Source of the DNA: Rhizobium album
GTDB taxonomy: Bacteria > Pseudomonadota > Alphaproteobacteria > Rhizobiales > Rhizobiaceae
Assembly (NCBI RefSeq): GCF_003122325.1
Contig: NZ_QFBC01000017.1
Coordinates: 1 to 64,000 of the forward strand
DNA length: 64,000 nucleotides
Direction of reading: 5' to 3'
The notes under the pieces were generated by a model, which made no database searches, was not told where the DNA came from, and saw only the letters and a program-made list of their open reading frames with translations. Both the position numbers and the translations under genes were made by a program. Shown piece by piece: positions 1-64,000 of this stretch (within the stretch, counting starts at the first letter, position 1; the number at the start of each line of letters is the position of its first letter).

Positions 1-202
1 CACAAACAACCGCGCTCCGCACGTTGAGGCATCCGACCCGAACATCATCATGAGGCCATGACCTCGAAAAGGACCATGACCCCGGCACGGGCAAAACAGG
101 CTTGACTAAGTCCCGCAATTAAAGGGCTGATTGAAAATGCCGGAAATATCGCCAATATGCGCAGTCAAGCCGACAGACGCCCGTGCGGCGAGGAACAATT
201 CC

Positions 203-1249
203 ATGAAAAGCAAAGGTCAAGGTGGCCGGGGGGCGACCGTCCACGACGTGGCGAAGCTCGCAAATGTATCGATCGCCACTGTTTCCCGGGTGCTAAACAA
301 ACCGGATACCGTCAACAAGGAGATGTCCGAGAGAGTGCTGCAGGCGGCGGCGCAGCTTGGATACACGACGAATTCCGCCGGCAAGGCTTTGCGGTTGGCG
401 CGAACCCGCACCATCGGTACGCTTCTGCCCCGACTCGACGATCCGATTTTCTCGGAATTGGCGCACGGCATACAAGAAACGCTTTTCGCGCAAGACTATG
501 CCGGTTTTCTTCAGACATCCGGTTATGACAATACAAAAATCTTCGATGCCGCCTTGCGGTTATTCAATCGCGGCGCCGAAGGCTTGCTTGTATTCGGTCG
601 CGTTGAGGACGACCGTCTTCTGGAATTTATTGCAAAAAACCCAATTCCCGTCCTGCAGGTCTATTCCTATCTCGAAGGCCACCCCTTGCCCTCGGTCGGC
701 ATAGACAACGCCCGGTGCACCCGCAAGATTGCCGAACTCATGCTGCAGTTCGGTCATACGCATGTCGCCCTTATCTCCGGTCCCACCCAGGGCAACGACA
801 GGCAGCAGTCACGCCTGGATACTTATGAAAAGATCATGCGCGACAACGGGCTGGAGACGATCGTGCAGGTCGTTCAGCCCGGCTACACGATCAATGACGG
901 CGGCATGGCTTTCCGCAGGATTATGGAGCAAAACCCGAAGGTTACATCCGTGATGTGCAATACGGACCTGCTGGCTTGCGGCGTGCTTTCGGAATGCCGC
1001 AAGCTGGGGATCGAGGTGCCGAAACAGCTTTCGGTCAGCGGTTTCGAAGACGTCAGTTTTGCCCCCCTGCTCTACCAGCCGCTGACCACGCTATCGGTCC
1101 CCGCAGGCGATATCGGGCGCCACGCGGCCCGGGCGATGATCGCCAATCTCGAACATGGCGAGAGCCTCACATCGATGCAGTTCGAGGCGAGCCTGATCCT
1201 GCGTGATTCCGTTGCGGTAGCCCCGAAGGCATCCGGTCGGGCGGCGTGA
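203..1249 (+). CDS. LacI-family transcriptional regulator
   Basis: This 348-residue protein is a LacI/GalR-type repressor. An N-terminal helix-turn-helix (ATVHDVAKLANVSIATVSRV, about residues 12-31) and hinge precede a periplasmic-binding-protein-like effector domain that runs to the C-terminus, the normal family length. The frame stays open back to a TTG at 131 and an ATG at 137, but the ATG at 203 has a good ribosome site (GAGGAAC at 190-196) and puts the HTH at the usual distance, so I prefer it. It lies 102 bases upstream of a run of same-strand metabolic genes, and the gap carries a LacI-type palindrome. Local control of that operon is therefore likely. The effector is unknown. Confidence 0.9.
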   Translation: MKSKGQGGRGATVHDVAKLANVSIATVSRVLNKPDTVNKEMSERVLQAAAQLGYTTNSAGKALRLARTRTIGTLLPRLDDPIFSELAHGIQETLFAQDYAGFLQTSGYDNTKIFDAALRLFNRGAEGLLVFGRVEDDRLLEFIAKNPIPVLQVYSYLEGHPLPSVGIDNARCTRKIAELMLQFGHTHVALISGPTQGNDRQQSRLDTYEKIMRDNGLETIVQVVQPGYTINDGGMAFRRIMEQNPKVTSVMCNTDLLACGVLSECRKLGIEVPKQLSVSGFEDVSFAPLLYQPLTTLSVPAGDIGRHAARAMIANLEHGESLTSMQFEASLILRDSVAVAPKASGRAA

Positions 1250-1284
1250 CGTCGTAGAAAAAGCCATATTGACGACTTTTGAGA

Positions 1285-1292
1285 AAACGTTT
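1285..1292. promoter_or_regulatory. Candidate LacI-family operator
   Basis: AAACGTTT is a perfect 8-base palindrome centred on CpG, within GAGAAAACGTTTACTTG. LacI/GalR proteins typically bind A/T-flanked sites with a central CG. It sits between the LacI gene and the first enzyme gene, about 60 bases before that gene's start, where a repressor could block transcription. Binding is inferred from sequence and position only. Confidence 0.5.
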
Positions 1293-1351
1293 ACTTGTCG
1301 TTTCATGGGTTCGAGGTCTCGGCCCGACAAACGTCATGGGGATGGCGAGCA

Positions 1352-2386
1352 ATGCGTTTCAGCAGGATGATCAATGTCATCGGCGCCCATGCGGCCGGTG
1401 AATTGAACGAGGTGATAACCGGCGGCGTGCTTGCCGTTCCGGGCGCGACCATGTTCGAGAAGATGCAACATCTCGAAAAACACGGCGATGACCTGCGCCA
1501 GTTCCTCCTGCACGAGCCGCGCGGCAAGGTCTCGCAATGCGTCAACCTGGTGCTGCCCGCCACCCATCCCGATGCCGATGCGGGGTTCATCATCATGGAA
1601 TCGGAGTTTTACGTTCCGATGTCGGGAACCAACACGATCTGCACCGCGACCGTACTTCTGGAAACCGGCATGGTGCCGATGGTCGAGCCGGTCACCACCC
1701 TGACACTGGAAGCGCCGGCGGGCCTGGTGCGGGTCACGGCGGCATGCGCCGGCGGGAAATGTCAGAGCATCACCTTCGACAATGTCCCGGCCTTCACCAT
1801 GGCGCTCGACCGGACCATCGAGGTGCCGGGCCTGGGGTCGATGGTGGTCGACGTCGCTTATGGCGGCATGATCTATGTCCTCGTCGATGCGCAGAAGCTG
1901 GGCTACGCCATCACGCCGGATGAGGCCGCGGAACTGGTCGAGGTCGGCGAGACGATCAAGCGCGCTGCGGCGGAACAGATCCCGGCGGTCCATCCGGAAA
2001 ATCCGGAAATCCATACGATCAACCAGACGCTTTTCGCCGGGCCGTTGCGCGAGGAAAACGGCGTGAAGCGCGCGAAGAACACCGTCATCGTCTCGCCGGG
2101 ACGGCACGACCGCTCGCCCTGCGGCACCGGCACCAGCGCGCGGCTGGCGGTGATGCATGCGAAGGGCCAGATCGATGTCGGGGAAAAATTCGTGCACGAG
2201 TCGATCCTGGGTACGGAATTCATCGGCGAAATCCTCGGAACGACCAGCGTGGCCGGTCATACAGCCGTCCGCCCGGCGATCACCGGTTCGGCCTGGATCA
2301 CGGCCTTCCACCAGTACGTCCTTGATCCGAGCGACCCATTTCCGACCGGTTACAAGCTCGGCGATACATGGAAGACTCCGACCTAG
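1352..2386 (+). CDS. Proline racemase-family protein with atypical active site
   Basis: A 344-residue member of the proline racemase / hydroxyproline epimerase / trans-3-hydroxyproline dehydratase superfamily. The second catalytic motif is canonical (DRSPCGTGTSA, Cys257). The first, normally MCGHGTI, reads MSGTNTI: the catalytic Cys is Ser91 and the following His is replaced. Family members with a non-Cys first residue tend to be dehydratases or have altered specificity, so plain racemase activity is doubtful. A TTG at 1295 is also in frame, but the ATG at 1352 follows a purine-rich stretch (GGGGATGGCGAG) and begins where family homology starts. It is the first gene of the LacI-linked operon. 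The substrate is probably a cyclic or alpha-chiral amino or imino acid (inference). Confidence 0.8.
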   Translation: MRFSRMINVIGAHAAGELNEVITGGVLAVPGATMFEKMQHLEKHGDDLRQFLLHEPRGKVSQCVNLVLPATHPDADAGFIIMESEFYVPMSGTNTICTATVLLETGMVPMVEPVTTLTLEAPAGLVRVTAACAGGKCQSITFDNVPAFTMALDRTIEVPGLGSMVVDVAYGGMIYVLVDAQKLGYAITPDEAAELVEVGETIKRAAAEQIPAVHPENPEIHTINQTLFAGPLREENGVKRAKNTVIVSPGRHDRSPCGTGTSARLAVMHAKGQIDVGEKFVHESILGTEFIGEILGTTSVAGHTAVRPAITGSAWITAFHQYVLDPSDPFPTGYKLGDTWKTPT

Positions 2387-2426
2387 AGACCGGCACGACG
2401 GTTTTTCAACAGGCGAATGAGGAGAA

Positions 2427-2948
2427 ATGAGAATGGAAAAGCAAGCCGAAGACCTGGGTGCAAAGGGCGATGTACTGATCCTCAAGCCGGAAGACGGCAA
2501 GAATTTCTGGCAGCCGGTGCCCGCCAACGGCCATATCTCGGTGCGGATTTCCCCCGATTCCGTTGGCGTCGAAACGCCGTTCAGCCTCGGAACGCAAACG
2601 CTGCCGCCGCAGGGTTATGTCCGCGAACATGCCCATCCTGTCCATGACGAAGTCCTGCATTTCATTTCCGGCCGCGGCAAGGCCGTCGTGGAAGGCGTGG
2701 AATATGTGGCCGAGCCCGGCGTGACGATTTTTGTCGGCCGCAACCGCAAGCACATGTTCATCAACACCTCGGCGGACCAGGAGCTTCACTGGCTCTGGTT
2801 CATCCAGCCGAACGGCCTTGAACACTTCTTCGAAGAAATCGGCCGGCCGATGGCGCCGGGTGAAAAAGCGCCAGAACCGTTTGCGCGGCCAGACAATGTC
2901 CTGGAAATCGAGCAACGCACCGCCTTCGTCGCGGCCGACAAGCTCTAG
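2427..2948 (+). CDS. Cupin-domain protein
   Basis: A 173-residue single-domain cupin. The conserved beta-barrel metal motif is visible as HAHPVHDEVLHFISG (about residues 70-84: H-x-H-x3-H-x-E), followed by the second cupin motif around residues 98-112 with a His in RKHMF. Such proteins bind Fe, Mn or Ni and act as isomerases, dioxygenases, decarboxylases or sugar-binding modules. AGGAGAA lies just before the ATG at 2427, and a second ATG at 2433 is possible. It lies 40 bases after the racemase-like gene in the same orientation. The metal ligands suggest an enzyme, but the reaction cannot be named from sequence. Confidence 0.85.
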   Translation: MRMEKQAEDLGAKGDVLILKPEDGKNFWQPVPANGHISVRISPDSVGVETPFSLGTQTLPPQGYVREHAHPVHDEVLHFISGRGKAVVEGVEYVAEPGVTIFVGRNRKHMFINTSADQELHWLWFIQPNGLEHFFEEIGRPMAPGEKAPEPFARPDNVLEIEQRTAFVAADKL

Positions 2949-3020
2949 ATCTTTACCGCATCGTCCGGTGCGAAAGCGCGGTCGCTTCGGCTGGACATGC
3001 TCGAAACGTCGGGAAGAAAC

Positions 3021-3818
3021 ATGCCCACAGTATCGGTATCCGATGGATGCCGGGTGACGTATGACGTCTCCGGCCAAGGCGAAGCCTTGCTGCTCATTCC
3101 CGGCCTCGGAGGAGCGGCAAGTTTCTGGAGCGATATCGTTCCGCTGCTTGCGGATCGTTACCGGGTCATCGCGTTCGATCATCGCGGAACCGGCCGCAGC
3201 GACCGGCCCGAGGGACCATATTCCATTTCACGGATCGCCGGCGATGCCATCGAAATCCTGAAGGCTGAAAACATCGATGCTGCGCATGTCGTCGGTCACT
3301 CGACGGGCGGGATGGTGGCGCAATACATGGCGCTCGATGCGCCCGGAGTGGTAAAAACGCTCGTCATCAGCGGCAGCTGGGAAAAGCCGGATGCCCGCTT
3401 CAGGGCGATGTTCGAAGCCCGGCTCGCCGTGCTGCGCGAAGCGGGACCGAGGGTCTACCAGAAGCTGACCCACGCCATCGGTTTTCCGGCGAGTTTTCTC
3501 GACGAGAACGAGAAACTGCTGCAAAGGGCGGTCGACAATGCGGCAGCCACGCTGTCGCCCATGTCGGTTGCGGAAGCGCGTATCGAGATGCTCCTGATTG
3601 ATGAACGGAGCAACGATCTTTCGAAGATAACCGTCCCCGCGCTGGTGATCGGCGCCACCGACGATGCCCTGATCCCCTTTGCCCATAGCCGGACACTGGC
3701 GGCAATGATCCCCGGTGCCCGGCTGGCCGTGATCGATGGCGCGCATTTTTTCCCGAGGGTCCATCCGGAGCAATATGCCGAGACGGTGCGGCGGTTCTTG
3801 GAGGAGACGCATGAATAG
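3021..3818 (+). CDS. Alpha/beta-fold hydrolase
   Basis: A 265-residue alpha/beta hydrolase resembling 3-oxoadipate enol-lactonase and RutD-type enzymes. Visible elements are the oxyanion region (LIPGLGGAASFW), the strand with DHRGTGRSDRP, the nucleophile elbow GHSTGG (about residues 91-96), the late acid (GATDDALIP) and the catalytic His (DGAHFF). An upstream in-frame ATG at 2997 exists, but the ATG at 3021 has GGGAAGAAAC just before it and starts at the family N-terminus (MPTVSVSDG). The 3' end overlaps the next gene by 8 bases, which supports operon structure. A role opening a lactone, lactam or ester made by the neighbouring enzymes is plausible but inferred. Confidence 0.88.
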   Translation: MPTVSVSDGCRVTYDVSGQGEALLLIPGLGGAASFWSDIVPLLADRYRVIAFDHRGTGRSDRPEGPYSISRIAGDAIEILKAENIDAAHVVGHSTGGMVAQYMALDAPGVVKTLVISGSWEKPDARFRAMFEARLAVLREAGPRVYQKLTHAIGFPASFLDENEKLLQRAVDNAAATLSPMSVAEARIEMLLIDERSNDLSKITVPALVIGATDDALIPFAHSRTLAAMIPGARLAVIDGAHFFPRVHPEQYAETVRRFLEETHE

Positions 3819-4611
3819 AAATCCCCAAAAGGTCGCCGTCATCGGATTTGGCGCCATGGCCCGCAGTCTGGAGCAATCCTTGAAAAACGCCGGCGGCGAT
3901 ATCGCCGTTGCCGCCGCGCTGGTCTCGAAAGGAGCCGAGGTCGAGCGCGACGGCATCGCGTTTTTCCGTGACGTCGATGCTCTGGTGAAATGGGGGCCGT
4001 CGGTCGTCGTCGAATGCGCCAGCCATGGGGCGGTCAGGCACGATGTGCCGGCGCTGTTGCGGGCTGGTATCGATGTGATCGTCGTCTCGATCGGCAGCCT
4101 CGGCGATGCCGAGCTGCTGGCTACCCTCGATCTGGCCGCAAGTCACGGCCATAGCCGGCTAACGGTCGTTTCCGGAGCGGTCGGCGGATTGGATGCGCTG
4201 CGGTCGGCAAAACTCGGCGGGCTGGATCGCGTGGTGTACACCGGGACGAAGCCTCCGGCCGCCTGGAAGGGCAGCCTGGCGGAAAAACATCACGATCTTT
4301 CCGCACTGACGCAGCGAACGGTGATCTTCGAGGGCAATGCCCGCGAAGCCTCGTCCATCTATCCCAAGAACGCCAATGTCACGGCTGCCGTGGCGCTGGC
4401 CGGCATCGGCTTCGACGCGACGGCCGTGACCCTCGTCGCCGACCCCGCAGCGGACGGCAACAGCCATCACGTCAGCGCCAAGGGCTCGTTCGGCAGTTTC
4501 GACATCGTGCTCCACAACAGGCCGCTGCCCGACAATCCCAAAACATCCTGGCTCGCCGCGCTCAGCGTCGAGCAGGCTCTCCGTCGTCATTTCCAGAGAA
4601 TAGAATTGTGA
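3811..4611 (+). CDS. Aspartate dehydrogenase-like protein (DUF108)
   Basis: This 266-residue protein matches the L-aspartate dehydrogenase family: an N-terminal Rossmann motif (VIGFGAMARSL, about residues 9-19), then the DUF108 domain with NANVTAAVALAGIGFD and the C-terminal ENP-KTS-LAALSV-like ending (here DNPKTSWLAALSV). Known members interconvert L-aspartate and iminoaspartate/oxaloacetate with NAD(P)H. The GGAGGAG ribosome site overlaps the end of the hydrolase gene, and the ATG at 3811 sits inside it. Aspartate itself need not be the substrate, because paralogues in catabolic clusters can act on related amino acids. Its neighbours suggest a late amino-acid step in the LacI-linked pathway. 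Confidence 0.85.
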   Translation: MNRNPQKVAVIGFGAMARSLEQSLKNAGGDIAVAAALVSKGAEVERDGIAFFRDVDALVKWGPSVVVECASHGAVRHDVPALLRAGIDVIVVSIGSLGDAELLATLDLAASHGHSRLTVVSGAVGGLDALRSAKLGGLDRVVYTGTKPPAAWKGSLAEKHHDLSALTQRTVIFEGNAREASSIYPKNANVTAAVALAGIGFDATAVTLVADPAADGNSHHVSAKGSFGSFDIVLHNRPLPDNPKTSWLAALSVEQALRRHFQRIEL

Positions 4612-4619
4612 GGTCCACC

Positions 4620-5372
4620 ATGCGTCTTCAGGATAAAATCGCAATCGTCACCGGCGCCGGTGCCGGTATCGGCGCAGCCACCGCGGAGGTTTTCGTTCGC
4701 GAGGGGGCAAAGGTCGTCGTCGCCGATTTCAACGGCGATGCCGCCAACGCCGTCGCGGCGGCGCTGGGCGAGAATGCCGTCGGCTGCAAGGTCGACGTCC
4801 GCGACAGCGCCGAAGTGAAGGCGATGGTCGCGCTTGCCGTCTCGACATTCGGCGGCCTCGACATCATCGTCAACAATGCCGGCCGCGGCATGATCGGTAC
4901 GGTGGAAACCACCGGCGAGGACGATTGGGACGATATCGTCGCCGTCAATCTGAAAGGTGTCTATCTCTGCTCCAAATACGCCGTACCCGCTCTTCGGGCA
5001 CGCGGCGGCGGCAGCATCGTCAACACCGCCTCGAACATCGTCACCTTCGGCATCAAGGACCGTGCCGCTTACGTCGCCGCCAAGGGCGGCGTCAGCGCGC
5101 TCACACGCGCCATGGCACTCGACCATGCGGACGACAATATCCGCGTCAATTCCGTCGCCCCCGGCGTCATCTGGTCGAATTATTACGACAAGATGCTCAA
5201 GGAGGTCGCCGATCCGGACGCTTTCGTCCGGGGCCTCAAGGCCCGCTCGCCAATGGCGCGGGTCGGCCAGCCGGACGATATCGCCAAAGCGATCCTCTAT
5301 CTGGCCAGCGACGAATCCGCTTTCGCCACCGGATCGATGATGACGGTGGATGGCGGCGCCTCTGCCTGGTGA
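4620..5372 (+). CDS. SDR-family oxidoreductase
   Basis: A 250-residue classical short-chain dehydrogenase/reductase. It has the NAD(P)-binding motif TGAGAGIGAA (about residues 12-21), NNAG near residue 90, the active-site Ser in NTASNIV and the catalytic YVAAK. The aspartate after the second strand (VVADFN) favours NAD. An in-frame GTG at 4608 overlaps the preceding gene, but the ATG at 4620 has GTGAGG in front and gives the standard N-terminus (MRLQDKIAIVTG). It is the fifth gene of the operon and probably oxidises a hydroxy-acid or amino-alcohol intermediate. The substrate is not deducible. Confidence 0.9.
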   Translation: MRLQDKIAIVTGAGAGIGAATAEVFVREGAKVVVADFNGDAANAVAAALGENAVGCKVDVRDSAEVKAMVALAVSTFGGLDIIVNNAGRGMIGTVETTGEDDWDDIVAVNLKGVYLCSKYAVPALRARGGGSIVNTASNIVTFGIKDRAAYVAAKGGVSALTRAMALDHADDNIRVNSVAPGVIWSNYYDKMLKEVADPDAFVRGLKARSPMARVGQPDDIAKAILYLASDESAFATGSMMTVDGGASAW

Positions 5373-5410
5373 ACCGGCCGCACAATGGGTAATTTTCACG
5401 GAACCTGACA

Positions 5411-5725
5411 ATGCTTTTGGAAGAACGGGATTACAGAATACGGGCCGGTTTCCTCGGCGATTTCGTCGATTGCTACATGCGGTTGGGCCTGCCGATCCAG
5501 CGCGCGCATCTCGGCGAACCGGTGGGTTTCTTCACCTCCGATATCGGCGAACTGAACCACTTCGTCTCGATGTGGCGTTGGCAGGACTTGGGTGAGCGTA
5601 CGGCGCGGCGGGAAAAAATGCTCGCCGATCCGGATTGGTCCGGCTACCTCGCCAGCATCAAGGGCCTGGTCGACACGCAGACGATCCGTTTCCTTGCGCC
5701 GACCCCCTTCTCTCCCCTATCCTGA
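5411..5725 (+). CDS. NIPSNAP-family protein
   Basis: A 104-residue protein with the NIPSNAP ferredoxin-like fold signature: an N-terminal EERDYRI strand, LGLPIQRAHLGEPVGFF in the middle, GELNHFVSMWRW, and the terminal PTPFSPL typical of the family. NIPSNAP proteins have no agreed catalytic function. In bacteria they often sit in catabolic operons, as here between the SDR and a GlcG/HbpS-type gene. The gap from the SDR is 38 bases, consistent with cotranscription. Confidence 0.85.
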   Translation: MLLEERDYRIRAGFLGDFVDCYMRLGLPIQRAHLGEPVGFFTSDIGELNHFVSMWRWQDLGERTARREKMLADPDWSGYLASIKGLVDTQTIRFLAPTPFSPLS

Positions 5726-5750
5726 CGGCCGAAACACAAGGCGAGACACG

Positions 5751-6170
5751 ATGCAATACGTCAAAGAAACGCTGGCCCTGACTCACCCGGGCGCCCTCAA
5801 GGCCCTCACGGCTGCCGTTACATTCGCAGAAGAGATGGGGGTGCCGCAGTGCATCTTCATCGTCGATGGCAGCGGTGAAACGATTGCCAGCGTCCGGATG
5901 GACGGCGCCAAATATCTCAGCATGCGCACGGCATTGTCGAAAGCCCGGACCGCCGCATCGATCAATGCGCCGACCGGGACCATGTCTTTCGAATTCGGCA
6001 CGTCAGCCGGTATCGCCTCGCAGGGCGGCGTCACGCCCCTGCCCGGTGGCCTGCCGATCCGCTTCGGCGGAAGGCTTGCGGGGGCAATCGGTGTCGGGTC
6101 AGGGACCGGAGAGCAGGATTTTGCAGTCGCACGGGCGGCATTGGCCGCCATCGGTGCCGATCCCCTGTGA
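5751..6170 (+). CDS. GlcG/HbpS-family protein
   Basis: A 139-residue member of the GlcG/HbpS (DUF336, 'heme-binding') family. Typical elements are the N-terminal helix with AVTFAEEMGVP, the strand FIVDGSGETIASVRMDGA, and the GGLPIRFGGRLAGAIGVGSG loop that marks the family. The ATG at 5751 is the family start, although the frame is open much further upstream. Members accompany glycolate, diol and aromatic catabolism genes, sometimes as accessory or cofactor-stabilising proteins. It seems to be the last gene of the LacI-linked operon, because the next gene is on the opposite strand. No signal peptide is visible, so it should be cytoplasmic. Confidence 0.85.
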   Translation: MQYVKETLALTHPGALKALTAAVTFAEEMGVPQCIFIVDGSGETIASVRMDGAKYLSMRTALSKARTAASINAPTGTMSFEFGTSAGIASQGGVTPLPGGLPIRFGGRLAGAIGVGSGTGEQDFAVARAALAAIGADPL

Positions 6171-6249
6171 TCGGCAAATCGCGTTTTTAACATGGCGGCG
6201 CGGTGGGCAGCCAGGCCGGGGAACCGTCACCGCATCCGGGGCTTGCGCC

Positions 6250-7074
6250 TCAGATATCCAGGCTCTCCGGCACGGCCTCGAACACCATCTGGTCGTAGGC
6301 CGGCTCTACATGCGGCGGCGTTTCGCGCAGCACCGTCTCGTAATCCAGCGGCACGTGCATATGCGTCAGGATGGCGCGCTTCGGCTTGAAGCGCTCGATC
6401 CAGCCGAGCGCCTGCGTCAGCGACAGGTGGCTCGGGTGGAACTGATATTGCAGTGTATCGATGACCAGAACATCCAGCCCATGCAGCTTGCCGATGGTCT
6501 CTTCGGGAAAATCGCTGACGTCGCTGCAGTAGGCAACATCGCCGATACGGAATCCCAGCGAATGGATGTCGCCATGCACCTGCAGGTGCGGCCGGAAACA
6601 GATCGGACCGCCGGCGCCGTCGATGACGATCGGGGTTTGGATGTCTTCGATGATCCGTGGTTCGACGATCGGCGGATAGTTGCTGCCGGGCGGCGTCTGC
6701 AGGCAATAACCGAACCCTTCGCGGATGCGCGCCATGGTCGGCGCGTCCGCGTAAATGGGAATGCGCTGGCGGGCGGTAATGAAATAGCCGCGCAGATCGT
6801 CGATGCCGTGCAGGTGGTCGGCGTGGGCATGCGTATAGAGCACGGCGTCGATATGCTTGACGCGGGCGGCGATCACCTGTTCGCGGAAATCCGGGCCGGT
6901 ATCGATCACCACCGTCGTGGTGCCGTGCGGTCCGGTCTGCTCGACGAGAAAGGCGGCCCGCGTGCGGCGATTCTTCGGGTTATCCGGATCGCAGGCGCCC
7001 CAGTCGCCATTGATGCGCGGCACGCCCGGAGACGACGAGCAGCCGAGGATCGTGAAGCGGCGCCGGTAACTCAC
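6250..7074 (-). CDS. MBL-fold metallo-hydrolase (PhnP-like)
   Basis: A 274-residue metallo-beta-lactamase-fold hydrolase. The di-metal motif is seen as THAHADHLHGID (about residues 96-107), with further ligands in the later DVSDF and HMH segments, and the N-terminus LGCSSSPGVP is usual for the PhnP-like subgroup, which acts on phosphodiesters or cyclic phosphates. It ends the minus-strand housekeeping run, starting 4 bases after tatD, and this pairing with tatD and metG is common in Rhizobiales. The natural substrate is not known from sequence. Confidence 0.9.
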   Translation of the reverse strand: MSYRRRFTILGCSSSPGVPRINGDWGACDPDNPKNRRTRAAFLVEQTGPHGTTTVVIDTGPDFREQVIAARVKHIDAVLYTHAHADHLHGIDDLRGYFITARQRIPIYADAPTMARIREGFGYCLQTPPGSNYPPIVEPRIIEDIQTPIVIDGAGGPICFRPHLQVHGDIHSLGFRIGDVAYCSDVSDFPEETIGKLHGLDVLVIDTLQYQFHPSHLSLTQALGWIERFKPKRAILTHMHVPLDYETVLRETPPHVEPAYDQMVFEAVPESLDI

Positions 7075-7078
7075 GGCC

Positions 7079-7858
7079 TCAGATCCGCGGCAGCTTCGTG
7101 AAGATGCGATAGGCGTTTTCGGTGGTGATGTCGCCCATCTCCGCTTCGCTGATGCCCATGGTCTGCGCCAACACCTCGGCGGTGTTGACCACGTAGGACG
7201 GTTCGTTGCGTTTGCCGCGCCAGCGTTTTGGCGCCAGGTAAGGCGCGTCCGTCTCCACCAGCAGCCTGTCGAGCGGCACCGTTGCGGCGATCTCGCGCAG
7301 TTCCTCCGATTTCGGGAAGGTCAGGATGCCGGAGAAGGAAACGTAGCCGCCGAGCGCGACACCGACGCGGGCAAGCTCCGCCCCCGAGGAGAAGCAATGC
7401 AGGATGAAGGGAAAGGCGCCCCTGGCCGTTTCTTCGGTCAGGATCGCCGCCATGTCCTCGTCGGCGCTGCGGCTGTGGATGACGAGCGGCAGGCCGGTCT
7501 GGCGCGCCGCCTCGATGTGCTGCAACAGGCCGGCCTTCTGGTCTGCCGGCTTCTGCGTGTCGTAAAAATAGTCCAGCCCCGCCTCGCCGATGGCGACGAT
7601 CTTCGGATGCGCCGACAGCCTGACGAGATCGGCGGCGGTGACGTCGAGCTCTTCGTCGGCATTGTTGGGATGCGTGCCGACGGAACAGAAGACGTTGTCG
7701 TAGCGGTCGGTGATCGCCAGCAGGTCCGGCAGTTTACGAACCCGCGTCGAGATGGTGACGATCTGCCGGACGCCGGCATCACGGGCACGTTCGATGATCT
7801 GGTCACGCTCTTCGGCGAAATCCGGAAAATCCAGATGGCAATGGGTATCGATCAGCAT
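7079..7858 (-). CDS. tatD: TatD-family metal-dependent hydrolase (DNase)
   Basis: A 259-residue TIM-barrel hydrolase with the TatD signatures: N-terminal DTHCHLDFP, the metal-bridging GEAGLDYFYD, HSRSADEDM and the C-terminal VETDAPYLAP. TatD proteins are 3'-5' exonucleases/DNases linked to DNA repair and quality control. It is 17 bases downstream of metG and 4 bases upstream of the MBL gene, an order seen in many bacteria. The gene appears intact at normal length. Confidence 0.93.
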   Translation of the reverse strand: MLIDTHCHLDFPDFAEERDQIIERARDAGVRQIVTISTRVRKLPDLLAITDRYDNVFCSVGTHPNNADEELDVTAADLVRLSAHPKIVAIGEAGLDYFYDTQKPADQKAGLLQHIEAARQTGLPLVIHSRSADEDMAAILTEETARGAFPFILHCFSSGAELARVGVALGGYVSFSGILTFPKSEELREIAATVPLDRLLVETDAPYLAPKRWRGKRNEPSYVVNTAEVLAQTMGISEAEMGDITTENAYRIFTKLPRI

Positions 7859-7875
7859 CGGTGTCTATCCAGCCC

Positions 7876-9432
7876 TCAGGCGTCCGTTTCCGGCGGTACG
7901 TAGCGCGGAAACACCGGCTTCGGCGCTTCCAGCGGCGTACCCGGAACCAGCCGGCCTGCCTCGCCCAGTGCCGCGAAATCCCTGGCGTCCGCAGGCGCGG
8001 CCACGAGGTCGAGCAGCTTTTCGGCGGAGCCCGGAATGAACGGCTGCAGCAGGATGGCGATCTGGCGCACCACTTCCGCCGTGACGTAAAGCACGGTTCC
8101 CATGCGCTCCGGATCGGTCTTCTTCAGCGCCCAAGGTTCCTGGCCGGCGAAATAGCGGTCGGTCTCCGACACGACGGCGATGATCGAGGCGAGCGCCCGG
8201 TGGATGAGCTGCTTGCCCATGTCGTCGCGGGTCGAGGCCAGAAGCGCATCGGCGGAGGCGAGCATCGTCTTGTCCTCGTCGGTCAGCGCGCCCGGCGTCG
8301 GGATCTTGCCGTCGCAGTTCTTGACGATCATCGACAGCGAGCGGCTGGCGAGGTTGCCGATGCCGTTGGCGAGATCGGAATTGATGCGTGTGCCGATCGC
8401 CTCTTCGCTGTAGCTGCCGTCCTGGCCGAAGGAGACTTCGCGCAGGAAAAAGTAGCGCACCGGGTCGAGGCCGAAATGGTTCACCAGATTGACCGGATCG
8501 ACGACGTTGCCGAGCGACTTCGACATCTTCTCGCCCTTGTTGAGCAGGAAGCCGTGGGCGAAGACCCGCTTCGGCAGCGGCGCGCCGGCCGACATCAGGA
8601 AGGCCGGCCAGTAGACGGCGTGGAAGCGGATGATGTCCTTGCCGATGATATGCACGTCGGCCGGCCAGTATTTCGCCCTCGGGCCGTTCTTGTCTTCGAG
8701 GTAGCCGGTGGCGGTGATGTAGTTGGTCAGCGCGTCGACCCAGACATACATGACATGCGCCGGATCGTTCGGCACCTTGATACCCCAGTCGAAGGTGGTC
8801 CGCGACACCGAAAGGTCCTTCAGGCCGCCCTTGACGAAAGAGATCACCTCATTGCGGCGTTCGGCCGGGCCGATGAAGTCCGGGTTTTCCTCGTAGTGCT
8901 TCAGCAGGCGGTCCTGGTATTCGGAAAGCTTGAAGAAGTAGCTTGCTTCCTCCACCCATTCCACCGGCGTGCCCTGAGGTCCGTAACGCACGCCATCGGC
9001 GCGCACTTCGGTTTCATCTTCCTGGTAATAGGCTTCGTCGCGCACCGAATACCAGCCGGCATAGCTGTCCTTGTAGATGTCGCCGTTGTCGGCCATCAGG
9101 TTCCAGATCGTCTGCGACGTCTCGTGATGGCGCGCCTGGGTGGTGCGGATGAAATCGTCGTTCGAGGCATTGAGCATGACCGCCATCGCCTGGAATTCGG
9201 CCGAGTTGCGATCGGCAAGTTCCTGCGGGGTGATGCCCTCGGCGCGCGCCGTCTGCTGCATCTTCTGGCCATGCTCGTCGGTGCCGGTCAGGAAAAACAC
9301 GTCGCGACCGTCGAGACGCTGGTAGCGCGCCATGGCATCCGTGGCGATCAGTTCGTAGGCATGGCCGATATGCGGCTTGCCGTTGGGGTAAGAAATCGCG
9401 GTGGTGATGTAGAAGGGCGTCTTGGTGGTCAT
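7876..9432 (-). CDS. metG: Methionine--tRNA ligase
   Basis: A 518-residue class I aminoacyl-tRNA synthetase that charges tRNA-Met. HIGH appears in the N-terminal KPHIGHAYE segment and the KMSKS loop as [10 protein letters not shown]; the Rossmann catalytic domain is followed by the anticodon-binding alpha-helical domain. The protein ends near residue 518 without the extra C-terminal tRNA-binding (EMAP-like) domain, as is usual for the short alphaproteobacterial form. The frame is open to 9516, but [18 protein letters not shown] at 9432 is the family start. It lies between holB and tatD. Confidence 0.96.
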
Positions 9433-9550
9433 GATCGGCGTCTTGTCCGGCAGCTTGCGGTTTTTAAAAAATTCAACGCCGCTCTTACTCCATGTTGCCG
9501 CCAAGCGAAACAGCAAGTTTCGGTGATCGCCGGCCGCCCTTCGGTTTTCG

Positions 9551-10564
9551 TCAGGCCGCCAGTTCGCCGAGGATGGAAATGATCGTCTGCTTGCGGTCGA
9601 GATTGTAGGCCTGCGCCACGGTCAGCCGCTCGCCGATCGACGACGACAGCCGGGCGAAATGATCGGCGGTGCGGATATCGCCGGAAAGCGCCGCCTGCCG
9701 CGCCCGGCCCATGATATGGTCGCCGATATGGCTGACGAAAAATGCGAAGATCGTCTCCGCGTCCTTCGAGGACAGGGCGTCGGCCAGCTTGTGCATCGCC
9801 TTGCGCGCCGTCGGCCCCTGCGAGGAGAGAACCTGTTCGAAGGCCGCGACGATATCCATGCCGCCGTAGTTGACGAGTTTCAGCGCCTCGGAGACACTGC
9901 CCTGCGCCGCTGCGAGCGTCCGGCCGTCGATATCGAGCCCGAGATGAGCGGTTGCCTGGTGCATGGCGTGGTCGTCGAGCGCCGCCAGTTTCAGGGGCAG
10001 GCAGCGGGAGCGGATGGTCGGCAGGAGTTTGCCGGGGGCGTGCGACAGCACCAGGAACATCGCCTGCTTCGGCGGCTCCTCCAGAATCTTCAGGATGGCA
10101 TTGGCGGCACTGCGGTTCAGGTCGTCGGCGGGATCGACGATGACGATGCGCCAGTTGCCGGTGCCGGAGGTTTGCGAAAAGAATTTGCCGGCGCGGCGGA
10201 CTTCGTCGACGGTGATCGCCGATTTCACCTTGCCGGATTTTTCGTCCACCGGCCGCGCCAGGTGCAGCAGGTTGTGCGAGGCGCCGCTTGCGATCTGCCG
10301 GCTGACGGACGACGCCGGATCAGGATCGGCAAGCCGCTCCGGCGCCGTGGCCGGATTCGGATGGCTGAGCACATGATTGGCGAAACGGAAGGCGAGTGTC
10401 GCCTTGCCGATGCCCTCCGGCCCCTCGATCAGGATGGCATGGTGACCCTTGCCGGACCGATAGGACTGCGCCAGGAAGGCCTGCGCCTCGTCATGGCCGA
10501 AAAGGCGGGTGTTTTCCGCTGGCGGAATGGCGCCGTCGAGGACGCCCGGTTTGTCTTCGCTCAT
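9551..10564 (-). CDS. holB: DNA polymerase III subunit delta'
   Basis: A 337-residue AAA+ clamp-loader subunit. The Walker A-like loop is [12 protein letters not shown] (about residues 44-55), with a later sensor region around [18 protein letters not shown]. Together with tau/gamma and delta it loads the sliding clamp. Its start overlaps the end of tmk by 4 bases, the common tmk-holB arrangement. No zinc-binding Cys cluster is evident in the expected region, as in other alphaproteobacterial delta' proteins. Length and context make the call secure. Confidence 0.93.
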
Positions 10565-11247
10565 TGCGCTGCTTCCGGTTCCTTGTGCCGGTCGGCGGGC
10601 ACGGTGCCGAGCAACGGTTCGACGGCGGCCAGAACCTCGCCGGCGATCACTCCCTGGGCTTGTGTCGCGTCGATCACCTTGCAGCGCTCCGGCTCGGCGG
10701 CGGCGATGTCGAGAAAGGCCTCCCGGCGCTTCTCGTGCGTCTCGGTCTTTTCTTTTTCGAAACGGTCGGGCTCGGCGGTATCGGACCCGGCGCGGACGCG
10801 TGCCCGCTTCAGGCCGATTTCCGCCGGGATGTCGAGAATGATGGTGCGGCTGGGATAGGTGCCGTTGACGGCGATGCGCACCAGCGTTTCGATGAAATCG
10901 GCATCCAGGTTTCCGGTCACGCCCTGGTAGACCCGCGACGAATCCATGAAACGGTCGCAGAGCACGACGACACCCTTGTCGAGGGCCGGCCGGATGACCT
11001 GTTCGACATGATCGCTGCGGGCGGCGGCAAACAGGATCGCCTCCATGCGCGTGCCGAATTCTTCCGCCGCACCCGACAGCAGCACATGCCGCACGGCTTC
11101 GGCGCCGGCAGAACCGCCGGGCTCGCGGGTTATCAGCACTTCATGGCCACGGCTCGACAATGAATCCGCGAGAAGACGGATCTGGGTCGATTTGCCCGCT
11201 CCTTCTCCGCCTTCAAAACTGACGAACAAACCCGATCCTTCAGCCAA
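10561..11247 (-). CDS. tmk: Thymidylate kinase
   Basis: A 228-residue dTMP kinase (dTMP to dTDP). The P-loop [10 protein letters not shown] lies near residues 14-23; the DRY-like segment reads [13 protein letters not shown], and the lid region contains [15 protein letters not shown]. It overlaps holB downstream by 4 bases. The D,D-carboxypeptidase-like gene lies 130 bases upstream on the same strand. Nothing abnormal is visible. Confidence 0.95.
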
Positions 11248-11377
11248 CGACCATGTCCTGCTTTATGCATAAAACTTCCGGCATCCGACCTGTTTAACCC
11301 AACTCTTGCGCCGGCGAAACCGGACACGCCCGGGCGGTTCCGGTTTTACGACCATATATAGGGGCGCGACGGCGCTT

Positions 11378-12538
11378 TTACAGCCAGAAGAACATCAGTT
11401 CCAGAACCGCATCCGTCGCGCGGCTGACCAGCGTGCCCTGTCCCACGGCCGCAGCGGTATAGAGCGGCAGTTCACGCAACAGCCGTTCTCCGGAAAACAC
11501 CCGCAGCGTTCCCGCCTGGAAACCGTTTTCCACCGGCGCCTTGAGCGGCCAGCGATAGACGATCCGCGCCGCCAGCCGCTCCGGATTGTTTATCGGCACG
11601 AAGACATCGACCGGTGCCCTGGCGACGAGATCGACCTTCGACTGCTCTCCGCCATAGACGCTTGCCGCGCCGATCACTTCGCCGTCGGCAAAGATGCGCT
11701 TCGTCTGGAAGTTGCTGATGCCCCAATCGAGGATACGCCTGGCCTCTTCCAGCCGCTCCTTTTCGTTCGCCAGCCCGCCCATGGCAAGGAACAGCCGCTT
11801 TCCGTCGCGGTTGACCGTGGCGACGATCGAATACCCCTCGCCCTCGGCAAAGCCGGTCGCAAAGCCGTCGACACCGATGTTGGCGCCGACCAGCGGGTTG
11901 CGGTTGCGCTGGCGGATCTTGTTCCACTCGAATTCCGCCTGGGCGTAATAGGGGAAAAATTCCGGGTAGGTCGATTGGATGTGGCGAGTGAGCGTCACCA
12001 GTTCGCGCATGCTGATCTTGGATCGCGGATCGGGCAGGCCGGTGGGATTGGCGAATGTCGCTGATGGCAGGCCGATCTCCCGCGCCCGCTTCGTCATCCG
12101 CTCGGCAAAGGCGTCTTCCGAACCGGTCATCCCTTCGGCAAGAATGATGCAGGCGTCGTTGGCGAGTTGCACCGTCACGCCCTGGATGAGATCGAGCACG
12201 CTGACGCGCGATTTCAGCGCCGCGAACATGGTGGAGGTGCGCGACGGCGCCCCGCCTGTCCGCCAGGCGTGTTCGGACACGGCATATTCTGTCGTCGGCT
12301 GGATTTCGCCCTTGCGCAGCGCGTCGAAGACGATTTCCATCGTCATCAGCTTGGCAAGCGAGGCCGGCGATACCGGCACGTCCTCATCCTTGGCGATGAT
12401 CACCGTGCCGGTCGAAGCCTCGATCATATAGATCTGCTTGGCCTTGGTTTCGAACGCCGCGCCATTCGGCGCCGTCGCGGCAAGCGCCGGACCGAACCAA
12501 AGCAGGCAGATGACCAGAAACTGCAGCACTGTCCGCAT
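11378..12538 (-). CDS. D-alanyl-D-alanine carboxypeptidase-like protein with degenerate motifs
   Basis: A 386-residue exported protein of the low-molecular-mass penicillin-binding protein (S11 peptidase) family. Residues 1-20 form a signal peptide ending ALA. The nucleophile motif is intact (SLAK, Ser60-Lys63). The second motif, SxN in active enzymes, reads Leu125-Ala-Asn127, and the third, KTG, reads Ala227-Thr-Gly229. These changes remove the general-base Ser and the substrate-binding Lys, so normal carboxypeptidase activity is unlikely. A C-terminal domain and possible terminal amphipathic helix follow. The start is the ATG at 12538; the frame is open to 12598. It lies beside rlpA, which suggests a non-catalytic peptidoglycan-binding role (inference). 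Confidence 0.85.
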   Translation of the reverse strand: MRTVLQFLVICLLWFGPALAATAPNGAAFETKAKQIYMIEASTGTVIIAKDEDVPVSPASLAKLMTMEIVFDALRKGEIQPTTEYAVSEHAWRTGGAPSRTSTMFAALKSRVSVLDLIQGVTVQLANDACIILAEGMTGSEDAFAERMTKRAREIGLPSATFANPTGLPDPRSKISMRELVTLTRHIQSTYPEFFPYYAQAEFEWNKIRQRNRNPLVGANIGVDGFATGFAEGEGYSIVATVNRDGKRLFLAMGGLANEKERLEEARRILDWGISNFQTKRIFADGEVIGAASVYGGEQSKVDLVARAPVDVFVPINNPERLAARIVYRWPLKAPVENGFQAGTLRVFSGERLLRELPLYTAAAVGQGTLVSRATDAVLELMFFWL

Positions 12539-12610
12539 GGCGATTCCCGTTGAGCGACTGTGCCGATTTAAAACAACCGGAGGCGCGGTGCCAAGCAAAA
12601 CAGCACGCCT

Positions 12611-13645
12611 TCAGCGCTGTTGCTGCACCTGCCGGCGGTTGACGGAGGCAAGGATGGATTGCTGCGTCAGGCCGTCATTGCGCTCCGTCACCGCATCGAA
12701 GGCGAGCTGGACGGTGACGACGGGGGTCTCGGCATAAGCAGCGGCATAACTTGCGCCGGGAACCATGAGGAACTCCGGTCGCTCCAGCGGGAAAGGCCCG
12801 GTTTCCGGCAGCACCACGAACTGGTCGAAGGCCGCGGTCGCATTCGAATTGACGGTTGGCATCACCTCGAACGCCGCGCTCGGCGTGTCGCCGGCCAGGC
12901 TGGTGCGCGTAGAGCTGCTGGCGTCGAGCGCGCGAACCTGGTCGCCCATGCTCTCGTTGGAGGCGACCATGACGCCCGACGCGATCTGGCCTTCCGGATT
13001 GACGCCGCGGAAACGGTCGCCCTTCTTGACGTAGGACGCCATCAGATACGGCATGTCGTGGCCGTCCATGCGGGCCTTGCCGACATATTGCACCCGCACC
13101 TTGCCGGTGCCGCTGTGTTTCAGGTCGAGCATGTCGGCGGTCTTGCTCGACACGTCGATCAGGCGGCCCGGATGGTAGGGGCCGCGATCGTTGACGCGGA
13201 CGATGATCGAGGTGCCGTTCTCGACGTTGGTGACGCGCGCATAGCTCGGCAGCGGGAAGGTCGGATGCGCGGCGGAAAGATGGTCGAGATCGTAGACCTC
13301 GCCGTTCGCCGTCAGGCGCCCGTGGAAGGCGGAACCGTACCAGGAGGCGATGCCCACCTTGTCGTAGCCGAAATCCTCGCGCGGCACGTAGGTCTTGCCC
13401 TTCACCACATAGGGTTTGCCGACGAGATAGCGGCCGCCGCCCTTGGGGATGTTCTTGCCGTAGGCAACGCGCGGGCTGGCTTTGACGCCATATTCCTTTT
13501 CGGAAAAATATTCCTTGCTGCGCGGCGTCGGCTTTTTCGGCTTTTCCTTGACCGTGCCACAGGAGGCCACGCTCAGACATAGAACCGGAATGGCAAGCCA
13601 CTGCCATCTCCGGGAAAGATCCGCCACACTCAACTTTAACGCCAT
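12611..13645 (-). CDS. rlpA: RlpA-family septal ring lytic transglycosylase lipoprotein
   Basis: A 344-residue lipoprotein. The N-terminal membrane signal ends in the lipobox VASC with Cys29 as the lipidated residue. A double-psi beta-barrel follows (about residues 95-195), with GIASWYG, HGRLTANGEVYD, AAHPTFPLPSYARV and VNDRGPYHPGRLIDVS. RlpA proteins cleave denuded glycan strands at the division septum. No SPOR domain is seen in the C-terminal 140 residues, which are low-complexity and unrecognised, so septal targeting must differ from that of E. coli. A TTG at 13654 is an alternative start. The gene leads the minus-strand block that continues to tmk and metG. Confidence 0.9.
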   Translation of the reverse strand: MALKLSVADLSRRWQWLAIPVLCLSVASCGTVKEKPKKPTPRSKEYFSEKEYGVKASPRVAYGKNIPKGGGRYLVGKPYVVKGKTYVPREDFGYDKVGIASWYGSAFHGRLTANGEVYDLDHLSAAHPTFPLPSYARVTNVENGTSIIVRVNDRGPYHPGRLIDVSSKTADMLDLKHSGTGKVRVQYVGKARMDGHDMPYLMASYVKKGDRFRGVNPEGQIASGVMVASNESMGDQVRALDASSSTRTSLAGDTPSAAFEVMPTVNSNATAAFDQFVVLPETGPFPLERPEFLMVPGASYAAAYAETPVVTVQLAFDAVTERNDGLTQQSILASVNRRQVQQQR

Positions 13646-13858
13646 CTGTCCCAAACCGATACGCTACGCATTACTCGACGCGCCGTCCGCCTGATCGGTA
13701 CGGCCCGCCACCGTCTGCCATCAGGCCTCTAACAGGTTCTTAAGCATGATAATAACGTGGCGGAATTGCGAACGAAATACGGTTTTGGGACAGGAAAGCC
13801 TTTGATATGGTTAACAGATCGCTATCAAGGCAAGGCCGGGGAAACACGATGTCGAAGA

Positions 13859-13890
13859 GGGAGGACGCCGGTTGGCTCCGGCGTCCTCCC
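13859..13890 (-). terminator. Strong hairpin downstream of the DUF305 gene
   Basis: A perfect 13-base stem (GGGAGGACGCCGG at 13859-13871 and its complement at 13878-13890) encloses the loop TTGGCT. It starts 18 bases beyond the stop of the minus-strand DUF305 gene. Read on the minus strand it is followed by CCTCTTCG rather than a clean T run, so it is a probable but imperfect intrinsic terminator. The rest of the 13646-13908 gap holds no gene that I can support. Confidence 0.65.
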
Positions 13891-13908
13891 CGGTTTGGGG
13901 TCGCCTCG

Positions 13909-14280
13909 TTACTTGGCGTGTTTCGCCAACCAGGCTTCCATCTCGGCGATTTCCGCCTCCTGCGCCTTGATCACCGCTTCCGCCAAGGCACGGATCTCGG
14001 GGTCCTTGCCGTACTGCAACTGCACCTTCGCCATGTCGATGGCGCCGCGATGATGCGGGATCATACCGCGGACGAAATCGACATCCGCATCGCCGCTGTA
14101 CTCGAGCGCCATGTCCTTGTGCATTCTGGTGTTGGCTTCGGCGAAAGCCTTGCTGGAGGCGGCCTGATCGCCTTCGGTCATCTGCATCGCCGAGTGGTCA
14201 TGACCGGTCATTTCTTCGGCCAGCACCGGCGACAGGGCGAGCAGCAGTGCTGCTGCAGAAAGGGCATATCGTTTAAACAT
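13909..14280 (-). CDS. DUF305-family exported metal-associated protein
   Basis: A 123-residue protein. A signal peptide of about 21 residues (ending PVLAEE) is followed by a His/Met-rich start (GHDHSAMQM) and the four-helix DUF305 domain with the diagnostic [16 protein letters not shown]305 proteins are periplasmic, often sit in copper-handling clusters, and the His pairs suggest metal binding. AGGAAAAG precedes the ATG at 14280; an upstream in-frame ATG at 14301 is less well placed. It lies 91 bases after a second small exported His/Cys-rich gene on the same strand. A copper role is inferred from family context. Confidence 0.85.
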
Positions 14281-14371
14281 CTTGTCTTTTCCTGTGTTCA
14301 TGTCGTTTCAGCGTTCCGGCTATGCCGACCAGAGGCCGGCAGCGTCGACGCCAGTATCGTCGTGACAGGAA

Positions 14372-14749
14372 CTAGACGCGCGGCGGCGGCAACAGCGGTA
14401 CAAGATCGGCAGAGACAAGCGGATGCTGACGCAACGGCATGCCGTAACGCCAGGGAAGGATGCCGCCGTCGGTATCCACCGCCGGCAGGATCACCAGACA
14501 GGCCGGGCAGGACGCCGTGTGCGTCATGCCGCAACCATCGGGACACAGGCTGCCGGATTGCCGTTTCGCCGCATGGTCGCGATGGCGATGATCGTTCGCA
14601 GGCATGTTGTCGCCGTGGACATGCATCTCGCCGGCCATGACCGAACCGGATGACGTCAGGTCGGCAAAACCCGGCATGGCCGCCACGGCCGGCATGGCGC
14701 AATAACCGAGCAGGCCAAGAAACATCATGATGGCGACGAAGTTTCGCAT
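14372..14749 (-). CDS. Small exported His/Cys-rich protein of unknown family
   Basis: A 125-residue protein I do not recognise as a named family. The N-terminal 24 residues look like a signal peptide (hydrophobic run, then AVAAM). The mature part is rich in likely metal ligands: GEMHVHGDNMP, NDHRHRDHAAKR, then LCPDGCGMTHTASCPACL with four cysteines as two C-x(2-3)-C pairs. The last 40 residues are proline-rich. Its position just upstream of the DUF305 gene suggests a periplasmic metal (perhaps copper) sensor, carrier or buffer. That is inference from composition and neighbour. Confidence 0.6.
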   Translation of the reverse strand: MRNFVAIMMFLGLLGYCAMPAVAAMPGFADLTSSGSVMAGEMHVHGDNMPANDHRHRDHAAKRQSGSLCPDGCGMTHTASCPACLVILPAVDTDGGILPWRYGMPLRQHPLVSADLVPLLPPPRV

Positions 14750-14854
14750 GGCGCGATTTTAGCTTTCCGGCAAGGAAACACAATACCGGCCGGTTGGCGA
14801 TCGGCACCTGCATCGATATCGGGCGGCCAGCCAAAACTTCGGCTCGGCCGTTCC

Positions 14855-15976
14855 TCAGACATACCAGATACCATCGGCGATCGAAGCCGACACGCCGAGA
14901 ATATTTTCCGCACTTTCGGAGAACCCGGCCAGCACTTCCGCTTTCGTGGCACCTCCGACGAGCCTGTCCTCCCAATAGGCAATGCCGCCCGCCTCCCCTG
15001 CCCGACCGAGGACGTTTTCGTAGAGCCGGGCAATGTAATCGGCATTGCCGACGCCGGCGCCGTAGACGGAGACGAATTCGGACGATCCGACGAAGCCCTG
15101 CGCGACCTTGAGCAAGGTCGCTCCGGTGTCCATCGTTTCGATCCAGTACCGCAATCCGTCCGCATCGGGTGTCCGGTCGAACGCCGCCTGGTAGATGCGA
15201 TAGGCCTGCCCGGCGCTACCCTGGAGATCGAGCGCAAGCGTGCCATCGGCAAACTGCAGCCGCTCGACACCCGTCAATGTGTCGTGCCCCTCGCGCTGAC
15301 TGGTTACGGTGGTGGTACTGCCATCCGCTGCAATGCTGTATTCGGCGCGGGAACCGGAAAAACGCGCGGTATCGATACCAGCCCCGGCATCGATGCGGTC
15401 GTCGCCTGCCCTGGTGAAGAAGACATCGTTGCCGGGACCGCCCTTGACCGAATTGCCCTTCTCCAGATTGTCGATGAAAGTGGAGGGCGTTTCGTAGCCG
15501 GCAAACAGTTTCAGGTAGTTCACCACGCTCGTGCCATTGGAATCCTGTGCCGACTTGGTACCGCCGGACTGGATGAAGGTTTTCAGCCCGCCCGTGCCGG
15601 CAAGATGCGAGGCGGCGATCATCCCGCTTTTCGTCAGCAGCACGCCGTTCAGGGTCTGTCCGTCGTAAAATTCCAGATCGGCGGCGCGGATGCGGCTCCA
15701 CAACATCTGGAACCACGAAGCGGCGGCGACATCCTGCTCGGCCTTGTCGGAGAGGAAATCCTGCAGGCTGGTGATGCCGTTCTTGCCCGTAAAACCGCTG
15801 GTGTAGCGATTGTCGAACAGGTTGGAATCACGGGCGGCATAACCAAGGTCGAAAAGTGCGGCCTCGCCGAACTGGTAGGCGCCGGCATAACCGGCAGAAT
15901 TGACCACGGCATAGTTGCCACTCGACTCCCGCTGCCGCAGGGCACCGAAAAAATCATCATAGCTGCCAGTTGCCAT
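14855..15976 (-). CDS. Secreted lysozyme-like / RTX / DUF4214 protein
   Basis: A 373-residue three-part protein without a signal peptide. Residues about 1-140 resemble a transglycosylase-like domain ([33 protein letters not shown]). Residues 170-205 carry glycine/aspartate-rich RTX-like sequence ([20 protein letters not shown]), as in type I secreted calcium-binding proteins. The C-terminal 130 residues are two DUF4214 units with the [16 protein letters not shown] and [16 protein letters not shown] motifs. The ATG at 15976 is chosen because the upstream extension is Arg/Cys-rich and non-homologous. Type I export and a role in surface or envelope remodelling are likely. No secretion genes are adjacent. 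Confidence 0.75.
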
Positions 15977-16305
15977 TCGCCATCGTCCGTCTGCGGAAAT
16001 CAACGACCCCACGATAGGCGAGAATGGAAACGGGAGCGTTAACGTCGAGCCGCAGCACGCCTGCCACCGGTTGGAAGAAAGTGCAAAAAACCGGTTTCGT
16101 CTGCGGTCGGCCGCCCGATATCGCGCAGTAAATGCAATGTTGCAGCATATCGATGCGGTTTCGCGCACATCTCGATCAAAAAACCCGTTTCTTTTCGGTT
16201 TTTTGAATCTAGGCTTGAAATTATTCCCCCGTATGGCTGGATCGGCGCATCCTTTTTAACCAGCCGCTGCGGATCGGGTCAGCCTTTCAGCAGCAGGATC
16301 ACGCA
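15977..16305. other. Divergent intergenic region
   Basis: This 329-base gap separates the minus-strand RTX/DUF4214 gene from the plus-strand PAS gene and must hold both promoters. Around 16180-16204 an A-run/T-run inverted repeat (AAAAACC and GGTTTTT, 11-base loop) could form a weak hairpin. I see no gene or clear operator. Confidence 0.4.
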
Positions 16306-17460
16306 ATGATACGCATCACGCCCGACCTTGCCGGTTACGAGTCCTTCCTGGTGGATTGGATCGACGAGACCGGTTCGATCGTCGCCATCAACGATTTCGA
16401 GGCAAGCGAACTGGGGATTTCCGCCCATGAGAAGGTTGGTCTCGAGCGGATCTACAGCAGCAGTTCGGCGCAGGCGCTGCGCGCGATTGCCAGCGGCGCG
16501 CAGACGGCCGATCCGGCCTTTCCGGTCTGGGTCAATTCCCGGAATTATAGCGAGATCCCCATGGTCGCGACCATCATCCGTGACGGGGCGCGAGGGTTGG
16601 CAGTGGTCAAGCAGCCGCTTCCCGCCGAGGTGCTGGGCATCGGCCCGGAACTTGTCGAACGCGTCGAGATCCTGTCGCAGATGATCGGCGCTGCGACCGA
16701 GGCCTGCTGGTGCATCGAATTCCTCGAACCGGTCGATATCTCGCTCAGCGAAGAGGAGATCGTCGAGCGTGTCTTCACCAACGAGAGCCGCTGGCGCGCC
16801 TGCAACGAGGCGATGGCAAGGCTCTACCGGGTGCCGGAAGGGCTCGATTTCAATATGCAGCCGGTCTCGCGTTATTTTCCCAATACCGAGGTCAACCGAA
16901 AGATGGTTCGCGACCTGGTACGCGCCAACTACCGCCTCGACCATGCCGCCGCCGTCGACCGCCGGCATGACGGCAGCGAAATGCTGGTCGAGAACGATTT
17001 TCGCGCCGCGATCCAGAACGGCCTGCTCGTCCGCCTCTGGGGAACGACACGCGACATCGGTCCGTCGCGCATCCGCGAGCAGCAACTGTCCGACCGTGCC
17101 GACAGCATGCTCGACATCCTCAGCGCCACGCCCGATCCGATCCTCGTCATTTCCGAGGAGGGCATCGTGCTGGCCGCAAACCCTGCCGTCGAAACCGCCT
17201 GGGGGCGGGCGGGCGAGCAGATCCTCGGGCGACCGATCCAGGGCTTCGTCGAAACGCGCCATGCCACGGAAAAGCTCCGGCAGGCGGCATCCGACGGCGA
17301 GGATCAGGAATGCGACCTGGGAATCGTTTCGGCCGATGACAGCCGCAGCACCTGGCGGTTCCGCTCCGCCCGCATGGAAGGCGAGATCAGGCGTTACGTG
17401 CTTACGGCCCGGCGCAAGGCCAGGCGCCGCTCCCGCCACGCGGCAGAGGAGGTGGCGTGA
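16306..17460 (+). CDS. PAS-domain sensor protein without output domain
   Basis: A 384-residue soluble protein. The C-terminal part (about residues 255-370) is a clear PAS domain (MLDILSATPDPILVISEEGI, then AANPAVETAWGRAGEQILGR). The first 100 residues and the middle (residues 125-240) look like further PAS-type folds. No kinase, cyclase, HTH or methyl-accepting domain follows. Its TGA overlaps the next gene's ATG by one base, so the two are almost certainly cotranscribed. It is probably a dedicated signal-sensing partner of the AAA+ regulator. The ligand is unknown; the downstream polyamine-type genes make a polyamine a fair guess. Confidence 0.75.
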   Translation: MIRITPDLAGYESFLVDWIDETGSIVAINDFEASELGISAHEKVGLERIYSSSSAQALRAIASGAQTADPAFPVWVNSRNYSEIPMVATIIRDGARGLAVVKQPLPAEVLGIGPELVERVEILSQMIGAATEACWCIEFLEPVDISLSEEEIVERVFTNESRWRACNEAMARLYRVPEGLDFNMQPVSRYFPNTEVNRKMVRDLVRANYRLDHAAAVDRRHDGSEMLVENDFRAAIQNGLLVRLWGTTRDIGPSRIREQQLSDRADSMLDILSATPDPILVISEEGIVLAANPAVETAWGRAGEQILGRPIQGFVETRHATEKLRQAASDGEDQECDLGIVSADDSRSTWRFRSARMEGEIRRYVLTARRKARRRSRHAAEEVA

Positions 17461-18857
17461 TGAAGTTTTATGCCAACGACGTCGCCAGCCTCACCCATCG
17501 CCGCCTGCGGCCCTCCTTCGTGGACGACCCGCAATTTGCCGCCTTCCTCGACGCCATGCCGGATGGCGCAGCGTTCCTCGAAGCGGACGGCCGGATCAAA
17601 CTCGTCAACGGCAGGCTGGAGATGTTGCTCAACCTTGCCCGGGGCGACCTGGTCGGCACCGAGCTCGGCAAACATGCCAAGACCGCCGGCCCGATCATCC
17701 AGAAACTGTGGACCGCGCTGCAGCAGCTCAAGCGCCTTGAGGTTTCCGGCACGCTCAACTCCCAGCGCAATGTCGTCGCCACCTTGAGCATCCTGCGGAC
17801 CCCGGATGGCGGCGCCTACGGCGCGTTGCTGATCATGCGCGAGGCAGGCCGGACGACGCGTGCGCCCGACGGATCGGACAATTTCCGCTTCGAAACCGAA
17901 GCCTTGGGGGCAAAAACGAGTTTTGTCGCCTCCCCCTGCATCGAGGCTATGCGCAAAGCCGCCGATACGGCGCTGGAACGCGGCGCAAGCGTGATGCTGA
18001 CCGGCGAGACCGGTACGGGCAAGACGGAGCTGGCGCGGCTGATCGGCCGGGCGAACGCTCCGGGTGCTGCTCCTTTCGTCCACGTTCGGTGCGGCATGCT
18101 GTCGGATGCGCAGTTCGAGGCGGAAATGTTCGGCATCGAGCCGGGGTCGCCGCTCGACACCTCGACCCGCGGCAAGCTCGGTTATGTCGAGGCGGCCGAC
18201 GGCGGCATTCTGTTCCTCGACCAGATCACCGACCTCTCGCCGACCATGCAGTCGAAGCTGGTGGCCTTCCTCGAAGCCCAGACCTTCAGCCGGCTCGGTT
18301 CGGCCCAGAGGCGGCAGGCCCGCATCCGCATTCTCGCCGCCACCAACGAGAACCTCTCGGAGCTGGTCGGCAGCGGCGCGTTCCGCAGCGACCTCTATTA
18401 CCGGATTGCGGTCATGACCTTCGCGTTGCCGCCACTCCGAAGCCGGCCCGATCTCCTGGACGCGCTTATCGAACACCATCTGCGGCGACTGAATGCCGGA
18501 CGCAAGCCGCAATTGCGGCTCTCGCCGGAATTCCGCGAGCGTCTCGGATCGCACGCCTTCCCGGGCAACATCCGGGAACTGGCGAACGTCCTGGAGCGCG
18601 CGGCGGCGGCGGCCGACGACATTGCCCGCACCGAACATTTCGTCGCGCCGGTGCCGGTCGCAGAAACGAAGGCCATGGCCGTGCCCCTCTCCGCGTCGGA
18701 TACGCCGCCACCGGCCAAGTTCAAGGAACTCGTCCAGGAATTCGAGGCCTGGATCCTGGAAAAATCCATCGTCGAGAATGGAAGCAAACGAAGCGCCGCC
18801 AAGGCGCTCGGCATCGATATTGCGACGCTCGTCCGCAAGACGAAACGAAAACAATGA
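17460..18857 (+). CDS. TyrR-like AAA+ regulator (PAS-AAA+-Fis) lacking GAFTGA
   Basis: A 465-residue enhancer-binding-protein homologue: PAS domain (about 20-130), AAA+ domain (about 150-390) and a C-terminal Fis-type HTH (SAAKALGIDIATLV). Walker A is intact (GETGTGKT, 182-189) and FRSDLYYRI keeps the arginine-finger region. The sigma-54 contact loop, GAFTGA in NtrC, reads GSPLDT (229-234), and Walker B is LFLDQI with Gln255 in place of the catalytic Glu. It therefore probably acts, like TyrR, without sigma-54 and with weak or no ATP turnover (inference). A GTG at 17457 is also in frame. It sits directly before the polyamine-type ABC genes and likely controls them. Confidence 0.85.
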   Translation: MKFYANDVASLTHRRLRPSFVDDPQFAAFLDAMPDGAAFLEADGRIKLVNGRLEMLLNLARGDLVGTELGKHAKTAGPIIQKLWTALQQLKRLEVSGTLNSQRNVVATLSILRTPDGGAYGALLIMREAGRTTRAPDGSDNFRFETEALGAKTSFVASPCIEAMRKAADTALERGASVMLTGETGTGKTELARLIGRANAPGAAPFVHVRCGMLSDAQFEAEMFGIEPGSPLDTSTRGKLGYVEAADGGILFLDQITDLSPTMQSKLVAFLEAQTFSRLGSAQRRQARIRILAATNENLSELVGSGAFRSDLYYRIAVMTFALPPLRSRPDLLDALIEHHLRRLNAGRKPQLRLSPEFRERLGSHAFPGNIRELANVLERAAAAADDIARTEHFVAPVPVAETKAMAVPLSASDTPPPAKFKELVQEFEAWILEKSIVENGSKRSAAKALGIDIATLVRKTKRKQ

Positions 18858-18880
18858 ACGAAGAGAAAAGGGGAATGAGC

Positions 18881-19939
18881 ATGAAAATACTGAAGACCGC
18901 CCTGATCGCCGCCATGGCGACGGCAAGCGTGCTGGCGCAGACCGCGACAGCCATGTCCGCCGAACTCAACATTCTGACCTGGGAGGGTTATGCCACCGAA
19001 GGCTTCATCAGCAAGTTCGAGGCCGCCTCCGGCTGCAAGGTGACAGCCGCCTATGTCGGCTCCAACGACGATTTCGCCGCCAAGCTGGCTGCCGGCGGTG
19101 GCGTCTACGACATCATCACTCCGTCGCTCGACACCGTGCCGATGATGCGACTTGCCGGTTTCGTCGCGCCGATCGATACCGCGAAAGTCGAGGGCAGCGC
19201 CGATATCTATCCGGAATTCTCCCAGAATGGCGATGTTGTCGCGGAAGGCTCGACCTGGGCCGTGCCGCTGATCTGGGGATCGGTGTCGCTGATCTATCGG
19301 CCGGACAAGTTCGCCTCCAAGCCGGATAGCATCGCCGTGCTGTTCGACCCCGCCAACAAGGGCAAGATCTCCATGTGGGACGACAAGTCGGCGCTTTACT
19401 GGACGGCCCGCTATCTCGGTTATGACAACGTCTTCGACCTGACCGACGAACAGCTCGAGGCGGTCAAGGCCAAGCTGATCGAGCAGAAGCCGCTGATCCG
19501 CAAATACTGGGCATCCGCGGGCGAACTGACCGAGCTGATGGCCAACCAGGAGGTCTTCGTCTCGAACGCCTGGACCGGCCTGACCTCCAAGGACGTCAAC
19601 AACCTCAAGAAGGGTTTTGAGGTCGTCGAATTCACGCCGAAGGAAAAGGCGGAAGGCTGGATGGACTCGATGATGCTCGTGAAGGACACGCCGAACGAGG
19701 AATGCGCCTACAAGTTCATGTCCTTCATGCAGTCGCCGGACGGTCAGTGCGGCATTGCCGAGTCGACAGGCTATTTCCCGGTCAATCCGAAAGCGGTTGC
19801 CGGCTGCATGGACGAGCAGATGAAGAAGGACCGCCAGGTCGACAATGTCGAATTCGTCAAGAGCCTGGTCATGTGGCAGCAGCCGAAACGTCTCGACAAG
19901 TACCTGGAAGTCTGGAACGCTGTGAAGGCGGCACCCTGA
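18881..19939 (+). CDS. Polyamine-type ABC transporter substrate-binding protein
   Basis: A 352-residue periplasmic binding protein of the PotD/PotF type. A signal peptide (about residues 1-25, ending AMSA) is followed by ELNILTWEGYATEGF, the standard N-terminal strand of spermidine/putrescine binders. The mature protein has Cys pairs, including SGCKV near the N-terminus and CGIAES near the C-terminus. AAAAGGGGA lies about 7 bases before the ATG at 18881; an ATG at 18875 would crowd it. It is the first of four transporter genes, followed by an aldehyde dehydrogenase. Ligand choice among polyamines or related cations cannot be fixed from sequence. Confidence 0.9.
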   Translation: MKILKTALIAAMATASVLAQTATAMSAELNILTWEGYATEGFISKFEAASGCKVTAAYVGSNDDFAAKLAAGGGVYDIITPSLDTVPMMRLAGFVAPIDTAKVEGSADIYPEFSQNGDVVAEGSTWAVPLIWGSVSLIYRPDKFASKPDSIAVLFDPANKGKISMWDDKSALYWTARYLGYDNVFDLTDEQLEAVKAKLIEQKPLIRKYWASAGELTELMANQEVFVSNAWTGLTSKDVNNLKKGFEVVEFTPKEKAEGWMDSMMLVKDTPNEECAYKFMSFMQSPDGQCGIAESTGYFPVNPKAVAGCMDEQMKKDRQVDNVEFVKSLVMWQQPKRLDKYLEVWNAVKAAP

Positions 19940-20025
19940 CCGGAGATCCGGCGGGCGCGGTAGGGAATATCTCGCCCGCCACTCGATAAAAGCCAGACAG
20001 AACAAAGACAAATACTGGGGAACCG

Positions 20026-21132
20026 ATGACTTCCACTCCGATCGTGGCGCTTGAACGCGTCGCGAAGACTTATGGCGTCTTTACCGCCCTGCACCCGACC
20101 GACCTGCAGGTCGAAGAGGGTGAATTCGTGACGCTGCTCGGCCCCTCGGGATGCGGCAAGACGACGACGCTGCGGCTGATCGGCGGCTTCGAGGCGGCCA
20201 GTGCCGGCCGCGTCCGCATCGAGGGCGAGGACGTCACCGAGCGCCCGCCCTATCGGCGGCCGGTCAACACCGTTTTCCAGGATTATGCGCTGTTTCCGCA
20301 TATGAGTGTCGCCGAAAACATTGCCTACGGCCTCTCCGTCAAATCCAACAATATCCCGAAGGTCGAACGGCAGTCCCGCGTTTCCGAGGCTTTGGCGATG
20401 GTCGGCCTCGACGGCCTGACGCATCGTCGCCCGGGCGAACTCTCCGGCGGCCAGCGCCAGCGCGTCGCCATGGCGCGCGCCATCGTGCGACGTCCGCGCG
20501 TGCTCCTGCTCGACGAACCGCTGTCGGCGCTGGACGTCAAGCTGCGCGAGGGCATGCAGGTCGAGCTCAAGCGCCTGCACCGCGAACTCGGCATCACCTT
20601 CATCATGGTGACGCACGACCAGACGGAAGCGCTCGCCTTGTCGGACCGGATCGTGGTGATGAATGCCGGGCGCATTGCCCAGATCGGCTCGCCCTCCGAG
20701 CTTTACGACAATCCCGCCACGCCCTATGTCGCCGACTTCATCGGCGCCACCAACTTGCTGGACGGGCAGGTCATCGGCCGGGACGGCGACGAGATCGCCC
20801 TGCGCATCGGCGGCGGCACGATCATCCGGTCGCGGCGCGGCACCGCCATCCCCGCCAATGCGAAAAACGTCATTTTGGGAATGCGGCCCGAACGGCTTCT
20901 CCCCTCCGCTCCCGATGTCGCCAACACGCTGGTGCTCACGGTCAAGGAAAACCTCTTCCACGGCGATCGCCTGCGCCTCGAATTGACGGCCGAAGGCATC
21001 GACAGGTCGATTTTCACCGAACTGCCCCGTACGGCCGTCGCGGCCGTTTCCAGCGTCGACCCCGGCAGCCGCCTGGTGTTTCACATCGATCCCGCCGATG
21101 TCATGGTGTTTGCCGGGGAGAAAAACCCATGA
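20026..21132 (+). CDS. Polyamine-type ABC transporter ATP-binding protein (PotA-like)
   Basis: A 368-residue ABC ATPase: Walker [11 protein letters not shown] (about residues 42-51), the Q-loop in [13 protein letters not shown], signature LSGGQRQRV, Walker [12 protein letters not shown], then the switch His in VTHDQTEAL. The C-terminal 120 residues form the TOBE/OB regulatory domain typical of PotA-like subunits. Its end overlaps the first permease gene by 4 bases. It powers import by the adjacent permeases. Confidence 0.93.
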
Positions 21133-21998
21133 CGCTGACCCGCCGCACGTTCCCGGGCTTTGCCGCCTTGTTCTCGATGCCGTTTGCCTGGGTGCTCCTG
21201 CTCCTCGTCGTGCCCTACGGCATCATGATATCGGTCGGTTTCTGGACCCGGCAGTTTCCGTTGTTCTACCCCGACTTCCAGTTCGGGAACTACGCGCAGA
21301 TCTTTTCCGATCCGCAATATACGACGGTCATCCTGAGAACGCTGAAGATCGCCGCGCTGGTGACGCTTGGCGCCCTGGCGCTTGGGTTTCCGCTCGCCTA
21401 TTTTCTCGTCTTCACCGTCCGCTCGGCGGCGCTGCGCAACCTGCTCTACATGTCCGTCGTCGTGCCGTTGTGGGTTTCCTACCTGCTGCGCGCCTACACC
21501 TGGAAGATCATCCTCGGCACGGACGGCGCCCTCAATTCGCTGCTGGTCTCGACCGGCATCGTCTCCGCCCCGCTCGATATCTTCCTCTACAACCAGACCG
21601 CCATGGTCATCACGCTCGTCTATATCTTCGTGCCGTTCATGGTCATGCCGCTGTTCACGGTCCTCGACAACATCCCGCGCCGGCTGATCGAGGCATCGGA
21701 AGATCTCGGCGTCGGCCCGTTCATGACCTTCTGGAAGGTGATCGTTCCGCTGTCGCTTGGCGGCGTCATCGCCGGATCGACCATGACCTTCTGCCTTGCC
21801 TTCGGCGATTTCGTCGCCCCGGTGCTGGTCGGCGGCCCGGATGGCACGATGGTCGCCAATCTGCTGCAGACCCAGTTCGGCGCGGCCCTCAACTGGCCGC
21901 TCGGCTCGGCGCTGGCGACGCTGGTGCTGGTCATCGTGCTTGTCCTCCTGCAGATATCCAGCCGCCTCGACACGGCCGGCCGTGTCGAACTGACGTGA
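21129..21998 (+). CDS. ABC transporter permease (PotB-like)
   Basis: A 289-residue inner-membrane permease with about six membrane segments. The binding-protein-dependent transport motif is seen as [21 protein letters not shown] (EAA loop), which docks to the ATPase. The ATG at 21129 overlaps the ATPase stop and matches the family start; the open frame further upstream is a shadow of the ATPase gene. The second permease follows 10 bases later. Confidence 0.93.
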
Positions 21999-22008
21999 GG
22001 AGGCCGAT

Positions 22009-22797
22009 ATGCACGCCCTGAAATGGTGGCAGCGCGGAATGGTCGGCTTCAGCATTGCGGTGCTGGCCTTCCTCTACCTGCCGATCGTCATGCTCGTCCT
22101 CTTCTCGTTCAACGACAGCAAGGTGACCTCCTTCCCGCTCGCCGGCTTCACCCTGCATTGGTACGAGGCTTTCCTCGCCAACGAACAGATGCTGCGGGCG
22201 CTCCGCAACAGCCTGGTCGTCGCAGTCTGCGCCACGGCGCTCAGCGTCGTCGTCGGCGTCACCGCGGCAATCGCCCTCGACCGCTACGAATTCCCCGGCA
22301 AGCGCCTGTTCCAGAACGCCATCCTTCTGCCGCTCAGCCTGCCGGGCATCGTCACCGGCATCGCGATGCTGAATTTCTACAAGCAGATCGGCATTCCGCA
22401 GAGCCTGACGGCCGTCGTCATCGGCCATGCCACCGCCCTGCTCGGCGTCGTCGTCTCGCAGGTGATGGCAAGGCTTGCGAAAATCAACCGACGCCAGCTG
22501 GAAGCCTCCGCCGATCTCGGCGCCACGCCGGTGGAGACGTTCCGGCGCGTCACCCTGCCGACGATCCGCAGCTCGATCATCGGCTCGGCGCTGCTGTGTT
22601 TCACGCTGTCCTTCGACGAAATTCCCGTCACCTATTTCCTGACGGGCCGCGAGGTGACGCTGCCGATCTACATCTATTCGACGCTCAGGCGCGGCATCAC
22701 GCCCGAGATCAACGCGGTCGGCACGGTCATCGTCGCCGCCTCCTTCGTCCTCATCATCCTTTCCGTCACGCTCCTGCGCGAGCGACGCCCAACCTGA
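22009..22797 (+). CDS. ABC transporter permease (PotC-like)
   Basis: A 262-residue inner-membrane permease with about six hydrophobic segments and the EAA loop EASADLGATPVETFRRVTLP. It is the usual partner of PotB-type permeases, and FSFNDSKVTSFPLAGFTLHW near the N-terminus is typical of PotC/PotI proteins. GTGAGGAGGCC precedes the ATG. It completes the importer and is followed 20 bases later by the aldehyde dehydrogenase gene. Confidence 0.93.
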   Translation: MHALKWWQRGMVGFSIAVLAFLYLPIVMLVLFSFNDSKVTSFPLAGFTLHWYEAFLANEQMLRALRNSLVVAVCATALSVVVGVTAAIALDRYEFPGKRLFQNAILLPLSLPGIVTGIAMLNFYKQIGIPQSLTAVVIGHATALLGVVVSQVMARLAKINRRQLEASADLGATPVETFRRVTLPTIRSSIIGSALLCFTLSFDEIPVTYFLTGREVTLPIYIYSTLRRGITPEINAVGTVIVAASFVLIILSVTLLRERRPT

Positions 22798-22817
22798 TCC
22801 ATCCAAGGGAGAACAGC

Positions 22818-24323
22818 ATGGACAGCGCCACCTACACCCGCGATTTCTGGCAGGCGAAAGCCGGAGCGCTCAAATTCCGCACGCAGCATTTCATCGACGG
22901 CACCTATGTCGCCTCGGCCGATGGCCGCACCTTCCCGACCATCAATCCGGCCACCGGTGCGGCGATCACCGAGGTCGCCCGTGGCGGCGAAGCTGAGATC
23001 GACCGCGCCGTCGCTGCCGCCCGCAAGGCGTTCAAGTCCGGCAACTGGTCGCGCCTCGATCCGCGCGCCCGCATGGCCGTGCTCGAAAAATTCTCTGCAC
23101 TCGTGGAGGCGCATGCGGAAGAATTCGCCGTGCTCGACAGCCTCGACATGGGCAAGCCGGTGATGGACATGATGAACATCGACATCCCCGGTTCGGTGAT
23201 GTCGCTGAAATTCTTCTCCGAAACCATCGACAAGATCGAAGGCGCGGTGACCTCGACCAGCGCCAGCGCCCTGCACTACATCCTGCGCCAGCCGCTCGGC
23301 GTCGTCGGCCTCATCGTGCCGTGGAACTACCCGCTGATGATGGCCGCCTGGAAGCTCGGCCCGGCGCTGGCGACCGGCAACTCCGTCGTGCTGAAGCCGG
23401 CCGAACAATCGCCGCTCTCCGCCAACCTGCTGGCGGAACTGTTCATCGAGGCCGGCGGTCCCTCGGGCGTGCTCAACGTCGTTCACGGCCTCGGCGAGGA
23501 AGCGGGCAAGGCGCTGGCGCTGCACAACGACGTCGACAAGATCGCCTTTACCGGCTCCACCGAAGTCGGCAAGCTCCTGATGATCTATTCCGGCCAGTCG
23601 AACATGAAGCGGGTGTCGACCGAATGCGGCGGCAAGACCCCGCAGATCATCCTCGGCGACTATGACGACCTCGACACCGCCGTCACCTACGCCGTGAACG
23701 GCATCTACGGCAACCAGGGCGAGGTCTGCAACGCCGGCTCGCGCATCCTCGTGCAGAAGAACATCCATGACGACTTTGTCGAGCGCTTCACCGCAAGGAC
23801 GCGCGAAAACTTCGTGCTCGGCGATCCGCTCGACCCGTCGACGACCATCGGCCCGCTGGTCACCGCCTCGCACCAGAAGCGCGTTCTGAGCTATATCGAC
23901 ATCGGCCGCAAGGAAGGCGCATCGCTCCGCTTCGGCGGCGGCACGCTGGCTGCGGCCCCGGCCGGCGCCTACGTCGAGCCGACGCTGTTCACCGGCGTAG
24001 ACAATTCGATGCAGATCGCCCGCGAGGAAATTTTCGGCCCGGTCGCCACCATCATTCCGATTGACGGCACGGAGGATGCCATCGAGATCGCCAACGACAG
24101 CGTCTACGGCCTCGCCGCCTCGATCTGGACCCGTGATATCTCGAAGGCGCATCTTTTCGCCCGCGACATCGAGGCGGGTGTCGTCTGGGTCAATTGCTTC
24201 GACCATGGTGACATGACCTCGATCTGGGGTGGCTACAAGCAGACCGGCAACGGCCGCGACAAATGCCTGGAGGCGCTGACGCAGTACACGCAGACGAAAT
24301 CGGTCTGGGTCAACCTGGGATGA
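22818..24323 (+). CDS. NAD(P)-dependent aldehyde dehydrogenase
   Basis: A 501-residue ALDH-superfamily enzyme. Landmarks are VPWNYPLMMAAWKLGPALA (cofactor pocket), FTGSTEVGK, the general base in VSTECGGKTPQ and the nucleophile Cys in NQGEVCNAGSR, with a C-terminal GGYKQTGNGRDK segment. Sequence and linkage to a polyamine-type importer resemble PuuC-like enzymes that oxidise aminoaldehydes from putrescine or spermidine breakdown. GGGAGAACAGC precedes the ATG. No polyamine aminotransferase or ligase is nearby, so the upstream step must be encoded elsewhere. Confidence 0.9.
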   Translation: MDSATYTRDFWQAKAGALKFRTQHFIDGTYVASADGRTFPTINPATGAAITEVARGGEAEIDRAVAAARKAFKSGNWSRLDPRARMAVLEKFSALVEAHAEEFAVLDSLDMGKPVMDMMNIDIPGSVMSLKFFSETIDKIEGAVTSTSASALHYILRQPLGVVGLIVPWNYPLMMAAWKLGPALATGNSVVLKPAEQSPLSANLLAELFIEAGGPSGVLNVVHGLGEEAGKALALHNDVDKIAFTGSTEVGKLLMIYSGQSNMKRVSTECGGKTPQIILGDYDDLDTAVTYAVNGIYGNQGEVCNAGSRILVQKNIHDDFVERFTARTRENFVLGDPLDPSTTIGPLVTASHQKRVLSYIDIGRKEGASLRFGGGTLAAAPAGAYVEPTLFTGVDNSMQIAREEIFGPVATIIPIDGTEDAIEIANDSVYGLAASIWTRDISKAHLFARDIEAGVVWVNCFDHGDMTSIWGGYKQTGNGRDKCLEALTQYTQTKSVWVNLG

Positions 24324-24527
24324 GAAACATCGGGTCGCGCGGGCTTCCCGCGCGCCCTCCCGGCCCCGCCAAACGAGCCTGTCCGGCCCGTTTCCCCGCC
24401 CCGGACAGGTTGACGCGGCAACCAAAGCTGCTAAAACGCCACCCGTAGACGAAATGGGTGGCAACTCGGCCGCGATGCCGAAACCAAGCGTCCCGAAACG
24501 CTGCACGCCATACCAGTTCAATCGAAC

Positions 24528-24617
24528 GGAAGAGTGTCCGAGTGGTTTAAGGAACCGGTCTTGAAAACCGGCGTGCGGGAAACCGTACCGTGGGTTCGAA
24601 TCCCACCTCTTCCGCCA
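24528..24617 (+). tRNA. tRNA-Ser (anticodon UGA)
   Basis: A 90-base tRNA with a 7-base acceptor stem (GGAAGAG pairing with CTCTTCC), discriminator G and an encoded CCA end. The D arm contains GAGTGGTTTAAGG, and the anticodon loop is CTTGAAA with anticodon TGA, reading UCA and related serine codons. A long variable arm (GCGGGAAACCGT region) marks a class II tRNA. The T arm has GGTTCGAATC. Remnants of a recombinase begin at its 3' end. Confidence 0.97.
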
Positions 24618-25190
24618 CTTCAGTCCGCTTCTAGGCACGCCAACCGCCGCCGATTTCCCTCCCGTTGCGGCAACAAGCGTCCGTAGCAATTCCGTCTTCG
24701 ATCCCGTGATGCGAATCGCGTCGTCCGCGACCTCGACACGCTGCGCCAACGCGCGCAGATAGCCCCCTTCGCTGCCACGGATGCACTCGCGTGGGCGGTG
24801 GCCAAAGCCCTGGATTATCGTCGGGGTGATGGCGCTATGGCCGGGGCTGTCGAGCAAGGCTTGCGCCCCGGTCGGCATCGGCCCTCGCCTGATCGCGGAT
24901 GACCTTGAGGCCGACGATGCGCTCCTTGAGCGCCGGGTCGTCCAGATCGGCAACACCCGCCTCGATGGCGTCGTAGAGCCGCTTGAGGCGCTGTTCCGAT
25001 TCGGTCGCCGGCCGTTGCAGGGAGGCGATATGCTCACGCCAGCGTTCGGCCTGATCCTCGCAACGGACCATGTTGTCGAGCTTGTCCATGGGGATCGCAC
25101 GGCCCTTGCGGCCGGTTTCGCCCTGCTGGCGATCACGAACGGCAATGAAGTTACGGGTTGTCGGCGACCGGCTCCTGCGCGACGCGGTTT
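24618..25190 (-). pseudogene. Decayed large serine recombinase remnant
   Basis: The minus strand holds the C-terminal part of a large serine site-specific recombinase in broken pieces. From about 25145 one frame reads RDRQQGETGRKGRAIPMDKL, then a segment missing about 30 residues, then RLYDAIEAGVADLDDPALKE down to 24835. The homology continues in another frame (AITPTIIQGF, LRALAQRVEVAD, GSKTELLRTLVAA, GLKWRK) to the tRNA end. The shift falls at a run of four C at 24866-24869. The catalytic N-terminal domain is absent. An unidentified open stretch of about 50 codons ends at 25151. From about 25310 to 25464 I see nothing recognisable. Confidence 0.75.
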
Positions 25191-25464
25191 GCCGCGGGTA
25201 GGTCGATCTTCAGCGCCCGGTCAGTGTTGACCACGGCAGCATCGAGATCGTTGATGGCACGGCCCCTGCCCCGAAGATCGCCGATGTATGGTTTTGAGGG
25301 AGGTATGATGACTTTTTGCAGATGAGTCAGGAAATGTTGCGCGGCGACGCCTATGGGGAAGAATTTTCTCTACGCAAAATAGACTATTCGCTTGTGCACC
25401 CTCATTTTTGCCTGAGGCGGGAAATCGAACGGCATCCGCGAAGGCAGGGTCCTGGCGCCTTCGA

Positions 25465-25674
25465 TCAATAATGCGGCGGGCGAGTGACCGGCACAGCCTC
25501 GTGCGACTGCTCCTCCAGCGTCAGGAAACGCTCGGTCAGCACCGCAAGTCTCGCCCGTGTCTGCTCGACCACCTTCCACTGTTCGGCAAGCTGGTCCGAC
25601 AGTTCCTCGATCGTCCTGGCCTGATGGGCCAGCAGTTCTTCCAGCTGTGTAATGCGTTTTTCTTCGTCAGACAT
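25465..25674 (-). CDS. slyX: SlyX-family protein
   Basis: A 69-residue SlyX-family protein: an acidic start (MSDEEKRITQLEELLAHQ), then a heptad coiled coil to about residue 50, and a short Pro-rich tail ending TRPPHY, which is diagnostic. The function is undefined; a trimeric or similar coiled coil is expected. The ATG at 25674 has AAGGA 6 bases before it, and the longer open frame upstream is not homologous. It is divergent from the HU gene. Confidence 0.88.
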   Translation of the reverse strand: MSDEEKRITQLEELLAHQARTIEELSDQLAEQWKVVEQTRARLAVLTERFLTLEEQSHEAVPVTRPPHY

Positions 25675-25864
25675 GATCATTCCTTCCGTCGCGGCGAGAC
25701 CATTCGCTGCGCGAAACGTCCCTGTCAAGCCGGCGACATGCCGCCGAAATCGCATAAACGCCTGTGGATAGCGCCGGAATATAAGAAAAACATTGATTGC
25801 CGACGATGACAATTGCCGGGGGCGCTGTCATGGAATCCGGATCAGCAATACGAGGAACGCTACA

Positions 25865-26143
25865 ATGACAACCACGAATGAAATCGCGGACAAGATCGCT
25901 GCCGACAACGGCCTCACCAAGGTTCAGGCAAAAGGTATCGTCGAAGCGGTTTTCCAGGCGATCACCGACGCCGCAACCGCAGGTGCCGAAACCTCCATTC
26001 CCGGCTTCGGCAAGTTCAAGGTGAAATCGACCCCCGAGCGCGAAGGCCGTAACCCGTCCACCGGCGAGAAGGTCAAGATCGCGGCAGCCACCAAGCTGGG
26101 CTTCACGCCGGCAAAGGCTCTCAAGGACGCGCTCAACAAGTAA
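25865..26143 (+). CDS. hup: HU-family nucleoid protein
   Basis: A 92-residue HU/IHF-family DNA-bending protein. The DNA-binding arm region is GREGRNPSTGEKVKI-like (here PEREGRNPSTGEKVKIAA), preceded by IPGFGKFKV; the N-terminal helices contain DNGLTKVQAKGIVEAVF. Length and motifs suit HU rather than IHF subunits. GAGGAACG lies 9 bases before the ATG at 25865. It is followed by a strong convergent hairpin before selO. Its own regulation is not evident. Confidence 0.92.
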   Translation: MTTTNEIADKIAADNGLTKVQAKGIVEAVFQAITDAATAGAETSIPGFGKFKVKSTPEREGRNPSTGEKVKIAAATKLGFTPAKALKDALNK

Positions 26144-26181
26144 GCGCGACCGCAGCGGGCCGCCAGGCCCGTGAAACAAGA

Positions 26182-26207
26182 GGACGGCGCGAGACTATCC
26201 GCCGTCC
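26182..26207. terminator. Convergent terminator between hup and selO
   Basis: An 8-base perfect stem (GGACGGCG at 26182-26189 with CGCCGTCC at 26200-26207) with a 10-base loop lies 39 bases after hup and 13 bases beyond the selO stop. On the plus strand it is followed by CCTTTCCCC. A smaller hairpin (GGGCC-GCCA-GGCCC) lies just upstream near 26157-26170. Bidirectional termination is likely. Confidence 0.6.
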
Positions 26208-26219
26208 CCTTTCCCCGGC

Positions 26220-27731
26220 TCAGGTGCCGCAGAATGTCCTGAGCACACGCTCGTCGTCGCGTGGCGGCGTTGCCAGATCGGCATCTTCCGCGTGTTCGTC
26301 GAACGGATGGACAAGCGCATCGACAAGCCGTTCGAAGACGGCGAAATTGCCGGCAGTCCCGGCAGCAATGGCCTGCTCGATGCGGTGATTGCGGGGAATA
26401 AGAAACGGGTTGACGGCCCGCATCGCCGTTTCCCGCTGCTGCGTATCTTCCGGCTCCCGCGCCAGCCGCGCACGCCATTGTCCGGCCCAGCCGTCATAGA
26501 GAGCCGCGTCGCTAAATTGCGCCCGCGCCCTCTCGTCATTGCCGGTAACGGCATCGCAGAGCCCCCGGAATGTCAGCGTGAAATCGGCCCCGCCGCGATG
26601 CATGGCGTCGAGCAGCGCTTCTATGAGCGCCGCGTCGCCATCCTCGGCGGTGGCGAGGCCGATCTTGCTGCGCATGCGCAACAGCCATTGCGCCTGGTAG
26701 AGATGGGCGAAACCGATCACCTGGTCGTTGGCGATCTCGACGGCCTTGTCGATATCCGCATCGAGCAACGGCAGGAAGGTTTCCGCAAGCCGCGCCAGGT
26801 TCCACTGTGCCACGGCTGGCTGGTTACGATAGGCGTAGCGGCCGGAATGATCGATCGAGCTGAAGACCTTGGCAGGATCATAAGCATCGAGAAAGGCGCA
26901 AGGACCGAAATCGATCGTCTCGCCGGAGACCGTCATGTTGTCGGTGTTCATCACACCGTGGATGAAACCGACGGACATCCACCGGGCGATCAGCGCCGCC
27001 TGCCGCTCGATGATCGCCTGCAGCAGGGCCGCGGCCGGGTTTTCCGCTTCGGCGACGGCGGGATAGTGGCGGCGGATGGCGTAATCCGCCAGCCGCTGCA
27101 GCCCCTCGACATCGCCGCGCGCGGCAAAGAACTGGAACGTGCCGACACGGATATGGCTGGCGGCCACGCGGGTGAAAACCGCGCCCGGCAGCACCGTTTC
27201 GCGATAGACCTGATCGCCGGTGAGCACGGCGGCCAGCGCACGTGTCGAGGGAATGCCGAGCGCATGCATGGCTTCGCTGACGATGTATTCGCGCAACACC
27301 GGGCCGAGCGCCGCCCGTCCGTCACCGCGGCGGGAAAACGGCGTCGGGCCGCCACCCTTCAATTGGATGTCGCGGCGCACGCCGTTGCGGTCGACGACCT
27401 CGCCGAGCAGGATGGCCCGCCCGTCGCCGAGCTGCGGCACGAACTGGCCGAACTGATGGCCGGCATAGGCCATGGCGATCGGCTCGGCGCCGGGCGGCAG
27501 GTCCTGCCCGGCAAAGATCGCGGCACCCGCCGGACCGTCGAGACGATCGGCCTGCAGGCCGAGCTCCGTCGCCAGCCGGCGATTGAAGCGGATCATCACC
27601 GGCGCCGTGGCTGCCGATGGCCGCTGGCGCAGCTGGAAAGGGGCCGGGAGCCGGGCATAGCTGTTGTCGAAAGGGAAAAGCGGCAGCGTCGAAGCCGCCG
27701 TCTCGGAAGGTGTGGTGGTCATGGTAACCAA
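26220..27731 (-). CDS. selO: SelO/YdiU-family protein AMPylase
   Basis: A 503-residue pseudokinase-fold protein of the SelO (UPF0061/YdiU) family, which transfers AMP to proteins and in characterised bacteria links to oxidative stress. Visible signatures are FDNSYARLP at the N-terminus, [19 protein letters not shown], the ATP-binding [41 protein letters not shown], and the terminal TFCGT, whose Cys aligns with Sec in eukaryotic SelO. Length is normal. The ATG at 27731 or 27722 may be used. It stands alone, convergent with hup. Confidence 0.93.
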
Positions 27732-27910
27732 CTCGCGCAGGATTCTGGCCGTTTGTATAGCAGCCGCTCACGGCGGCATAAACTCCAAACGAAGCTGCGG
27801 CATCACGGTTCCGTATGCCCGCAGGCAATACCGGCGACAGAACGATTGAGTGCTGTGCTTGTCAATGCGGCCATCCGAGCCGGATAGGTCCGGTCGGAGG
27901 CGTCGTCTGA

Positions 27911-28381
27911 TCAGGCCGTATGGGCGGATTGCGGCACGCGCGCCGTCGGCGCGGCCGAAAAGTTGCCGTCGTTTTCGACGAACTGTTCGAGCGTCATGTT
28001 GTCGAGGATCGAGGCGATGGCATCACGGACATCTGTCATCGAGCGGCGCACTTCGCAGCGTTCGGGATCGGCGCAATCCTCGCAAACCTCGAATGCGGTG
28101 CGGCTGGCGCAGCGGATCGGGGCCAGCGGACCGTCGAGCGTGCGGATCACCTGCCCGATATGGATTTCGGAGGCCGGGCGCGAGAGCGAATAGCCGCCGC
28201 CCGGGCCCTTCTTGGAACGCAGAATGCCGGCATTGCGCAGTTCAAGCAGAATGGCGTCGAGAAACTTCTTCGGGATATTGTTGCGCGTGGCGATTTCCGT
28301 GATGAAAGCGGTTTCGCCAGGATTGAGTTGGGCCAGATCGACCAGAGCCTTGAGCCCGTATTTTCCTTTTTTCGTCAGCAT
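27911..28381 (-). CDS. Rrf2-family transcriptional regulator
   Basis: A 156-residue Rrf2/IscR-like regulator. The N-terminal winged HTH (MLTKKGKYGLKALVDLAQ, then FITEIATRNNIPKKFLDAIL) is followed by GPGGGYSLSRP. A Cys cluster lies at about residues 91-109 (CASRTAFEVCEDCADPERC), so an iron-sulfur cluster or thiol sensing is possible. It is divergent from the sulfate transporter operon with a 404-base gap, so control of sulfate uptake is likely, as for CymR-type Rrf2 proteins (inference). Confidence 0.9.
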   Translation of the reverse strand: MLTKKGKYGLKALVDLAQLNPGETAFITEIATRNNIPKKFLDAILLELRNAGILRSKKGPGGGYSLSRPASEIHIGQVIRTLDGPLAPIRCASRTAFEVCEDCADPERCEVRRSMTDVRDAIASILDNMTLEQFVENDGNFSAAPTARVPQSAHTA

Positions 28382-28672
28382 AACAATTCGCTTTTCCCGG
28401 AAGGCATAAATAACGCGAGGACCGCCCGAAGCGGCACGGAGTGCGTAAACTGCTGGAGACGACCATTGCCGTTGAATTATGGCGGAAATAGCCCTGTCAA
28501 AGACACCCTACAAGGGAATAATTCACAAGTTGCATAGTTTTTATGATCAACATGAAATATGTCGTGAAAATCTCCGTTTTCCCCGGCTTTTTTCAGCGGA
28601 TTGCCGCCGCCTCCTCCGCTGGAACCGCCGCTGTGGCTCAGAAGCCGATTTACTTCCAGGCAATTGGATTTA

Positions 28673-28702
28673 AGAATGGGCCGCGATAGGGCATCCCATT
28701 CT
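28673..28702 (+). promoter_or_regulatory. Hairpin upstream of the sulfate operon
   Basis: AGAATGGG (28673-28680) and CCCATTCT (28695-28702) form a perfect 8-base stem around a 14-base loop, extendable by TTTA/TAAA with one bulge. It lies within the 404-base gap between the rrf2 gene and sbp, 84 bases before sbp. It could be an operator or part of a structured leader RNA. No known riboswitch could be matched by eye. Confidence 0.4.
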
Positions 28703-28730
28703 AAAGGTTTTCCTTCATCGGAAACGTTCT

Positions 28731-28769
28731 GCGTTACCTAACACCATAGATTTGATAGAGTTTAGGAAC
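28731..28769 (+). promoter_or_regulatory. Imperfect palindrome just upstream of sbp
   Basis: GTTACCTAAC at 28734-28743 faces GTTTAGGAAC at 28760-28769 as an imperfect inverted repeat with a 16-base spacer. It ends just before the strong ribosome site AAAGGAGG of sbp. Spacing and symmetry suit a regulator such as the divergent Rrf2 protein. Binding is inferred. Confidence 0.4.
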
Positions 28770-28785
28770 AACAAAGGAGGTATCG

Positions 28786-29811
28786 ATGAACAAAACCCGG
28801 GTTACGCGGCTTCTGGCGGCCGCAGTTCTTGCCGGCGCCCTTCAGGTAGGAGGCCTTGCTTCCGCCTTTGCCGACCAGACGATCCTGAACGTGTCTTACG
28901 ATCCGACGCGGGAGCTTTACAAGGACTTCAACGCCGCCTTTGCCGAAAAGTGGAAGGCCGACACCGGCGAAACGCTGACGATCCAGACCTCGCACGGCGG
29001 TTCCGGCAAGCAGGCGCGTTCGGTCATCGACGGTCTCGATGCCGACGTCGTCACCCTGGCGCTGGAAGCGGATATCAATGCCATCGCCAAGGAAACCGGC
29101 AAGATCCCGGCGGACTGGAAGACCAAGTTCGAAAACAACAGCGCACCCTACACGTCGACGATCGTCTTCCTTGTCCGCAAGGGCAATCCGAAGGCCATCA
29201 AGGACTGGGGCGACCTGGTGAAGGACGATGTCCAGGTGATAACGCCGAACCCGAAGACCTCGGGCGGCGCCCGCTGGAACGTGCTGGCCGCCTGGGCCTG
29301 GGCGCGCCAGGCCAATGGCGGCGACGATGCCAAGGCGCAGGAATACGTCGCCGAGCTGTTCAAGCACGTACCGGTGCTCGACACGGGTGCGCGCGGCTCG
29401 ACCACGACCTTCGTCCAGCGCGGGCTGGGCGACGTGCTGCTCGCCTGGGAAAACGAAGCCTATCTGTCGCTCGCCGAACTCGGTCCCGACCAGTTCGAGA
29501 TCGTGACGCCGTCCGTCTCGATCAAGGCGGAGCCGCCGGTGGCGCTTGTCGACGGCAACGTCGATGCCAAGGGCACCCGCAAGGTGGCGGAAGCCTATCT
29601 GCAGTACCTCTACTCCGACGTAGGGCAGAAGCTGGCGGCCAAGCACTATTACCGCCCCTACAAGCCCGAACTGGCCGAAAAGGAAGACATTGCCCGCTTC
29701 GGCGAAGTCAAGCTTGCGACCATCGAGGAGTTTGGCGGCTGGGCGGAGGCGCAGCCAAAATTCTTCGGCGACGGCGGCATCTTCGACCAGATCTACAAGC
29801 CGGGACAATAA
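28786..29811 (+). CDS. sbp: Sulfate ABC transporter substrate-binding protein
   Basis: A 341-residue periplasmic sulfate/thiosulfate binding protein. A signal peptide (about residues 1-28, ending AFA) precedes DQTILNVSYDPTRELYKDFN, the classic Sbp/CysP start. HGGSGKQARSVIDGL and NPKTSGGARWNVLAAW are ligand-pocket segments. AAAGGAGG lies 7-8 bases before the ATG. It starts the sbp-cysT-cysW-cysA operon, divergent from rrf2. Sbp and CysP are close relatives, so the exact preference (sulfate or thiosulfate) is uncertain. Confidence 0.95.
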   Translation: MNKTRVTRLLAAAVLAGALQVGGLASAFADQTILNVSYDPTRELYKDFNAAFAEKWKADTGETLTIQTSHGGSGKQARSVIDGLDADVVTLALEADINAIAKETGKIPADWKTKFENNSAPYTSTIVFLVRKGNPKAIKDWGDLVKDDVQVITPNPKTSGGARWNVLAAWAWARQANGGDDAKAQEYVAELFKHVPVLDTGARGSTTTFVQRGLGDVLLAWENEAYLSLAELGPDQFEIVTPSVSIKAEPPVALVDGNVDAKGTRKVAEAYLQYLYSDVGQKLAAKHYYRPYKPELAEKEDIARFGEVKLATIEEFGGWAEAQPKFFGDGGIFDQIYKPGQ

Positions 29812-29817
29812 GACGGC

Positions 29818-30675
29818 ATGAACACACAGACCCGCAAAGCATGGCGGATCAGACAACCGAGCGTCATCCCCGGATTCGGGTTGGCGCTCGGCGTTACTCT
29901 GTTTTGGCTCGTCCTCGTCATCCTCATCCCACTGTCCGGCCTGCTTATCCGATCCAGCGCGCTCGGAGCGGCGAATTTCTGGGCGCTGGCAACCGATCCG
30001 CGCACGCTGAATGCGTTGCGGGTTTCCTTCGGCACAGCCTTCGCCGCCGCCCTGGTCAACGTGATCTTCGGCATCGTGCTGGCCTGGGTGCTGGTCCGCT
30101 ACAGCTTTCCGGGCAAGCGCATCATCGATGCGATGGTCGACCTGCCTTTCGCGCTGCCGACTGCGGTCGCCGGCATCGCGCTGACCACGCTCTACGCGCC
30201 GAACGGCTGGATCGGCCAATGGCTGACGCCCCTCGGCATCAAGGTGGCCTTCACGCCCGTTGGCATCACCATCGCGCTGATCTTCATCGGCCTGCCGTTC
30301 GTTGTCCGTACGGTTCAGCCGATCATGGAAGAAATCGACCGTGAGGTGGAGGAAGCCGCCGCCACGCTGGGGGCGACACGCTTCCAGACGATTTCGCGCG
30401 TGCTGCTGCCGGGCCTGACACCCGCGGTGCTGACCGGTTTCGCGCTCGCCTTCGCCCGCGGGGTCGGCGAATACGGCTCGGTCATCTTCATCGCCGGCAA
30501 CCTGCCCTATGTTTCCGAAATCGCCCCGCTTCTCATCGTCATCCGGCTGGAGGAGTTCAACTATCCGGCCGCGACGGCAATTGCCGCAGTCATGCTGCTG
30601 ATTTCCTTCATGATGCTGCTGGTCATCAATCTCATCCAGAGCTGGAGCCGAAGGAGGTATGGTTATGGCGCATGA
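29818..30675 (+). CDS. cysT: Sulfate ABC transporter permease CysT
   Basis: A 285-residue inner-membrane permease (CysT/CysU) with about six membrane segments. [22 protein letters not shown] is characteristic, and the ATPase-docking loop reads [21 protein letters not shown]. It starts 6 bases after sbp and overlaps cysW by 11 bases. The usual N-terminal [14 protein letters not shown] hydrophobic start is present. Confidence 0.95.
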
Positions 30676-31546
30676 TGCCTCCCAACCGCAGCAGCGTCTT
30701 GCACGGGTCGGCAAGGCCACGACCGAGAAGCCGGCGGCCCGCTGGGCGCTGATCGCGATCTCGCTGCTGTTCCTGCTGCTGATGCTGTTCCTGCCGCTGA
30801 CCGCCGTCTTCGTCGAGGCGTTCCGCAAGGGCCTGTTCGCCTTCATCAAGGCGTTGGGCGATCCCGAAACCTTTTCGGCCATCCGCCTGACGCTGATCGT
30901 CGCCGGCATCGCCGTGCCGCTCAACCTGGTGTTCGGCATTGCCGCCGCCTGGGCGATCGCCAAGTTCGAATTCAAGGGCAAGGCATTCCTGACGACGCTC
31001 ATCGACCTGCCTTTCTCCGTCTCGCCGGTGATTTCGGGCCTGGTCTTCGTGCTGCTGTTCGGCTCGCACAGCGTTCTCGGGCCTTTCCTGCAGAGCTACG
31101 GCATCAAAATCCTGTTCGCCGTGCCGGGGCTGGTGCTTGCCACGGTTTTCGTCACCTTTCCTTTCGTCGCGCGCGAACTCATTCCGCTGATGCAGGAACA
31201 GGGAACCGCAGACGAGGAAGCAGCGCTTTCACTGGGCGCCAGCGGCTGGCAGACCTTCTGGTACGTCACGCTGCCGAACATCAAGTGGGGCCTGCTCTAC
31301 GGCGTGCTGCTCTGCAACGCCCGTGCCATGGGCGAGTTCGGTGCGGTTTCGGTGGTGTCGGGCCATATCCGCGGCCAGACGAACACCATGCCGCTGCAGG
31401 TCGAAATCCTCTATAACGAATATAATTTCGTCGCCGCCTTCGCCGTCGCGACACTGCTGGCCCTGCTTGCGCTGGTCACGCTTGTGCTCAAGACATTGCT
31501 GGAAATGCGTTACAGCGCAGAAATCGCAGCCAGCCGGCGCCACTGA
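30665..31546 (+). CDS. cysW: Sulfate ABC transporter permease CysW
   Basis: A 293-residue inner-membrane permease. [17 protein letters not shown] and the EAA loop [20 protein letters not shown] are typical of CysW, as is [20 protein letters not shown]. The AAGGAGG at 30651-30657 favours the ATG at 30665 over the one at 30659. It overlaps cysT and is followed 11 bases later by cysA. Confidence 0.95.
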
Positions 31547-31557
31547 AAGGTTTTTGA

Positions 31558-32598
31558 ATGGAAGTTCGCGTTGAAAAGCTGCGCAAGGAATTCGAGCGCT
31601 TTCCGGCACTGCATCATGTTTCGCTCGATATCCGCTCGGGAGAGCTGATTGCATTGCTCGGCCCCTCCGGTTCGGGCAAGACCACCCTGCTGCGGCTGAT
31701 TGCCGGGCTGGAGGCGCCGACCGAAGGCAAGATCTTTTTCGGTGAGCAGGATGCCTCCTACAAATCGGTTCAGGAGCGCAATATCGGTTTCGTTTTCCAG
31801 CATTATGCCTTGTTCCGGCATATGACGGTGCTGGAGAACGTCTCCTTCGGCCTGAAAATCCGGCCCGCCAAGCGCCGTCCGGAGGCAGCGGAGATCAAGA
31901 AGCGGGCATTTGAACTGCTGGAACTGGTCCAGCTTTCCGGCCTTGAAAAGCGTTACCCCGCCCAGCTTTCGGGCGGTCAGCGTCAGCGTGTGGCGCTGGC
32001 CCGCGCCATGGCGGTGGAACCCAACGTGCTTTTGCTCGACGAGCCTTTTGGCGCGCTCGATGCCCAGGTGCGCAAGGACCTGCGCAAGTGGCTGCGCGAG
32101 ATCCATGACCAGACGGGACATACAACCGTTTTCGTGACGCACGACCAGGAAGAAGCGCTGGAGCTTGCCGATCGCATCGTCGTCATGAGCCAGGGCCGCA
32201 TAGAACAGGTCGGCACGCCGGACGAAGTCTACGACAATCCGAATTCGCCGTTCGTTTTCGGCTTCATCGGCCAGTCCAACTGTCTCAAGGTGCGCATTTC
32301 CAACCATGAGGTCTGGTTCGAGGACCGGCCGATCGGTGTCCCGGCGCCCGGAGAGCGGGAAGGCGAAGCACTCCTGTATTTCCGCCCGCACGACATTCAG
32401 ATCCTGGATGGCTGCGGCGGCTGCATGGCCGGCGTGGTGGCATCGTCGCGGCGCGTCGCCGGGACGCGGCATGTGGAGGTCGATGTCGGCAGCGGCCACA
32501 ACCCCGTCGAAATCGAGCTGCCGCCGGAAAGGGCGGCCGGCATCGACCGCAGCCGGATCGCTTTCCGTCCGACCAAGTGGAAGATCTTCAGGCCTTGA
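31558..32598 (+). CDS. cysA: Sulfate ABC transporter ATP-binding protein CysA
   Basis: A 346-residue ABC ATPase: Walker [12 protein letters not shown] (about residues 35-45), Q-loop [15 protein letters not shown], signature [14 protein letters not shown], Walker [14 protein letters not shown], and His in [10 protein letters not shown]. The C-terminal TOBE-like part ([10 protein letters not shown] onward) is normal for CysA. It is the last gene of the sulfate operon, ending at a strong hairpin convergent with the D-aminoacylase-like gene. Confidence 0.95.
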
Positions 32599-32607
32599 CC
32601 AGCCGTA

Positions 32608-32644
32608 TCGCCCCGGTCGGGATCAGAGAACCCGGCCGGGGCGA
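32608..32644. terminator. Convergent hairpin after cysA
   Basis: A 14-base stem with one G-T wobble (left arm 32608-32621, right arm 32631-32644) has a 9-base loop. It begins 10 bases past the cysA stop and covers the last codons and stop of the minus-strand amidohydrolase gene. No long T run follows, but stability and position support termination of cysA. Confidence 0.55.
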
Positions 32645-34212
32645 AGGCCCGTCTGCTTTCCGGCGCGGATGACCGCGCCGCCGTTCACCCAGACATCGGT
32701 AATGCCCGACGGCATCCGCGTCGGGTTTTCGAAGCTGGCGTGGTCGCTGATGCCGTTCTCGAAAAGCACGAGGTCGGCAGCCATGCCGGGGCGCAGGATG
32801 CCGCGACCCTGAAGCGAAAATCGCTGCGCCGCTACCGACGTCATCCGACGCACGGCCTCCTCGATCGAAAACCACCTCTTGTCGCGCCGGAGCGTGCCGG
32901 CAAGCCGCGGAAACGTGCCGAAAGCACGCGGATGCGGCTTCGACCCGGGACGTGGCAGGCCGTCGGAACCGGCCATGAACAGGCGCCCGCAGCAGGCGGC
33001 ATGCAGGTCGTCCTCATGCAGCTGGAACAGGATGATGCCAGTCTGGCCTTCGTCCTCGTCGATGAAACGCAACAGCAGGTCGAAGGGGGCGATGCCGAGC
33101 GCCGTGGCCGCCGCCGCCATGTCCTGCCCTTCGAGCCCTTTCAGCCCGGCGGCACCGATGGCCGACAGCCGGACATTGTCCCAGCCGATCAGCGAGACCT
33201 TGCTTTCGCCGGGAAAGGCATCGCCGCCCTCCTCGACCCATTGCCGCAGGACGGAGACGGCCTGCGGATCGCCGAGGCGCCGTTTCAGGCCGTCGAGCCC
33301 GCCATCCATGACGGCTGGCGGCAGAAGCTGCAGGATCCAGGTGCTGCCGGCGGGATAAGGATACATGTCGAAGCTGATATCGATGCCTTCCTCACGAAAA
33401 TCCTCCAGCATGGCGATGGCTTTCGGGACCTGCCCCCAGTTCGGCCGGCCGGCGGATTGCAGATGCGACAGCAGACCGGCGGCACCCGAGGCACGCAGCA
33501 CGTCGCCGAATTCGGCAATGGCATTGAGAAGGCCTGCCTCGTAGCTGCGGACATGGGCGGCCAGGACCCTGCCGTGGCGTCGCACCACCGCACCGAGCGC
33601 CACGAGTTCGTCCCGGTCTGCAAAGGCGCTCGGCGGATAGACGAGGCCGAGCGACAGGCCTGCCGCCCCCTGCGCCAGTTGCGCGTCGAGCAAAGCGGCC
33701 ATGCGCCGGATGTCATCGGCGCCGGCCGGTCGCCGGTCATGCCCCATCACCGCCAGCCGCAGCGCCGCATGGCCGACCAGCGAGACGAGGTTCGGCGCGA
33801 TCCCCTGCCCTTCCAGCATGTCGCGATACGCGGTGAAATCGGCAAAAATCTCGGTCGGCAAGGTTTCCCCGAGCAGGCCGGAAAAATGCCGGCGCAGATC
33901 CTCATGGGAGCCGGCCGTCGCCGGATAGAGCGAGAAGGAGCAGTTGCCGACGACGATGCTGGTCACGCCCTGGAAGATCTTCTCCGGCCGGTCCGGTTCG
34001 CGCAGGAAAATCAGGTCGTCATGGCAATGGGCGTCGATAAAGCCCGGCGCGAGGAAACGCTCGTCCGCATCGATGATCCGCGCCTCGGGACTGAGCGCGA
34101 GGTCGGTGCCGATCGCCGCAATCCTTCCGCCCGAGATGCCAACATCGCCGCGATACCACGGCGCCCCGGTCCCATCGATGATCCGGGCGTTGCGGATAAG
34201 GGTATCCTTCAT
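32623..34212 (-). CDS. N-acyl-D-amino-acid deacylase / D-aminoacylase-like amidohydrolase
   Basis: A 529-residue amidohydrolase-superfamily enzyme close to N-acyl-D-amino-acid deacylases. The N-terminal strand (RNARIIDGTGAPWYRGDVGI), GFIDAHCHDD, the bridging Cys region VVGNCSF and GRGILRPGMAADLVLF near the C-terminus are family landmarks. Such zinc enzymes hydrolyse N-acyl-D-amino acids or related amides in the cytoplasm. The ATG at 34212 follows GGGAAAAATC; the longer open frame is spurious. It is divergent from a ROK regulator across a gap with a clear operator-like palindrome, so local control is likely. Confidence 0.88.
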   Translation of the reverse strand: MKDTLIRNARIIDGTGAPWYRGDVGISGGRIAAIGTDLALSPEARIIDADERFLAPGFIDAHCHDDLIFLREPDRPEKIFQGVTSIVVGNCSFSLYPATAGSHEDLRRHFSGLLGETLPTEIFADFTAYRDMLEGQGIAPNLVSLVGHAALRLAVMGHDRRPAGADDIRRMAALLDAQLAQGAAGLSLGLVYPPSAFADRDELVALGAVVRRHGRVLAAHVRSYEAGLLNAIAEFGDVLRASGAAGLLSHLQSAGRPNWGQVPKAIAMLEDFREEGIDISFDMYPYPAGSTWILQLLPPAVMDGGLDGLKRRLGDPQAVSVLRQWVEEGGDAFPGESKVSLIGWDNVRLSAIGAAGLKGLEGQDMAAAATALGIAPFDLLLRFIDEDEGQTGIILFQLHEDDLHAACCGRLFMAGSDGLPRPGSKPHPRAFGTFPRLAGTLRRDKRWFSIEEAVRRMTSVAAQRFSLQGRGILRPGMAADLVLFENGISDHASFENPTRMPSGITDVWVNGGAVIRAGKQTGLRPGRVL

Positions 34213-34354
34213 GATTTTTCCCGATTGCGTCCTGGCCGGAAACCCCGGCATTCCTCTGCCCAGACTTCTATCCGCCAATCTCTCAGCCGGATAGAGCGTC
34301 ACGGCAACAGCCGTCAAGTAATTGCCAGCATTGACAAAAGTCCGGATAACTTAT

Positions 34355-34377
34355 TAGTTCGGTCAATAAACGAACTA
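34355..34377. promoter_or_regulatory. Candidate ROK-regulator operator
   Basis: TAGTTCG (34355-34361) and CGAACTA (34371-34377) form a perfect 7-base inverted repeat with a 9-base spacer. It lies 14 bases before the ROK start and 143 bases before the divergent amidohydrolase start, where it could serve autoregulation and control of the neighbour. Assignment to the ROK protein is inferred from position. Confidence 0.55.
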
Positions 34378-34391
34378 TCTGGAGTGAACCC

Positions 34392-35612
34392 ATGAGTGAT
34401 GGCCAGCGGCTTTCGCGAAAGCTTTCCCGACATGCCGTCATGGAGGCCATCCTCAAGAGCGGCCCCATTTCGCGGGCAGCGCTCTCCAAGGAGACGGCCC
34501 TGTCGAAGCAGACGATTTCCGAGATCGTCGGCGCTCTTGAGGCCCAGGGGTTCGTGCGGCAGACGGGCCGCACGCACGGCCATATCGGCCGCACGGCGGT
34601 CAATTATGAACTTGTCCCGGAAGCCGCCTATGTCGCTGCCGTCGATCTCGGCGGCACCAAGATCGCCGTGGCGATGGCCGACCTCGCCTGCAACCTCGTT
34701 GCCGAGGGCGTTGCGCCGACCGATCCCCGCGGCGGGCAATTCGTCGTCGATCAGATTGCCGACCTGTGCCGGAAGGCGGCTCTCGGCAAAGGCATTGCCG
34801 TCGAACGCATCCGGCTTGCCGTCATCGGTGTGCCGGGCTCGCCGGACAAGGCAACGGGCCGTGTGCTGCTGGTACCGAACATTGCCGATTTCGACCGCAT
34901 GGATGTAGCCGCCGCCTTCGAAAAAGCGTTCGGCGCGCCAGTGGTGCTGGAAAACGACGTCAATCTCGGCGCGGTCGGCGAAAAATGGATCGGCCAGGGC
35001 CGGGGTGTCGACAACCTCGCTTATGTCGCGCTTGGCACGGGCACGGGCAGCGGCCTGATCGTCGGCGGCGAACTTTTGCGCGGCTTCGGCAATGCTGCCG
35101 GCGAAATCGCTTTTCTGCCTTTCGGCGCCGATCCCTTCGACCCGGCATCGCTCGGCATGGGCGCCTTCGAGCGGCTGGCGGGTTCGTTCGGCATGGTCGA
35201 ACTGTTTCGCCAGCGCAGCGGTGAAACGGTTTCGGTCCCCGCCCTGTTCGAAAAGGCGGCGGCCGGTGTGCCGGCGGCGATCGGGGTCCTGGACGATACC
35301 GGCAAATTGCTGGCACGCGGCATTGCCGCCATCGCGGCGATCGCCAATCCCGAAAAGGTCGTGCTCGGCGGTTCGATCGGGCTGCGGACAGAGATGCTGG
35401 AGCGCATCCGCCGCTATCTGCCGCTGTGTTTTCCCTACCCCGTCACGGTCGAACCGGCTTTGCTCGGCGGCCGAGCGGCGGTCATCGGTGCGGCGGCAAT
35501 CGGCGTAGGCCAATTGCATGGCCATCTTTTCGAAGGCAATCCGCCATCGGGACGCTTGACCTTGCCGCCGGCAGGGCCGCTGCTGGCATCCGTGCCGGAA
35601 AACGGCGAATAA
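34392..35612 (+). CDS. ROK-family transcriptional regulator
   Basis: A 406-residue ROK (NagC/XylR-type) protein. An N-terminal winged HTH (about residues 12-60, ISRAALSKETALSKQTISEI) is followed by the actin-like sugar-kinase fold with AAVDLGGTKIAVA, GVPGSPDKATG and ENDVNLGAVGE. The usual Cys-rich zinc motif of ROK proteins (CGxxGCxE) is not evident: the matching segment reads GNAAGEIAFLPFGAD. It therefore probably lacks kinase activity and structural zinc. It is divergent from the D-aminoacylase-like gene, so an amino-sugar or acyl-amino-acid effector is plausible. Confidence 0.88.
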   Translation: MSDGQRLSRKLSRHAVMEAILKSGPISRAALSKETALSKQTISEIVGALEAQGFVRQTGRTHGHIGRTAVNYELVPEAAYVAAVDLGGTKIAVAMADLACNLVAEGVAPTDPRGGQFVVDQIADLCRKAALGKGIAVERIRLAVIGVPGSPDKATGRVLLVPNIADFDRMDVAAAFEKAFGAPVVLENDVNLGAVGEKWIGQGRGVDNLAYVALGTGTGSGLIVGGELLRGFGNAAGEIAFLPFGADPFDPASLGMGAFERLAGSFGMVELFRQRSGETVSVPALFEKAAAGVPAAIGVLDDTGKLLARGIAAIAAIANPEKVVLGGSIGLRTEMLERIRRYLPLCFPYPVTVEPALLGGRAAVIGAAAIGVGQLHGHLFEGNPPSGRLTLPPAGPLLASVPENGE

Positions 35613-35625
35613 TCGCTGCGAGGTC

Positions 35626-36303
35626 TCACATCGCCTGCAGCACCTGCTCCAGTGAATTGGCGGTTTCCTGGTAATGGCAACAGAGCGCCTCCACCGCGCC
35701 CTCCGGGTCGCGTGCCAGCGTCCTGTCCATGATCATCCGGTGTTCGGCCGCCACATCCCTCGTAAGGTCGACGCTGATTGATACCCGGCGGTAGCGGTCG
35801 GCGCGCGTGAACAGCTTTTCGCAGATTTCCAGCAGGATCGGCGAGCGGCAGGCGGAAATCAGGGCCTGGTGGAAGGCCGCATGCCGTTCGTCCCAGTCGT
35901 CGCGCACCACCGAAGGAATGTCGTCGCGCTGGCGCGGCAGCCGCGCCATCAGGTGGTGCGCCGCGATGATGCGGCTTTCCCAGCCGTCGTCGCCATGCAG
36001 GATCGACAGGCGCAAAGCTTCGGATTCGCACAGTTTCCGCATCGCCGTGATGTCGCGCAACTCATCGAGCGACAGGCTGGCGACACTGTAGCCCTTGTGG
36101 TTGTCGAGCGTCGTAAAACCTTCCGCCGTCAGCCGGGCCAGCGCCTCGCGCACCGGGGTGACGCTCATGCCGCACAGCGCCTGCAACTCGGCAAAGCGCA
36201 ACCTGTCCCCCGGCCGGAAACGGCCGGCACGGATCGCCTCGTGAATGAGGGTGTAGGCGTCACCCGCCAAAGTGCCCGAGGATTTTTTCTTCGCGTCCGC
36301 CAT
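35626..36303 (-). CDS. GntR-family (FCD) transcriptional regulator
   Basis: A 225-residue FadR-subfamily regulator: an N-terminal winged HTH (about residues 15-75, with GDRLRFAELQALCGMSVTPVREALARL) and a C-terminal FCD helical bundle with likely metal-binding residues (D and H in WDERHAAFHQAL, AEHRMIMD). Effectors of this class are usually small organic acids. GGGAACGAG precedes the ATG at 36303. It is divergent from the FAH-family and SDR genes, and the gap has a 19-base palindrome, so it probably represses them. Confidence 0.9.
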   Translation of the reverse strand: MADAKKKSSGTLAGDAYTLIHEAIRAGRFRPGDRLRFAELQALCGMSVTPVREALARLTAEGFTTLDNHKGYSVASLSLDELRDITAMRKLCESEALRLSILHGDDGWESRIIAAHHLMARLPRQRDDIPSVVRDDWDERHAAFHQALISACRSPILLEICEKLFTRADRYRRVSISVDLTRDVAAEHRMIMDRTLARDPEGAVEALCCHYQETANSLEQVLQAM

Positions 36304-36345
36304 CTCGTTCCCAGATTTGGCAAAATGCCAAGGATTTTCGAAAAT

Positions 36346-36364
36346 GTTTGACACCATGTAAAAC
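36346..36364. promoter_or_regulatory. Candidate GntR operator overlapping a -35 box
   Basis: GTTTGACACCATGTAAAAC is a 19-base palindrome of the form GTTTnACA-N3-TGTnAAAC. It contains TTGACA (36348-36353), a consensus -35 for the plus-strand FAH gene. Occupancy by the divergent GntR protein would block RNA polymerase. The -10 element is not clear by eye. Confidence 0.6.
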
Positions 36365-36433
36365 TTGTGGAACCTCGTGCGCAACAGGAATCTGGGAGGC
36401 AAGGCTCCCGACGTTCAGGAAAGGCAGGAACCC

Positions 36434-37273
36434 ATGAAACTCGTACGTTTTGGAAATCCGGGCGAAGAAAAGCCCGGCCTCATCGATGCCGACGGCAAGC
36501 TCCGTGATCTCTCTGGCATTCTCGCCGATCTCGCCGGCGAAGCGCTGGGCGAGGAAAGCCTCGCCAAGCTGAAGTCGCTCGACACCAGCGCCCTGCCGCT
36601 CGGCCCGGAAGGCGTGCGCCTCGGCGCCTGCGTCGGCAAGGTCGGCAATTTCATTGCCGTCGGTCTCAACTATGCCGACCACGCCGCCGAAAGCGGCATG
36701 GCCGTGCCCGCCGAACCGGTGCTGTTCAACAAGGCGCCGTCCTGCATCGTCGGCCCCGATGACACCGTTCTCGTGCCGCCCGGCTCGGAAAAGACCGACT
36801 GGGAAGTCGAACTGGCCATCGTCATCGGCAAGCGTGCCTCCTACGTCAGCGAAGCCGATGCGCTGGATTACGTCGCCGGTTACTGCGTCTGCAACGACGT
36901 GTCCGAGCGCGCCTACCAGCTCGAGCGCGGCGGCACCTGGACCAAGGGCAAGGGTTGCCCGACCTTCGGCCCGATCGGCCCCTGGCTGGTGACCAAGGAC
37001 GAAGTCAACACCGAAAACCTCGCCATGAAGCTGACGGTCAACGGCGAACTCGTCCAGAACGGCTCGACCTCGACCATGGTCTTCAAGGTGCCGTTCCTGG
37101 TGCATTACATCTCGCAGTTCATGATCCTCGAGCCGGGCGACGTCATCACCACCGGCACGCCTCCGGGCGTCGGCATGGGCATGAAACCGCCGCGTTACCT
37201 CAAGGCCGGCGACACGATGGAAGTCGAGATCGAAGGTCTCGGCATCCAGCGCCAGACGGTCGCGCAGGCCTGA
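36434..37273 (+). CDS. Fumarylacetoacetate hydrolase-family protein
   Basis: A 279-residue FAH-family enzyme. The N-terminus MKLVRFGNPGEEKPGLIDADG and the core with VGLNYADHAAESG, KTDWEVELAIVIGK and CNDVSERAYQ (Mg/Mn ligands Glu-x-Glu and Asp) match the branch that includes 2,4-diketo-3-deoxy-L-fuconate/rhamnonate hydrolases and 'ureidoglycolate lyases'. It probably hydrolyses a 2,4-diketo acid from acid-sugar breakdown. The in-frame start at 36365 overlaps the operator; the ATG at 36434 follows AGGAAAGGCAGG. An SDR lies 63 bases downstream, as in the L-fucose and L-rhamnose pathways. Confidence 0.87.
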   Translation: MKLVRFGNPGEEKPGLIDADGKLRDLSGILADLAGEALGEESLAKLKSLDTSALPLGPEGVRLGACVGKVGNFIAVGLNYADHAAESGMAVPAEPVLFNKAPSCIVGPDDTVLVPPGSEKTDWEVELAIVIGKRASYVSEADALDYVAGYCVCNDVSERAYQLERGGTWTKGKGCPTFGPIGPWLVTKDEVNTENLAMKLTVNGELVQNGSTSTMVFKVPFLVHYISQFMILEPGDVITTGTPPGVGMGMKPPRYLKAGDTMEVEIEGLGIQRQTVAQA

Positions 37274-37336
37274 TTTCGTCCCGCCCGCGGTTTGGGAGAG
37301 CCGCGGGCGGGATATATTTCGAGATGGGAGGAGAGC

Positions 37337-38083
37337 ATGAACAAGATAGACATGACCGGCCGCGTCGTCGTGGTCACCGGCGGCGCACAGGGCATCGGCT
37401 ACGCCATCGCCCACCGCCTGCTGCAATCGGGCGCAAAGCTTGCCATTTGGGACCTGAACAGCGACGTCGCCCGGAACAGCGCGACGGCCCTGTCGCCGGA
37501 AGCCCGCTCCTATGCGGTGAATGTCGCTGACGGCGAAGCGGTGGCGACGGCAGCAAGGCAGACGAAAGCGGATTTCGGCCGTATCGACGGGCTGGTGAAT
37601 TGCGCCGGGATCACCGGCAAGGTCAAGCCGGTCACCGACTATGCCAGCGCGGAATGGCGCGACGTCATCGAGGTCAACCTGACCGGCACCTTCCATTGCT
37701 GCCGGGAAATCGTGCCGATCATGCTCGAAAACAACTACGGGCGCATCGTCAACGTCTCCTCCGTCGCCGGCAAGGAAGGCAATCCCAACCTCGCCGCCTA
37801 CAGCGCCGCCAAGGCGGGCGTGCTCGGCCTGACCAAGTCGCTGGGCAAGGAACTGGCAAAGACCGGCATCGCCGTCAACGCGATCACGCCGGCAACCGCC
37901 AAGACTCCCATTCTCGACGGCCTGACGCCGGAGTTCATCAACTACATGCTGGTGCGCATTCCGCGCGAGCGTTTCGTCGAGGTGGACGAAATTGCCGCGA
38001 TGACGGCGTGGCTGATGTCGGAAGAAAACTCCTTCACCACCGCCGCCACATTCGACCTCAGCGGTGGCCGGACAACCTATTGA
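37337..38083 (+). CDS. SDR-family oxidoreductase
   Basis: A 248-residue classical SDR: TGGAQGIGYAI (about residues 14-24), NCAGITG, catalytic Ser in NVSSVAG and YSAAKAG. The pairing with an FAH-family gene suggests 2-keto-3-deoxy-acid-sugar (L-fuconate type) dehydrogenase activity, yielding the diketo acid that the FAH enzyme would cleave. GGGAGGAGAGC precedes the ATG at 37337. The operon has only these two genes here, so uptake and upstream steps must be elsewhere. Confidence 0.88.
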   Translation: MNKIDMTGRVVVVTGGAQGIGYAIAHRLLQSGAKLAIWDLNSDVARNSATALSPEARSYAVNVADGEAVATAARQTKADFGRIDGLVNCAGITGKVKPVTDYASAEWRDVIEVNLTGTFHCCREIVPIMLENNYGRIVNVSSVAGKEGNPNLAAYSAAKAGVLGLTKSLGKELAKTGIAVNAITPATAKTPILDGLTPEFINYMLVRIPRERFVEVDEIAAMTAWLMSEENSFTTAATFDLSGGRTTY

Positions 38084-38104
38084 GCGTCGCACCCGCCGCC
38101 GGTT

Positions 38105-39835
38105 TCAGGCTGCGGGTGCCATTTTTTTGTCAGGCTGCAACCCTTGCATCTTGCCGGCGTCCGGACGCGGCTCGCGAATGGTGGATCGCCGGTTGAGCTT
38201 GAAGTGGCTGACCAGTTCCAAAAGCCGGGTGGCGCCTTCGGCAAGCTGCTGGCTGATCTCGGTGGTGCGCTCGACCATGTCGGCGTTCTGCCGGGTCATG
38301 TGGTCGACATGCGAAACGGCCTTGTTGATCTCGGACAGCCCCGTCGATTGTTCCGTCGCAGTCGTGGCCAGCAACTGCATGTTGCGGTCGATGGAAGCGA
38401 CGAATTCCTCGATTTCGTGAAGCGCCTCGCCTGTCGCATCGACGAGGCGGACGCCTTCGATCACCTGCCGGCCAGAATTCTGGATGAGGTCCTTGATCTC
38501 TTTTGCCGCCTTGGCGGATCGTTGCGCCAGTTCGCGCACTTCCTGCGCGACGACGGCAAATCCCTTGCCGGCCTCGCCGGCGCGGGCAGCCTCGACGCCG
38601 GCGTTCAGCGCCAGGAGATTGGTCTGGAAGGCGATCTCGTCGATGACGCCGATGATCTGGCTGATCTCGTTCGATGCGGTCTCGATCCTCTTTATCGCCG
38701 TGATCGTCTCCTGCACGATGTTTGCGGAGGCTGCCGCCGAAGCGAGGGCGTTTTTCACCAGGCTGCGGGTTTCCTCAGTGTTTGCGGTCGAGGATTTGAC
38801 GGTTTCGGTTACGTCTTCCAGGGCCGTGGACGTCTGCTTCAGGGAGGCGGCCTGCTCCCTGGTGCGCAGCGCCAGCTGCTCGGCCGCATCGTGCATGTCC
38901 TTGCTGTTGGCGTTGACGCTGTTGGTTTGCTGCAGAACGCTGACGAGCGTTTTCTGGAAGGCGCCGATCGAGGTGTTGAAGTCGCGCCGCAGCGGTTCGA
39001 ACTCGTCGATAAACGGCACGTCGATCGTCTGGCGGATATTGCAGTCGGCAAGACGCGAAAGGCCGGCGCCGACCTCATGGATCATCCTGACCCGGTCGCT
39101 CACGTCCGTGGCGAATTTCACCACCTTGAAAACACGGCCGCTGTCGTCGAAAATCGGATTGTAGGACGCCTGGATATAGACCTCTCGGCCATCCTTGGCG
39201 ATGCGGGTGAATTGATCGGCAACGAATTGCCCGGCGGCAAGATTGGGCCAGAAAGCCTGGTAAGCAGATGCACGCACATCCTGCGGCTCGCAGAACATGG
39301 CGTGATGCTTGCCGATGATCTCGTCCAGCCGGTACCCGAGCGCCTTCAGGAAGTTGTCGTTGGCGGTGATGATCTCGCCGGTCGGGGTGAACTCGATGAT
39401 TGCCTGGGCGCGTGACAAGGCGGCCAGCTTGCCCCTGTCTTCGGCGGCCAGCTTTTTCGCTGCCGTTATGTCGATCGCGAACTTGACCACCTTGTACGGC
39501 TTCCCGCCGCGAAAAACCGGGTTGTATGACGCCTCGATCCAGACCTCGCGTCCGCCTTTGGCAAGGCGCTTGTATTGCTGCTGGTCCGGCTTGCCGCTTG
39601 CGAGACCTTTCCAGAAATCCGCATAGCGTTGCGATGCAGCCTCGGTGGGTTCGACAAACATGCGGTGATGCCGGCCGCCGATCTCCTTCGGCGAATACCC
39701 CATCGTCTTGCAGAAGTTTTCGTTTGCCGAGAGGATCCGGCCGGTCAGGTCGAACTCGATGATCGCATTCGTCTTGTCCAGCGCATCCAGCACGGCGGCC
39801 TTCGACAAGGTATGACGAAAGGGTACGCTAGGCAT
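38105..39835 (-). CDS. Soluble methyl-accepting chemotaxis protein with two PAS domains
   Basis: A 576-residue cytoplasmic chemoreceptor with no membrane segment. Two PAS domains (about residues 10-125 and 135-245), each with the [11 protein letters not shown] / [11 protein letters not shown] type core and the KVVKFA strand and PAC-like end, are followed by a HAMP-like linker and the MCP signalling hairpin. The hairpin tip reads [20 protein letters not shown] and [16 protein letters not shown]. The C-terminus lacks a CheR-tethering pentapeptide. The PAS type resembles FAD- or heme-binding aerotaxis sensors, but cofactor residues cannot be assigned by eye. GGAGCTTCTG precedes the ATG. Confidence 0.92.
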
Positions 39836-39949
39836 CAGAAGCTCCAGATCTATACAAATGCACGGACAATATGAAGAAGCATGGTCAATTTTGGGTTAAC
39901 GGCACAAGGAAAACACAGCCATCCATTGGATAGGATAGGCTCTCGAAAC

Positions 39950-41545
39950 CTATCGCAGCGCTTCCACCACATCGCGCACCGTCGTCACTGCGGCGACGTT
40001 CTGCATGGCGTAGTTCACCGATGCCTTGTGCCACTCGGCGTTCATCGTCGAGCAGCCGTCTTCCGGCACGATCATGATGTAACCCTTGTCGGCGCCGGTG
40101 CGGGCCGTGTGTTCGATCGACATGTTCGTCCAGGCGCCGGTGACGATGACCATGTCCCGGCCGTAAGCCTTGAGCACCGTTTCGAGGCTGGTGCCCTCCC
40201 AGGCGCTCATGCGCATCTTTGCGACAACGATGTCGCCCGCCTGTTGCTCCAGTCCCGGCACAGGCAATGCGCCCCAGGTGCCGCGCACCAGGGCATTGGA
40301 ATCCACCACACCCTCGAACAGCGGCGCATTCAGCGTAAAACCCGGCGCCCCGGGCTCGACCAGGAACCAGACATGGATGACGGGTACGCCGGACCGGCGG
40401 CATTGGTCCGCGAGCCGGCGGATGTTTTCGATGGCATTCTGCTCGCGGCAATGCTGCGGCGAGCCGGAGGCGGCGAAGGCGCCTCCCTCCATCACCACAT
40501 CGTTCTGCATGTCCTGGATGATCAGCGCGCAACGCGAGGCATCGAGCTGGAACGTACCGTCCGAGCCTGAGGGGGAGCGCTGCGGTTCCGACGACCGCGC
40601 GCCGTGGGAAGAGACATCGGCGGAGGATTGGCCAGCGCGCATGAAAGGTTCCTTTCTCGGGCCGATCTTCGTCTCGACCGTGTAGACCGACGTCGTCGCG
40701 GTCATGTAGAGGGTGCGCCAGTCCGGGCCGCCCCAATGCAGGTTGGCAACCTCTTCCGGCACGACGAGTTTTCCGAGCAGCCGCCCGCCGGGGCTGTAAA
40801 CCCAGACGCCGCCTGGCCCCGTCACCCAGATATTGCCGGCCTCGTCGCATTTCATCCCGTCGGGAAGGCCGGGCTTGCTGCCATCCCGGATGCCGGATGC
40901 GAAGGTCCGCCCCTCGGAGAGAGAGCCGTCCGGCTTCACGTCGAAGACGCGGATGTTCGCCTGGTCCGTATCGTTGATGTAGAGCAGTTTTTCGTCCGGC
41001 GAGAAGCACAGGCCGTTCGGCTGCGAGAAGACATAGCGGCCGACGACCAGTTCCGGTTCGCGACCGAGCTGGCCGGGGCGGATACGGAAGACGCCCTGCC
41101 AGCCGAGATCGCGTGGCCTCTCGACGCCGAAGATCGGCATGCGGCCATACCAGGGATCGGTGAAATAGATCGAGCCGTCGCTATGGATGCAGACGTCGTT
41201 GGGACTGTTGAGCTCCTTGCCCTCGAAATGCGAGGCCAGCACCTGCCGCGCGCCGTCGCGGCGAATGGCGACGACCGAAGACGTGGCATGTTCGCAGACG
41301 ATCAGGTCGAGATCGCGCGTATAGGTCATGCCGTTGCCCTTGTTGGAGGGCCTCGCCACCTCGCGCACGCCATTGCGGTCGAGCCTGCGGCGCACGTCGC
41401 CCGGCATGTCGGAGAACAAAAGATACTGCTCGACCGGATGCCAGATCGGCCCTTCCGTGAAGGTAAAACCATTGCCCGCCATCCTCACCGGGGCATTCGG
41501 GTCGATCAGCCTGGGGAATTCCGGATCCAGCACCTCATGCGCCAT
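39950..41545 (-). CDS. SMP-30/gluconolactonase fused to isochorismatase-like hydrolase
   Basis: A 531-residue two-domain protein. Residues about 1-300 form an SMP-30-type six-bladed propeller with the metal residues in FTEGPIW, ELNSPNDVCIHSDG and PDGMKCDEAGNIW. A Ser-rich linker (about 305-335) leads to an isochorismatase-like domain (about 338-531). That domain keeps the Asp of IIQDMQNDVV and the Lys of VAKMRMSAWEGTSL, but the nucleophile Cys is replaced: TNMSIEHTAR has Ser476. A lactonase plus amidase-like fusion suggests two consecutive ring-opening or hydrolysis steps. It is the last gene of the 22-kb minus-strand locus, 3 bases after the amidohydrolase gene. Confidence 0.87.
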   Translation of the reverse strand: MAHEVLDPEFPRLIDPNAPVRMAGNGFTFTEGPIWHPVEQYLLFSDMPGDVRRRLDRNGVREVARPSNKGNGMTYTRDLDLIVCEHATSSVVAIRRDGARQVLASHFEGKELNSPNDVCIHSDGSIYFTDPWYGRMPIFGVERPRDLGWQGVFRIRPGQLGREPELVVGRYVFSQPNGLCFSPDEKLLYINDTDQANIRVFDVKPDGSLSEGRTFASGIRDGSKPGLPDGMKCDEAGNIWVTGPGGVWVYSPGGRLLGKLVVPEEVANLHWGGPDWRTLYMTATTSVYTVETKIGPRKEPFMRAGQSSADVSSHGARSSEPQRSPSGSDGTFQLDASRCALIIQDMQNDVVMEGGAFAASGSPQHCREQNAIENIRRLADQCRRSGVPVIHVWFLVEPGAPGFTLNAPLFEGVVDSNALVRGTWGALPVPGLEQQAGDIVVAKMRMSAWEGTSLETVLKAYGRDMVIVTGAWTNMSIEHTARTGADKGYIMIVPEDGCSTMNAEWHKASVNYAMQNVAAVTTVRDVVEALR

Positions 41546-41548
41546 GGT

Positions 41549-42487
41549 TCATGCTCCCGTTTTCTTGCCGAATTTCGGCCGTCCGGCGACCGATCCAGCC
41601 CTGTCCAACTGATAGACCTTCATCGCGGTGTCGTGGAAAATCGCCGTTCGCACCGCCTCATCGAGATCGCTTGCGGCGATCAGGAAGGAATCGACCAGCG
41701 GGCCGTAATCGGTCCAGATTTTTTCGATGGGGAAATTCGAGCCGAACAGGCAGCGGTCAGGACCAAAAATCTCCAGCGCCTCGTGCAGGATGCGGCTGAT
41801 ATGGCCGGTCTCGTTTTTGTGGATGAAAGTGCCGAAGGCCGAAAGCTTGGTCACCACGTTCGGCTGTCCGGCAAGGTGCTTCAGTTCCTGGCGCCAATAA
41901 TCGTAACCCGCAGGCGAAAGGTCTTCCGGCATGCCGGCATGCTGCAGGATGAAGGTCACTTTCGGGCAGGCGGCGGCAAGCTCGGCCGCGCCACGCATCT
42001 GCGACGCGAAGACCTGCAGGTCGAAACTCCAGCCATAGTCCGCCAACGCCGCAACATTGCGCATGACGTTCGGATCACGCGCCAGATTGGGGTCGGCGGC
42101 AAAACGGTAGAGTGGATTTTCGTGCCAATGGAGCTGGTGGCGGATGCCGCGCATCAGCGGATATTTCTTCAGCCGGTCGAGCGCCGGCCGGGCGTCCTCG
42201 ACGGTCATGTCGCAATAACCGACGATGCCGTGCGGCCAGCCGCTGCGGTCGGCCTCGCCCTGCACCCAGGCCACTTCGTCCTCGAAACGCTCCTTCGCCC
42301 AGTTCGCCTGCACATAGACGGATTTGACGATGTTCCGCCCGGAAATATCCTCGAGATATTCCTCGATCGGATAATCCCGGCGGATCGATTCATAGGGGCC
42401 GAAGATGCGCGGCTGCATGGCGCCCATCAGCCAGGGAAGGTCCTTGCGTCGCCAGATGTGATGGTGGGCGTCGATAATCTTCATCAT
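41549..42487 (-). CDS. Amidohydrolase-2 family protein
   Basis: A 312-residue TIM-barrel hydrolase of the amidohydrolase_2 (COG3618, L-fuconolactonase-like) type. The N-terminal metal motif is DAHHHIW, a later His lies in LQHAGMPEDLS, and the acid region is FGSNFPIEK. Relatives hydrolyse lactones or decarboxylate aromatic acids. It overlaps the coxE-like gene by 4 bases and is followed by the SMP-30 fusion, so it probably works on a lactone or cyclic product of the upstream molybdenum hydroxylase (inference). Confidence 0.88.
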   Translation of the reverse strand: MMKIIDAHHHIWRRKDLPWLMGAMQPRIFGPYESIRRDYPIEEYLEDISGRNIVKSVYVQANWAKERFEDEVAWVQGEADRSGWPHGIVGYCDMTVEDARPALDRLKKYPLMRGIRHQLHWHENPLYRFAADPNLARDPNVMRNVAALADYGWSFDLQVFASQMRGAAELAAACPKVTFILQHAGMPEDLSPAGYDYWRQELKHLAGQPNVVTKLSAFGTFIHKNETGHISRILHEALEIFGPDRCLFGSNFPIEKIWTDYGPLVDSFLIAASDLDEAVRTAIFHDTAMKVYQLDRAGSVAGRPKFGKKTGA

Positions 42488-43599
42488 GCTGCAAACCTCG
42501 CGATGTCAAGCAGTTCGCCGCAAAGCCGCTCCGTCGAAGCGCCGTTGCCGAGCCGGTCGATATGGGGAAGGATGGACGAAAGCGCCTGTGTCTGCGGCAC
42601 GTAATCCGCATCGCCGGCAAGCGGCGTCAGCCAGACGATGCGCCAGGCGCGGCGCGACAGCCGCTCGACGGCCTCGGTCATCGCCGTATGGTCGCCACGC
42701 TCCAGTCCATCGGAAAGAACGACCGTGAGCGCACCCCGGGCGAAACCGGCAAAACGCGGCACGGAAAGAAAGGCCGCGAGGGCATCGCCCAGCCGCGTGC
42801 CGCCGTCCCAGTCGGCAACCAGCGTTGCGGCGATGGCAAGCGCCTGGTCGCGATTGCGCAGCTTCAACGCCCGCGTTACCCGCGTCAGCCGCGTGCCGAG
42901 GGTAAAAACCTCGAAATGGTCGGAGACGGCGGCCAGTGTGTGGGCAAAACGCATGTAGGTGTCGGTGTGCTGCTTCATCGAGCCGGAAACGTCGATCAAC
43001 AGCAGGATGCGCCGCTGGCGCGTCTTGCGCGCCATTTTCGGCAGCCGCATCACCTCGCCGTCGCGCTTGACGGCATCGCGCAAAAGCTTGCGCATGTTCC
43101 AGCGATCGCCTGCCTTGGCGGCGGTACGGCGATAGGTCTGGCGGCGCGGCAGGCGTGACGGCGCCTGGCGGCGGAAGCGGCGCAGGATCTCGCTTTCGTC
43201 CATCTCGACGAATTGCCGCAGCGACAGAGCTTCGGCGCCGGTGGCCTCGTCGCCGGATTCGTTGATCTCGTCGGCTTCCGGCGGGTCCATCTCGCCGTCA
43301 CGCTCGTCATAGGCGCGCAGTTCTTCCTCCTCGTCGTCGGACGTACCGGCGGCGATCGACTGGCCGAGGAACAGGAGGCGGAACAGCGCGTCGAACTCCT
43401 CGCGGCGCTCCGGCGGCGGCGCCAGCGTCGCCAGCCCCGCCTTGTGGATGTCGCCGACGGTTTTGGGCCCGAGCAGGCCGACAGCCTGGATGAAGGTCTG
43501 GGTCTGTTCGGGCGAGACAAAAAAGCCGTTGCTGCGCAGGAGCGTCGAGAACTCGACGAACGGCCAGACGGCGCGCGGCAGTTCCTCGGCGCTCGTCAT
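42484..43599 (-). CDS. CoxE-like VWA-domain protein
   Basis: A 371-residue VWA protein of the CoxE family. The C-terminal half is a von Willebrand A domain with the MIDAS motif DVSGSMKQ, a later Thr in WDGGTRLGDAL and the Asp of LSDGLERGD. The acidic middle (EEEELRAYDERDGEMDPPE) is typical. With the MoxR-type ATPase encoded just upstream it matches CoxD-CoxE, which mature the active site of aerobic CO dehydrogenase and related molybdenum hydroxylases. The start ATG at 43599 overlaps the ATPase stop; a longer open frame reflects the overlapping gene. Confidence 0.9.
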   Translation of the reverse strand: MTSAEELPRAVWPFVEFSTLLRSNGFFVSPEQTQTFIQAVGLLGPKTVGDIHKAGLATLAPPPERREEFDALFRLLFLGQSIAAGTSDDEEEELRAYDERDGEMDPPEADEINESGDEATGAEALSLRQFVEMDESEILRRFRRQAPSRLPRRQTYRRTAAKAGDRWNMRKLLRDAVKRDGEVMRLPKMARKTRQRRILLLIDVSGSMKQHTDTYMRFAHTLAAVSDHFEVFTLGTRLTRVTRALKLRNRDQALAIAATLVADWDGGTRLGDALAAFLSVPRFAGFARGALTVVLSDGLERGDHTAMTEAVERLSRRAWRIVWLTPLAGDADYVPQTQALSSILPHIDRLGNGASTERLCGELLDIARFAA

Positions 43600-44477
43600 G
43601 CCGCCGCTCCCGAGATCAGCGCATCGATACGCGGCGCCACGAATTCCAGGTCGTCCTGGTCCTTCAGCGCCACGCCGATAGCGCGCTTGAAGGCAGTCGG
43701 CCAAGGAGACCCCTGCGAATGCAGCAGCGTCGCCGCCTCCGCCCACTCCACGGTTTCCGCCACGCCCGGCGGCTTTGCCAGCGGCTCCTGGCGGAGGCGG
43801 CCGACGGCGGCGACCACGGCATCCGCCGTCTCGCGCGCCACCGTGCTTGCCCGCATCATGACGATCTGCGCCTCGCGCATCGGGTCGGGATAACCGATCC
43901 AGTGATAGACGCAACGCCGCCGCAGGGCCTCGTGCAGTTCGCGGGTGCGGTTGGAGGTGAGGATGACGACCGGCGCCTCTTCAGCGCGAACCGTGCCACG
44001 CTCGGGGATGGAGATCTGGAAATCCGACAGAAATTCCAGCAGGAAGGCCTCGAACTCGTGGTCGGAACGGTCGATTTCGTCGATCAGCAGCACCGAATCC
44101 TTCGGATTGCGAAGGGCGTCGAGCATCGGCCGGGCAATGAGGAAATCGTCGCCGTAGATGTTGAGATAGGTGTCGCCGGCCTGCCGGATCGCCAGCATCT
44201 GGCGCGGGTAGTTCCATTCGTAGAGTGCCGCAGCGGCATCGATGCCTTCGTAACATTGCAGGCGGATCAGGTTGCGGCCAAGCACCGAGGCGATGGCTTT
44301 GGCTGCCTCCGTCTTGCCAACGCCGGGCGCGCCTTCGAGCAGCAGCGGCTTGCCGAGCGCCAGCGCGAGATACCCTGCCGTCGATAGTCCGTCGTCGGCC
44401 AGATATTGCGCGGCATCCAGCGCTGCCGCGAGCCGTGCGGGACTGTCGATGCCGACGATGGAGCGACGGACGGGCAT
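43596..44477 (-). CDS. MoxR-family AAA+ ATPase (CoxD-like)
   Basis: A 293-residue AAA+ ATPase: Walker A GAPGVGKTE (about residues 49-57), Walker B VLLIDEIDRSD, sensor TSNRTREL and the arginine region LRRRCVYHW. MoxR/CoxD chaperones work with VWA partners (CoxE) to insert or modify metal centres. Its end overlaps the CoxE-like gene by 4 bases. A 129-base gap with a palindromic repeat separates it from the molybdenum hydroxylase genes upstream in the same direction. Confidence 0.92.
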   Translation of the reverse strand: MPVRRSIVGIDSPARLAAALDAAQYLADDGLSTAGYLALALGKPLLLEGAPGVGKTEAAKAIASVLGRNLIRLQCYEGIDAAAALYEWNYPRQMLAIRQAGDTYLNIYGDDFLIARPMLDALRNPKDSVLLIDEIDRSDHEFEAFLLEFLSDFQISIPERGTVRAEEAPVVILTSNRTRELHEALRRRCVYHWIGYPDPMREAQIVMMRASTVARETADAVVAAVGRLRQEPLAKPPGVAETVEWAEAATLLHSQGSPWPTAFKRAIGVALKDQDDLEFVAPRIDALISGAAA

Positions 44478-44530
44478 TCAGCAAGCCTCCGCGGGGCAGG
44501 ATTGGAGGATGGAAAAGGTGCCGCCATGCT

Positions 44531-44553
44531 CCTTCTCCCCGGCGGGGAGAAGG
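44531..44553. repeat. Short palindromic intergenic element
   Basis: CCTTCTCCCC and GGGGAGAAGG form a perfect 10-base inverted repeat with a GGC loop between the CoxD-like gene and the Mo hydroxylase genes. The sequence style matches a small palindrome often scattered between rhizobial genes. It may act as an mRNA stem that separates expression of the two segments. No other copy was seen in this window. Confidence 0.5.
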
Positions 44554-44606
44554 GGATGTGGCAACGTTCTGCACTGCATTCTCCGGGTTCCCGGCCTCAT
44601 CTCACA

Positions 44607-45629
44607 TCACCATTTCGGCTGCGGCTGCGGCCCGCCGATGGCGGCAATCCCGCGCAAAACCTTCTCCGGCGTGATCGGCAACTCGTCGATACGCACGCCG
44701 ACGGCATTGAACACCGCGTTGGCGACGGCCGGCAGCACCGGATTGGCGCACATTTCTCCCGGACCCTTGCCGCCGAACGGACCGTCCGGCGCCGGGCGCT
44801 CCAGCACCGAGATGTGGTGCGGCGCGATATCCCCAGGACCCGGCATCAGGTACTCGTTGAAGTCCACCGGTCCGTGGATGCGGTCGGGGTAATAGGGTTC
44901 CGTCGTTTCCCAGAGAGCGTGGCTCATTCCCATCCAGGCGCCGCCGATCAGCTGCTGTTCGACAAGACGCGGATTGAGCGCCCGGCCGACTTCGTAGGCG
45001 CTGTTCATCTCGATGACGGTCACCTCGCCGGTCTCGTCATCGACGTCGATGTCGACGACCATCGCCGCATGGGCAAAGCAGGTCACGGGTGTCATCTCGC
45101 CGGTATCCGGATCGACATCCGAAAGCGGCACCAGGAAGATGCCGCGACCGGACACCGTGCGCCCCTGCTTGAATTGCGCCGCCCCGCAGGCCGCCGCGGT
45201 GGTGATCGATTTCGACGGCGCGCCCTTGACGTGGATGTTGCCCTTGCCGTCCGTCACCAGGTCGTCGGGGTTGACTTCCAGCTCCTGCGCCGCCGCCTCC
45301 ATCATCACCGAACGGGCTTCCCTGGCGGCGGCGATGACGGCGTTGCCGACGCGGTGCGTGCCGCGCGAGGCAAACGAGCCCATGCAATGCGGGCCGGTGT
45401 CGGAATCGGCGGTGTCGACATAGACGTCCTCGACGGGAATGCCGAGTGTTTCCGCCGCGATCTGCCGCGTCACCGATTTCATGCCCTGGCCGAGGTCGAT
45501 GGAGGACAAGGCGACCATGAACTTGCCGTCCGGATTGGAATGCACCAGCGCCTGGCTCGGATCGCCGCCGAGATTCATGCCGATCGGATAGTTGATGGAG
45601 GCAAAGCCGCGTCCGCGATGAAGGGTCAT
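44607..45629 (-). CDS. Molybdenum hydroxylase large subunit, C-terminal half
   Basis: A 340-residue protein equal to the C-terminal molybdopterin-binding region of xanthine-dehydrogenase-family large subunits. It carries SSIDLGQGMKSVTRQIAAE, GSFASRGTHRVGNA and the essential Glu in FGGKGPGEMCANP near the C-terminus. It begins one base after the stop of the gene for the N-terminal half, so the large subunit is encoded as two polypeptides that must assemble around the Mo cofactor. Split large subunits are known, for example in nicotinate dehydrogenase. The C-terminal sequence is complete, so this is not a truncated fragment. Confidence 0.88.
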   Translation of the reverse strand: MTLHRGRGFASINYPIGMNLGGDPSQALVHSNPDGKFMVALSSIDLGQGMKSVTRQIAAETLGIPVEDVYVDTADSDTGPHCMGSFASRGTHRVGNAVIAAAREARSVMMEAAAQELEVNPDDLVTDGKGNIHVKGAPSKSITTAAACGAAQFKQGRTVSGRGIFLVPLSDVDPDTGEMTPVTCFAHAAMVVDIDVDDETGEVTVIEMNSAYEVGRALNPRLVEQQLIGGAWMGMSHALWETTEPYYPDRIHGPVDFNEYLMPGPGDIAPHHISVLERPAPDGPFGGKGPGEMCANPVLPAVANAVFNAVGVRIDELPITPEKVLRGIAAIGGPQPQPKW

Positions 45630-45630
45630 G

Positions 45631-47331
45631 TCAACGTCTCCTGAGGCCTGAGATCGACGAGAAACGGTTTACCGCCGGCCGCTGTTCAACTGGCGTGGCC
45701 GGCTGCGACGGAGTGGGGTTATAGGTCGAACTCGGCGTTGGTGCGTTTTCTGCCGGCCGTCGTTCGGGCGCACCGGGCGCCGGCGAAGAACTCGCAGCCG
45801 GCGTATAAGCGGGCACGCTCGGGAAAGCAGGGGTGGAGGGAAAGGTCGGTGTCGAAGGCACATAGGGCTGCGGCTGGTAACCGAAGCTCGAAGTCCCGCT
45901 GCCGCGCACCATCCCCTTCTGGTCGATCGCGGTATGGGCCGGGATCAGCGCCCGCTCGCCACCGCCGCCCTTCAGCGATGACATCGCCTTGTATTCGCTG
46001 CCGATCTTCCACTTGGCCTTTTCGGCGACGACCTGGCAGCATTCGATCAGCGCCGTATTCTTCGCCAGCCGCCGGTGCGCCTTCATGTCGCCGTCGCGAT
46101 AGGAATTGAGGATGCGCAACTCGATCGGGTTCATGCCGATCTTCGACGCCACCTTGTCCATATGCGCTTCGATGGAAAAATCGACGCCGGTGATGCCGAA
46201 ACCGCGCATGGCGGTTGCCGGCGTGCGGTTGGTGAAGACGCAGTAGACGTCGGACGAGACGTTGGGGATCGTATAGGGACCGGGAAGATGGCCGGTGCCC
46301 TTGATGATCGCGTAGCTCGATAGGCGGGTATAGGCGCCGGAATCGAAATAGCCGATGAATTTCCGGGCGATGATGCGCCCATCGTTCATCACGCCGTCGG
46401 TGATGTACCAGCGCTCCGCGCCGCGCGGCGCGCCGACCTGCATCTCTTCCTCGCGGTCCCAAGCATAGCGCACCGGCTTGCCGGTCAGCATGCAGCCGAG
46501 GATGGCCATCGGCTCGTGGATCGAATCCACCTTGCCGCCGAAACCGCCACCCACCGTGCCGCCGATGAAATGCAGCCGGTTCGAAGACACCTTCAGCATC
46601 TTCGCGGCGGTGCCGAGCGAGAAGAACAGCGCCTGCGTCGAGGTATAGACGACAAAACGGTTGTTGGTCTCGGGTGCTGCGATGGCGCCGCAGGTTTCCG
46701 TCGGCGCCTGCTCGATCGGCGACATCTGGTAGCGACCCTCGACCACATGGTCGGCCTGGCGGAGTGCGGCCTCGACATCGCCGAAACGCAGCTTCTGGTG
46801 ATCGTATTTTTCGTGGTAGAGAAAGGTATTGGTGGGGTAGGTGGGGTTGACCGAAGGCGCACCCGGCTTGATCGCCTCCTCGACATCAAGCACATGCGGC
46901 AGCACTTCGTAATCGACGCGGATCTTGGCGATGGCGTCGAAGCAGGCCCGCTCGGTTTCCGCCACGACGGCAACCACCGGTTCGCCGACATAACAGACCT
47001 TCTTGTCCGCCAGCATCGGCTCGTCGTCGAGGCCGAAATCCATCAGGCTCAAGAGCGTGTTGAGGTTGAGCGGCACGTCGCGGGCACGGATCACCTTCTT
47101 GACGCCCGGCATGCGTTCCGCTTCCGACGTATCGACCGAGCGGATGCGGGCGTGGTGATGCGGCGAGCGCAGGCACTTGAGATGCAACAGGCCATCGAAC
47201 AGGTGATCGTCGAAATAGGGCGAGCGGCCGGTGACGTGGCCGAGCATGTCCTGCCGCTGCGTCGGCTTGCCGATCTCGTTCAGGTTGTCGTCGCGTTCGT
47301 CGGCGAAATATTCCTTGCGAAATTCAATCAT
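45631..47331 (-). CDS. Molybdenum hydroxylase large subunit, N-terminal half with Pro-rich tail
   Basis: A 566-residue protein with the N-terminal Ald_Xan_dh domain (GHVTGRSPYFDDHLFDGL onward) and the first cofactor domain: SPIEQAPTETCGAIA, GGTVGGGFGGKVDS and TPATAMRGFG (Arg376-Gly-Phe-Gly). The active-site loop is of the xanthine-dehydrogenase/hydroxylase type, not the AYRCSFR loop of CO dehydrogenase. Residues about 473-566 are a low-complexity Pro/Ser/Thr tail (PYVPSTPTFPSTP and similar) ending SSISGLRRR. Family members normally continue into the C-terminal half, here a separate gene. The ATG at 47331 is clear; the longer open frame overlaps the FeS gene. Confidence 0.88.
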   Translation of the reverse strand: MIEFRKEYFADERDDNLNEIGKPTQRQDMLGHVTGRSPYFDDHLFDGLLHLKCLRSPHHHARIRSVDTSEAERMPGVKKVIRARDVPLNLNTLLSLMDFGLDDEPMLADKKVCYVGEPVVAVVAETERACFDAIAKIRVDYEVLPHVLDVEEAIKPGAPSVNPTYPTNTFLYHEKYDHQKLRFGDVEAALRQADHVVEGRYQMSPIEQAPTETCGAIAAPETNNRFVVYTSTQALFFSLGTAAKMLKVSSNRLHFIGGTVGGGFGGKVDSIHEPMAILGCMLTGKPVRYAWDREEEMQVGAPRGAERWYITDGVMNDGRIIARKFIGYFDSGAYTRLSSYAIIKGTGHLPGPYTIPNVSSDVYCVFTNRTPATAMRGFGITGVDFSIEAHMDKVASKIGMNPIELRILNSYRDGDMKAHRRLAKNTALIECCQVVAEKAKWKIGSEYKAMSSLKGGGGERALIPAHTAIDQKGMVRGSGTSSFGYQPQPYVPSTPTFPSTPAFPSVPAYTPAASSSPAPGAPERRPAENAPTPSSTYNPTPSQPATPVEQRPAVNRFSSISGLRRR

Positions 47332-47339
47332 GGCAGGCC

Positions 47340-47822
47340 TCACCCGTATCTGCGGCCACCGCTCTGGGCGGCAGCGAGCACGGCATTGATGATGGGTTCG
47401 TAACCGGTGCAACGGCAGATATTGCCGGAGATCGCCTCGACCACCTCCTCGCGGGACGGTGAGGGGTTGCGGTCGAGCAAGGCCTTGGCGGCCATCAGCA
47501 TGCCCGGCGTGCAATAACCGCACTGGGCGGCGAAATTGTCCATGAACGCATGCTGCAATGCGTGCAATTGCGGCCCGTGCGCCAGGCCCGCGGTCGTTTC
47601 GACCGACTGGCCCTCGACGGTTTCGGCAAGCGTCAGACAGGAAAGCCGCGGCTCGCCGTTGACCAGCACCGTACAGGTGCCGCAAGTGCCCTGCCCGCAG
47701 CCGTATTTCGGCGAGAGATCGCCGACGCCGCGGCGCAGCACGTCGAGCAGGTTGGAGCCCTCCTCCGCGAAGATCGCCTGGCCGCTGCCGTTCAGTTGGA
47801 ATTGGATGGGTTTCTTGGCCAT
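47340..47822 (-). CDS. Molybdenum hydroxylase 2Fe-2S subunit
   Basis: A 160-residue small subunit (CoxS type). The plant-type cluster is bound by YGCGQGTCGTCTVL plus the Cys of RLSCLT, and the second cluster by QCGYCTPGML and NICRCTGYEPI. It passes electrons from the Mo centre to the FAD subunit. The gene lies 4 bases after the FAD-subunit gene and 8 bases before the large-subunit genes. All eight expected Cys ligands are present, so the electron chain looks intact. Confidence 0.95.
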   Translation of the reverse strand: MAKKPIQFQLNGSGQAIFAEEGSNLLDVLRRGVGDLSPKYGCGQGTCGTCTVLVNGEPRLSCLTLAETVEGQSVETTAGLAHGPQLHALQHAFMDNFAAQCGYCTPGMLMAAKALLDRNPSPSREEVVEAISGNICRCTGYEPIINAVLAAAQSGGRRYG

Positions 47823-47826
47823 GAGA

Positions 47827-48639
47827 CTACCTCCTCTGCCCGAGCAGAAGGCGTTTGAGATGAACGGGGGCGATCTGGCGGCGATACCAGTCCGAAGCGA
47901 TCGGATCGCTCGGCGGATCGACGCCTTCGGTGGCGACGGCCAGTGCCTGGGCGATGCCGGCCTCGTCGAGGCTGCGCCCTTCGAGCGCCCGCTCGACGGC
48001 GAGCGCCCTGAGCGGCCGCGGTCCCATGGCGCCATAGGCGACGCGGGCATTGGCAAGGCGCCCCGCCTGCATCGGCAACACGGCGGCGATCGACATCACG
48101 GCGATGCCCTTCGGCTTGACGCGGCTGACCTTGACGTAACGGAACGCGTTGACGTCACGGAGCCGCGGGATCTGCACCGAAACGATGACCAGGCCGGCAT
48201 TGCGCTCGCGGGCGTTCAAAAACTCGTCCAGCGATATCGGCTGGCCGCCGGCCGGCACCACGCGGGCGTCGAGCGCCAGCAGCGCGGCGGTGAAATCGCC
48301 GTAGGGCGAAGCGGCGAACAGGTTGCCGCCGACCGTCGCCATGTTACGGATCGCCGGTCCGCCGACGGTGCGCGCCACCGGCGCCAGAAAGGCCGTCTCG
48401 CGATTGGCGATAACCTCCGACATGGTGATGCCGGCGCCGATCACCAGCATGTCGCCCTGCTGGGCGATCTGCTTCAGGCGCGGATCGGTGGTGCGGATGA
48501 TGGTGTCGAACGACTGGTCGCCGTAATTCACCGCCCGCATGATCAGCGTGCCGCCGCCGAGATAGCGGGCGCTGCGGCTCGCCGCCAGCGCTCTTGCCGC
48601 CTCGTCGACCTGCGCGAAAGTCTTCACGCTCATTGGCAT
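47827..48639 (-). CDS. Molybdenum hydroxylase FAD-binding subunit
   Basis: A 270-residue medium subunit (CoxM type). FAD-binding motifs are ARYLGGGTLIMRAV near residue 25 and ATVGGNLFAASPYGD near residue 108; the C-terminal domain is the CO_deh_flav_C type. It transfers electrons to an outside acceptor. Gene order FAD-FeS-MoL(N)-MoL(C) is that of aerobic hydroxylases. Two SRPBCC genes lie just upstream in the same direction. Confidence 0.93.
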   Translation of the reverse strand: MPMSVKTFAQVDEAARALAASRSARYLGGGTLIMRAVNYGDQSFDTIIRTTDPRLKQIAQQGDMLVIGAGITMSEVIANRETAFLAPVARTVGGPAIRNMATVGGNLFAASPYGDFTAALLALDARVVPAGGQPISLDEFLNARERNAGLVIVSVQIPRLRDVNAFRYVKVSRVKPKGIAVMSIAAVLPMQAGRLANARVAYGAMGPRPLRALAVERALEGRSLDEAGIAQALAVATEGVDPPSDPIASDWYRRQIAPVHLKRLLLGQRR

Positions 48640-48655
48640 ATGCTGTTTCCTCTTC

Positions 48656-49111
48656 TTACGCCGTCGCGGCCGGTGCGAGCCCCATATGAGCGCGCACGGC
48701 CTCGAAACCCGCCTGATAGATCTGTTCAGACACCATGTCCTTCAGTCGCTGTTCTTCGCCCGCCGGCGTGTCGAAGCGCGATTCCCACTCCCAGAAGGTG
48801 AGATCGCCGTCCGTCACCGGCGTCAGCCGGACATGCGCCACGTAGTTCAAAAGCGGCACCGGCGTATCGAGCAGGCAATAGGTGAAGGCCATGTCGGCAT
48901 CCGACAGCGTCAAAAGCTGTTCGCGCAGTTCGGAGCCGTCGACCAGGTGGAAGCGGCGCACGCAGCCCACCTTGTCGGAACTCTGGCCGCGCTCGATATG
49001 GCTGTCGGCCACCGCCGGGTGCCAGCGGTCGTGGCCGTTGAAATCGCGCAGGACCTCCCAGACGGCTTCGACCGGCGCTTCCATGATGGTGCTTTTGACG
49101 ATCTTGACCAC
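48656..49111 (-). CDS. SRPBCC-family protein 1 (CoxG-like)
   Basis: A 151-residue START/SRPBCC-fold protein. The N-terminal strand (IMEAPVEAVWEVLRDFNGHDRWHPAV) and the C-terminal long helix fit polyketide-cyclase/CoxG-like members. It is similar to the next protein (shared DKVGCVRRFHL / DKIGCVRDFHL segment), so the pair came from duplication. In CO-oxidising bacteria CoxG recruits CO dehydrogenase to the membrane, so a similar anchoring or substrate-carrier role is possible. That is inference. Confidence 0.85.
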   Translation of the reverse strand: MVKIVKSTIMEAPVEAVWEVLRDFNGHDRWHPAVADSHIERGQSSDKVGCVRRFHLVDGSELREQLLTLSDADMAFTYCLLDTPVPLLNYVAHVRLTPVTDGDLTFWEWESRFDTPAGEEQRLKDMVSEQIYQAGFEAVRAHMGLAPAATA

Positions 49112-49118
49112 TCGTCCC

Positions 49119-49559
49119 TCACCGCCCGCCGAAATGCCGCTTCAGCGCGTCAAACCCGCCCTGGAAGACATTGGTGCCGATACCGTTGACCAGATCGCCC
49201 TCGACCTCGGGCGTGCAATCGAACTCCGCCGTCCATTCGATGAAGGTCCGGTCGCCATCGGAGACCGGCGTCAGCCGCAGGGTGGCGATGTAGTTCGTCA
49301 GCGGCATCGGCCCTTCGAGGATCGTATAGGTGCAGAACATGTCGTAGTCGGAGAGACCGAGCAGTTTTTCCCGCAGCCGGTCGCCGTTCTGCAGGTGGAA
49401 GTCGCGCACGCAGCCGATCTTGTCGGACGGTTCGCCGTTTTCGATGCGGCTGTCGCGGATGCGCGGGTGCCAGCGCGGCAAGGCATTGAAGTCGCGGACG
49501 CGCTCCCAGACCTTGGCCGCCGGCGCGTCGATGACGCTGGATACGAAGACACGGGCCAC
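49119..49559 (-). CDS. SRPBCC-family protein 2 (CoxG-like)
   Basis: A 146-residue SRPBCC-fold protein paralogous to its neighbour, with VIDAPAAKVWERVRDFNALPRWHP at the N-terminus, DKIGCVRDFHLQNGD in the middle and the usual C-terminal helix (GGFDALKRHF). It begins 8 bases after the flotillin gene stop and ends 7 bases before the first paralogue, so all are probably cotranscribed. A tandem pair suggests a heterodimer or two ligands. No catalytic residues can be assigned. Confidence 0.85.
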   Translation of the reverse strand: MARVFVSSVIDAPAAKVWERVRDFNALPRWHPRIRDSRIENGEPSDKIGCVRDFHLQNGDRLREKLLGLSDYDMFCTYTILEGPMPLTNYIATLRLTPVSDGDRTFIEWTAEFDCTPEVEGDLVNGIGTNVFQGGFDALKRHFGGR

Positions 49560-49567
49560 GGCTTACC

Positions 49568-52500
49568 TCACTTCTTGTCGTCGGATTTCGGGGCGCCACC
49601 GCCGCCTTTCGGCGCGGAATCCTTGGCAATGCGCTGCAAGTCGCTCGCCTCGCGGATGAGGCCGCCCATCTTGGTCAGGCTGCCGCCTTCGATACCGATA
49701 TCGTGGAGCAGGTTGTCGATCAGCGGCGCCTGGACACGATACCGAAGCGCGGATTCGATCACCTCGTCGGTCGGGTTGCGCGGCGCGCCCTCCCCGCCCA
49801 TGCCGCTGCCGCCGAGCTGCATGATGCGGATGTCGTTGATCTTCTCCATCGGCTTGACCGAGGCGGCAACGATGCCTTCGATGTGATCGAGCAGCTTGCG
49901 GCGGAAGAGCGAGTAGCGCGCCTCGTCGGTGAGCACGTTTTCGGCCTCGTTGAGCAGCTTCTGCGCCTCGGCCTCGACGGCACGGCGAACCTTTTCCGCC
50001 GAGGCGGCAATGGTCTTTTCCTGCGCCGCCTTCTCGGCCATGACGATGTCGACGTTGCGGCGGCGCTTGGCCTCCTCGGTCTCGCGGGTCGTCTTCACCT
50101 GCTCCTCGGCTTCCGCTGCGCGGGCACGGGCGAGATCGGCCTCGGCACGGGCGGCGGATTCTTCCAGCGACTTCTTGTAGAGGACGATCGCCTTCTCCAT
50201 CAGCGCGTTCTCGACCTCGCGCTCGCGGTCCACTTCCAGCTTGCGGCGGTCGCGCTCCTGGGTGATGCGGGCTTCGTCAATGCCGCGTTCGGAGGCGATG
50301 CGGGCGCGCTCCACCTCCTCGCGGGAGGCGATTTCGGCTTCGCGCAGCACCTGCGAGCGGGCGATTTCCAGCTGCTCGATGGCGCGCTTGCGCTCGACGC
50401 GGGCCGCTTCCAGAACACGATCGCGCTCGACCTCCTTGGTTTCGACGTCGCGTTGCGCGGCAATCTCGGCCTGGCGAACCTTGGCGTCGGCCTCGGCGCG
50501 CTCCGCCTTCTTGGCGGCAAGCTCGATGACCCGGGCCTCGTCGGCCTCCTCAATGGCACGCTTGCGCTCGATGTCCCGGACTTCCCGTTCCTTGGACGAG
50601 GCGATGCGCTCCTTCTCGACCGCAAGGTCGGCGGCGATGCGTTCGCGCTCCACCGTGTCGCGGCGCTTGATATCGGCCGTCTCGATGGTGATATCGCGCT
50701 CGATCTGCAGGCTGCGGGTATCCTTTTCCGCCGTGATGCGCTCGGCATCGACGCGGGCCTGCTGGGCAATGCGGTCCTTCTCGATCGCGAGATCGGCAGC
50801 GATCCGTTCGCGCTCGACGGTATCGCGGCGCTTGATGTCGGCGGTTTCCACCGCCTCGTCGCGCTCGATCTGCAGGTTCTTGGTTTCCTTTTCGGCGGCG
50901 ATGCGCTCGGCGTCGATCTGCAGCTGCTGCTCGATCCGCTCCTTCTCGATGGCAAGGTCGGTGGCGATGCGTTCGCGTTCCACCGTATCGCGCCGTTTGA
51001 TCTCGGCGGTCTCGATGGCCTCGTCGCGGGCGATCTGCAGGTTGCGCGTGCCCTTTTCGGCGGCGATGCGTTCGGCGTCGATGCGTGCCTGCTGCTCGAT
51101 CCGCTCCTTTTCGATGGCCAGTTCCGTGGCGATCCGTTCGCGCTCGACGGCGTCGCGGCGCTTGATGTCGGCGGTTTCCACCGCTTCGTCGCGGGCGATC
51201 TGCAGGTTGCGAGTGTCCTTCTCGGCAGTGATGCGCTCGGCATCCACACGCGCCTGCTGTTCGATACGGGCCTTCTCGACCTCCTCGTTGGCGAGGATTT
51301 CGGCGCTGCTCAGCGCCTTGGTGCGGGCGATCTCGCGTTCGCGCACATCCTGCTCATAGGCGATTCGGTCGGCGGCGATCTTCTTTTCCTGGGCGATGCG
51401 GGCGGCTTCCGTCGCTTCGCGGGCGGCGATTTCTGCCTCGTCGATCAGCCGCTGGCGCTCGATTTCGCGCGACTGCGTCTCGCGATCCTTGGCGATGCGG
51501 GCTTCGGTGACCTTGCGTTCCTGCTCGATGCGGGCGCGCTCGACATTTTCGCGGGCGGAAATCTCGGCCTGCTGAATCATGCTCTGGCGCTCGATCTCGC
51601 GGGCCTGGGTTTCGCGCTCGTTGGCGATGCGGGCTTCGGCGACGGCGCGCTCCTGCAGGATGCGGGCCTTTTCGATTTCCTCGCGGGTCTCGATCTCTGC
51701 CGTCTCGATGGTCCGCTGCCGCTCCAGCTCGCGCTGGCGGATCTGCCGTTCGGCGGAAATGCGGGCTTCGGCGATGGCATGCTCGTTGGCGATGCGGTTC
51801 TTCTCGATCGCCTCGCGGGCGAGGATCATGGCGCTTTCGGCTTCGGTGTCGCGCTCGGCGCGTTCACGGGCCAGCTGGGCGCGCTGCTGGGCACGGCGGA
51901 ACTCGACGTCGCGTTCCTGCTCCAGCCGGGCCTCCTCGCTGGCGCGTTCGATTTCCAGCGCCTGCTTTTCGGCTTCCAGGTTGCGGGTGCGAATCTTGAT
52001 GATCGAATCCTGCTCGATATCGTTGCGCAGCTTGCGGCGGCTTTCGATATCCTGGATCAGATGCGTCAGACCCTCGGCGTCAAACCGGTTCGAGGGGTTG
52101 AAATATTGCAGCTCGGTCTGGTCGATATCCTTGATCGCCACCGATTCCAGCTCCAGGCCGTTCTTCGACAGGCCTTCCTGGGCAAGATCGCGGACACGAT
52201 TGACATATTCGGCGCGCTGCTCGTGCATTTCCTCCATTGTCATCTCGGCCGAGATGGCGCGCAGCGCCGATTCGAACTTGCCGGAAAGCAGCGCATGCAG
52301 GTTTTGCGCCTCCAGCGTCCGCCGGCCAAGCGTCGAGGCGGCAATCGACACCGCCTCGCGGGTCGGCCGGACGCGGACGTAAAATTCCGCCTCGACATCG
52401 ACGCGCATGCGGTCCTTGCTGATCAGCGCCGTTTCGCGATTGCGGACGATCTCCAGCGGCAGCGTGTTCATGTTGACGGGCGTGATGTCGTGGATGATCG

Positions 52501-52678
52501 GCCAGACGAAGGCGCCGCCGTCGATCACCACCTTTTCGCCGAGGAAACCGGTGCGGACGAAGGCGATTTCCTTGGTCGAGCGTCGGTAGAGCCAGTTCAT
52601 CACCCAATAGACGATGGCGATGACGATGACCGCCAGAATAAGCCAAAGAATGAGCTGGCCGATCAGCTGTCCAGTCAT
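49568..52678 (-). CDS. Giant flotillin-like protein with hendecad coiled coil
   Basis: A 1036-residue flotillin/SPFH protein, about twice the usual length. One N-terminal membrane segment (about residues 6-28) is followed by an SPFH/Band 7 domain (about 30-200; VVIDGGAFVWPI, KDRMRVDVEAEFYVRV). Residues about 210-920 are a charged coiled coil in exact multiples of 11: four 44-residue units (284-459), one 11-residue spacer, then four 55-residue units (471-690). The C-terminal 100 residues resume normal flotillin sequence. The ATG at 52678 starts just before the membrane helix. It lies inside the transporter / Mo hydroxylase locus, suggesting a scaffold for a membrane assembly (inference). Confidence 0.9.
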   Translation of the reverse strand: MTGQLIGQLILWLILAVIVIAIVYWVMNWLYRRSTKEIAFVRTGFLGEKVVIDGGAFVWPIIHDITPVNMNTLPLEIVRNRETALISKDRMRVDVEAEFYVRVRPTREAVSIAASTLGRRTLEAQNLHALLSGKFESALRAISAEMTMEEMHEQRAEYVNRVRDLAQEGLSKNGLELESVAIKDIDQTELQYFNPSNRFDAEGLTHLIQDIESRRKLRNDIEQDSIIKIRTRNLEAEKQALEIERASEEARLEQERDVEFRRAQQRAQLARERAERDTEAESAMILAREAIEKNRIANEHAIAEARISAERQIRQRELERQRTIETAEIETREEIEKARILQERAVAEARIANERETQAREIERQSMIQQAEISARENVERARIEQERKVTEARIAKDRETQSREIERQRLIDEAEIAAREATEAARIAQEKKIAADRIAYEQDVREREIARTKALSSAEILANEEVEKARIEQQARVDAERITAEKDTRNLQIARDEAVETADIKRRDAVERERIATELAIEKERIEQQARIDAERIAAEKGTRNLQIARDEAIETAEIKRRDTVERERIATDLAIEKERIEQQLQIDAERIAAEKETKNLQIERDEAVETADIKRRDTVERERIAADLAIEKDRIAQQARVDAERITAEKDTRSLQIERDITIETADIKRRDTVERERIAADLAVEKERIASSKEREVRDIERKRAIEEADEARVIELAAKKAERAEADAKVRQAEIAAQRDVETKEVERDRVLEAARVERKRAIEQLEIARSQVLREAEIASREEVERARIASERGIDEARITQERDRRKLEVDREREVENALMEKAIVLYKKSLEESAARAEADLARARAAEAEEQVKTTRETEEAKRRRNVDIVMAEKAAQEKTIAASAEKVRRAVEAEAQKLLNEAENVLTDEARYSLFRRKLLDHIEGIVAASVKPMEKINDIRIMQLGGSGMGGEGAPRNPTDEVIESALRYRVQAPLIDNLLHDIGIEGGSLTKMGGLIREASDLQRIAKDSAPKGGGGAPKSDDKK
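50609..51268 (-). repeat. Four tandem 165-base units in the flotillin gene
   Basis: Codons 471-690 form four in-frame copies of a 55-residue unit starting RIEQQARVDAER or a close variant. Copies begin at 51268, 51103, 50938 and 50773 (minus strand) and differ by several residues. Each unit is five 11-residue turns, so gain or loss of a copy would keep frame and coiled-coil register. Four weaker 132-base units precede them at about 51301-51829. Confidence 0.9.
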
Positions 52679-52727
52679 GGTTTCTCTCCCCAAATGCGCG
52701 TCGTGACGGTATCGGCGATCATGGCGC

Positions 52728-53558
52728 TCACCGTCCTTTGATCTGCTTGAACCGGGCGGTCTGCTCGGTGAGTGCAATCTCGGCCGGCAGCCTCTCCATC
52801 GAGGAGGCGCCGTAAAAGCCGTGGCAGTTTTTCGTGTTCTTCAGGATGAACTCGGCGTCCTCGGGCATGGCGACAGGGCCGCCATGAGCCAGGATGATCA
52901 CATCCTTGTTGACCTTCAGCGCCGCTTCCGACCATTCGTCGACCAGCGCCGGGCAATCCTCGAGCTTCAGCGCCGTCTCCGCGCCGATCGAGCCGCCGGT
53001 CGTCAGCCCGAAATGACAGACGATGATATCGGCGCCCGCCTTCGCCATCGCGTCCGCCTCGCCGGCGTTGAAGACGTAGGGTGTCGTCAGGAGGTCACGG
53101 GCATGCGCCTTGGCGATCATGTCGACCTCCAGCCCGTAGGACATGCCGGTCTCTTCCAGATTGGCACGGAAGGTGCCGTCGATCAGGCCGACGGTCGGAA
53201 AATTCTGCACACCGGAAAAACCGATACGCTTCAGCTCGTCGAGGAACACATCCATCTGCCGGAACGGATCGGTGCCGTTGACGCCGGCGAGCACGGGCGT
53301 GTGCTTGACCACCGGCAGTACCTCGCGCGCCATGTCGACGACGATCTGGTTGGCGTCGCCGTAAGCCAATAGGCCGGCGAGCGATCCGCGCCCGGCCATG
53401 CGGTACCGCCCGGAATTGTAGATGACGATGAGGTCGATGCCGCCGGCCTCCTCGCATTTGGCCGAAAGTCCGGTGCCGGCGCCGCCGCCGACGATCGGCT
53501 GGCCGCGCGCCACCATGCCGCGGAATTTTTCGAGGATCTTCGATCGTTCGATCGCCAT
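52728..53558 (-). CDS. TIM-barrel 'phosphoenolpyruvate hydrolase' family protein (Tm-1 C-terminal type)
   Basis: A 276-residue TIM-barrel protein of the family annotated PEP hydrolase/TIM-barrel signal transduction. Features are [63 protein letters not shown], and [13 protein letters not shown]. In plants this domain is the C-terminal half of the Tm-1 antiviral protein, whose N-terminal half is the UPF0261 domain. Here the UPF0261 domain is in the next gene upstream, 3 bases away, so the pair should work together. The true reaction is not established. Confidence 0.85.
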
Positions 53559-53561
53559 GAT

Positions 53562-55781
53562 TTATCTCCTTGCCCGTCCCGGCCGCTGCCGCCCGCCGCC
53601 GTGAAGGGCGCGGAAGGTACGGACGATTTCGTCCGAAAATGCCTGGTCGTTGATGTGGTGCGGCACGCGGATGAGCTGCCGGTTGGATGTGGCCCGCACG
53701 GTCTCTTCGAGCGTGCGGAACAGAGCGCGGTCGGCATCGAGATCGTGGAACGGCTGGCCCGGACGGTCGAGCGCCGAGACGCCGCCCTCCGGCAGGAAAA
53801 AGCGCACCGGCCCTTCCATCTCGTTCAGCCGGCCGCCGATCCAGCGGCCCATCTCGATGTTTTCGGCCCGCGTCGTACGCATCAGCGTCACCTGCGGATT
53901 GTGCTGGTAGAATAGGCGGTTTTTGAATTTTTCCGGCACGGTTTCCGGCGCGCCGAAATTCACCATGTCGAGTGCGCCGACCGAGCCGATATAGGGCATC
54001 TGCCTGCGGATGACGGCACCGAACCGGTCCTCCGTCGCCGGGAAGATGCCGCCGACCAGCATGTCGCAGATCTCGGTGGTGGTGATATCGATAACAGCGG
54101 AGATCTGGCCTCCGTCGATCAGCTTTTCCATCGACTGGCCGCCGATGCCGGTGGCGTGGAAGACGAGGCATTCGTAATCGTCGCCGAGCGCGGCGGTGAT
54201 CTGCTGGATGCAGGGCGTGGTGACGCCGAACATGGTGAGGCCCACCGTGCGCGGTGTTTCGGCAGCAGTGGTCCGGCGGGTTTCCGCGCGGCTTGCCTGC
54301 TGCGCCTTGACCATGCCTGTCAGCGCGTTGGCGCCGTTCGCCAGGATATCGCGGGTAATCGAGTTCAGCCCTTGCACGTCGGCGACCGAATGCAGCATGA
54401 AGATATCCGAGGCCCCGACATATTTGCGCACGTCGCCGGAAGCGACGGTGGAGATCATCACCTTGGGAATGCCGACTTTCAGCGCCCGCATCGCCGGCGC
54501 GACGATCGCCGTGCCGCCCGAACCGGCGGCGCTGATGATGCCCAGCACGGCGCCGCGCCGCTGCATCCAGCGCTCGAAGGCGAGCGTCATGCCGGCAACA
54601 GAGGTGCCGCGATCCGACGTGAAGACGCCGCTGGCGCCGCGCGGATGGAAGGCCGCGATCTGGTGCGCCGGGATATCGGCACCGGAATGTTTTCCCGAGG
54701 TCGAGAGGTCGACGAGGCGCACCGGCAGGCCGGCGGCCTTGATGATGTCTCTGATGTAGCGCAGTTCCTCGCCCTTGGTATCGAGCGTGCCGGCCACCAG
54801 AATAGCGACGTCACCGCCGGCGTTGAGATGGCGCAGTTCGGCCGAGCCGACATCCGTCGAGCCGGAGCCGACTTGCGTCATCGGCCGGGCCGACTGCTCC
54901 AGCACCCGCACCGGCACCGGCTGCGACCAGCGGGTCGGCGGTTTCGGATTCGAGACATAGATCTTGGTAACCGTCGATGCCGTGCGCTGTTCGGCGGTTT
55001 TCCCGTCTCCACCCTCGGCCGGTGCGGCCTCTGGTTCATGCGCCTCCTCGCCATGCCGGCCGACACCGAGCAGGCGCTGCTGCAACTCCCTGTCGCCGGC
55101 CAGCTGGGCGGCGTCGGTGACGCGGTTGATGCGGCCGTTGACCATGATCGCGACCTTGTCCGCGACCGTGGTGGCGACGCCGATATTCTGCTCGATGACG
55201 AGGACGTCGATATCGCCTTCCTCGCCGAGCCGCACCAGCATTTCGGCGACCTGGTTGACGATGACCGGTGCCAGGCCCTCGGTCGGTTCGTCCATGACAA
55301 GCAGTTTCGGATTGAGCAGCAGGGCGCGGGAAATCGCCAGCATCTGCTGCTCGCCGCCGGAAAGCTGGCCACCACCATTCTGCTTGCGCTCGGCGAGCCG
55401 TGGGAAGGTGGCGTAGATGCGGTCGACAGACCAGGCGCCCTTGTTGCTGCCGGCCACCAGCCGCAAATGTTCGTCCACCGTCAGCGACCGCCACAGCCGG
55501 CGGCCCTGCGGCACGTAGCCGATGCCGAGGCGGGCGATATCGGCCGGCGCCTTGCCGCGCAGCTCCTGCCCATCGAAACGGATCGAACCGCTGGACGACG
55601 GCACGAGGCCCATGATCGCCTTGCACAGCGTCGTCTTGCCCATGCCGTTGCGGCCGACGACGGAGAGCACGCCGCCCTGCAGCGTCAGGTCGACGCCCTG
55701 CAACGCATGCGAGGAGCCGTAATAGACGTTCAGCCCGCGGACTTCGAGGATGGATTCGGACGATCTCGGGCGCTCAGCCAT
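53562..55781 (-). CDS. LivF-like ABC ATPase fused to Tm-1-like (UPF0261) domain
   Basis: A 739-residue fusion. Residues about 10-235 are a branched-chain-amino-acid-type ABC ATPase: Walker A GRNGMGKTT, signature LSGGEQQML, Walker B LLVMDEPTEGL, and His-loop region VIEQNIGVATT. After a charged, Pro-rich linker (about 240-325) comes a full UPF0261/Tm-1-like ATP-binding domain with VAGTLDTKGEELRYIRDI, SAAGSGGTAIVAPAMRALKV, MFGVTTPC and HATGIGGQSMEKLI. I know no common precedent for this join. The LivG, LivM and LivH genes lie upstream and the TIM-barrel partner downstream, so it links an importer to a cytosolic enzyme pair. Confidence 0.9.
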   Translation of the reverse strand: MAERPRSSESILEVRGLNVYYGSSHALQGVDLTLQGGVLSVVGRNGMGKTTLCKAIMGLVPSSSGSIRFDGQELRGKAPADIARLGIGYVPQGRRLWRSLTVDEHLRLVAGSNKGAWSVDRIYATFPRLAERKQNGGGQLSGGEQQMLAISRALLLNPKLLVMDEPTEGLAPVIVNQVAEMLVRLGEEGDIDVLVIEQNIGVATTVADKVAIMVNGRINRVTDAAQLAGDRELQQRLLGVGRHGEEAHEPEAAPAEGGDGKTAEQRTASTVTKIYVSNPKPPTRWSQPVPVRVLEQSARPMTQVGSGSTDVGSAELRHLNAGGDVAILVAGTLDTKGEELRYIRDIIKAAGLPVRLVDLSTSGKHSGADIPAHQIAAFHPRGASGVFTSDRGTSVAGMTLAFERWMQRRGAVLGIISAAGSGGTAIVAPAMRALKVGIPKVMISTVASGDVRKYVGASDIFMLHSVADVQGLNSITRDILANGANALTGMVKAQQASRAETRRTTAAETPRTVGLTMFGVTTPCIQQITAALGDDYECLVFHATGIGGQSMEKLIDGGQISAVIDITTTEICDMLVGGIFPATEDRFGAVIRRQMPYIGSVGALDMVNFGAPETVPEKFKNRLFYQHNPQVTLMRTTRAENIEMGRWIGGRLNEMEGPVRFFLPEGGVSALDRPGQPFHDLDADRALFRTLEETVRATSNRQLIRVPHHINDQAFSDEIVRTFRALHGGGRQRPGRARR

Positions 55782-56559
55782 GACCGCCTCCGAGGTAGAG
55801 TTCCTGCACTTCCGGATCGCTTTCGATCTCGCTCGGCCGGCCTTCCTTGAAGATGCGGCCGTTGTGCATCATCGTCACGCTTTCCGAGACGCGCAGCGCG
55901 ACGTCCATGTCGTGCTCGATGATGATGTAGCCGATATGGGCCGGCAGGTTCGTGAGGATTTCGATCAGCTCGCGCCGCTCGGTCGGCGACAGGCCGGCGG
56001 CCGGCTCGTCGAAGAGGATGAAGCGCGGGGCGCCGGCGAGCGCCAGGGCGATTTCCAGCTGCCGCTGCTGGCCGTAGGACAGTTCGGCAACCTTGGTGTC
56101 GCGCACGTCGATCAGGTGGACGGCGGTGGCGAGCTGTTCGGCGGAATGCATCAGCGCCTCGTTGCGGCGCGGCCGGATCAGCGAGAAGCGACCGCGCGAT
56201 ACGCCGCGGCAGGCGAGATAGATGTTGTCGAGGACGCTGAGGCCCGTGAACAGGAGCGAGATCTGGTAGGTGCGGCGCAGGCCGCGGCGGATGCGCTCAT
56301 AAGCCGGAAATTCGGTGACATCCTCACCGAACAGGCGGATGGTGCCCAAGGTCGGCAAGAAATCGCCGGTGATGCAGTTGAACAGCGTCGTCTTGCCGGC
56401 GCCGTTGGAGCCGAGCACCGCGCGGCGCTCTCCGGGACGGACGGTCAGCGAGACGTCGGTCAGGGCAGCCAGCGCCCCGAACATGCGGGTGACGCCGCGC
56501 AGTTCGAGCGCATTGGCGGTGCCGGCGGCGGACAGTCTTTGTGCAACACTGACCGCCAT
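55774..56559 (-). CDS. LIV-type ABC transporter ATP-binding protein (LivG-like)
   Basis: A 261-residue ABC ATPase: Walker A GSNGAGKTT (about residues 51-59), Q-loop RTYQISLLF, signature-like LSYGQQRQLEIA, Walker B FILFDEPAAGL and His of IIEHDMD. It fits the LivG/BraF type that pairs with a LivF ATPase, here the fusion protein. The ATG at 56559 overlaps the LivM stop (TGATG), and the 3' end overlaps the fusion gene by 8 bases. Confidence 0.9.
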   Translation of the reverse strand: MAVSVAQRLSAAGTANALELRGVTRMFGALAALTDVSLTVRPGERRAVLGSNGAGKTTLFNCITGDFLPTLGTIRLFGEDVTEFPAYERIRRGLRRTYQISLLFTGLSVLDNIYLACRGVSRGRFSLIRPRRNEALMHSAEQLATAVHLIDVRDTKVAELSYGQQRQLEIALALAGAPRFILFDEPAAGLSPTERRELIEILTNLPAHIGYIIIEHDMDVALRVSESVTMMHNGRIFKEGRPSEIESDPEVQELYLGGGHG

Positions 56560-57644
56560 CAGAGCCTCCTGTCCCGCTCGGCCGTCAATGACGAAGCGGC
56601 GCGCATGCGGTCGCGGAAGCGCGGCCAGAGACCGAGGATGCCGTCGGGCGACCAGAAGACGATGGCGAGGAAGGCAAGGCCGACGAGCAGCTGGAACCGC
56701 TCGCCGGGAATGCCGACCAGCACCAGCACGTCGAGCGCGAAGGTGCGCAGGACGACGAAGATCAGCGCGCCGATGAACGGCCCGATCGGGTGGCGTATGC
56801 CGCCGATGACGGCGATGACCAGGATATCGATGGCCGGGCCGACAGCCACCGTGCCGGGCGAGATCTGGGCGTTGAGCCAGACGAGCAGCACGCCGGCGAC
56901 GGCCGCGATGAAGCTGGCGAAAGCGTAAGCGGCGATGCGGTGCGCCGTGACGTTGAAGCCGAGGGCGGCCATACGGCGCGGATTGTCGCGCACGCCCTGC
57001 AGCGCCAGGCCGAACGGGGTGCGGGCGACGTAGATGACGACGAAATAGGCAAGCGTCGCGAAGAACAGCGTCAGGTAATAGATCGGCACCGGCTGGCGCC
57101 AGTCCACGCCGAAGAGCTGCGGCGGCAGCACCTGGTTGAAACCGTTGAAGCCGTTGAAGACACCGTAGTTCTGGCGGACGAAATAGAAGAAGGCGGTCGC
57201 AATGGCGAGCGTGATCATGATCGTGTAGATGCCGGCCGTTCGTACCGCCAGCGCTCCCGTGATCGTGCCGAACAGCGTGGCGATGGCGAGCGCTACCGGC
57301 ACGGTCAGCCACCAGGGCCAGCCGAGGCTGATCTGCACCACGCCGCTATGGCCGAAGACGGCAACCATATAGGCCGCAAGACCGGCGACGGACATCTGCA
57401 CCAGGCTGACCATGCCGCCGTAGCCGCCCAGGAACATCAGGCTCAGCGCCACCATGCCGAGGATGAAAGCCCAGCCGAAGATCTGGAAGAGCACGAAGTT
57501 GCTGGCGACCACCGGCATCAGCAGCAGAATGAAACCGAGGACCCAGTAGACCCAGGGAATATTGGCCGGGCCGTAGAGTTCCGCGCGTTTATGCGGCTTG
57601 CCGGAGGCATCGACGCGGCTGGTGAGTTGATCCGTCGACGCCAT
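56559..57644 (-). CDS. LIV-type ABC transporter permease (LivM-like)
   Basis: A 361-residue inner-membrane permease with about nine hydrophobic segments. LGGYGGMVSLVQMSVAGLAAY is typical of LivM, and the ATPase-contact loop includes FGLALQGVRDNPRRMAALGFN. The N-terminal 30 residues are polar. The start at 57644 overlaps the LivH stop by one base. It works with the LivH, LivG and LivF-type proteins; substrates of this family range from amino acids to urea, amides and aromatic acids. Confidence 0.92.
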   Translation of the reverse strand: MASTDQLTSRVDASGKPHKRAELYGPANIPWVYWVLGFILLLMPVVASNFVLFQIFGWAFILGMVALSLMFLGGYGGMVSLVQMSVAGLAAYMVAVFGHSGVVQISLGWPWWLTVPVALAIATLFGTITGALAVRTAGIYTIMITLAIATAFFYFVRQNYGVFNGFNGFNQVLPPQLFGVDWRQPVPIYYLTLFFATLAYFVVIYVARTPFGLALQGVRDNPRRMAALGFNVTAHRIAAYAFASFIAAVAGVLLVWLNAQISPGTVAVGPAIDILVIAVIGGIRHPIGPFIGALIFVVLRTFALDVLVLVGIPGERFQLLVGLAFLAIVFWSPDGILGLWPRFRDRMRAASSLTAERDRRL

Positions 57645-58657
57645 CAGCGGGTCCTCCCGAACAGGCCCTGCGGCCGGAAGGCGAGCACGACCACCATGAT
57701 CAGGAAGGTCAGCACCACGGCATAGGTGGGAAAATAGACGGAGCCGAACTGCTCCGCGAGGCCGATGATCAGCGCGCCGACCGCGGCCCCGGGAATGGAG
57801 CCCATGCCGCCGACGATGACGACCACCAGCGAGGCCAGCAGGAAGCGGGTATCTTCTCCCGGCGCCATCGACTGGAATGTGCCGCCGACGACGCCGGCGA
57901 TGCCGGCAAGACCTGCACCGAAGGCGAAGACCAGCACGAAGACGCGCTGGATGCGCACGCCGGTCGCCGACAGCATGTCGCGATCGTCGACGCCGGCGCG
58001 GATCAGCATGCCGACGCGCGTCCGGTTCAACGCCAGCCACATCAGCACGCCAACGACGACGGCGCCGAGGAAGATGACGAGGCGAACGATCGGATAGGTG
58101 AGGTAGACGGCTTCGCCGTTGCTTTTCAGCGCCGTGACGAGCGGCAGTTTCACCGGGCCGGACAGCCACTCGGGCGCCAGGATCTGGTAAAAATTGCCGC
58201 CCCAGATCCACAGCATCAGGTCGGCGAGCACGATGGAAATGCCGATCGTCACCAGCGTCTGGCGCAGGTCCTCGCCTTCCATGCGCCGGAACACCACCAC
58301 CTGCAGTACGATGCCGAGCAGTCCGACGACGATGAAGGCGACGACGAAGCTGAGCAGCCACCAGCCGGTGGTCACCGCCACGCCGTAGCCGATGTAGCCG
58401 CCGAGCATGTAAAGGGAGCCGTGCGCCAGGTTGACGTTCTTCATCAGGCCGAAGATCAGCGTGAAGCCCGAAGCAACGAGAAAATAAAGCGCACCCAGCG
58501 TGATGCCGTTGAAGAAGGCGTTGAGGAACACTTTCTTCTTGCCGAACACATCCTCGAAACCGGGTGGCCAGGCGGCAAAGATCGCCCAGACGAAAAAGGC
58601 CAGCACGATGAAAATGATCAGCGACCAGATCGGTTGCCGGTTGATGAACGACCTCAT
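57644..58657 (-). CDS. LIV-type ABC transporter permease (LivH-like)
   Basis: A 337-residue inner-membrane permease. NAFFNGITLGALYFLVASGF and MKNVNLAHGSLYMLGGYIG are LivH signatures, with the contact loop in RVGMLIRAGVDDRDMLSATG. The ATG at 58657 has GGAG 8 bases before it. An ATG at 58738 is in frame, but its GGGAGG abuts the start codon directly, so I prefer the shorter form. It heads the run of transporter genes below a 315-base promoter region. Confidence 0.9.
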   Translation of the reverse strand: MRSFINRQPIWSLIIFIVLAFFVWAIFAAWPPGFEDVFGKKKVFLNAFFNGITLGALYFLVASGFTLIFGLMKNVNLAHGSLYMLGGYIGYGVAVTTGWWLLSFVVAFIVVGLLGIVLQVVVFRRMEGEDLRQTLVTIGISIVLADLMLWIWGGNFYQILAPEWLSGPVKLPLVTALKSNGEAVYLTYPIVRLVIFLGAVVVGVLMWLALNRTRVGMLIRAGVDDRDMLSATGVRIQRVFVLVFAFGAGLAGIAGVVGGTFQSMAPGEDTRFLLASLVVVIVGGMGSIPGAAVGALIIGLAEQFGSVYFPTYAVVLTFLIMVVVLAFRPQGLFGRTR

Positions 58658-58972
58658 GGCGCGCTCCACGGCCGGCCGGCCGGCAAGGGGGCGCAGACGG
58701 ATGCGCGCAGTTGGCCCATCGCAAAGGTCAAGTTGCATCCTCCCAGTGCAGGTCGACTTTGTTCGTAACGAGGAGATTAAGACTGCGGCCGGAAAATACC
58801 GTACCTTTCAGTCTCATCCTTTCCCATCCAATCGGCAAAAGCGCCGCGGATGGTTTTGCGTCGGCCAAGTGTCTGCAAACGCACATCTTCTCGGCCCCAA
58901 CCTGCAAAATCTCGGCCGGTGGCGCGGGCGAACGAGAGACGAATCGACTTCGCCCGGTGCAGCCTTCAGGCC
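58658..58972. other. Promoter region of the LIV transporter / Mo hydroxylase locus
   Basis: This 315-base gap lies between the AraC-gene stop and the LivH start on the minus strand. It should hold the promoter of the long downstream operon and any AraC sites. A short in-frame extension of LivH reaches 58738. I see no gene and no clear symmetrical operator, as expected for AraC-type direct repeats. Confidence 0.4.
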
Positions 58973-59821
58973 TCAGCCGACATAGGCAACGCGTCGATAA
59001 TCCGTCGGGGGAATGCCGACGTTGGCGGTGAAGAAACGGGTGAAGCTGGCCTGCGAGGCGAAGCCGAGATCGAGGCCGATGGTGGTGATCGGCGTCTTCG
59101 TCCGCGTCAGCTTGTCGATGGCGTTTTCCATCCTGAGCGTGTTCAGATAGACATTCGGCGTGAGCCCGGCATGTTCGCGGAAAAGCTTGTAGAAATGCGG
59201 CCGCGAGAGGCCGGAATCACGGGCGATCGTGTCCAACGCCAGTTCGTCGCCGATACGCTCGTTCATCAGCCGGATCGAGTTGCGGACACGGTAGTCGCGC
59301 ACGCCGCTCCATTGCTGATTGAACGGCGTGCTGTCGTCGCCGAACGGCGAGGCATCCGGCGACCACTGCCATGTCTGGTCGTAACATTCACGCGTCAGTT
59401 CGTAGAGATAACCGTCGAAAAGGTCGGATTGCTCATCCTCCAGCAGCAGCGTCGAGACCAGTTGCACCAGACGGTGAATCTGCGGCGTGACGATGATCCG
59501 GTCGCGGCCGAACCTGAGCGCGCTCTGGGCGCTGCGCCCGACCTCCAGAAACCATATCGGCTTGATGTAGAGAACGAGAAACAGCGTGCCGCCGTCCGCG
59601 TCGCCCGGCATGAAACTATGGGCCTGCCACGGGTTCACGGCGCTCGCCGTGCCCCCGTCGACACGACAGTCCATTCCCGAGGCGGTGATCACGCTGGGAG
59701 CCCCCTGAACGAAGAACGCCAGATGTCCTTCGCGATGGGCATGCGTCACCATCGGGCGGTTGAGCTTGTAAAGCGTCGCACGCCCGAACAGCCCGTGATA
59801 TACGGCCAAGGCTGTACTCAT
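58973..59821 (-). CDS. AraC-family transcriptional regulator
   Basis: A 282-residue regulator with an N-terminal cupin-like AraC_binding domain (VTHAHREGHLAFFVQGAPSV) and a C-terminal double HTH (about 180-280: LALDTIARDSGLSRPHFYKLF and DLGFASQASFTRFF). Such proteins usually activate adjacent catabolic genes when they bind substrate. It lies just upstream of the LIV transporter and Mo hydroxylase genes on the same strand, so it is the prime candidate regulator. GGGAGGGAGG precedes the ATG. Confidence 0.92.
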   Translation of the reverse strand: MSTALAVYHGLFGRATLYKLNRPMVTHAHREGHLAFFVQGAPSVITASGMDCRVDGGTASAVNPWQAHSFMPGDADGGTLFLVLYIKPIWFLEVGRSAQSALRFGRDRIIVTPQIHRLVQLVSTLLLEDEQSDLFDGYLYELTRECYDQTWQWSPDASPFGDDSTPFNQQWSGVRDYRVRNSIRLMNERIGDELALDTIARDSGLSRPHFYKLFREHAGLTPNVYLNTLRMENAIDKLTRTKTPITTIGLDLGFASQASFTRFFTANVGIPPTDYRRVAYVG

Positions 59822-60037
59822 TCCTCCCTCCCGCTTTTGCGGTTATTATTGTCCGGATTAAGCATTGAAACAGGCACCGCCCGCAAGATGCGGCGTTTCA
59901 AAAAAGATACTGAAAGATATGGATGCTGCAGTTTTGAAGCTGCTCCATTGAAAAACGTAAATGTGATTATTACACTCTACTTCGCATTTCTTGCGACGCA
60001 CAAAAATCCACAGGCTTTTTCTTGCATTTGCGAACAC
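59822..60037. other. AT-rich regulatory gap upstream of araC-type gene
   Basis: This 216-base stretch between the alcohol dehydrogenase stop and the AraC start is markedly richer in A/T than its surroundings, especially 59890-60030. It includes the partly symmetrical ATGTGATTATTACACT near 59965 and repeated GCTGC around 59928-59945. It probably contains the AraC promoter. No gene is seen. Confidence 0.4.
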
Positions 60038-61171
60038 CTAAAGTGCCGCGCTCATGAGCTGCAGATAATCGCTGGCCGTCGCCCGCCGCGGATTGGTGCC
60101 GTTGGTATGATCCTTTTCCGCCTGCGGTGCAGCCTTTTCGATGGCGGCCCGATCCACCCCCATGGCGGCGAGTTTTTTAGGTAAGCCGATGCGGCAGCTC
60201 AGCCGCGACAGCGCCTCCGACAGATCGTCGCCGCGCGGAAGATCGATGGCGTCCTTGAGCGCCGTGTATCGATGTGAAACGGCGGGCGCATTGAACTCCA
60301 GCATATGCGGCAACAGAACGGCATTCAGCGTACCGTGATGCAGATGGTAGCCGGCGAGGCCGCCAAGCGCATGGCTCATGGCATGCACGCCGCCGAGCCC
60401 CTTCTGGAAGGCGAGGGCACCGTTCATCGCCGCCGCCATCATTTCACGGCGGGCCTGCAGGTCAGAACCCTTCTGGACGGCGCGCTCGATGTTGGCGGCC
60501 GCACGGCGCAGGCCGTCGAGGGCGATGCCGTCTGCCGGCGGATTGTAGGCGGTGGCGATATAGGTTTCGACGCAATGCGTCAGCGCATCCATGCCCGTTC
60601 CGGCCGTTAGCAGCGGCGGCAGGGTCAGCGTCAGGGTCGGATCGCAGATGGCGACCTTGGGGATGAGGTATGGGCTCAGCAGGCCAAGCTTGCGGCCGTC
60701 GTCAAGGATGATCAGCGCGCCGCGGCCGACTTCCGAGCCGGTACCTGCCGTCGTCGGAATGGCGATGATGGGCGGAAGGACGTCGCGGATGCGTGCCGTG
60801 CCGCCCTCTACCGCCGCATAACTTTGCAGCGCGCCATCGTGGCTGACCAGGATACCGGCAGCCTTGGCAAGATCGATAGACGAACCGCCGCCAAACCCGA
60901 TCAGGCAGTCGCAGTCGTTGCCTTTGAAAATCTCCGCGGCCTGCCGGCAGGCGGCTTCCGTCGGGTTCGAGGGCGTTTCGGAAAAAACCACCGGTTCGGT
61001 GCGGCTGTCGAAGGAATCCAGCAGGCGGTCGAGCAGGCCGGCGCCAAGCACGCCGCGATCGGTAACAACCAGCGGCCGGCGGATGCCAAGCGCCGCAGTT
61101 TCCGCCAGCAGCGCCTCTTCCAGCACGTCGTCGGCGAAATGGATCCTGGTAAGATAGTTGATCAGCGACAT
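60038..61171 (-). CDS. Iron-containing alcohol dehydrogenase
   Basis: A 377-residue group III (Fe-type) alcohol dehydrogenase. Cofactor motifs GFGGGSSIDLAKA and IPTTAGTGSEVG, then metal ligands in GMDALTHCVE, GGVHAMSHALGG and LHHGTLNAVLLPH, are all present. The frame is open upstream to 61306, but MSLINYLTRIHF at 61171 is the family start. It lies between the LIV binding-protein gene and the AraC gene on the same strand, so it probably oxidises an alcohol in the same pathway. Relatives include maleylacetate reductases, which remain an alternative. Confidence 0.9.
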   Translation of the reverse strand: MSLINYLTRIHFADDVLEEALLAETAALGIRRPLVVTDRGVLGAGLLDRLLDSFDSRTEPVVFSETPSNPTEAACRQAAEIFKGNDCDCLIGFGGGSSIDLAKAAGILVSHDGALQSYAAVEGGTARIRDVLPPIIAIPTTAGTGSEVGRGALIILDDGRKLGLLSPYLIPKVAICDPTLTLTLPPLLTAGTGMDALTHCVETYIATAYNPPADGIALDGLRRAAANIERAVQKGSDLQARREMMAAAMNGALAFQKGLGGVHAMSHALGGLAGYHLHHGTLNAVLLPHMLEFNAPAVSHRYTALKDAIDLPRGDDLSEALSRLSCRIGLPKKLAAMGVDRAAIEKAAPQAEKDHTNGTNPRRATASDYLQLMSAAL

Positions 61172-61331
61172 GGGCCCAACCCTTGGCGAACGTGCCCGCG
61201 CCCGGTCGGTCGCGGCAAGCCGGGGCACCCTCATGGCGCAACGGCTCACCGGCCGGCAGCCCGGCCCGATCCAGGGACAGGCGCCGCCCGTCCCCGATTG
61301 AGACAAGGCGTCGCGGGGGATGGAAACAGGA

Positions 61332-61352
61332 GCCGGGGCAGAAGGCCCCGGC
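61332..61352 (-). terminator. Hairpin after the LIV binding-protein gene
   Basis: GCCGGGGC (61332-61339) and GCCCCGGC (61345-61352) form a perfect 8-base stem with a 5-base loop, 16 bases beyond the binding-protein stop. It may cap that highly expressed mRNA and reduce read-through into the alcohol dehydrogenase gene. The rest of the gap (61172-61331) holds nothing recognisable. Confidence 0.55.
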
Positions 61353-61367
61353 CGGCGCTTCAGGCTG

Positions 61368-62615
61368 TTACTGGTACTTCTTGCATTCCGGCACGTCGCG
61401 CGACGGCAGGCCGATCGATGCGAAGACGTCCGCCGGCAGGCCGAGCGTCTGGTTGACGTCCGGAACGGTCTTGACCAGCTTGTTGATCAGGTTGCCATCA
61501 GGGCCTTCGGCCACTTCGCTGATGAAGTTGGTGCCGATCGCCTGGCGGTTCTGATCGAGCTTGATGTGGCCGTTCGGCGCATCGAGTTCCATCTTGGCCA
61601 GCGCCTCGCGGAAGGCCTTCTGGTCGCCGGAAACGTCACCCTTCACCTGCTGCAGCGCCTTCAGCGTCGCCATGGTGGAGTTGTAGTAACCGGTCGCAAA
61701 CAGCGACGGCGACGGGAAACGCTTGTCGGCCGGGAAGGCGTCCTGATAGGCCTTGACGAACTTGGTCCAGGCCGGATCGTCCGAGGTATCCGCCTGCGGG
61801 CCGCCCGACGGCGTGCCGATCAGCGCCTTCTTGGCATCGCCCTTGGCGTTGAGAACGGTGCCGTCGACCATGATCGTGCCGCCGATCAGGTGGGCTTCGC
61901 CACCGGCCTGCTGGTACTGGTTCAGGAAGTTGACGGCATCGCCGCCGCCGAGGCCGACATAGATGGCGTCGACGTCATCCGGCAGCGAGGCGATGATCGA
62001 GGCGAAGTCCTTGGTGCCGAGCGGCACCCACTGGCGTTCGGTGATCTCGCCGCCCGCCTGGCAGAAACCGAGCGCGAAGCCGAGGAAGTTCGTGTAACCG
62101 AAAGAATAGTCTTCGGCGACCGATGCCACTTTCTTCCAGCCCTTGTCGTTGTAGACATATTCGCCAAGGCCGGCACCCCACTGCGCGCCGTCCATGTTGA
62201 AACGGAAGAAATTTTCCGCCGGATCGACATAGGTTGCTTCCTGGGCGCCCGACAGACCGTTGATGATGGTGATGTTCGGGTTCTGCTTGGCGAAGTCGCG
62301 CAGCGCAATGCCTTCCGAACCGGAAAGCGGACCGACGATCACGGTGACGCCATCCTGCTCGACAAGCTTGCGGGCGGCGCGCACAGCGCTATCCGGCGTC
62401 GTGTCGGTCGAAGCGATGATATGGTTGATCTTCTTGCCGTCGATCTCGCCGATTTCCTTCAGAGCGACCTCAACGCCGCGAAGCGCATCTTCGCCGAGCA
62501 CCGTATAGGTGCCTTCCAGCGTGGCAAGCACGCCGATCTTGATATCCTCGGCCAGCGCCGAGCCCGCTGAAAGCATGGCGGCGGCAGCCACCGTGGTCAA
62601 CAACCACTTCTTCAT
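61368..62615 (-). CDS. LIV-type ABC transporter substrate-binding protein
   Basis: A 415-residue periplasmic binding protein of the Peripla_BP_6 (LivK) type. A signal peptide (about residues 1-23, ending ALAE) precedes DIKIGVLATLEGTYTVLGED. VIVGPLSGSEGIAL and SVAEDYSFGYTNFLGF are typical of members that bind amides, amino acids or aromatic acids. GGGAGGAACG precedes the ATG at 62615. It probably delivers substrate to the LivH/M/G/F-type importer encoded 3-7 kb downstream on the same strand. Confidence 0.93.
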   Translation of the reverse strand: MKKWLLTTVAAAAMLSAGSALAEDIKIGVLATLEGTYTVLGEDALRGVEVALKEIGEIDGKKINHIIASTDTTPDSAVRAARKLVEQDGVTVIVGPLSGSEGIALRDFAKQNPNITIINGLSGAQEATYVDPAENFFRFNMDGAQWGAGLGEYVYNDKGWKKVASVAEDYSFGYTNFLGFALGFCQAGGEITERQWVPLGTKDFASIIASLPDDVDAIYVGLGGGDAVNFLNQYQQAGGEAHLIGGTIMVDGTVLNAKGDAKKALIGTPSGGPQADTSDDPAWTKFVKAYQDAFPADKRFPSPSLFATGYYNSTMATLKALQQVKGDVSGDQKAFREALAKMELDAPNGHIKLDQNRQAIGTNFISEVAEGPDGNLINKLVKTVPDVNQTLGLPADVFASIGLPSRDVPECKKYQ

Positions 62616-62761
62616 TTTCGTTCCTCCCATGGCCCGTTCCTCAACGGGGGTTCTCCACCAACGAGAGCGAGAGTATGGGAGAGGCGGCGGAACCCGATTT
62701 CCCGAAGTTCCCTCTTATATCTTTAAGTCTGATTTTTCGGCCGAACCATTGGTTCCCGGGA

Positions 62762-63859
62762 CTAGACCACACCCCAGGCCTGGAAACGCCGCCGCCCGGT
62801 CATCTCGCGCAGGTTGAGGTCGGCAACCATGTTGAGGGCTCCCTGTTGCGTCACCTTCAACTCCTGCTCGATCATCGTCGACGACACCATCGGCCGCGAC
62901 AGGACGAGATCGACAAGCTGCGGCAGCTTGGAATTCGACCGCCGCCCCTTCAGCCGCCGCTCCATCTGTGCCTTTGCCTGCATCAGCCGGTCATGCTCCT
63001 TCATGCCGAGCGTCGCCGCCTCTTCCATCGCCTGTAGCAGGGCAACCAGTCGTGTCGTCCGGTCGGGCGCATGGCGCAGTTCGCGCGGCACGGCGCGAAG
63101 GCCGCTGTTGAGGGCGGCGAGGTGCGCGGTAACAAGCCCGGCCTGCCGCAGCAATGCCGCGACCAGCAACCGCCCGAGCCACGGCACATGCTGCAGCACG
63201 TCGATCGTACGCCACACATCGAGCAACAACGCGGCCCGCAGCACCGGCGGCAGGTGCTGGGAGGCCTCGGCGAGCCGGTGCCACTCGTCCAGCCGGCCGT
63301 CCTCGTCCCAGTCGAGATCGTAGGCCAACGGGTCGCGCTCGCGCAGAGCCGCGGCGGGGCCGTCGTTGCGCAGCCGTGCCATGGTTTCGCCGGAGCGCTT
63401 CAGCACGGCGTCGATTGCTGCCAGTTCCTCGTCGAGACGGTGCTCGTCGCTCGGCTCGTCCTGCCTCTGTTCCGGCGAGGGATCGGTCGCCGGGAGCGGC
63501 GGGGGTTCCGCGGAGCCGCGACCGGCCAGATGGCGCAAGCCTGCGGGCGAAAGCGCCCAGTCCGGCGGATGTGAAAAGATCTGGCGACGGGCGCGCAAAA
63601 CGGCATGGGCGCGCACCAGTTCGTGCGTCGGTGCACGAATATCCATGTGGTTGTCGTGCAGCACGAGATCTTCGAGGTGGACGAGTTCGCCGTCGATCCA
63701 GAGGCTCGACACGGCATCCTGGAAATGTGTCCGCTCGATCCAGCCCGCTCCGATCGGCGAGCGGGCGATGCGTTCGTCCAGCCGCGCCAGCATCGCCGTG
63801 GCGCGGGCGACCGGTGTTATCAGCCGGTCGAGGGGAATCGTGTCGAGGCGATAGACCAT
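62762..63859 (-). CDS. DUF1612 / RHE_PE00001-family DNA-binding-like protein
   Basis: A 365-residue protein of a family largely restricted to rhizobia and relatives (RHE_PE00001/DUF1612 with a C-terminal HTH). The N-terminus (RLDTIPLDRLITPVARATAML, then ARSPIGAGWIERTHFQDA) and WIDGELVHLEDLVLHDNHMDIR are diagnostic. The C-terminus contains a winged-HTH-like segment (MVSSTMIEQELKVTQQGALN). A Pro/Asp-rich linker lies near residues 115-145. The function is unknown; it is often found on plasmids or accessory regions. There is no operon link to the neighbouring transporter gene. Confidence 0.8.
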   Translation of the reverse strand: MVYRLDTIPLDRLITPVARATAMLARLDERIARSPIGAGWIERTHFQDAVSSLWIDGELVHLEDLVLHDNHMDIRAPTHELVRAHAVLRARRQIFSHPPDWALSPAGLRHLAGRGSAEPPPLPATDPSPEQRQDEPSDEHRLDEELAAIDAVLKRSGETMARLRNDGPAAALRERDPLAYDLDWDEDGRLDEWHRLAEASQHLPPVLRAALLLDVWRTIDVLQHVPWLGRLLVAALLRQAGLVTAHLAALNSGLRAVPRELRHAPDRTTRLVALLQAMEEAATLGMKEHDRLMQAKAQMERRLKGRRSNSKLPQLVDLVLSRPMVSSTMIEQELKVTQQGALNMVADLNLREMTGRRRFQAWGVV

Positions 63860-63904
63860 CGGTCTTTGTCTAGCACAGCCGCCTGTCCTGCGCGCCCCAG
63901 CTTT

Positions 63905-64000
63905 TCAGAGACGCAGGCCTGCCTGGCGCAGCAGGGGCAGCACGCGGTCGCAGAAGAACGGCAGTTCATGCGTATAGTTGACGAAGGACAACGCGATGCC
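63905..64000 (-). CDS. C-terminal end of probable LLM-class flavin monooxygenase (partial)
   Basis: The minus strand ends in an open frame of 31 codons plus stop, cut off by the window edge. The sequence GIALSFVNYTHELPFFCDRV, then LPLLRQAGLRL, matches the C-terminus of luciferase-like (LLM) FMN-dependent monooxygenases of the dimethyl-sulfide/nitrilotriacetate monooxygenase type. It lies 45 bases upstream of the DUF1612 gene in the direction of transcription. Only the tail is visible, so the call rests on the terminal motif. Confidence 0.6.
   Translation of the reverse strand, partial: GIALSFVNYTHELPFFCDRVLPLLRQAGLRL

Follow-up and report, generated by a model that had tools for sequence, protein, structure and literature searches.

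The window analysed here is a 64,000-nucleotide stretch of the Rhizobium album genome, and gene modelling places 19 genes on its minus strand between positions 39950 and 62630 (Table 1). A preliminary description had counted eighteen consecutive minus-strand genes; its strand is confirmed, its number is not, and every family that it named is found on the minus strand by Pfam and NCBIfam models. Many of the genes had also been described as overlapping or less than 20 bases apart. The run is tight in two stretches, from LivH to MoM (gaps of −8 to +49 bp) and from CoxD to the end of the run (−4 to +3 bp), but not at the LivK/FeADH (133 bp), FeADH/AraC (216 bp), AraC/LivH (234 bp) and MoM/CoxD (129 bp) junctions. 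Owing to these four wider gaps, a single transcript for all 19 genes cannot be assumed.

Table 1. Genes modelled in the run, listed from the high-coordinate end.
Product	Position	Strand	Basis of assignment
LivK-type periplasmic binding protein, 420 aa	61368..62630	-	Peripla_BP_6, E 1.6e-57
Iron-containing alcohol dehydrogenase (FeADH), 398 aa from chosen ATG	60038..61234	-	NCBIfam NF058672
AraC-family regulator	58973..59821	-	HTH_18
LivH-type permease	57644..58738	-	BPD_transp_2
LivM-type permease, 361 aa	56559..57644	-	BPD_transp_2 (enclosing ORF); UrtC/LivM matches
LivG-type ABC ATPase	55774..56559	-	ABC_tran (enclosing ORF); UrtD/LivG matches
LivF-type ABC ATPase::UPF0261 (Tm-1 N-terminal-like), 739 aa	53562..55781	-	ABC_tran + UPF0261 + UPF0261_C
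PEP-hydrolase-like TIM barrel (PEPh), UPF0261 partner	52728..53558	-	PF09370, E 3e-132; PDB 2p10, 431.4 bits
Giant flotillin, 1036 aa	49568..52678	-	Band_7 + Flot
SRPBCC protein 1 (SRP1)	49119..49559	-	Polyketide_cyc2
SRPBCC protein 2 (SRP2)	48656..49111	-	Polyketide_cyc2
Mo hydroxylase FAD subunit	47827..48639	-	FAD_binding_5 + CO_deh_flav_C
Mo hydroxylase 2x[2Fe-2S] subunit, 160 aa, 8 Cys	47340..47822	-	4HBCR-gamma and XdhC models (below cut-offs); Cys positions
MoL, hammerhead + MoCoBD_1 half of Mo subunit, Pro/Ala-rich tail	45631..47331	-	Pfam (longer ORF); PDB 3hrd_A
MoM, MoCoBD_2 half of Mo subunit	44607..45629	-	Pfam; PDB 3hrd_B
CoxD/MadB-type AAA+ ATPase	43596..44477	-	AAA_5; NF047784, 268.7 bits, below cut-off of 475
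CoxE/MadC-type VWA protein	42484..43599	-	VWA_CoxE, E 1.3e-40 (longer ORF); DVSGS motif
Amidohydrolase_2, lactonase type	41549..42487	-	PF04909; L-fucono-1,5-lactonase model, 115.2 bits, below cut-off of 400
SMP-30/gluconolactonase::isochorismatase-like fusion	39950..41545	-	Pfam

A Peripla_BP_6 binding protein, two BPD_transp_2 permeases and two ABC ATPases make up a LIV/HAAT importer set. Some ligand-binding proteins of other kinds match LivK better than leucine-binding proteins do (best PDB chains 4zpj, 142.5 bits; 4ey3, 92.1; 4evq, 85.9; leucine-binding protein 2lbp, 45.1). UPF0261, previously described as a separate gene, is in fact the C-terminal half of a 739-residue protein, with the LivF-type ATPase making up the N-terminal half. 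This fusion is one open frame in 83 of the 84 loci that hold both parts, a count that covers both forms of the system and some genomes twice, and a short RW-centred motif marks the linker in 13 aligned proteins. The UPF0261 half best matches Tm-1 in the PDB (3wry, 314.3 bits), followed by the UPF0261 protein 9mpy (194.2 bits), and is adjacent to a TIM barrel whose best match is 2p10. Plants fuse UPF0261 to the TIM barrel, whereas the fusion here is to the importer ATPase. Co-evolution of the UPF0261 and TIM-barrel pair is reported in a passage of PMC5028733.

The flotillin consists of a hydrophobic N-terminal helix, an SPFH domain, a 747-residue proline-free stretch and a Flot domain, in that order. 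Its coil is one long stretch of 11-residue repeats, the ten best self-similarity offsets all being multiples of 11, and the gene contains a 165-bp tandem repeat; an AF2 model of low confidence (pLDDT 60.5, pTM 0.25) features helices at residues 205–408, 425–592 and 614–856. The N-terminal helix and the SPFH (Band_7) and Flot domains are shared with bacterial flotillins of the FloT/YqiK type, from which the protein differs in length (860–1190 residues across 85 long-form loci), in its 11-residue-repeat coil and in belonging to a fixed catabolic operon. Pfam detected no NfeD gene among the 19 locus genes.

The Mo subunit of the hydroxylase is split between its two MoCo-binding domains, MoCoBD_1 (MoL) and MoCoBD_2 (MoM), at the same point as in nicotinate dehydrogenase NDHLMSF from Eubacterium barkeri (PDB 3HRD). 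The latter enzyme provides the best PDB match for both halves (3hrd_A, subunit L, 195.7 bits for MoL; 3hrd_B, subunit M, 164.9 bits for MoM), and two of its active-site residues, a Glu and an Arg aligned with MoL E212 and R376, are common to MoL. Nicotinate dehydrogenase, an enzyme that acts on nicotinate and has a labile Se ligand, also has separate FAD and FeS subunits, as does this locus, but its L chain is 425 residues long and stops where the MoL tail begins, and we know of no association of this enzyme with a flotillin or an importer. Features of the XDH superfamily are present, namely eight FeS cysteines and the catalytic Glu of the GEMC motif (E292 of MoM).

The locus also resembles coxMSLDEFG, which encodes aerobic CO dehydrogenase in Oligotropha, in having FAD and FeS subunits, CoxD and CoxE. 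However, CoxL of the form I enzyme is unsplit, and its active-site loop, AYxCSFR, is absent here, where MoL has AMRGFG at that place (residues 371–382, PATAMRGFGITG). The locus has a flotillin and an importer in addition, and no CoxF-like gene was found among its 19 genes. CoxG is an SRPBCC protein, whereas the two SRPBCC proteins of the locus match Polyketide_cyc2 and not a CoxG model; the AF2 model of SRP1 (pLDDT 94.4) has 7tmu, 3cnw and then PYR/PYL receptors as Foldseek neighbours, which leaves CoxG membership unsupported for the pair. A role for CoxG in bringing CO dehydrogenase to the membrane is proposed in a passage of PMC4240915.

Comparison with other genomes was based on 80 named loci collected via the small Mo subunit, with counts restricted to loci with enough contig. 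All 59 loci assessable for the flotillin have it next to the Mo hydroxylase, and the other components are constant or nearly so among the assessable loci: UPF0261 (57/58), PEPh (56/58), SRP1 (64/65), SRP2 (67/68), MoL (72/72), CoxD (78/78), CoxE (74/74), the amidohydrolase (69/71) and SGL, the SMP-30/gluconolactonase (65/66). The gene order recurs in loci across bacterial orders. Many soil and marine bacteria keep a block of about 19 genes together as a co-inherited system, of which we found no description in the papers searched. This co-conservation supports the earlier proposal of one functional unit, and homologues of the system genes are not mostly unlinked in the 80 loci. For UPF0261, co-conservation holds for the LivF-fused protein, which is tied to the flotillin, but not for the family as a whole, which is common outside the locus; by hand count, just 36 of the order's 92 UPF0261_C matches have a flotillin match at a distance of about 4 kb or less.

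Among 199 genomes of the order, the 30 with the best flotillin matches all contain the system, Mo genes being seen beside 29 of these flotillins, and the next seven carry a short sister form. In the short form the Mo enzyme is absent, and the second SRPBCC protein, the SRP2 homologue, forms a fusion with an NADPH:quinone reductase. The split Mo hydroxylase and its CoxD/CoxE genes also occur on their own. Flotillins of the long form, a third form and nine of ten short forms make up one clade (support 100/99), with the Variovorax short-form flotillin falling outside. In genome G100, 172 kb separate the importer half from the flotillin/Mo half, which indicates that adjacency of the halves is not strictly needed. 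Both forms include several loci without PEPh, and most long-form loci whose contig extends far enough have the AraC regulator at the same position. Six long flotillins with 36–42% identity (L061, L169, L170, L171, L172 and L173) were rejected as members since no system genes adjoin them; their neighbours give just generic ABC or alpha/beta-hydrolase matches (27–36%), and L172 has an unrelated Mo hydroxylase (25–39%). Flotillins on contigs C61 and C45 of R. album itself (L059, L060) were likewise rejected as lying outside the clade.

In the flotillin system, MoL carries a tail of 91–208 residues whose tip, RF(SSxx)GxRRR, is nearly invariant and no more than resembles a cargo peptide; the Pro/Ala-rich tail of the R. 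album protein ends in RFSSISGLRRR. The last three residues are RRR in 97 of 99 complete MoL C-termini and the pattern RFx(2-6)GxRRR occurs in 93 of them, although these 99 tails, like the 84 fusion loci, are not all from different genomes because the genomes surveyed and the named loci overlap (L022 and L074, for example). Three of three further loci also have the tail. When 14485 open segments of at least 80 codons from the window and the collected loci were scanned, a loose tip pattern was matched by 102, comprising 96 with the strict tip, MoL of L022 and of L074, and four that look like chance frames. None of the 19 locus proteins matched a shell family of encapsulins or bacterial microcompartments in Pfam or NCBIfam.

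The tail is found only in the flotillin system. It is missing from all six split hydroxylases for which no flotillin was detected, a set in which two loci lie on contigs that break off close to the FAD gene and for which the flotillin search had no positive control. Two of the six have CoxD/CoxE; Sinorhizobium sp. BG8 and Nonomuraea encode a tail-free split MoL, CoxD, CoxE and an amidohydrolase in the same order, thus indicating that the tail tracks the flotillin and not maturation. A match between tail length and flotillin length was rejected (rho 0.20, p 0.38 over 22 clusters); over 72 non-independent rows, which remain from 82 after removal of identical MoM, rho is 0.23 (p 0.049).

Both hydrolytic enzymes of the preliminary description are present, although one (39950–41545) proved to be a two-domain SMP-30/gluconolactonase::isochorismatase fusion, which is one frame in 65 of 66 other loci. 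A Ser replaces the usual Cys of the isochorismatase-like domain, as in 66 of 66 other loci. MBL proteins that group in a single cluster occur in 78 loci and match AiiA and 4-pyridoxolactonase weakly, far below cut-offs; the R. album member is on another contig. FeADH of the window exceeds the cut-off of the 4-hydroxybutyrate dehydrogenase model NF058672 (530.9 bits, cut-off 500), but FeADHs of other long-form loci are 29–69% identical to it or were not found, and the Yoonia protein reaches 85.7 of the 500 bits, so that no system-wide substrate can be read from this enzyme. Yoonia FAH, with 412 bits against a cut-off of 500, and the amidohydrolase of the window resemble enzymes of the L-rhamnonate/L-fuconate pathway, but this reading was also rejected because both stay under their cut-offs. 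Aldehyde dehydrogenase and FAH/SDR genes are found at some loci. The substrate is probably a cyclic or aromatic compound, which fits the LivK scores and the two residues common to MoL and nicotinate dehydrogenase, neither of which proves one.

We propose, at a probability of about one half, that the locus represents the long form of a two-module system, mobile and inherited together, that encodes a flotillin-scaffolded import-and-oxidation complex. Module A would comprise the importer with LivF::UPF0261, PEPh, the giant flotillin and the SRPBCC proteins, and module B the nicotinate-dehydrogenase-type split hydroxylase, CoxD/CoxE as maturation factors and the lactonase-type hydrolases; both would be older than the combined system. 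A small cyclic or aromatic acid would enter through the importer and be acted on at the cytoplasmic face, with ATP, by the LivF-borne UPF0261 and the TIM barrel. The SRPBCC proteins may bind the hydrophobic substrate or an intermediate before handing it over to a redox enzyme. The elongated coiled-coil flotillin would form a scaffold on the membrane surrounding the importer, with the flexible MoL tail and its tip tethering the hydroxylase to this assembly, and the hydroxylated ring would be opened by the amidohydrolase, the MBL lactonase and the SMP-30::isochorismatase protein. The organised membrane site suggested earlier is supported indirectly by the LivF::UPF0261 and SRP2::quinone reductase fusions, the MoL tail and the repeat coil. 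Against this proposal stand the lack of length matching by cluster, the separated halves in G100, the loci without PEPh, the Variovorax flotillin and the small tail-free comparison set; scaffolding by flotillins in other bacteria is also disputed in a passage of PMC8656257.

The genes could instead form an ordinary catabolic operon whose enzymes work in solution, with a flotillin that tunes the membrane or protects against a membrane-active substrate and a tail that binds the membrane or nothing specific. This is possible, given that all of the enzymes come from families usual in catabolism, that the split hydroxylase with CoxD/CoxE occurs without a flotillin nearby (L181, L182) and that tail and flotillin lengths do not co-vary by cluster. 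Yet the flotillin and the tail are kept as strictly as the catalytic genes, and a useless extension would not be expected to keep its tip almost invariant while its linker changes fast; in a milder version, the basic tip could act as an electrostatic membrane anchor. AAA+ proteins often grip disordered tails, and CoxD and CoxE are present in every assessable long-form locus, so the tail might be a handle for these proteins in cofactor maturation. A passage of PMC4240915 reports that cofactor sulfuration in CO dehydrogenase needs CoxD, but the two tail-free relatives with CoxD/CoxE disfavor such a handle and make it improbable. A role in inactivating or sensing a signal, either a lactone or hormone-like, rather than in using a carbon source is similarly hard to credit: the AHL-lactonase-like MBL cluster, the lactonase-type amidohydrolase, SMP-30 and the PYR/PYL-like SRPBCC fold invite this reading, but the lactonase models score far below cut-offs, Bet v1-type folds bind many ligands, and a dedicated importer and FeADH, joined at some loci by aldehyde dehydrogenase and FAH/SDR genes, look like full catabolism. 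Chance neighbours on one strand are refuted by the co-conservation in the same order across bacterial orders.

An extension of the scaffold proposal, which we regard as rather doubtful, is a catabolic membrane compartment built by flotillin. The repeat flotillin might cage or palisade an importer that carries the first enzyme on its ATPase, and redox enzymes might be addressed to it by the RF..GxRRR peptide of MoL or through a fused SRPBCC adaptor, as for the quinone reductase, giving swappable modules with metabolosome-like cargo in a structure open to the membrane. If the scaffold proposal is true, bacterial flotillins would gain a dedicated, genetically fixed client set, and the disputed question of flotillin scaffolding would become directly testable by one peptide deletion. 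In plants the fused form of the UPF0261/TIM-barrel pair is the Tm-1 virus-resistance protein; the locus places this unassigned pair beside an importer and a redox enzyme, which would offer a route to its chemistry.

Scanned with Pfam and NCBIfam models, the minus-strand ORFs of the window bore out the coordinates and gene families of the preliminary description, and 19 minus-strand genes were modelled in the order LivK, FeADH, AraC, LivH, LivM, LivG, LivF::UPF0261, PEPh (a PEP-hydrolase-like TIM barrel), giant flotillin, two SRPBCC proteins (SRP1 and SRP2), FAD, FeS, MoL and MoM (the MoCoBD_1 and MoCoBD_2 halves of the Mo subunit), CoxD, CoxE, amidohydrolase_2 and SMP-30::isochorismatase. Two of these are fusions that the preliminary description lacked, LivF::UPF0261 and SMP-30::isochorismatase. 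The genes are closely packed from LivH to MoM (spacing of -8 to +49 bp) and again from CoxD to the last gene (-4 to +3 bp), with wider gaps at LivK/FeADH (133 bp), FeADH/AraC (216 bp), AraC/LivH (234 bp) and MoM/CoxD (129 bp). The last of these holds a palindromic element, its only occurrence in the window with up to three mismatches allowed; none was found in 100 shuffles.

Coordinates of features in the window and in two plasmid loci
Feature	Record	Coordinates	Strand	Remarks
SMP-30::isochorismatase gene	window	39950-41545	minus	isochorismatase domain has Ser at the usual nucleophile Cys place
Palindromic element CCCCTTCTCCCCG..GGGGAGAAGG	window	44529-44555		
DUF1612/HTH_13 protein	window	62762-63859		immediately upstream of LivK
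PEP-hydrolase-like domain fused to sigma-54 activator and Fis-type HTH	L064 (Azospirillum argentinense plasmid)	11812-13638		608 aa
LIV, UPF0261, PEPh and Mo hydroxylase genes	L146 (Thermomicrobium roseum plasmid)	13875-31084	one strand	UPF0261 unfused

A flotillin protein match is found in 58 of 199 genomes of the order. Of the 30 best of these (own genome included, at least 565 bits), 29 have SRPBCC and Mo-hydroxylase genes after the flotillin; in the thirtieth, G024, a 5.9-kb contig ends before the Mo side, and PEPh and LivF::UPF0261 are present on the opposite side. A MoM alignment from these loci was used for one scan of named genomes, and the best 80 of 362 relatives were analysed, which include Bradyrhizobium, Shinella, Mesorhizobium, Hoeflea, Roseomonas, Elioraea, Jannaschia, Acuticoccus and Granulosicoccus MAGs, among others. 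The proposal that flotillin, UPF0261, TIM barrel and Mo hydroxylase are inherited together was upheld by this set: counting only loci with sufficient contig, flotillin is a neighbour in 59/59, UPF0261 in 57/58, PEPh in 56/58 and MoL in 72/72. The remaining neighbours are similarly counted, with FeS in 70/70, FAD in 69/69, SRP2 in 67/68, SRP1 in 64/65, CoxD in 78/78, CoxE in 74/74, amidohydrolase in 69/71, SMP-30 in 65/66 and isochorismatase in 64/65. LivF, which lies at the margin of the flanking DNA retrieved, falls outside that tally and was seen in 52 of the 80 loci.

Two Granulosicoccus MAG loci have a MoM that is 86-87% identical to that of the window, closer than Bradyrhizobium MoM (~82-83%); subject to the normal uncertainty of MAG binning, this suggests that the long-form system moved between lineages as a unit. 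Long-form genes also occur in a record named Oceanobacillus (L107), an assembly that is probably misnamed or contaminated. In five loci (L040, L047, L048, L099 and L116) MoL and MoM, the halves of the split subunit, are separated by an additional gene; that of L048 is EamA-like, as judged by eye from its sequence.

A short form of the locus is carried by the next seven flotillin genomes (G092, G050, G131, G105, G087, G120 and G085; 385-408 bits), by G305 and G212 from the phylum sample and by a Variovorax plasmid. It holds LIV genes, LivF::UPF0261, mostly PEPh, flotillin, SRP1 and SRP2; Mo hydroxylase was undetected at these ten loci, of which that in G120 lies on a contig ending inside UPF0261. 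A quinone-reductase match directly follows SRP2 in 10/10 short-form loci, and SRP2 runs in frame into this NADPH:quinone reductase at 8/8 loci read (frames of 501-622 aa), a fusion confirmed by Pfam for Variovorax. Amidohydrolase_1, alpha/beta hydrolase and FAH genes adjoin most short-form loci with enough flank. A third form, L157, combines LIV genes, flotillin, two SRPBCC proteins, MBL lactonase and aldehyde dehydrogenase, and its LivF fusion gives only a weak UPF0261_C match. In a maximum-likelihood tree of 40 SPFH regions, one clade (100/99) contains 20/20 long-form, 9/10 short-form and the third-form flotillins; the Variovorax flotillin falls outside it, and the third-form flotillin is nested among those of the long form.

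The best matches of MoL and MoM are subunits L and M, respectively, of nicotinate dehydrogenase (3HRD), which are divided at the same point. NdhL stops at 425 aa, whereas MoL extends past that point by a Pro/Ala-rich, poorly alignable part that ends, at the extreme C-terminus, in a tip that can be aligned across 14 loci, RF-SS-x-x-G-x-RRR. Among 99 complete C-termini (some genomes fetched twice), the tail after MoCoBD_1 measures 91-208 aa, 97 end in RRR and the pattern RFx(2-6)GxRRR fits 93, the other six being RRR-ending variants (L022, L074, L120 and L139), an RKR ending (L118) and a broken frame (L078). Three later loci (L192, L193 and L197) also have the tail. As controls, we took split relatives outside the system from Salinigranum (an archaeon), Sinorhizobium sp. 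BG8, Nonomuraea and three loci in two same-class genomes, and 6/6 of their MoL proteins end within ~12 residues of the conserved MSS/MTS point where the tail starts elsewhere. No flotillin match was present in the stretch seen at these six loci, two of which (L194 and L195) are truncated inside FAD or a little upstream. A flotillin search without a positive control of its own gave no match in G743, G829 and the Salinigranum and Sinorhizobium records; the same query does match in the window's own genome. CoxD, CoxE and amidohydrolase are present and ordered as in the window in both BG8 and Nonomuraea, whose MoL proteins lack the tail; the MoL tail thus accompanies flotillin, not CoxD/CoxE. We interpret it as a putative targeting or docking peptide held on a flexible linker.

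A tethered, flotillin-scaffolded complex is the reading we favour, at a probability of about one half; an ordinary operon in which the flotillin is incidental seems to us possible, if rather doubtful. The window flotillin has 1036 aa with a proline-free stretch of 747 residues, and the ten best self-similarity offsets of its coil (55, 44, 110, 88, 99, 11, 33, 77, 22 and 66) are all multiples of 11, a repeat length typical of right-handed coiled coils; at the DNA level, repeats recur every 165 bp. Long-form flotillins have 860-1190 aa (85 loci, median 968) and short-form flotillins 562-857 aa (8 loci). AF2 predicts long helices at low confidence. The flotillin may build a cage or palisade; HflK-HflC, another SPFH complex, is reported as a cage of 12 heterodimers (PMC12005517).

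Several proteins offer clues to mechanism. The best structural match of UPF0261 is to Tm-1 (3wry, 314.3 bits), and that of PEPh is to 2p10 (431.4 bits). Structures 4zpj, 4ey3 and 4evq resemble LivK more closely than leucine-binding proteins do, and we take 4ey3 and 4evq to be aromatic-acid-binding proteins of Rhodopseudomonas. MoL E212 and R376, presumably the counterparts of Glu802 and Arg880 of xanthine dehydrogenase, align with NdhL and are invariant in 14 loci. At the position of what we take to be the usual nucleophile, Cys, the isochorismatase domain carries Ser in 66/66 loci, and it may possibly be a serine hydrolase or have altered chemistry. An MBL protein cluster adjoins amidohydrolase or SMP-30, with members in 78 loci (some genomes twice); the own-genome homologue (70%) sits on another contig. 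SRP1 is predicted to adopt a Bet v1/START-like fold (pLDDT 94.4), its nearest solved structures including 7tmu, 3cnw, 3f08 and 2le1, with PYR/PYL hormone receptors next. CoxG is proposed to recruit CO dehydrogenase to the membrane so that electrons can pass to quinone there (PMC4240915), and co-evolution of bacterial UPF0261/TIM-barrel pairs has been reported (PMC5028733).

Family-wide, UPF0261 is untied to flotillin: PF23189 occurs at 92 places in 69/199 order genomes, 36 of them within ~4 kb of a flotillin match by hand count, and 48 of the other 56 are frames of 377-508 aa, too short for a fused LivF. LivF-fused UPF0261 is tied to flotillin, unlike the family at large. LivF::UPF0261 is a single open frame in 83 of 84 long- and short-form loci holding both domains (some genomes counted twice), and its linker carries a short RW-centred motif, mostly P(N/T)RW, in 13 aligned proteins of both forms. 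The sole exception is the Azospirillum plasmid locus L064. A fusion on that plasmid (Table) suggests that the PEP-hydrolase-like TIM barrel can serve as a ligand sensor. PEPh is the least constant core member: a neighbour search left it undetected in L066 and L095 (long form), L052, L054 and L154 (short form) and L157. In the Thermomicrobium locus, LIV genes, UPF0261 and PEPh are followed by FAD, FAH, a PEP-utilising enzyme and a xanthine-dehydrogenase-type Mo subunit, an example from outside Proteobacteria of the Tm-1 pair beside a Mo hydroxylase. In this locus and in L064, neither of which has an annotated flotillin within the sequence examined, LIV transport and UPF0261/PEPh occur together with an unsplit Mo hydroxylase; the Tm-1 pair is therefore associated with Mo hydroxylases more widely than through the flotillin system. 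A second, distant UPF0261 (28-29%) occurs in the window's own genome (L179, contig C5) and in G150 (L178), flanked in both by aldehyde dehydrogenase and FAH matches. G062 shows another arrangement, with one SRPBCC protein and a 539-aa flotillin.

Among the papers listed by searches of the open-licence literature, none describes this locus in its title or the start of its abstract, though it may be in print elsewhere. The data fit a system of two pre-existing modules joined. One would comprise importer, Tm-1 pair, flotillin and SRPBCC proteins, elsewhere paired with a quinone reductase; the other would be the split Mo hydroxylase with CoxD, CoxE and amidohydrolase, which elsewhere occurs alone. 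Where the two are joined, the tail is present on MoL. In G100 the locus is divided exactly between PEPh and flotillin, into halves (L175 and L048) that lie 172 kb apart and are both retained, a natural test of which parts need co-transcription.
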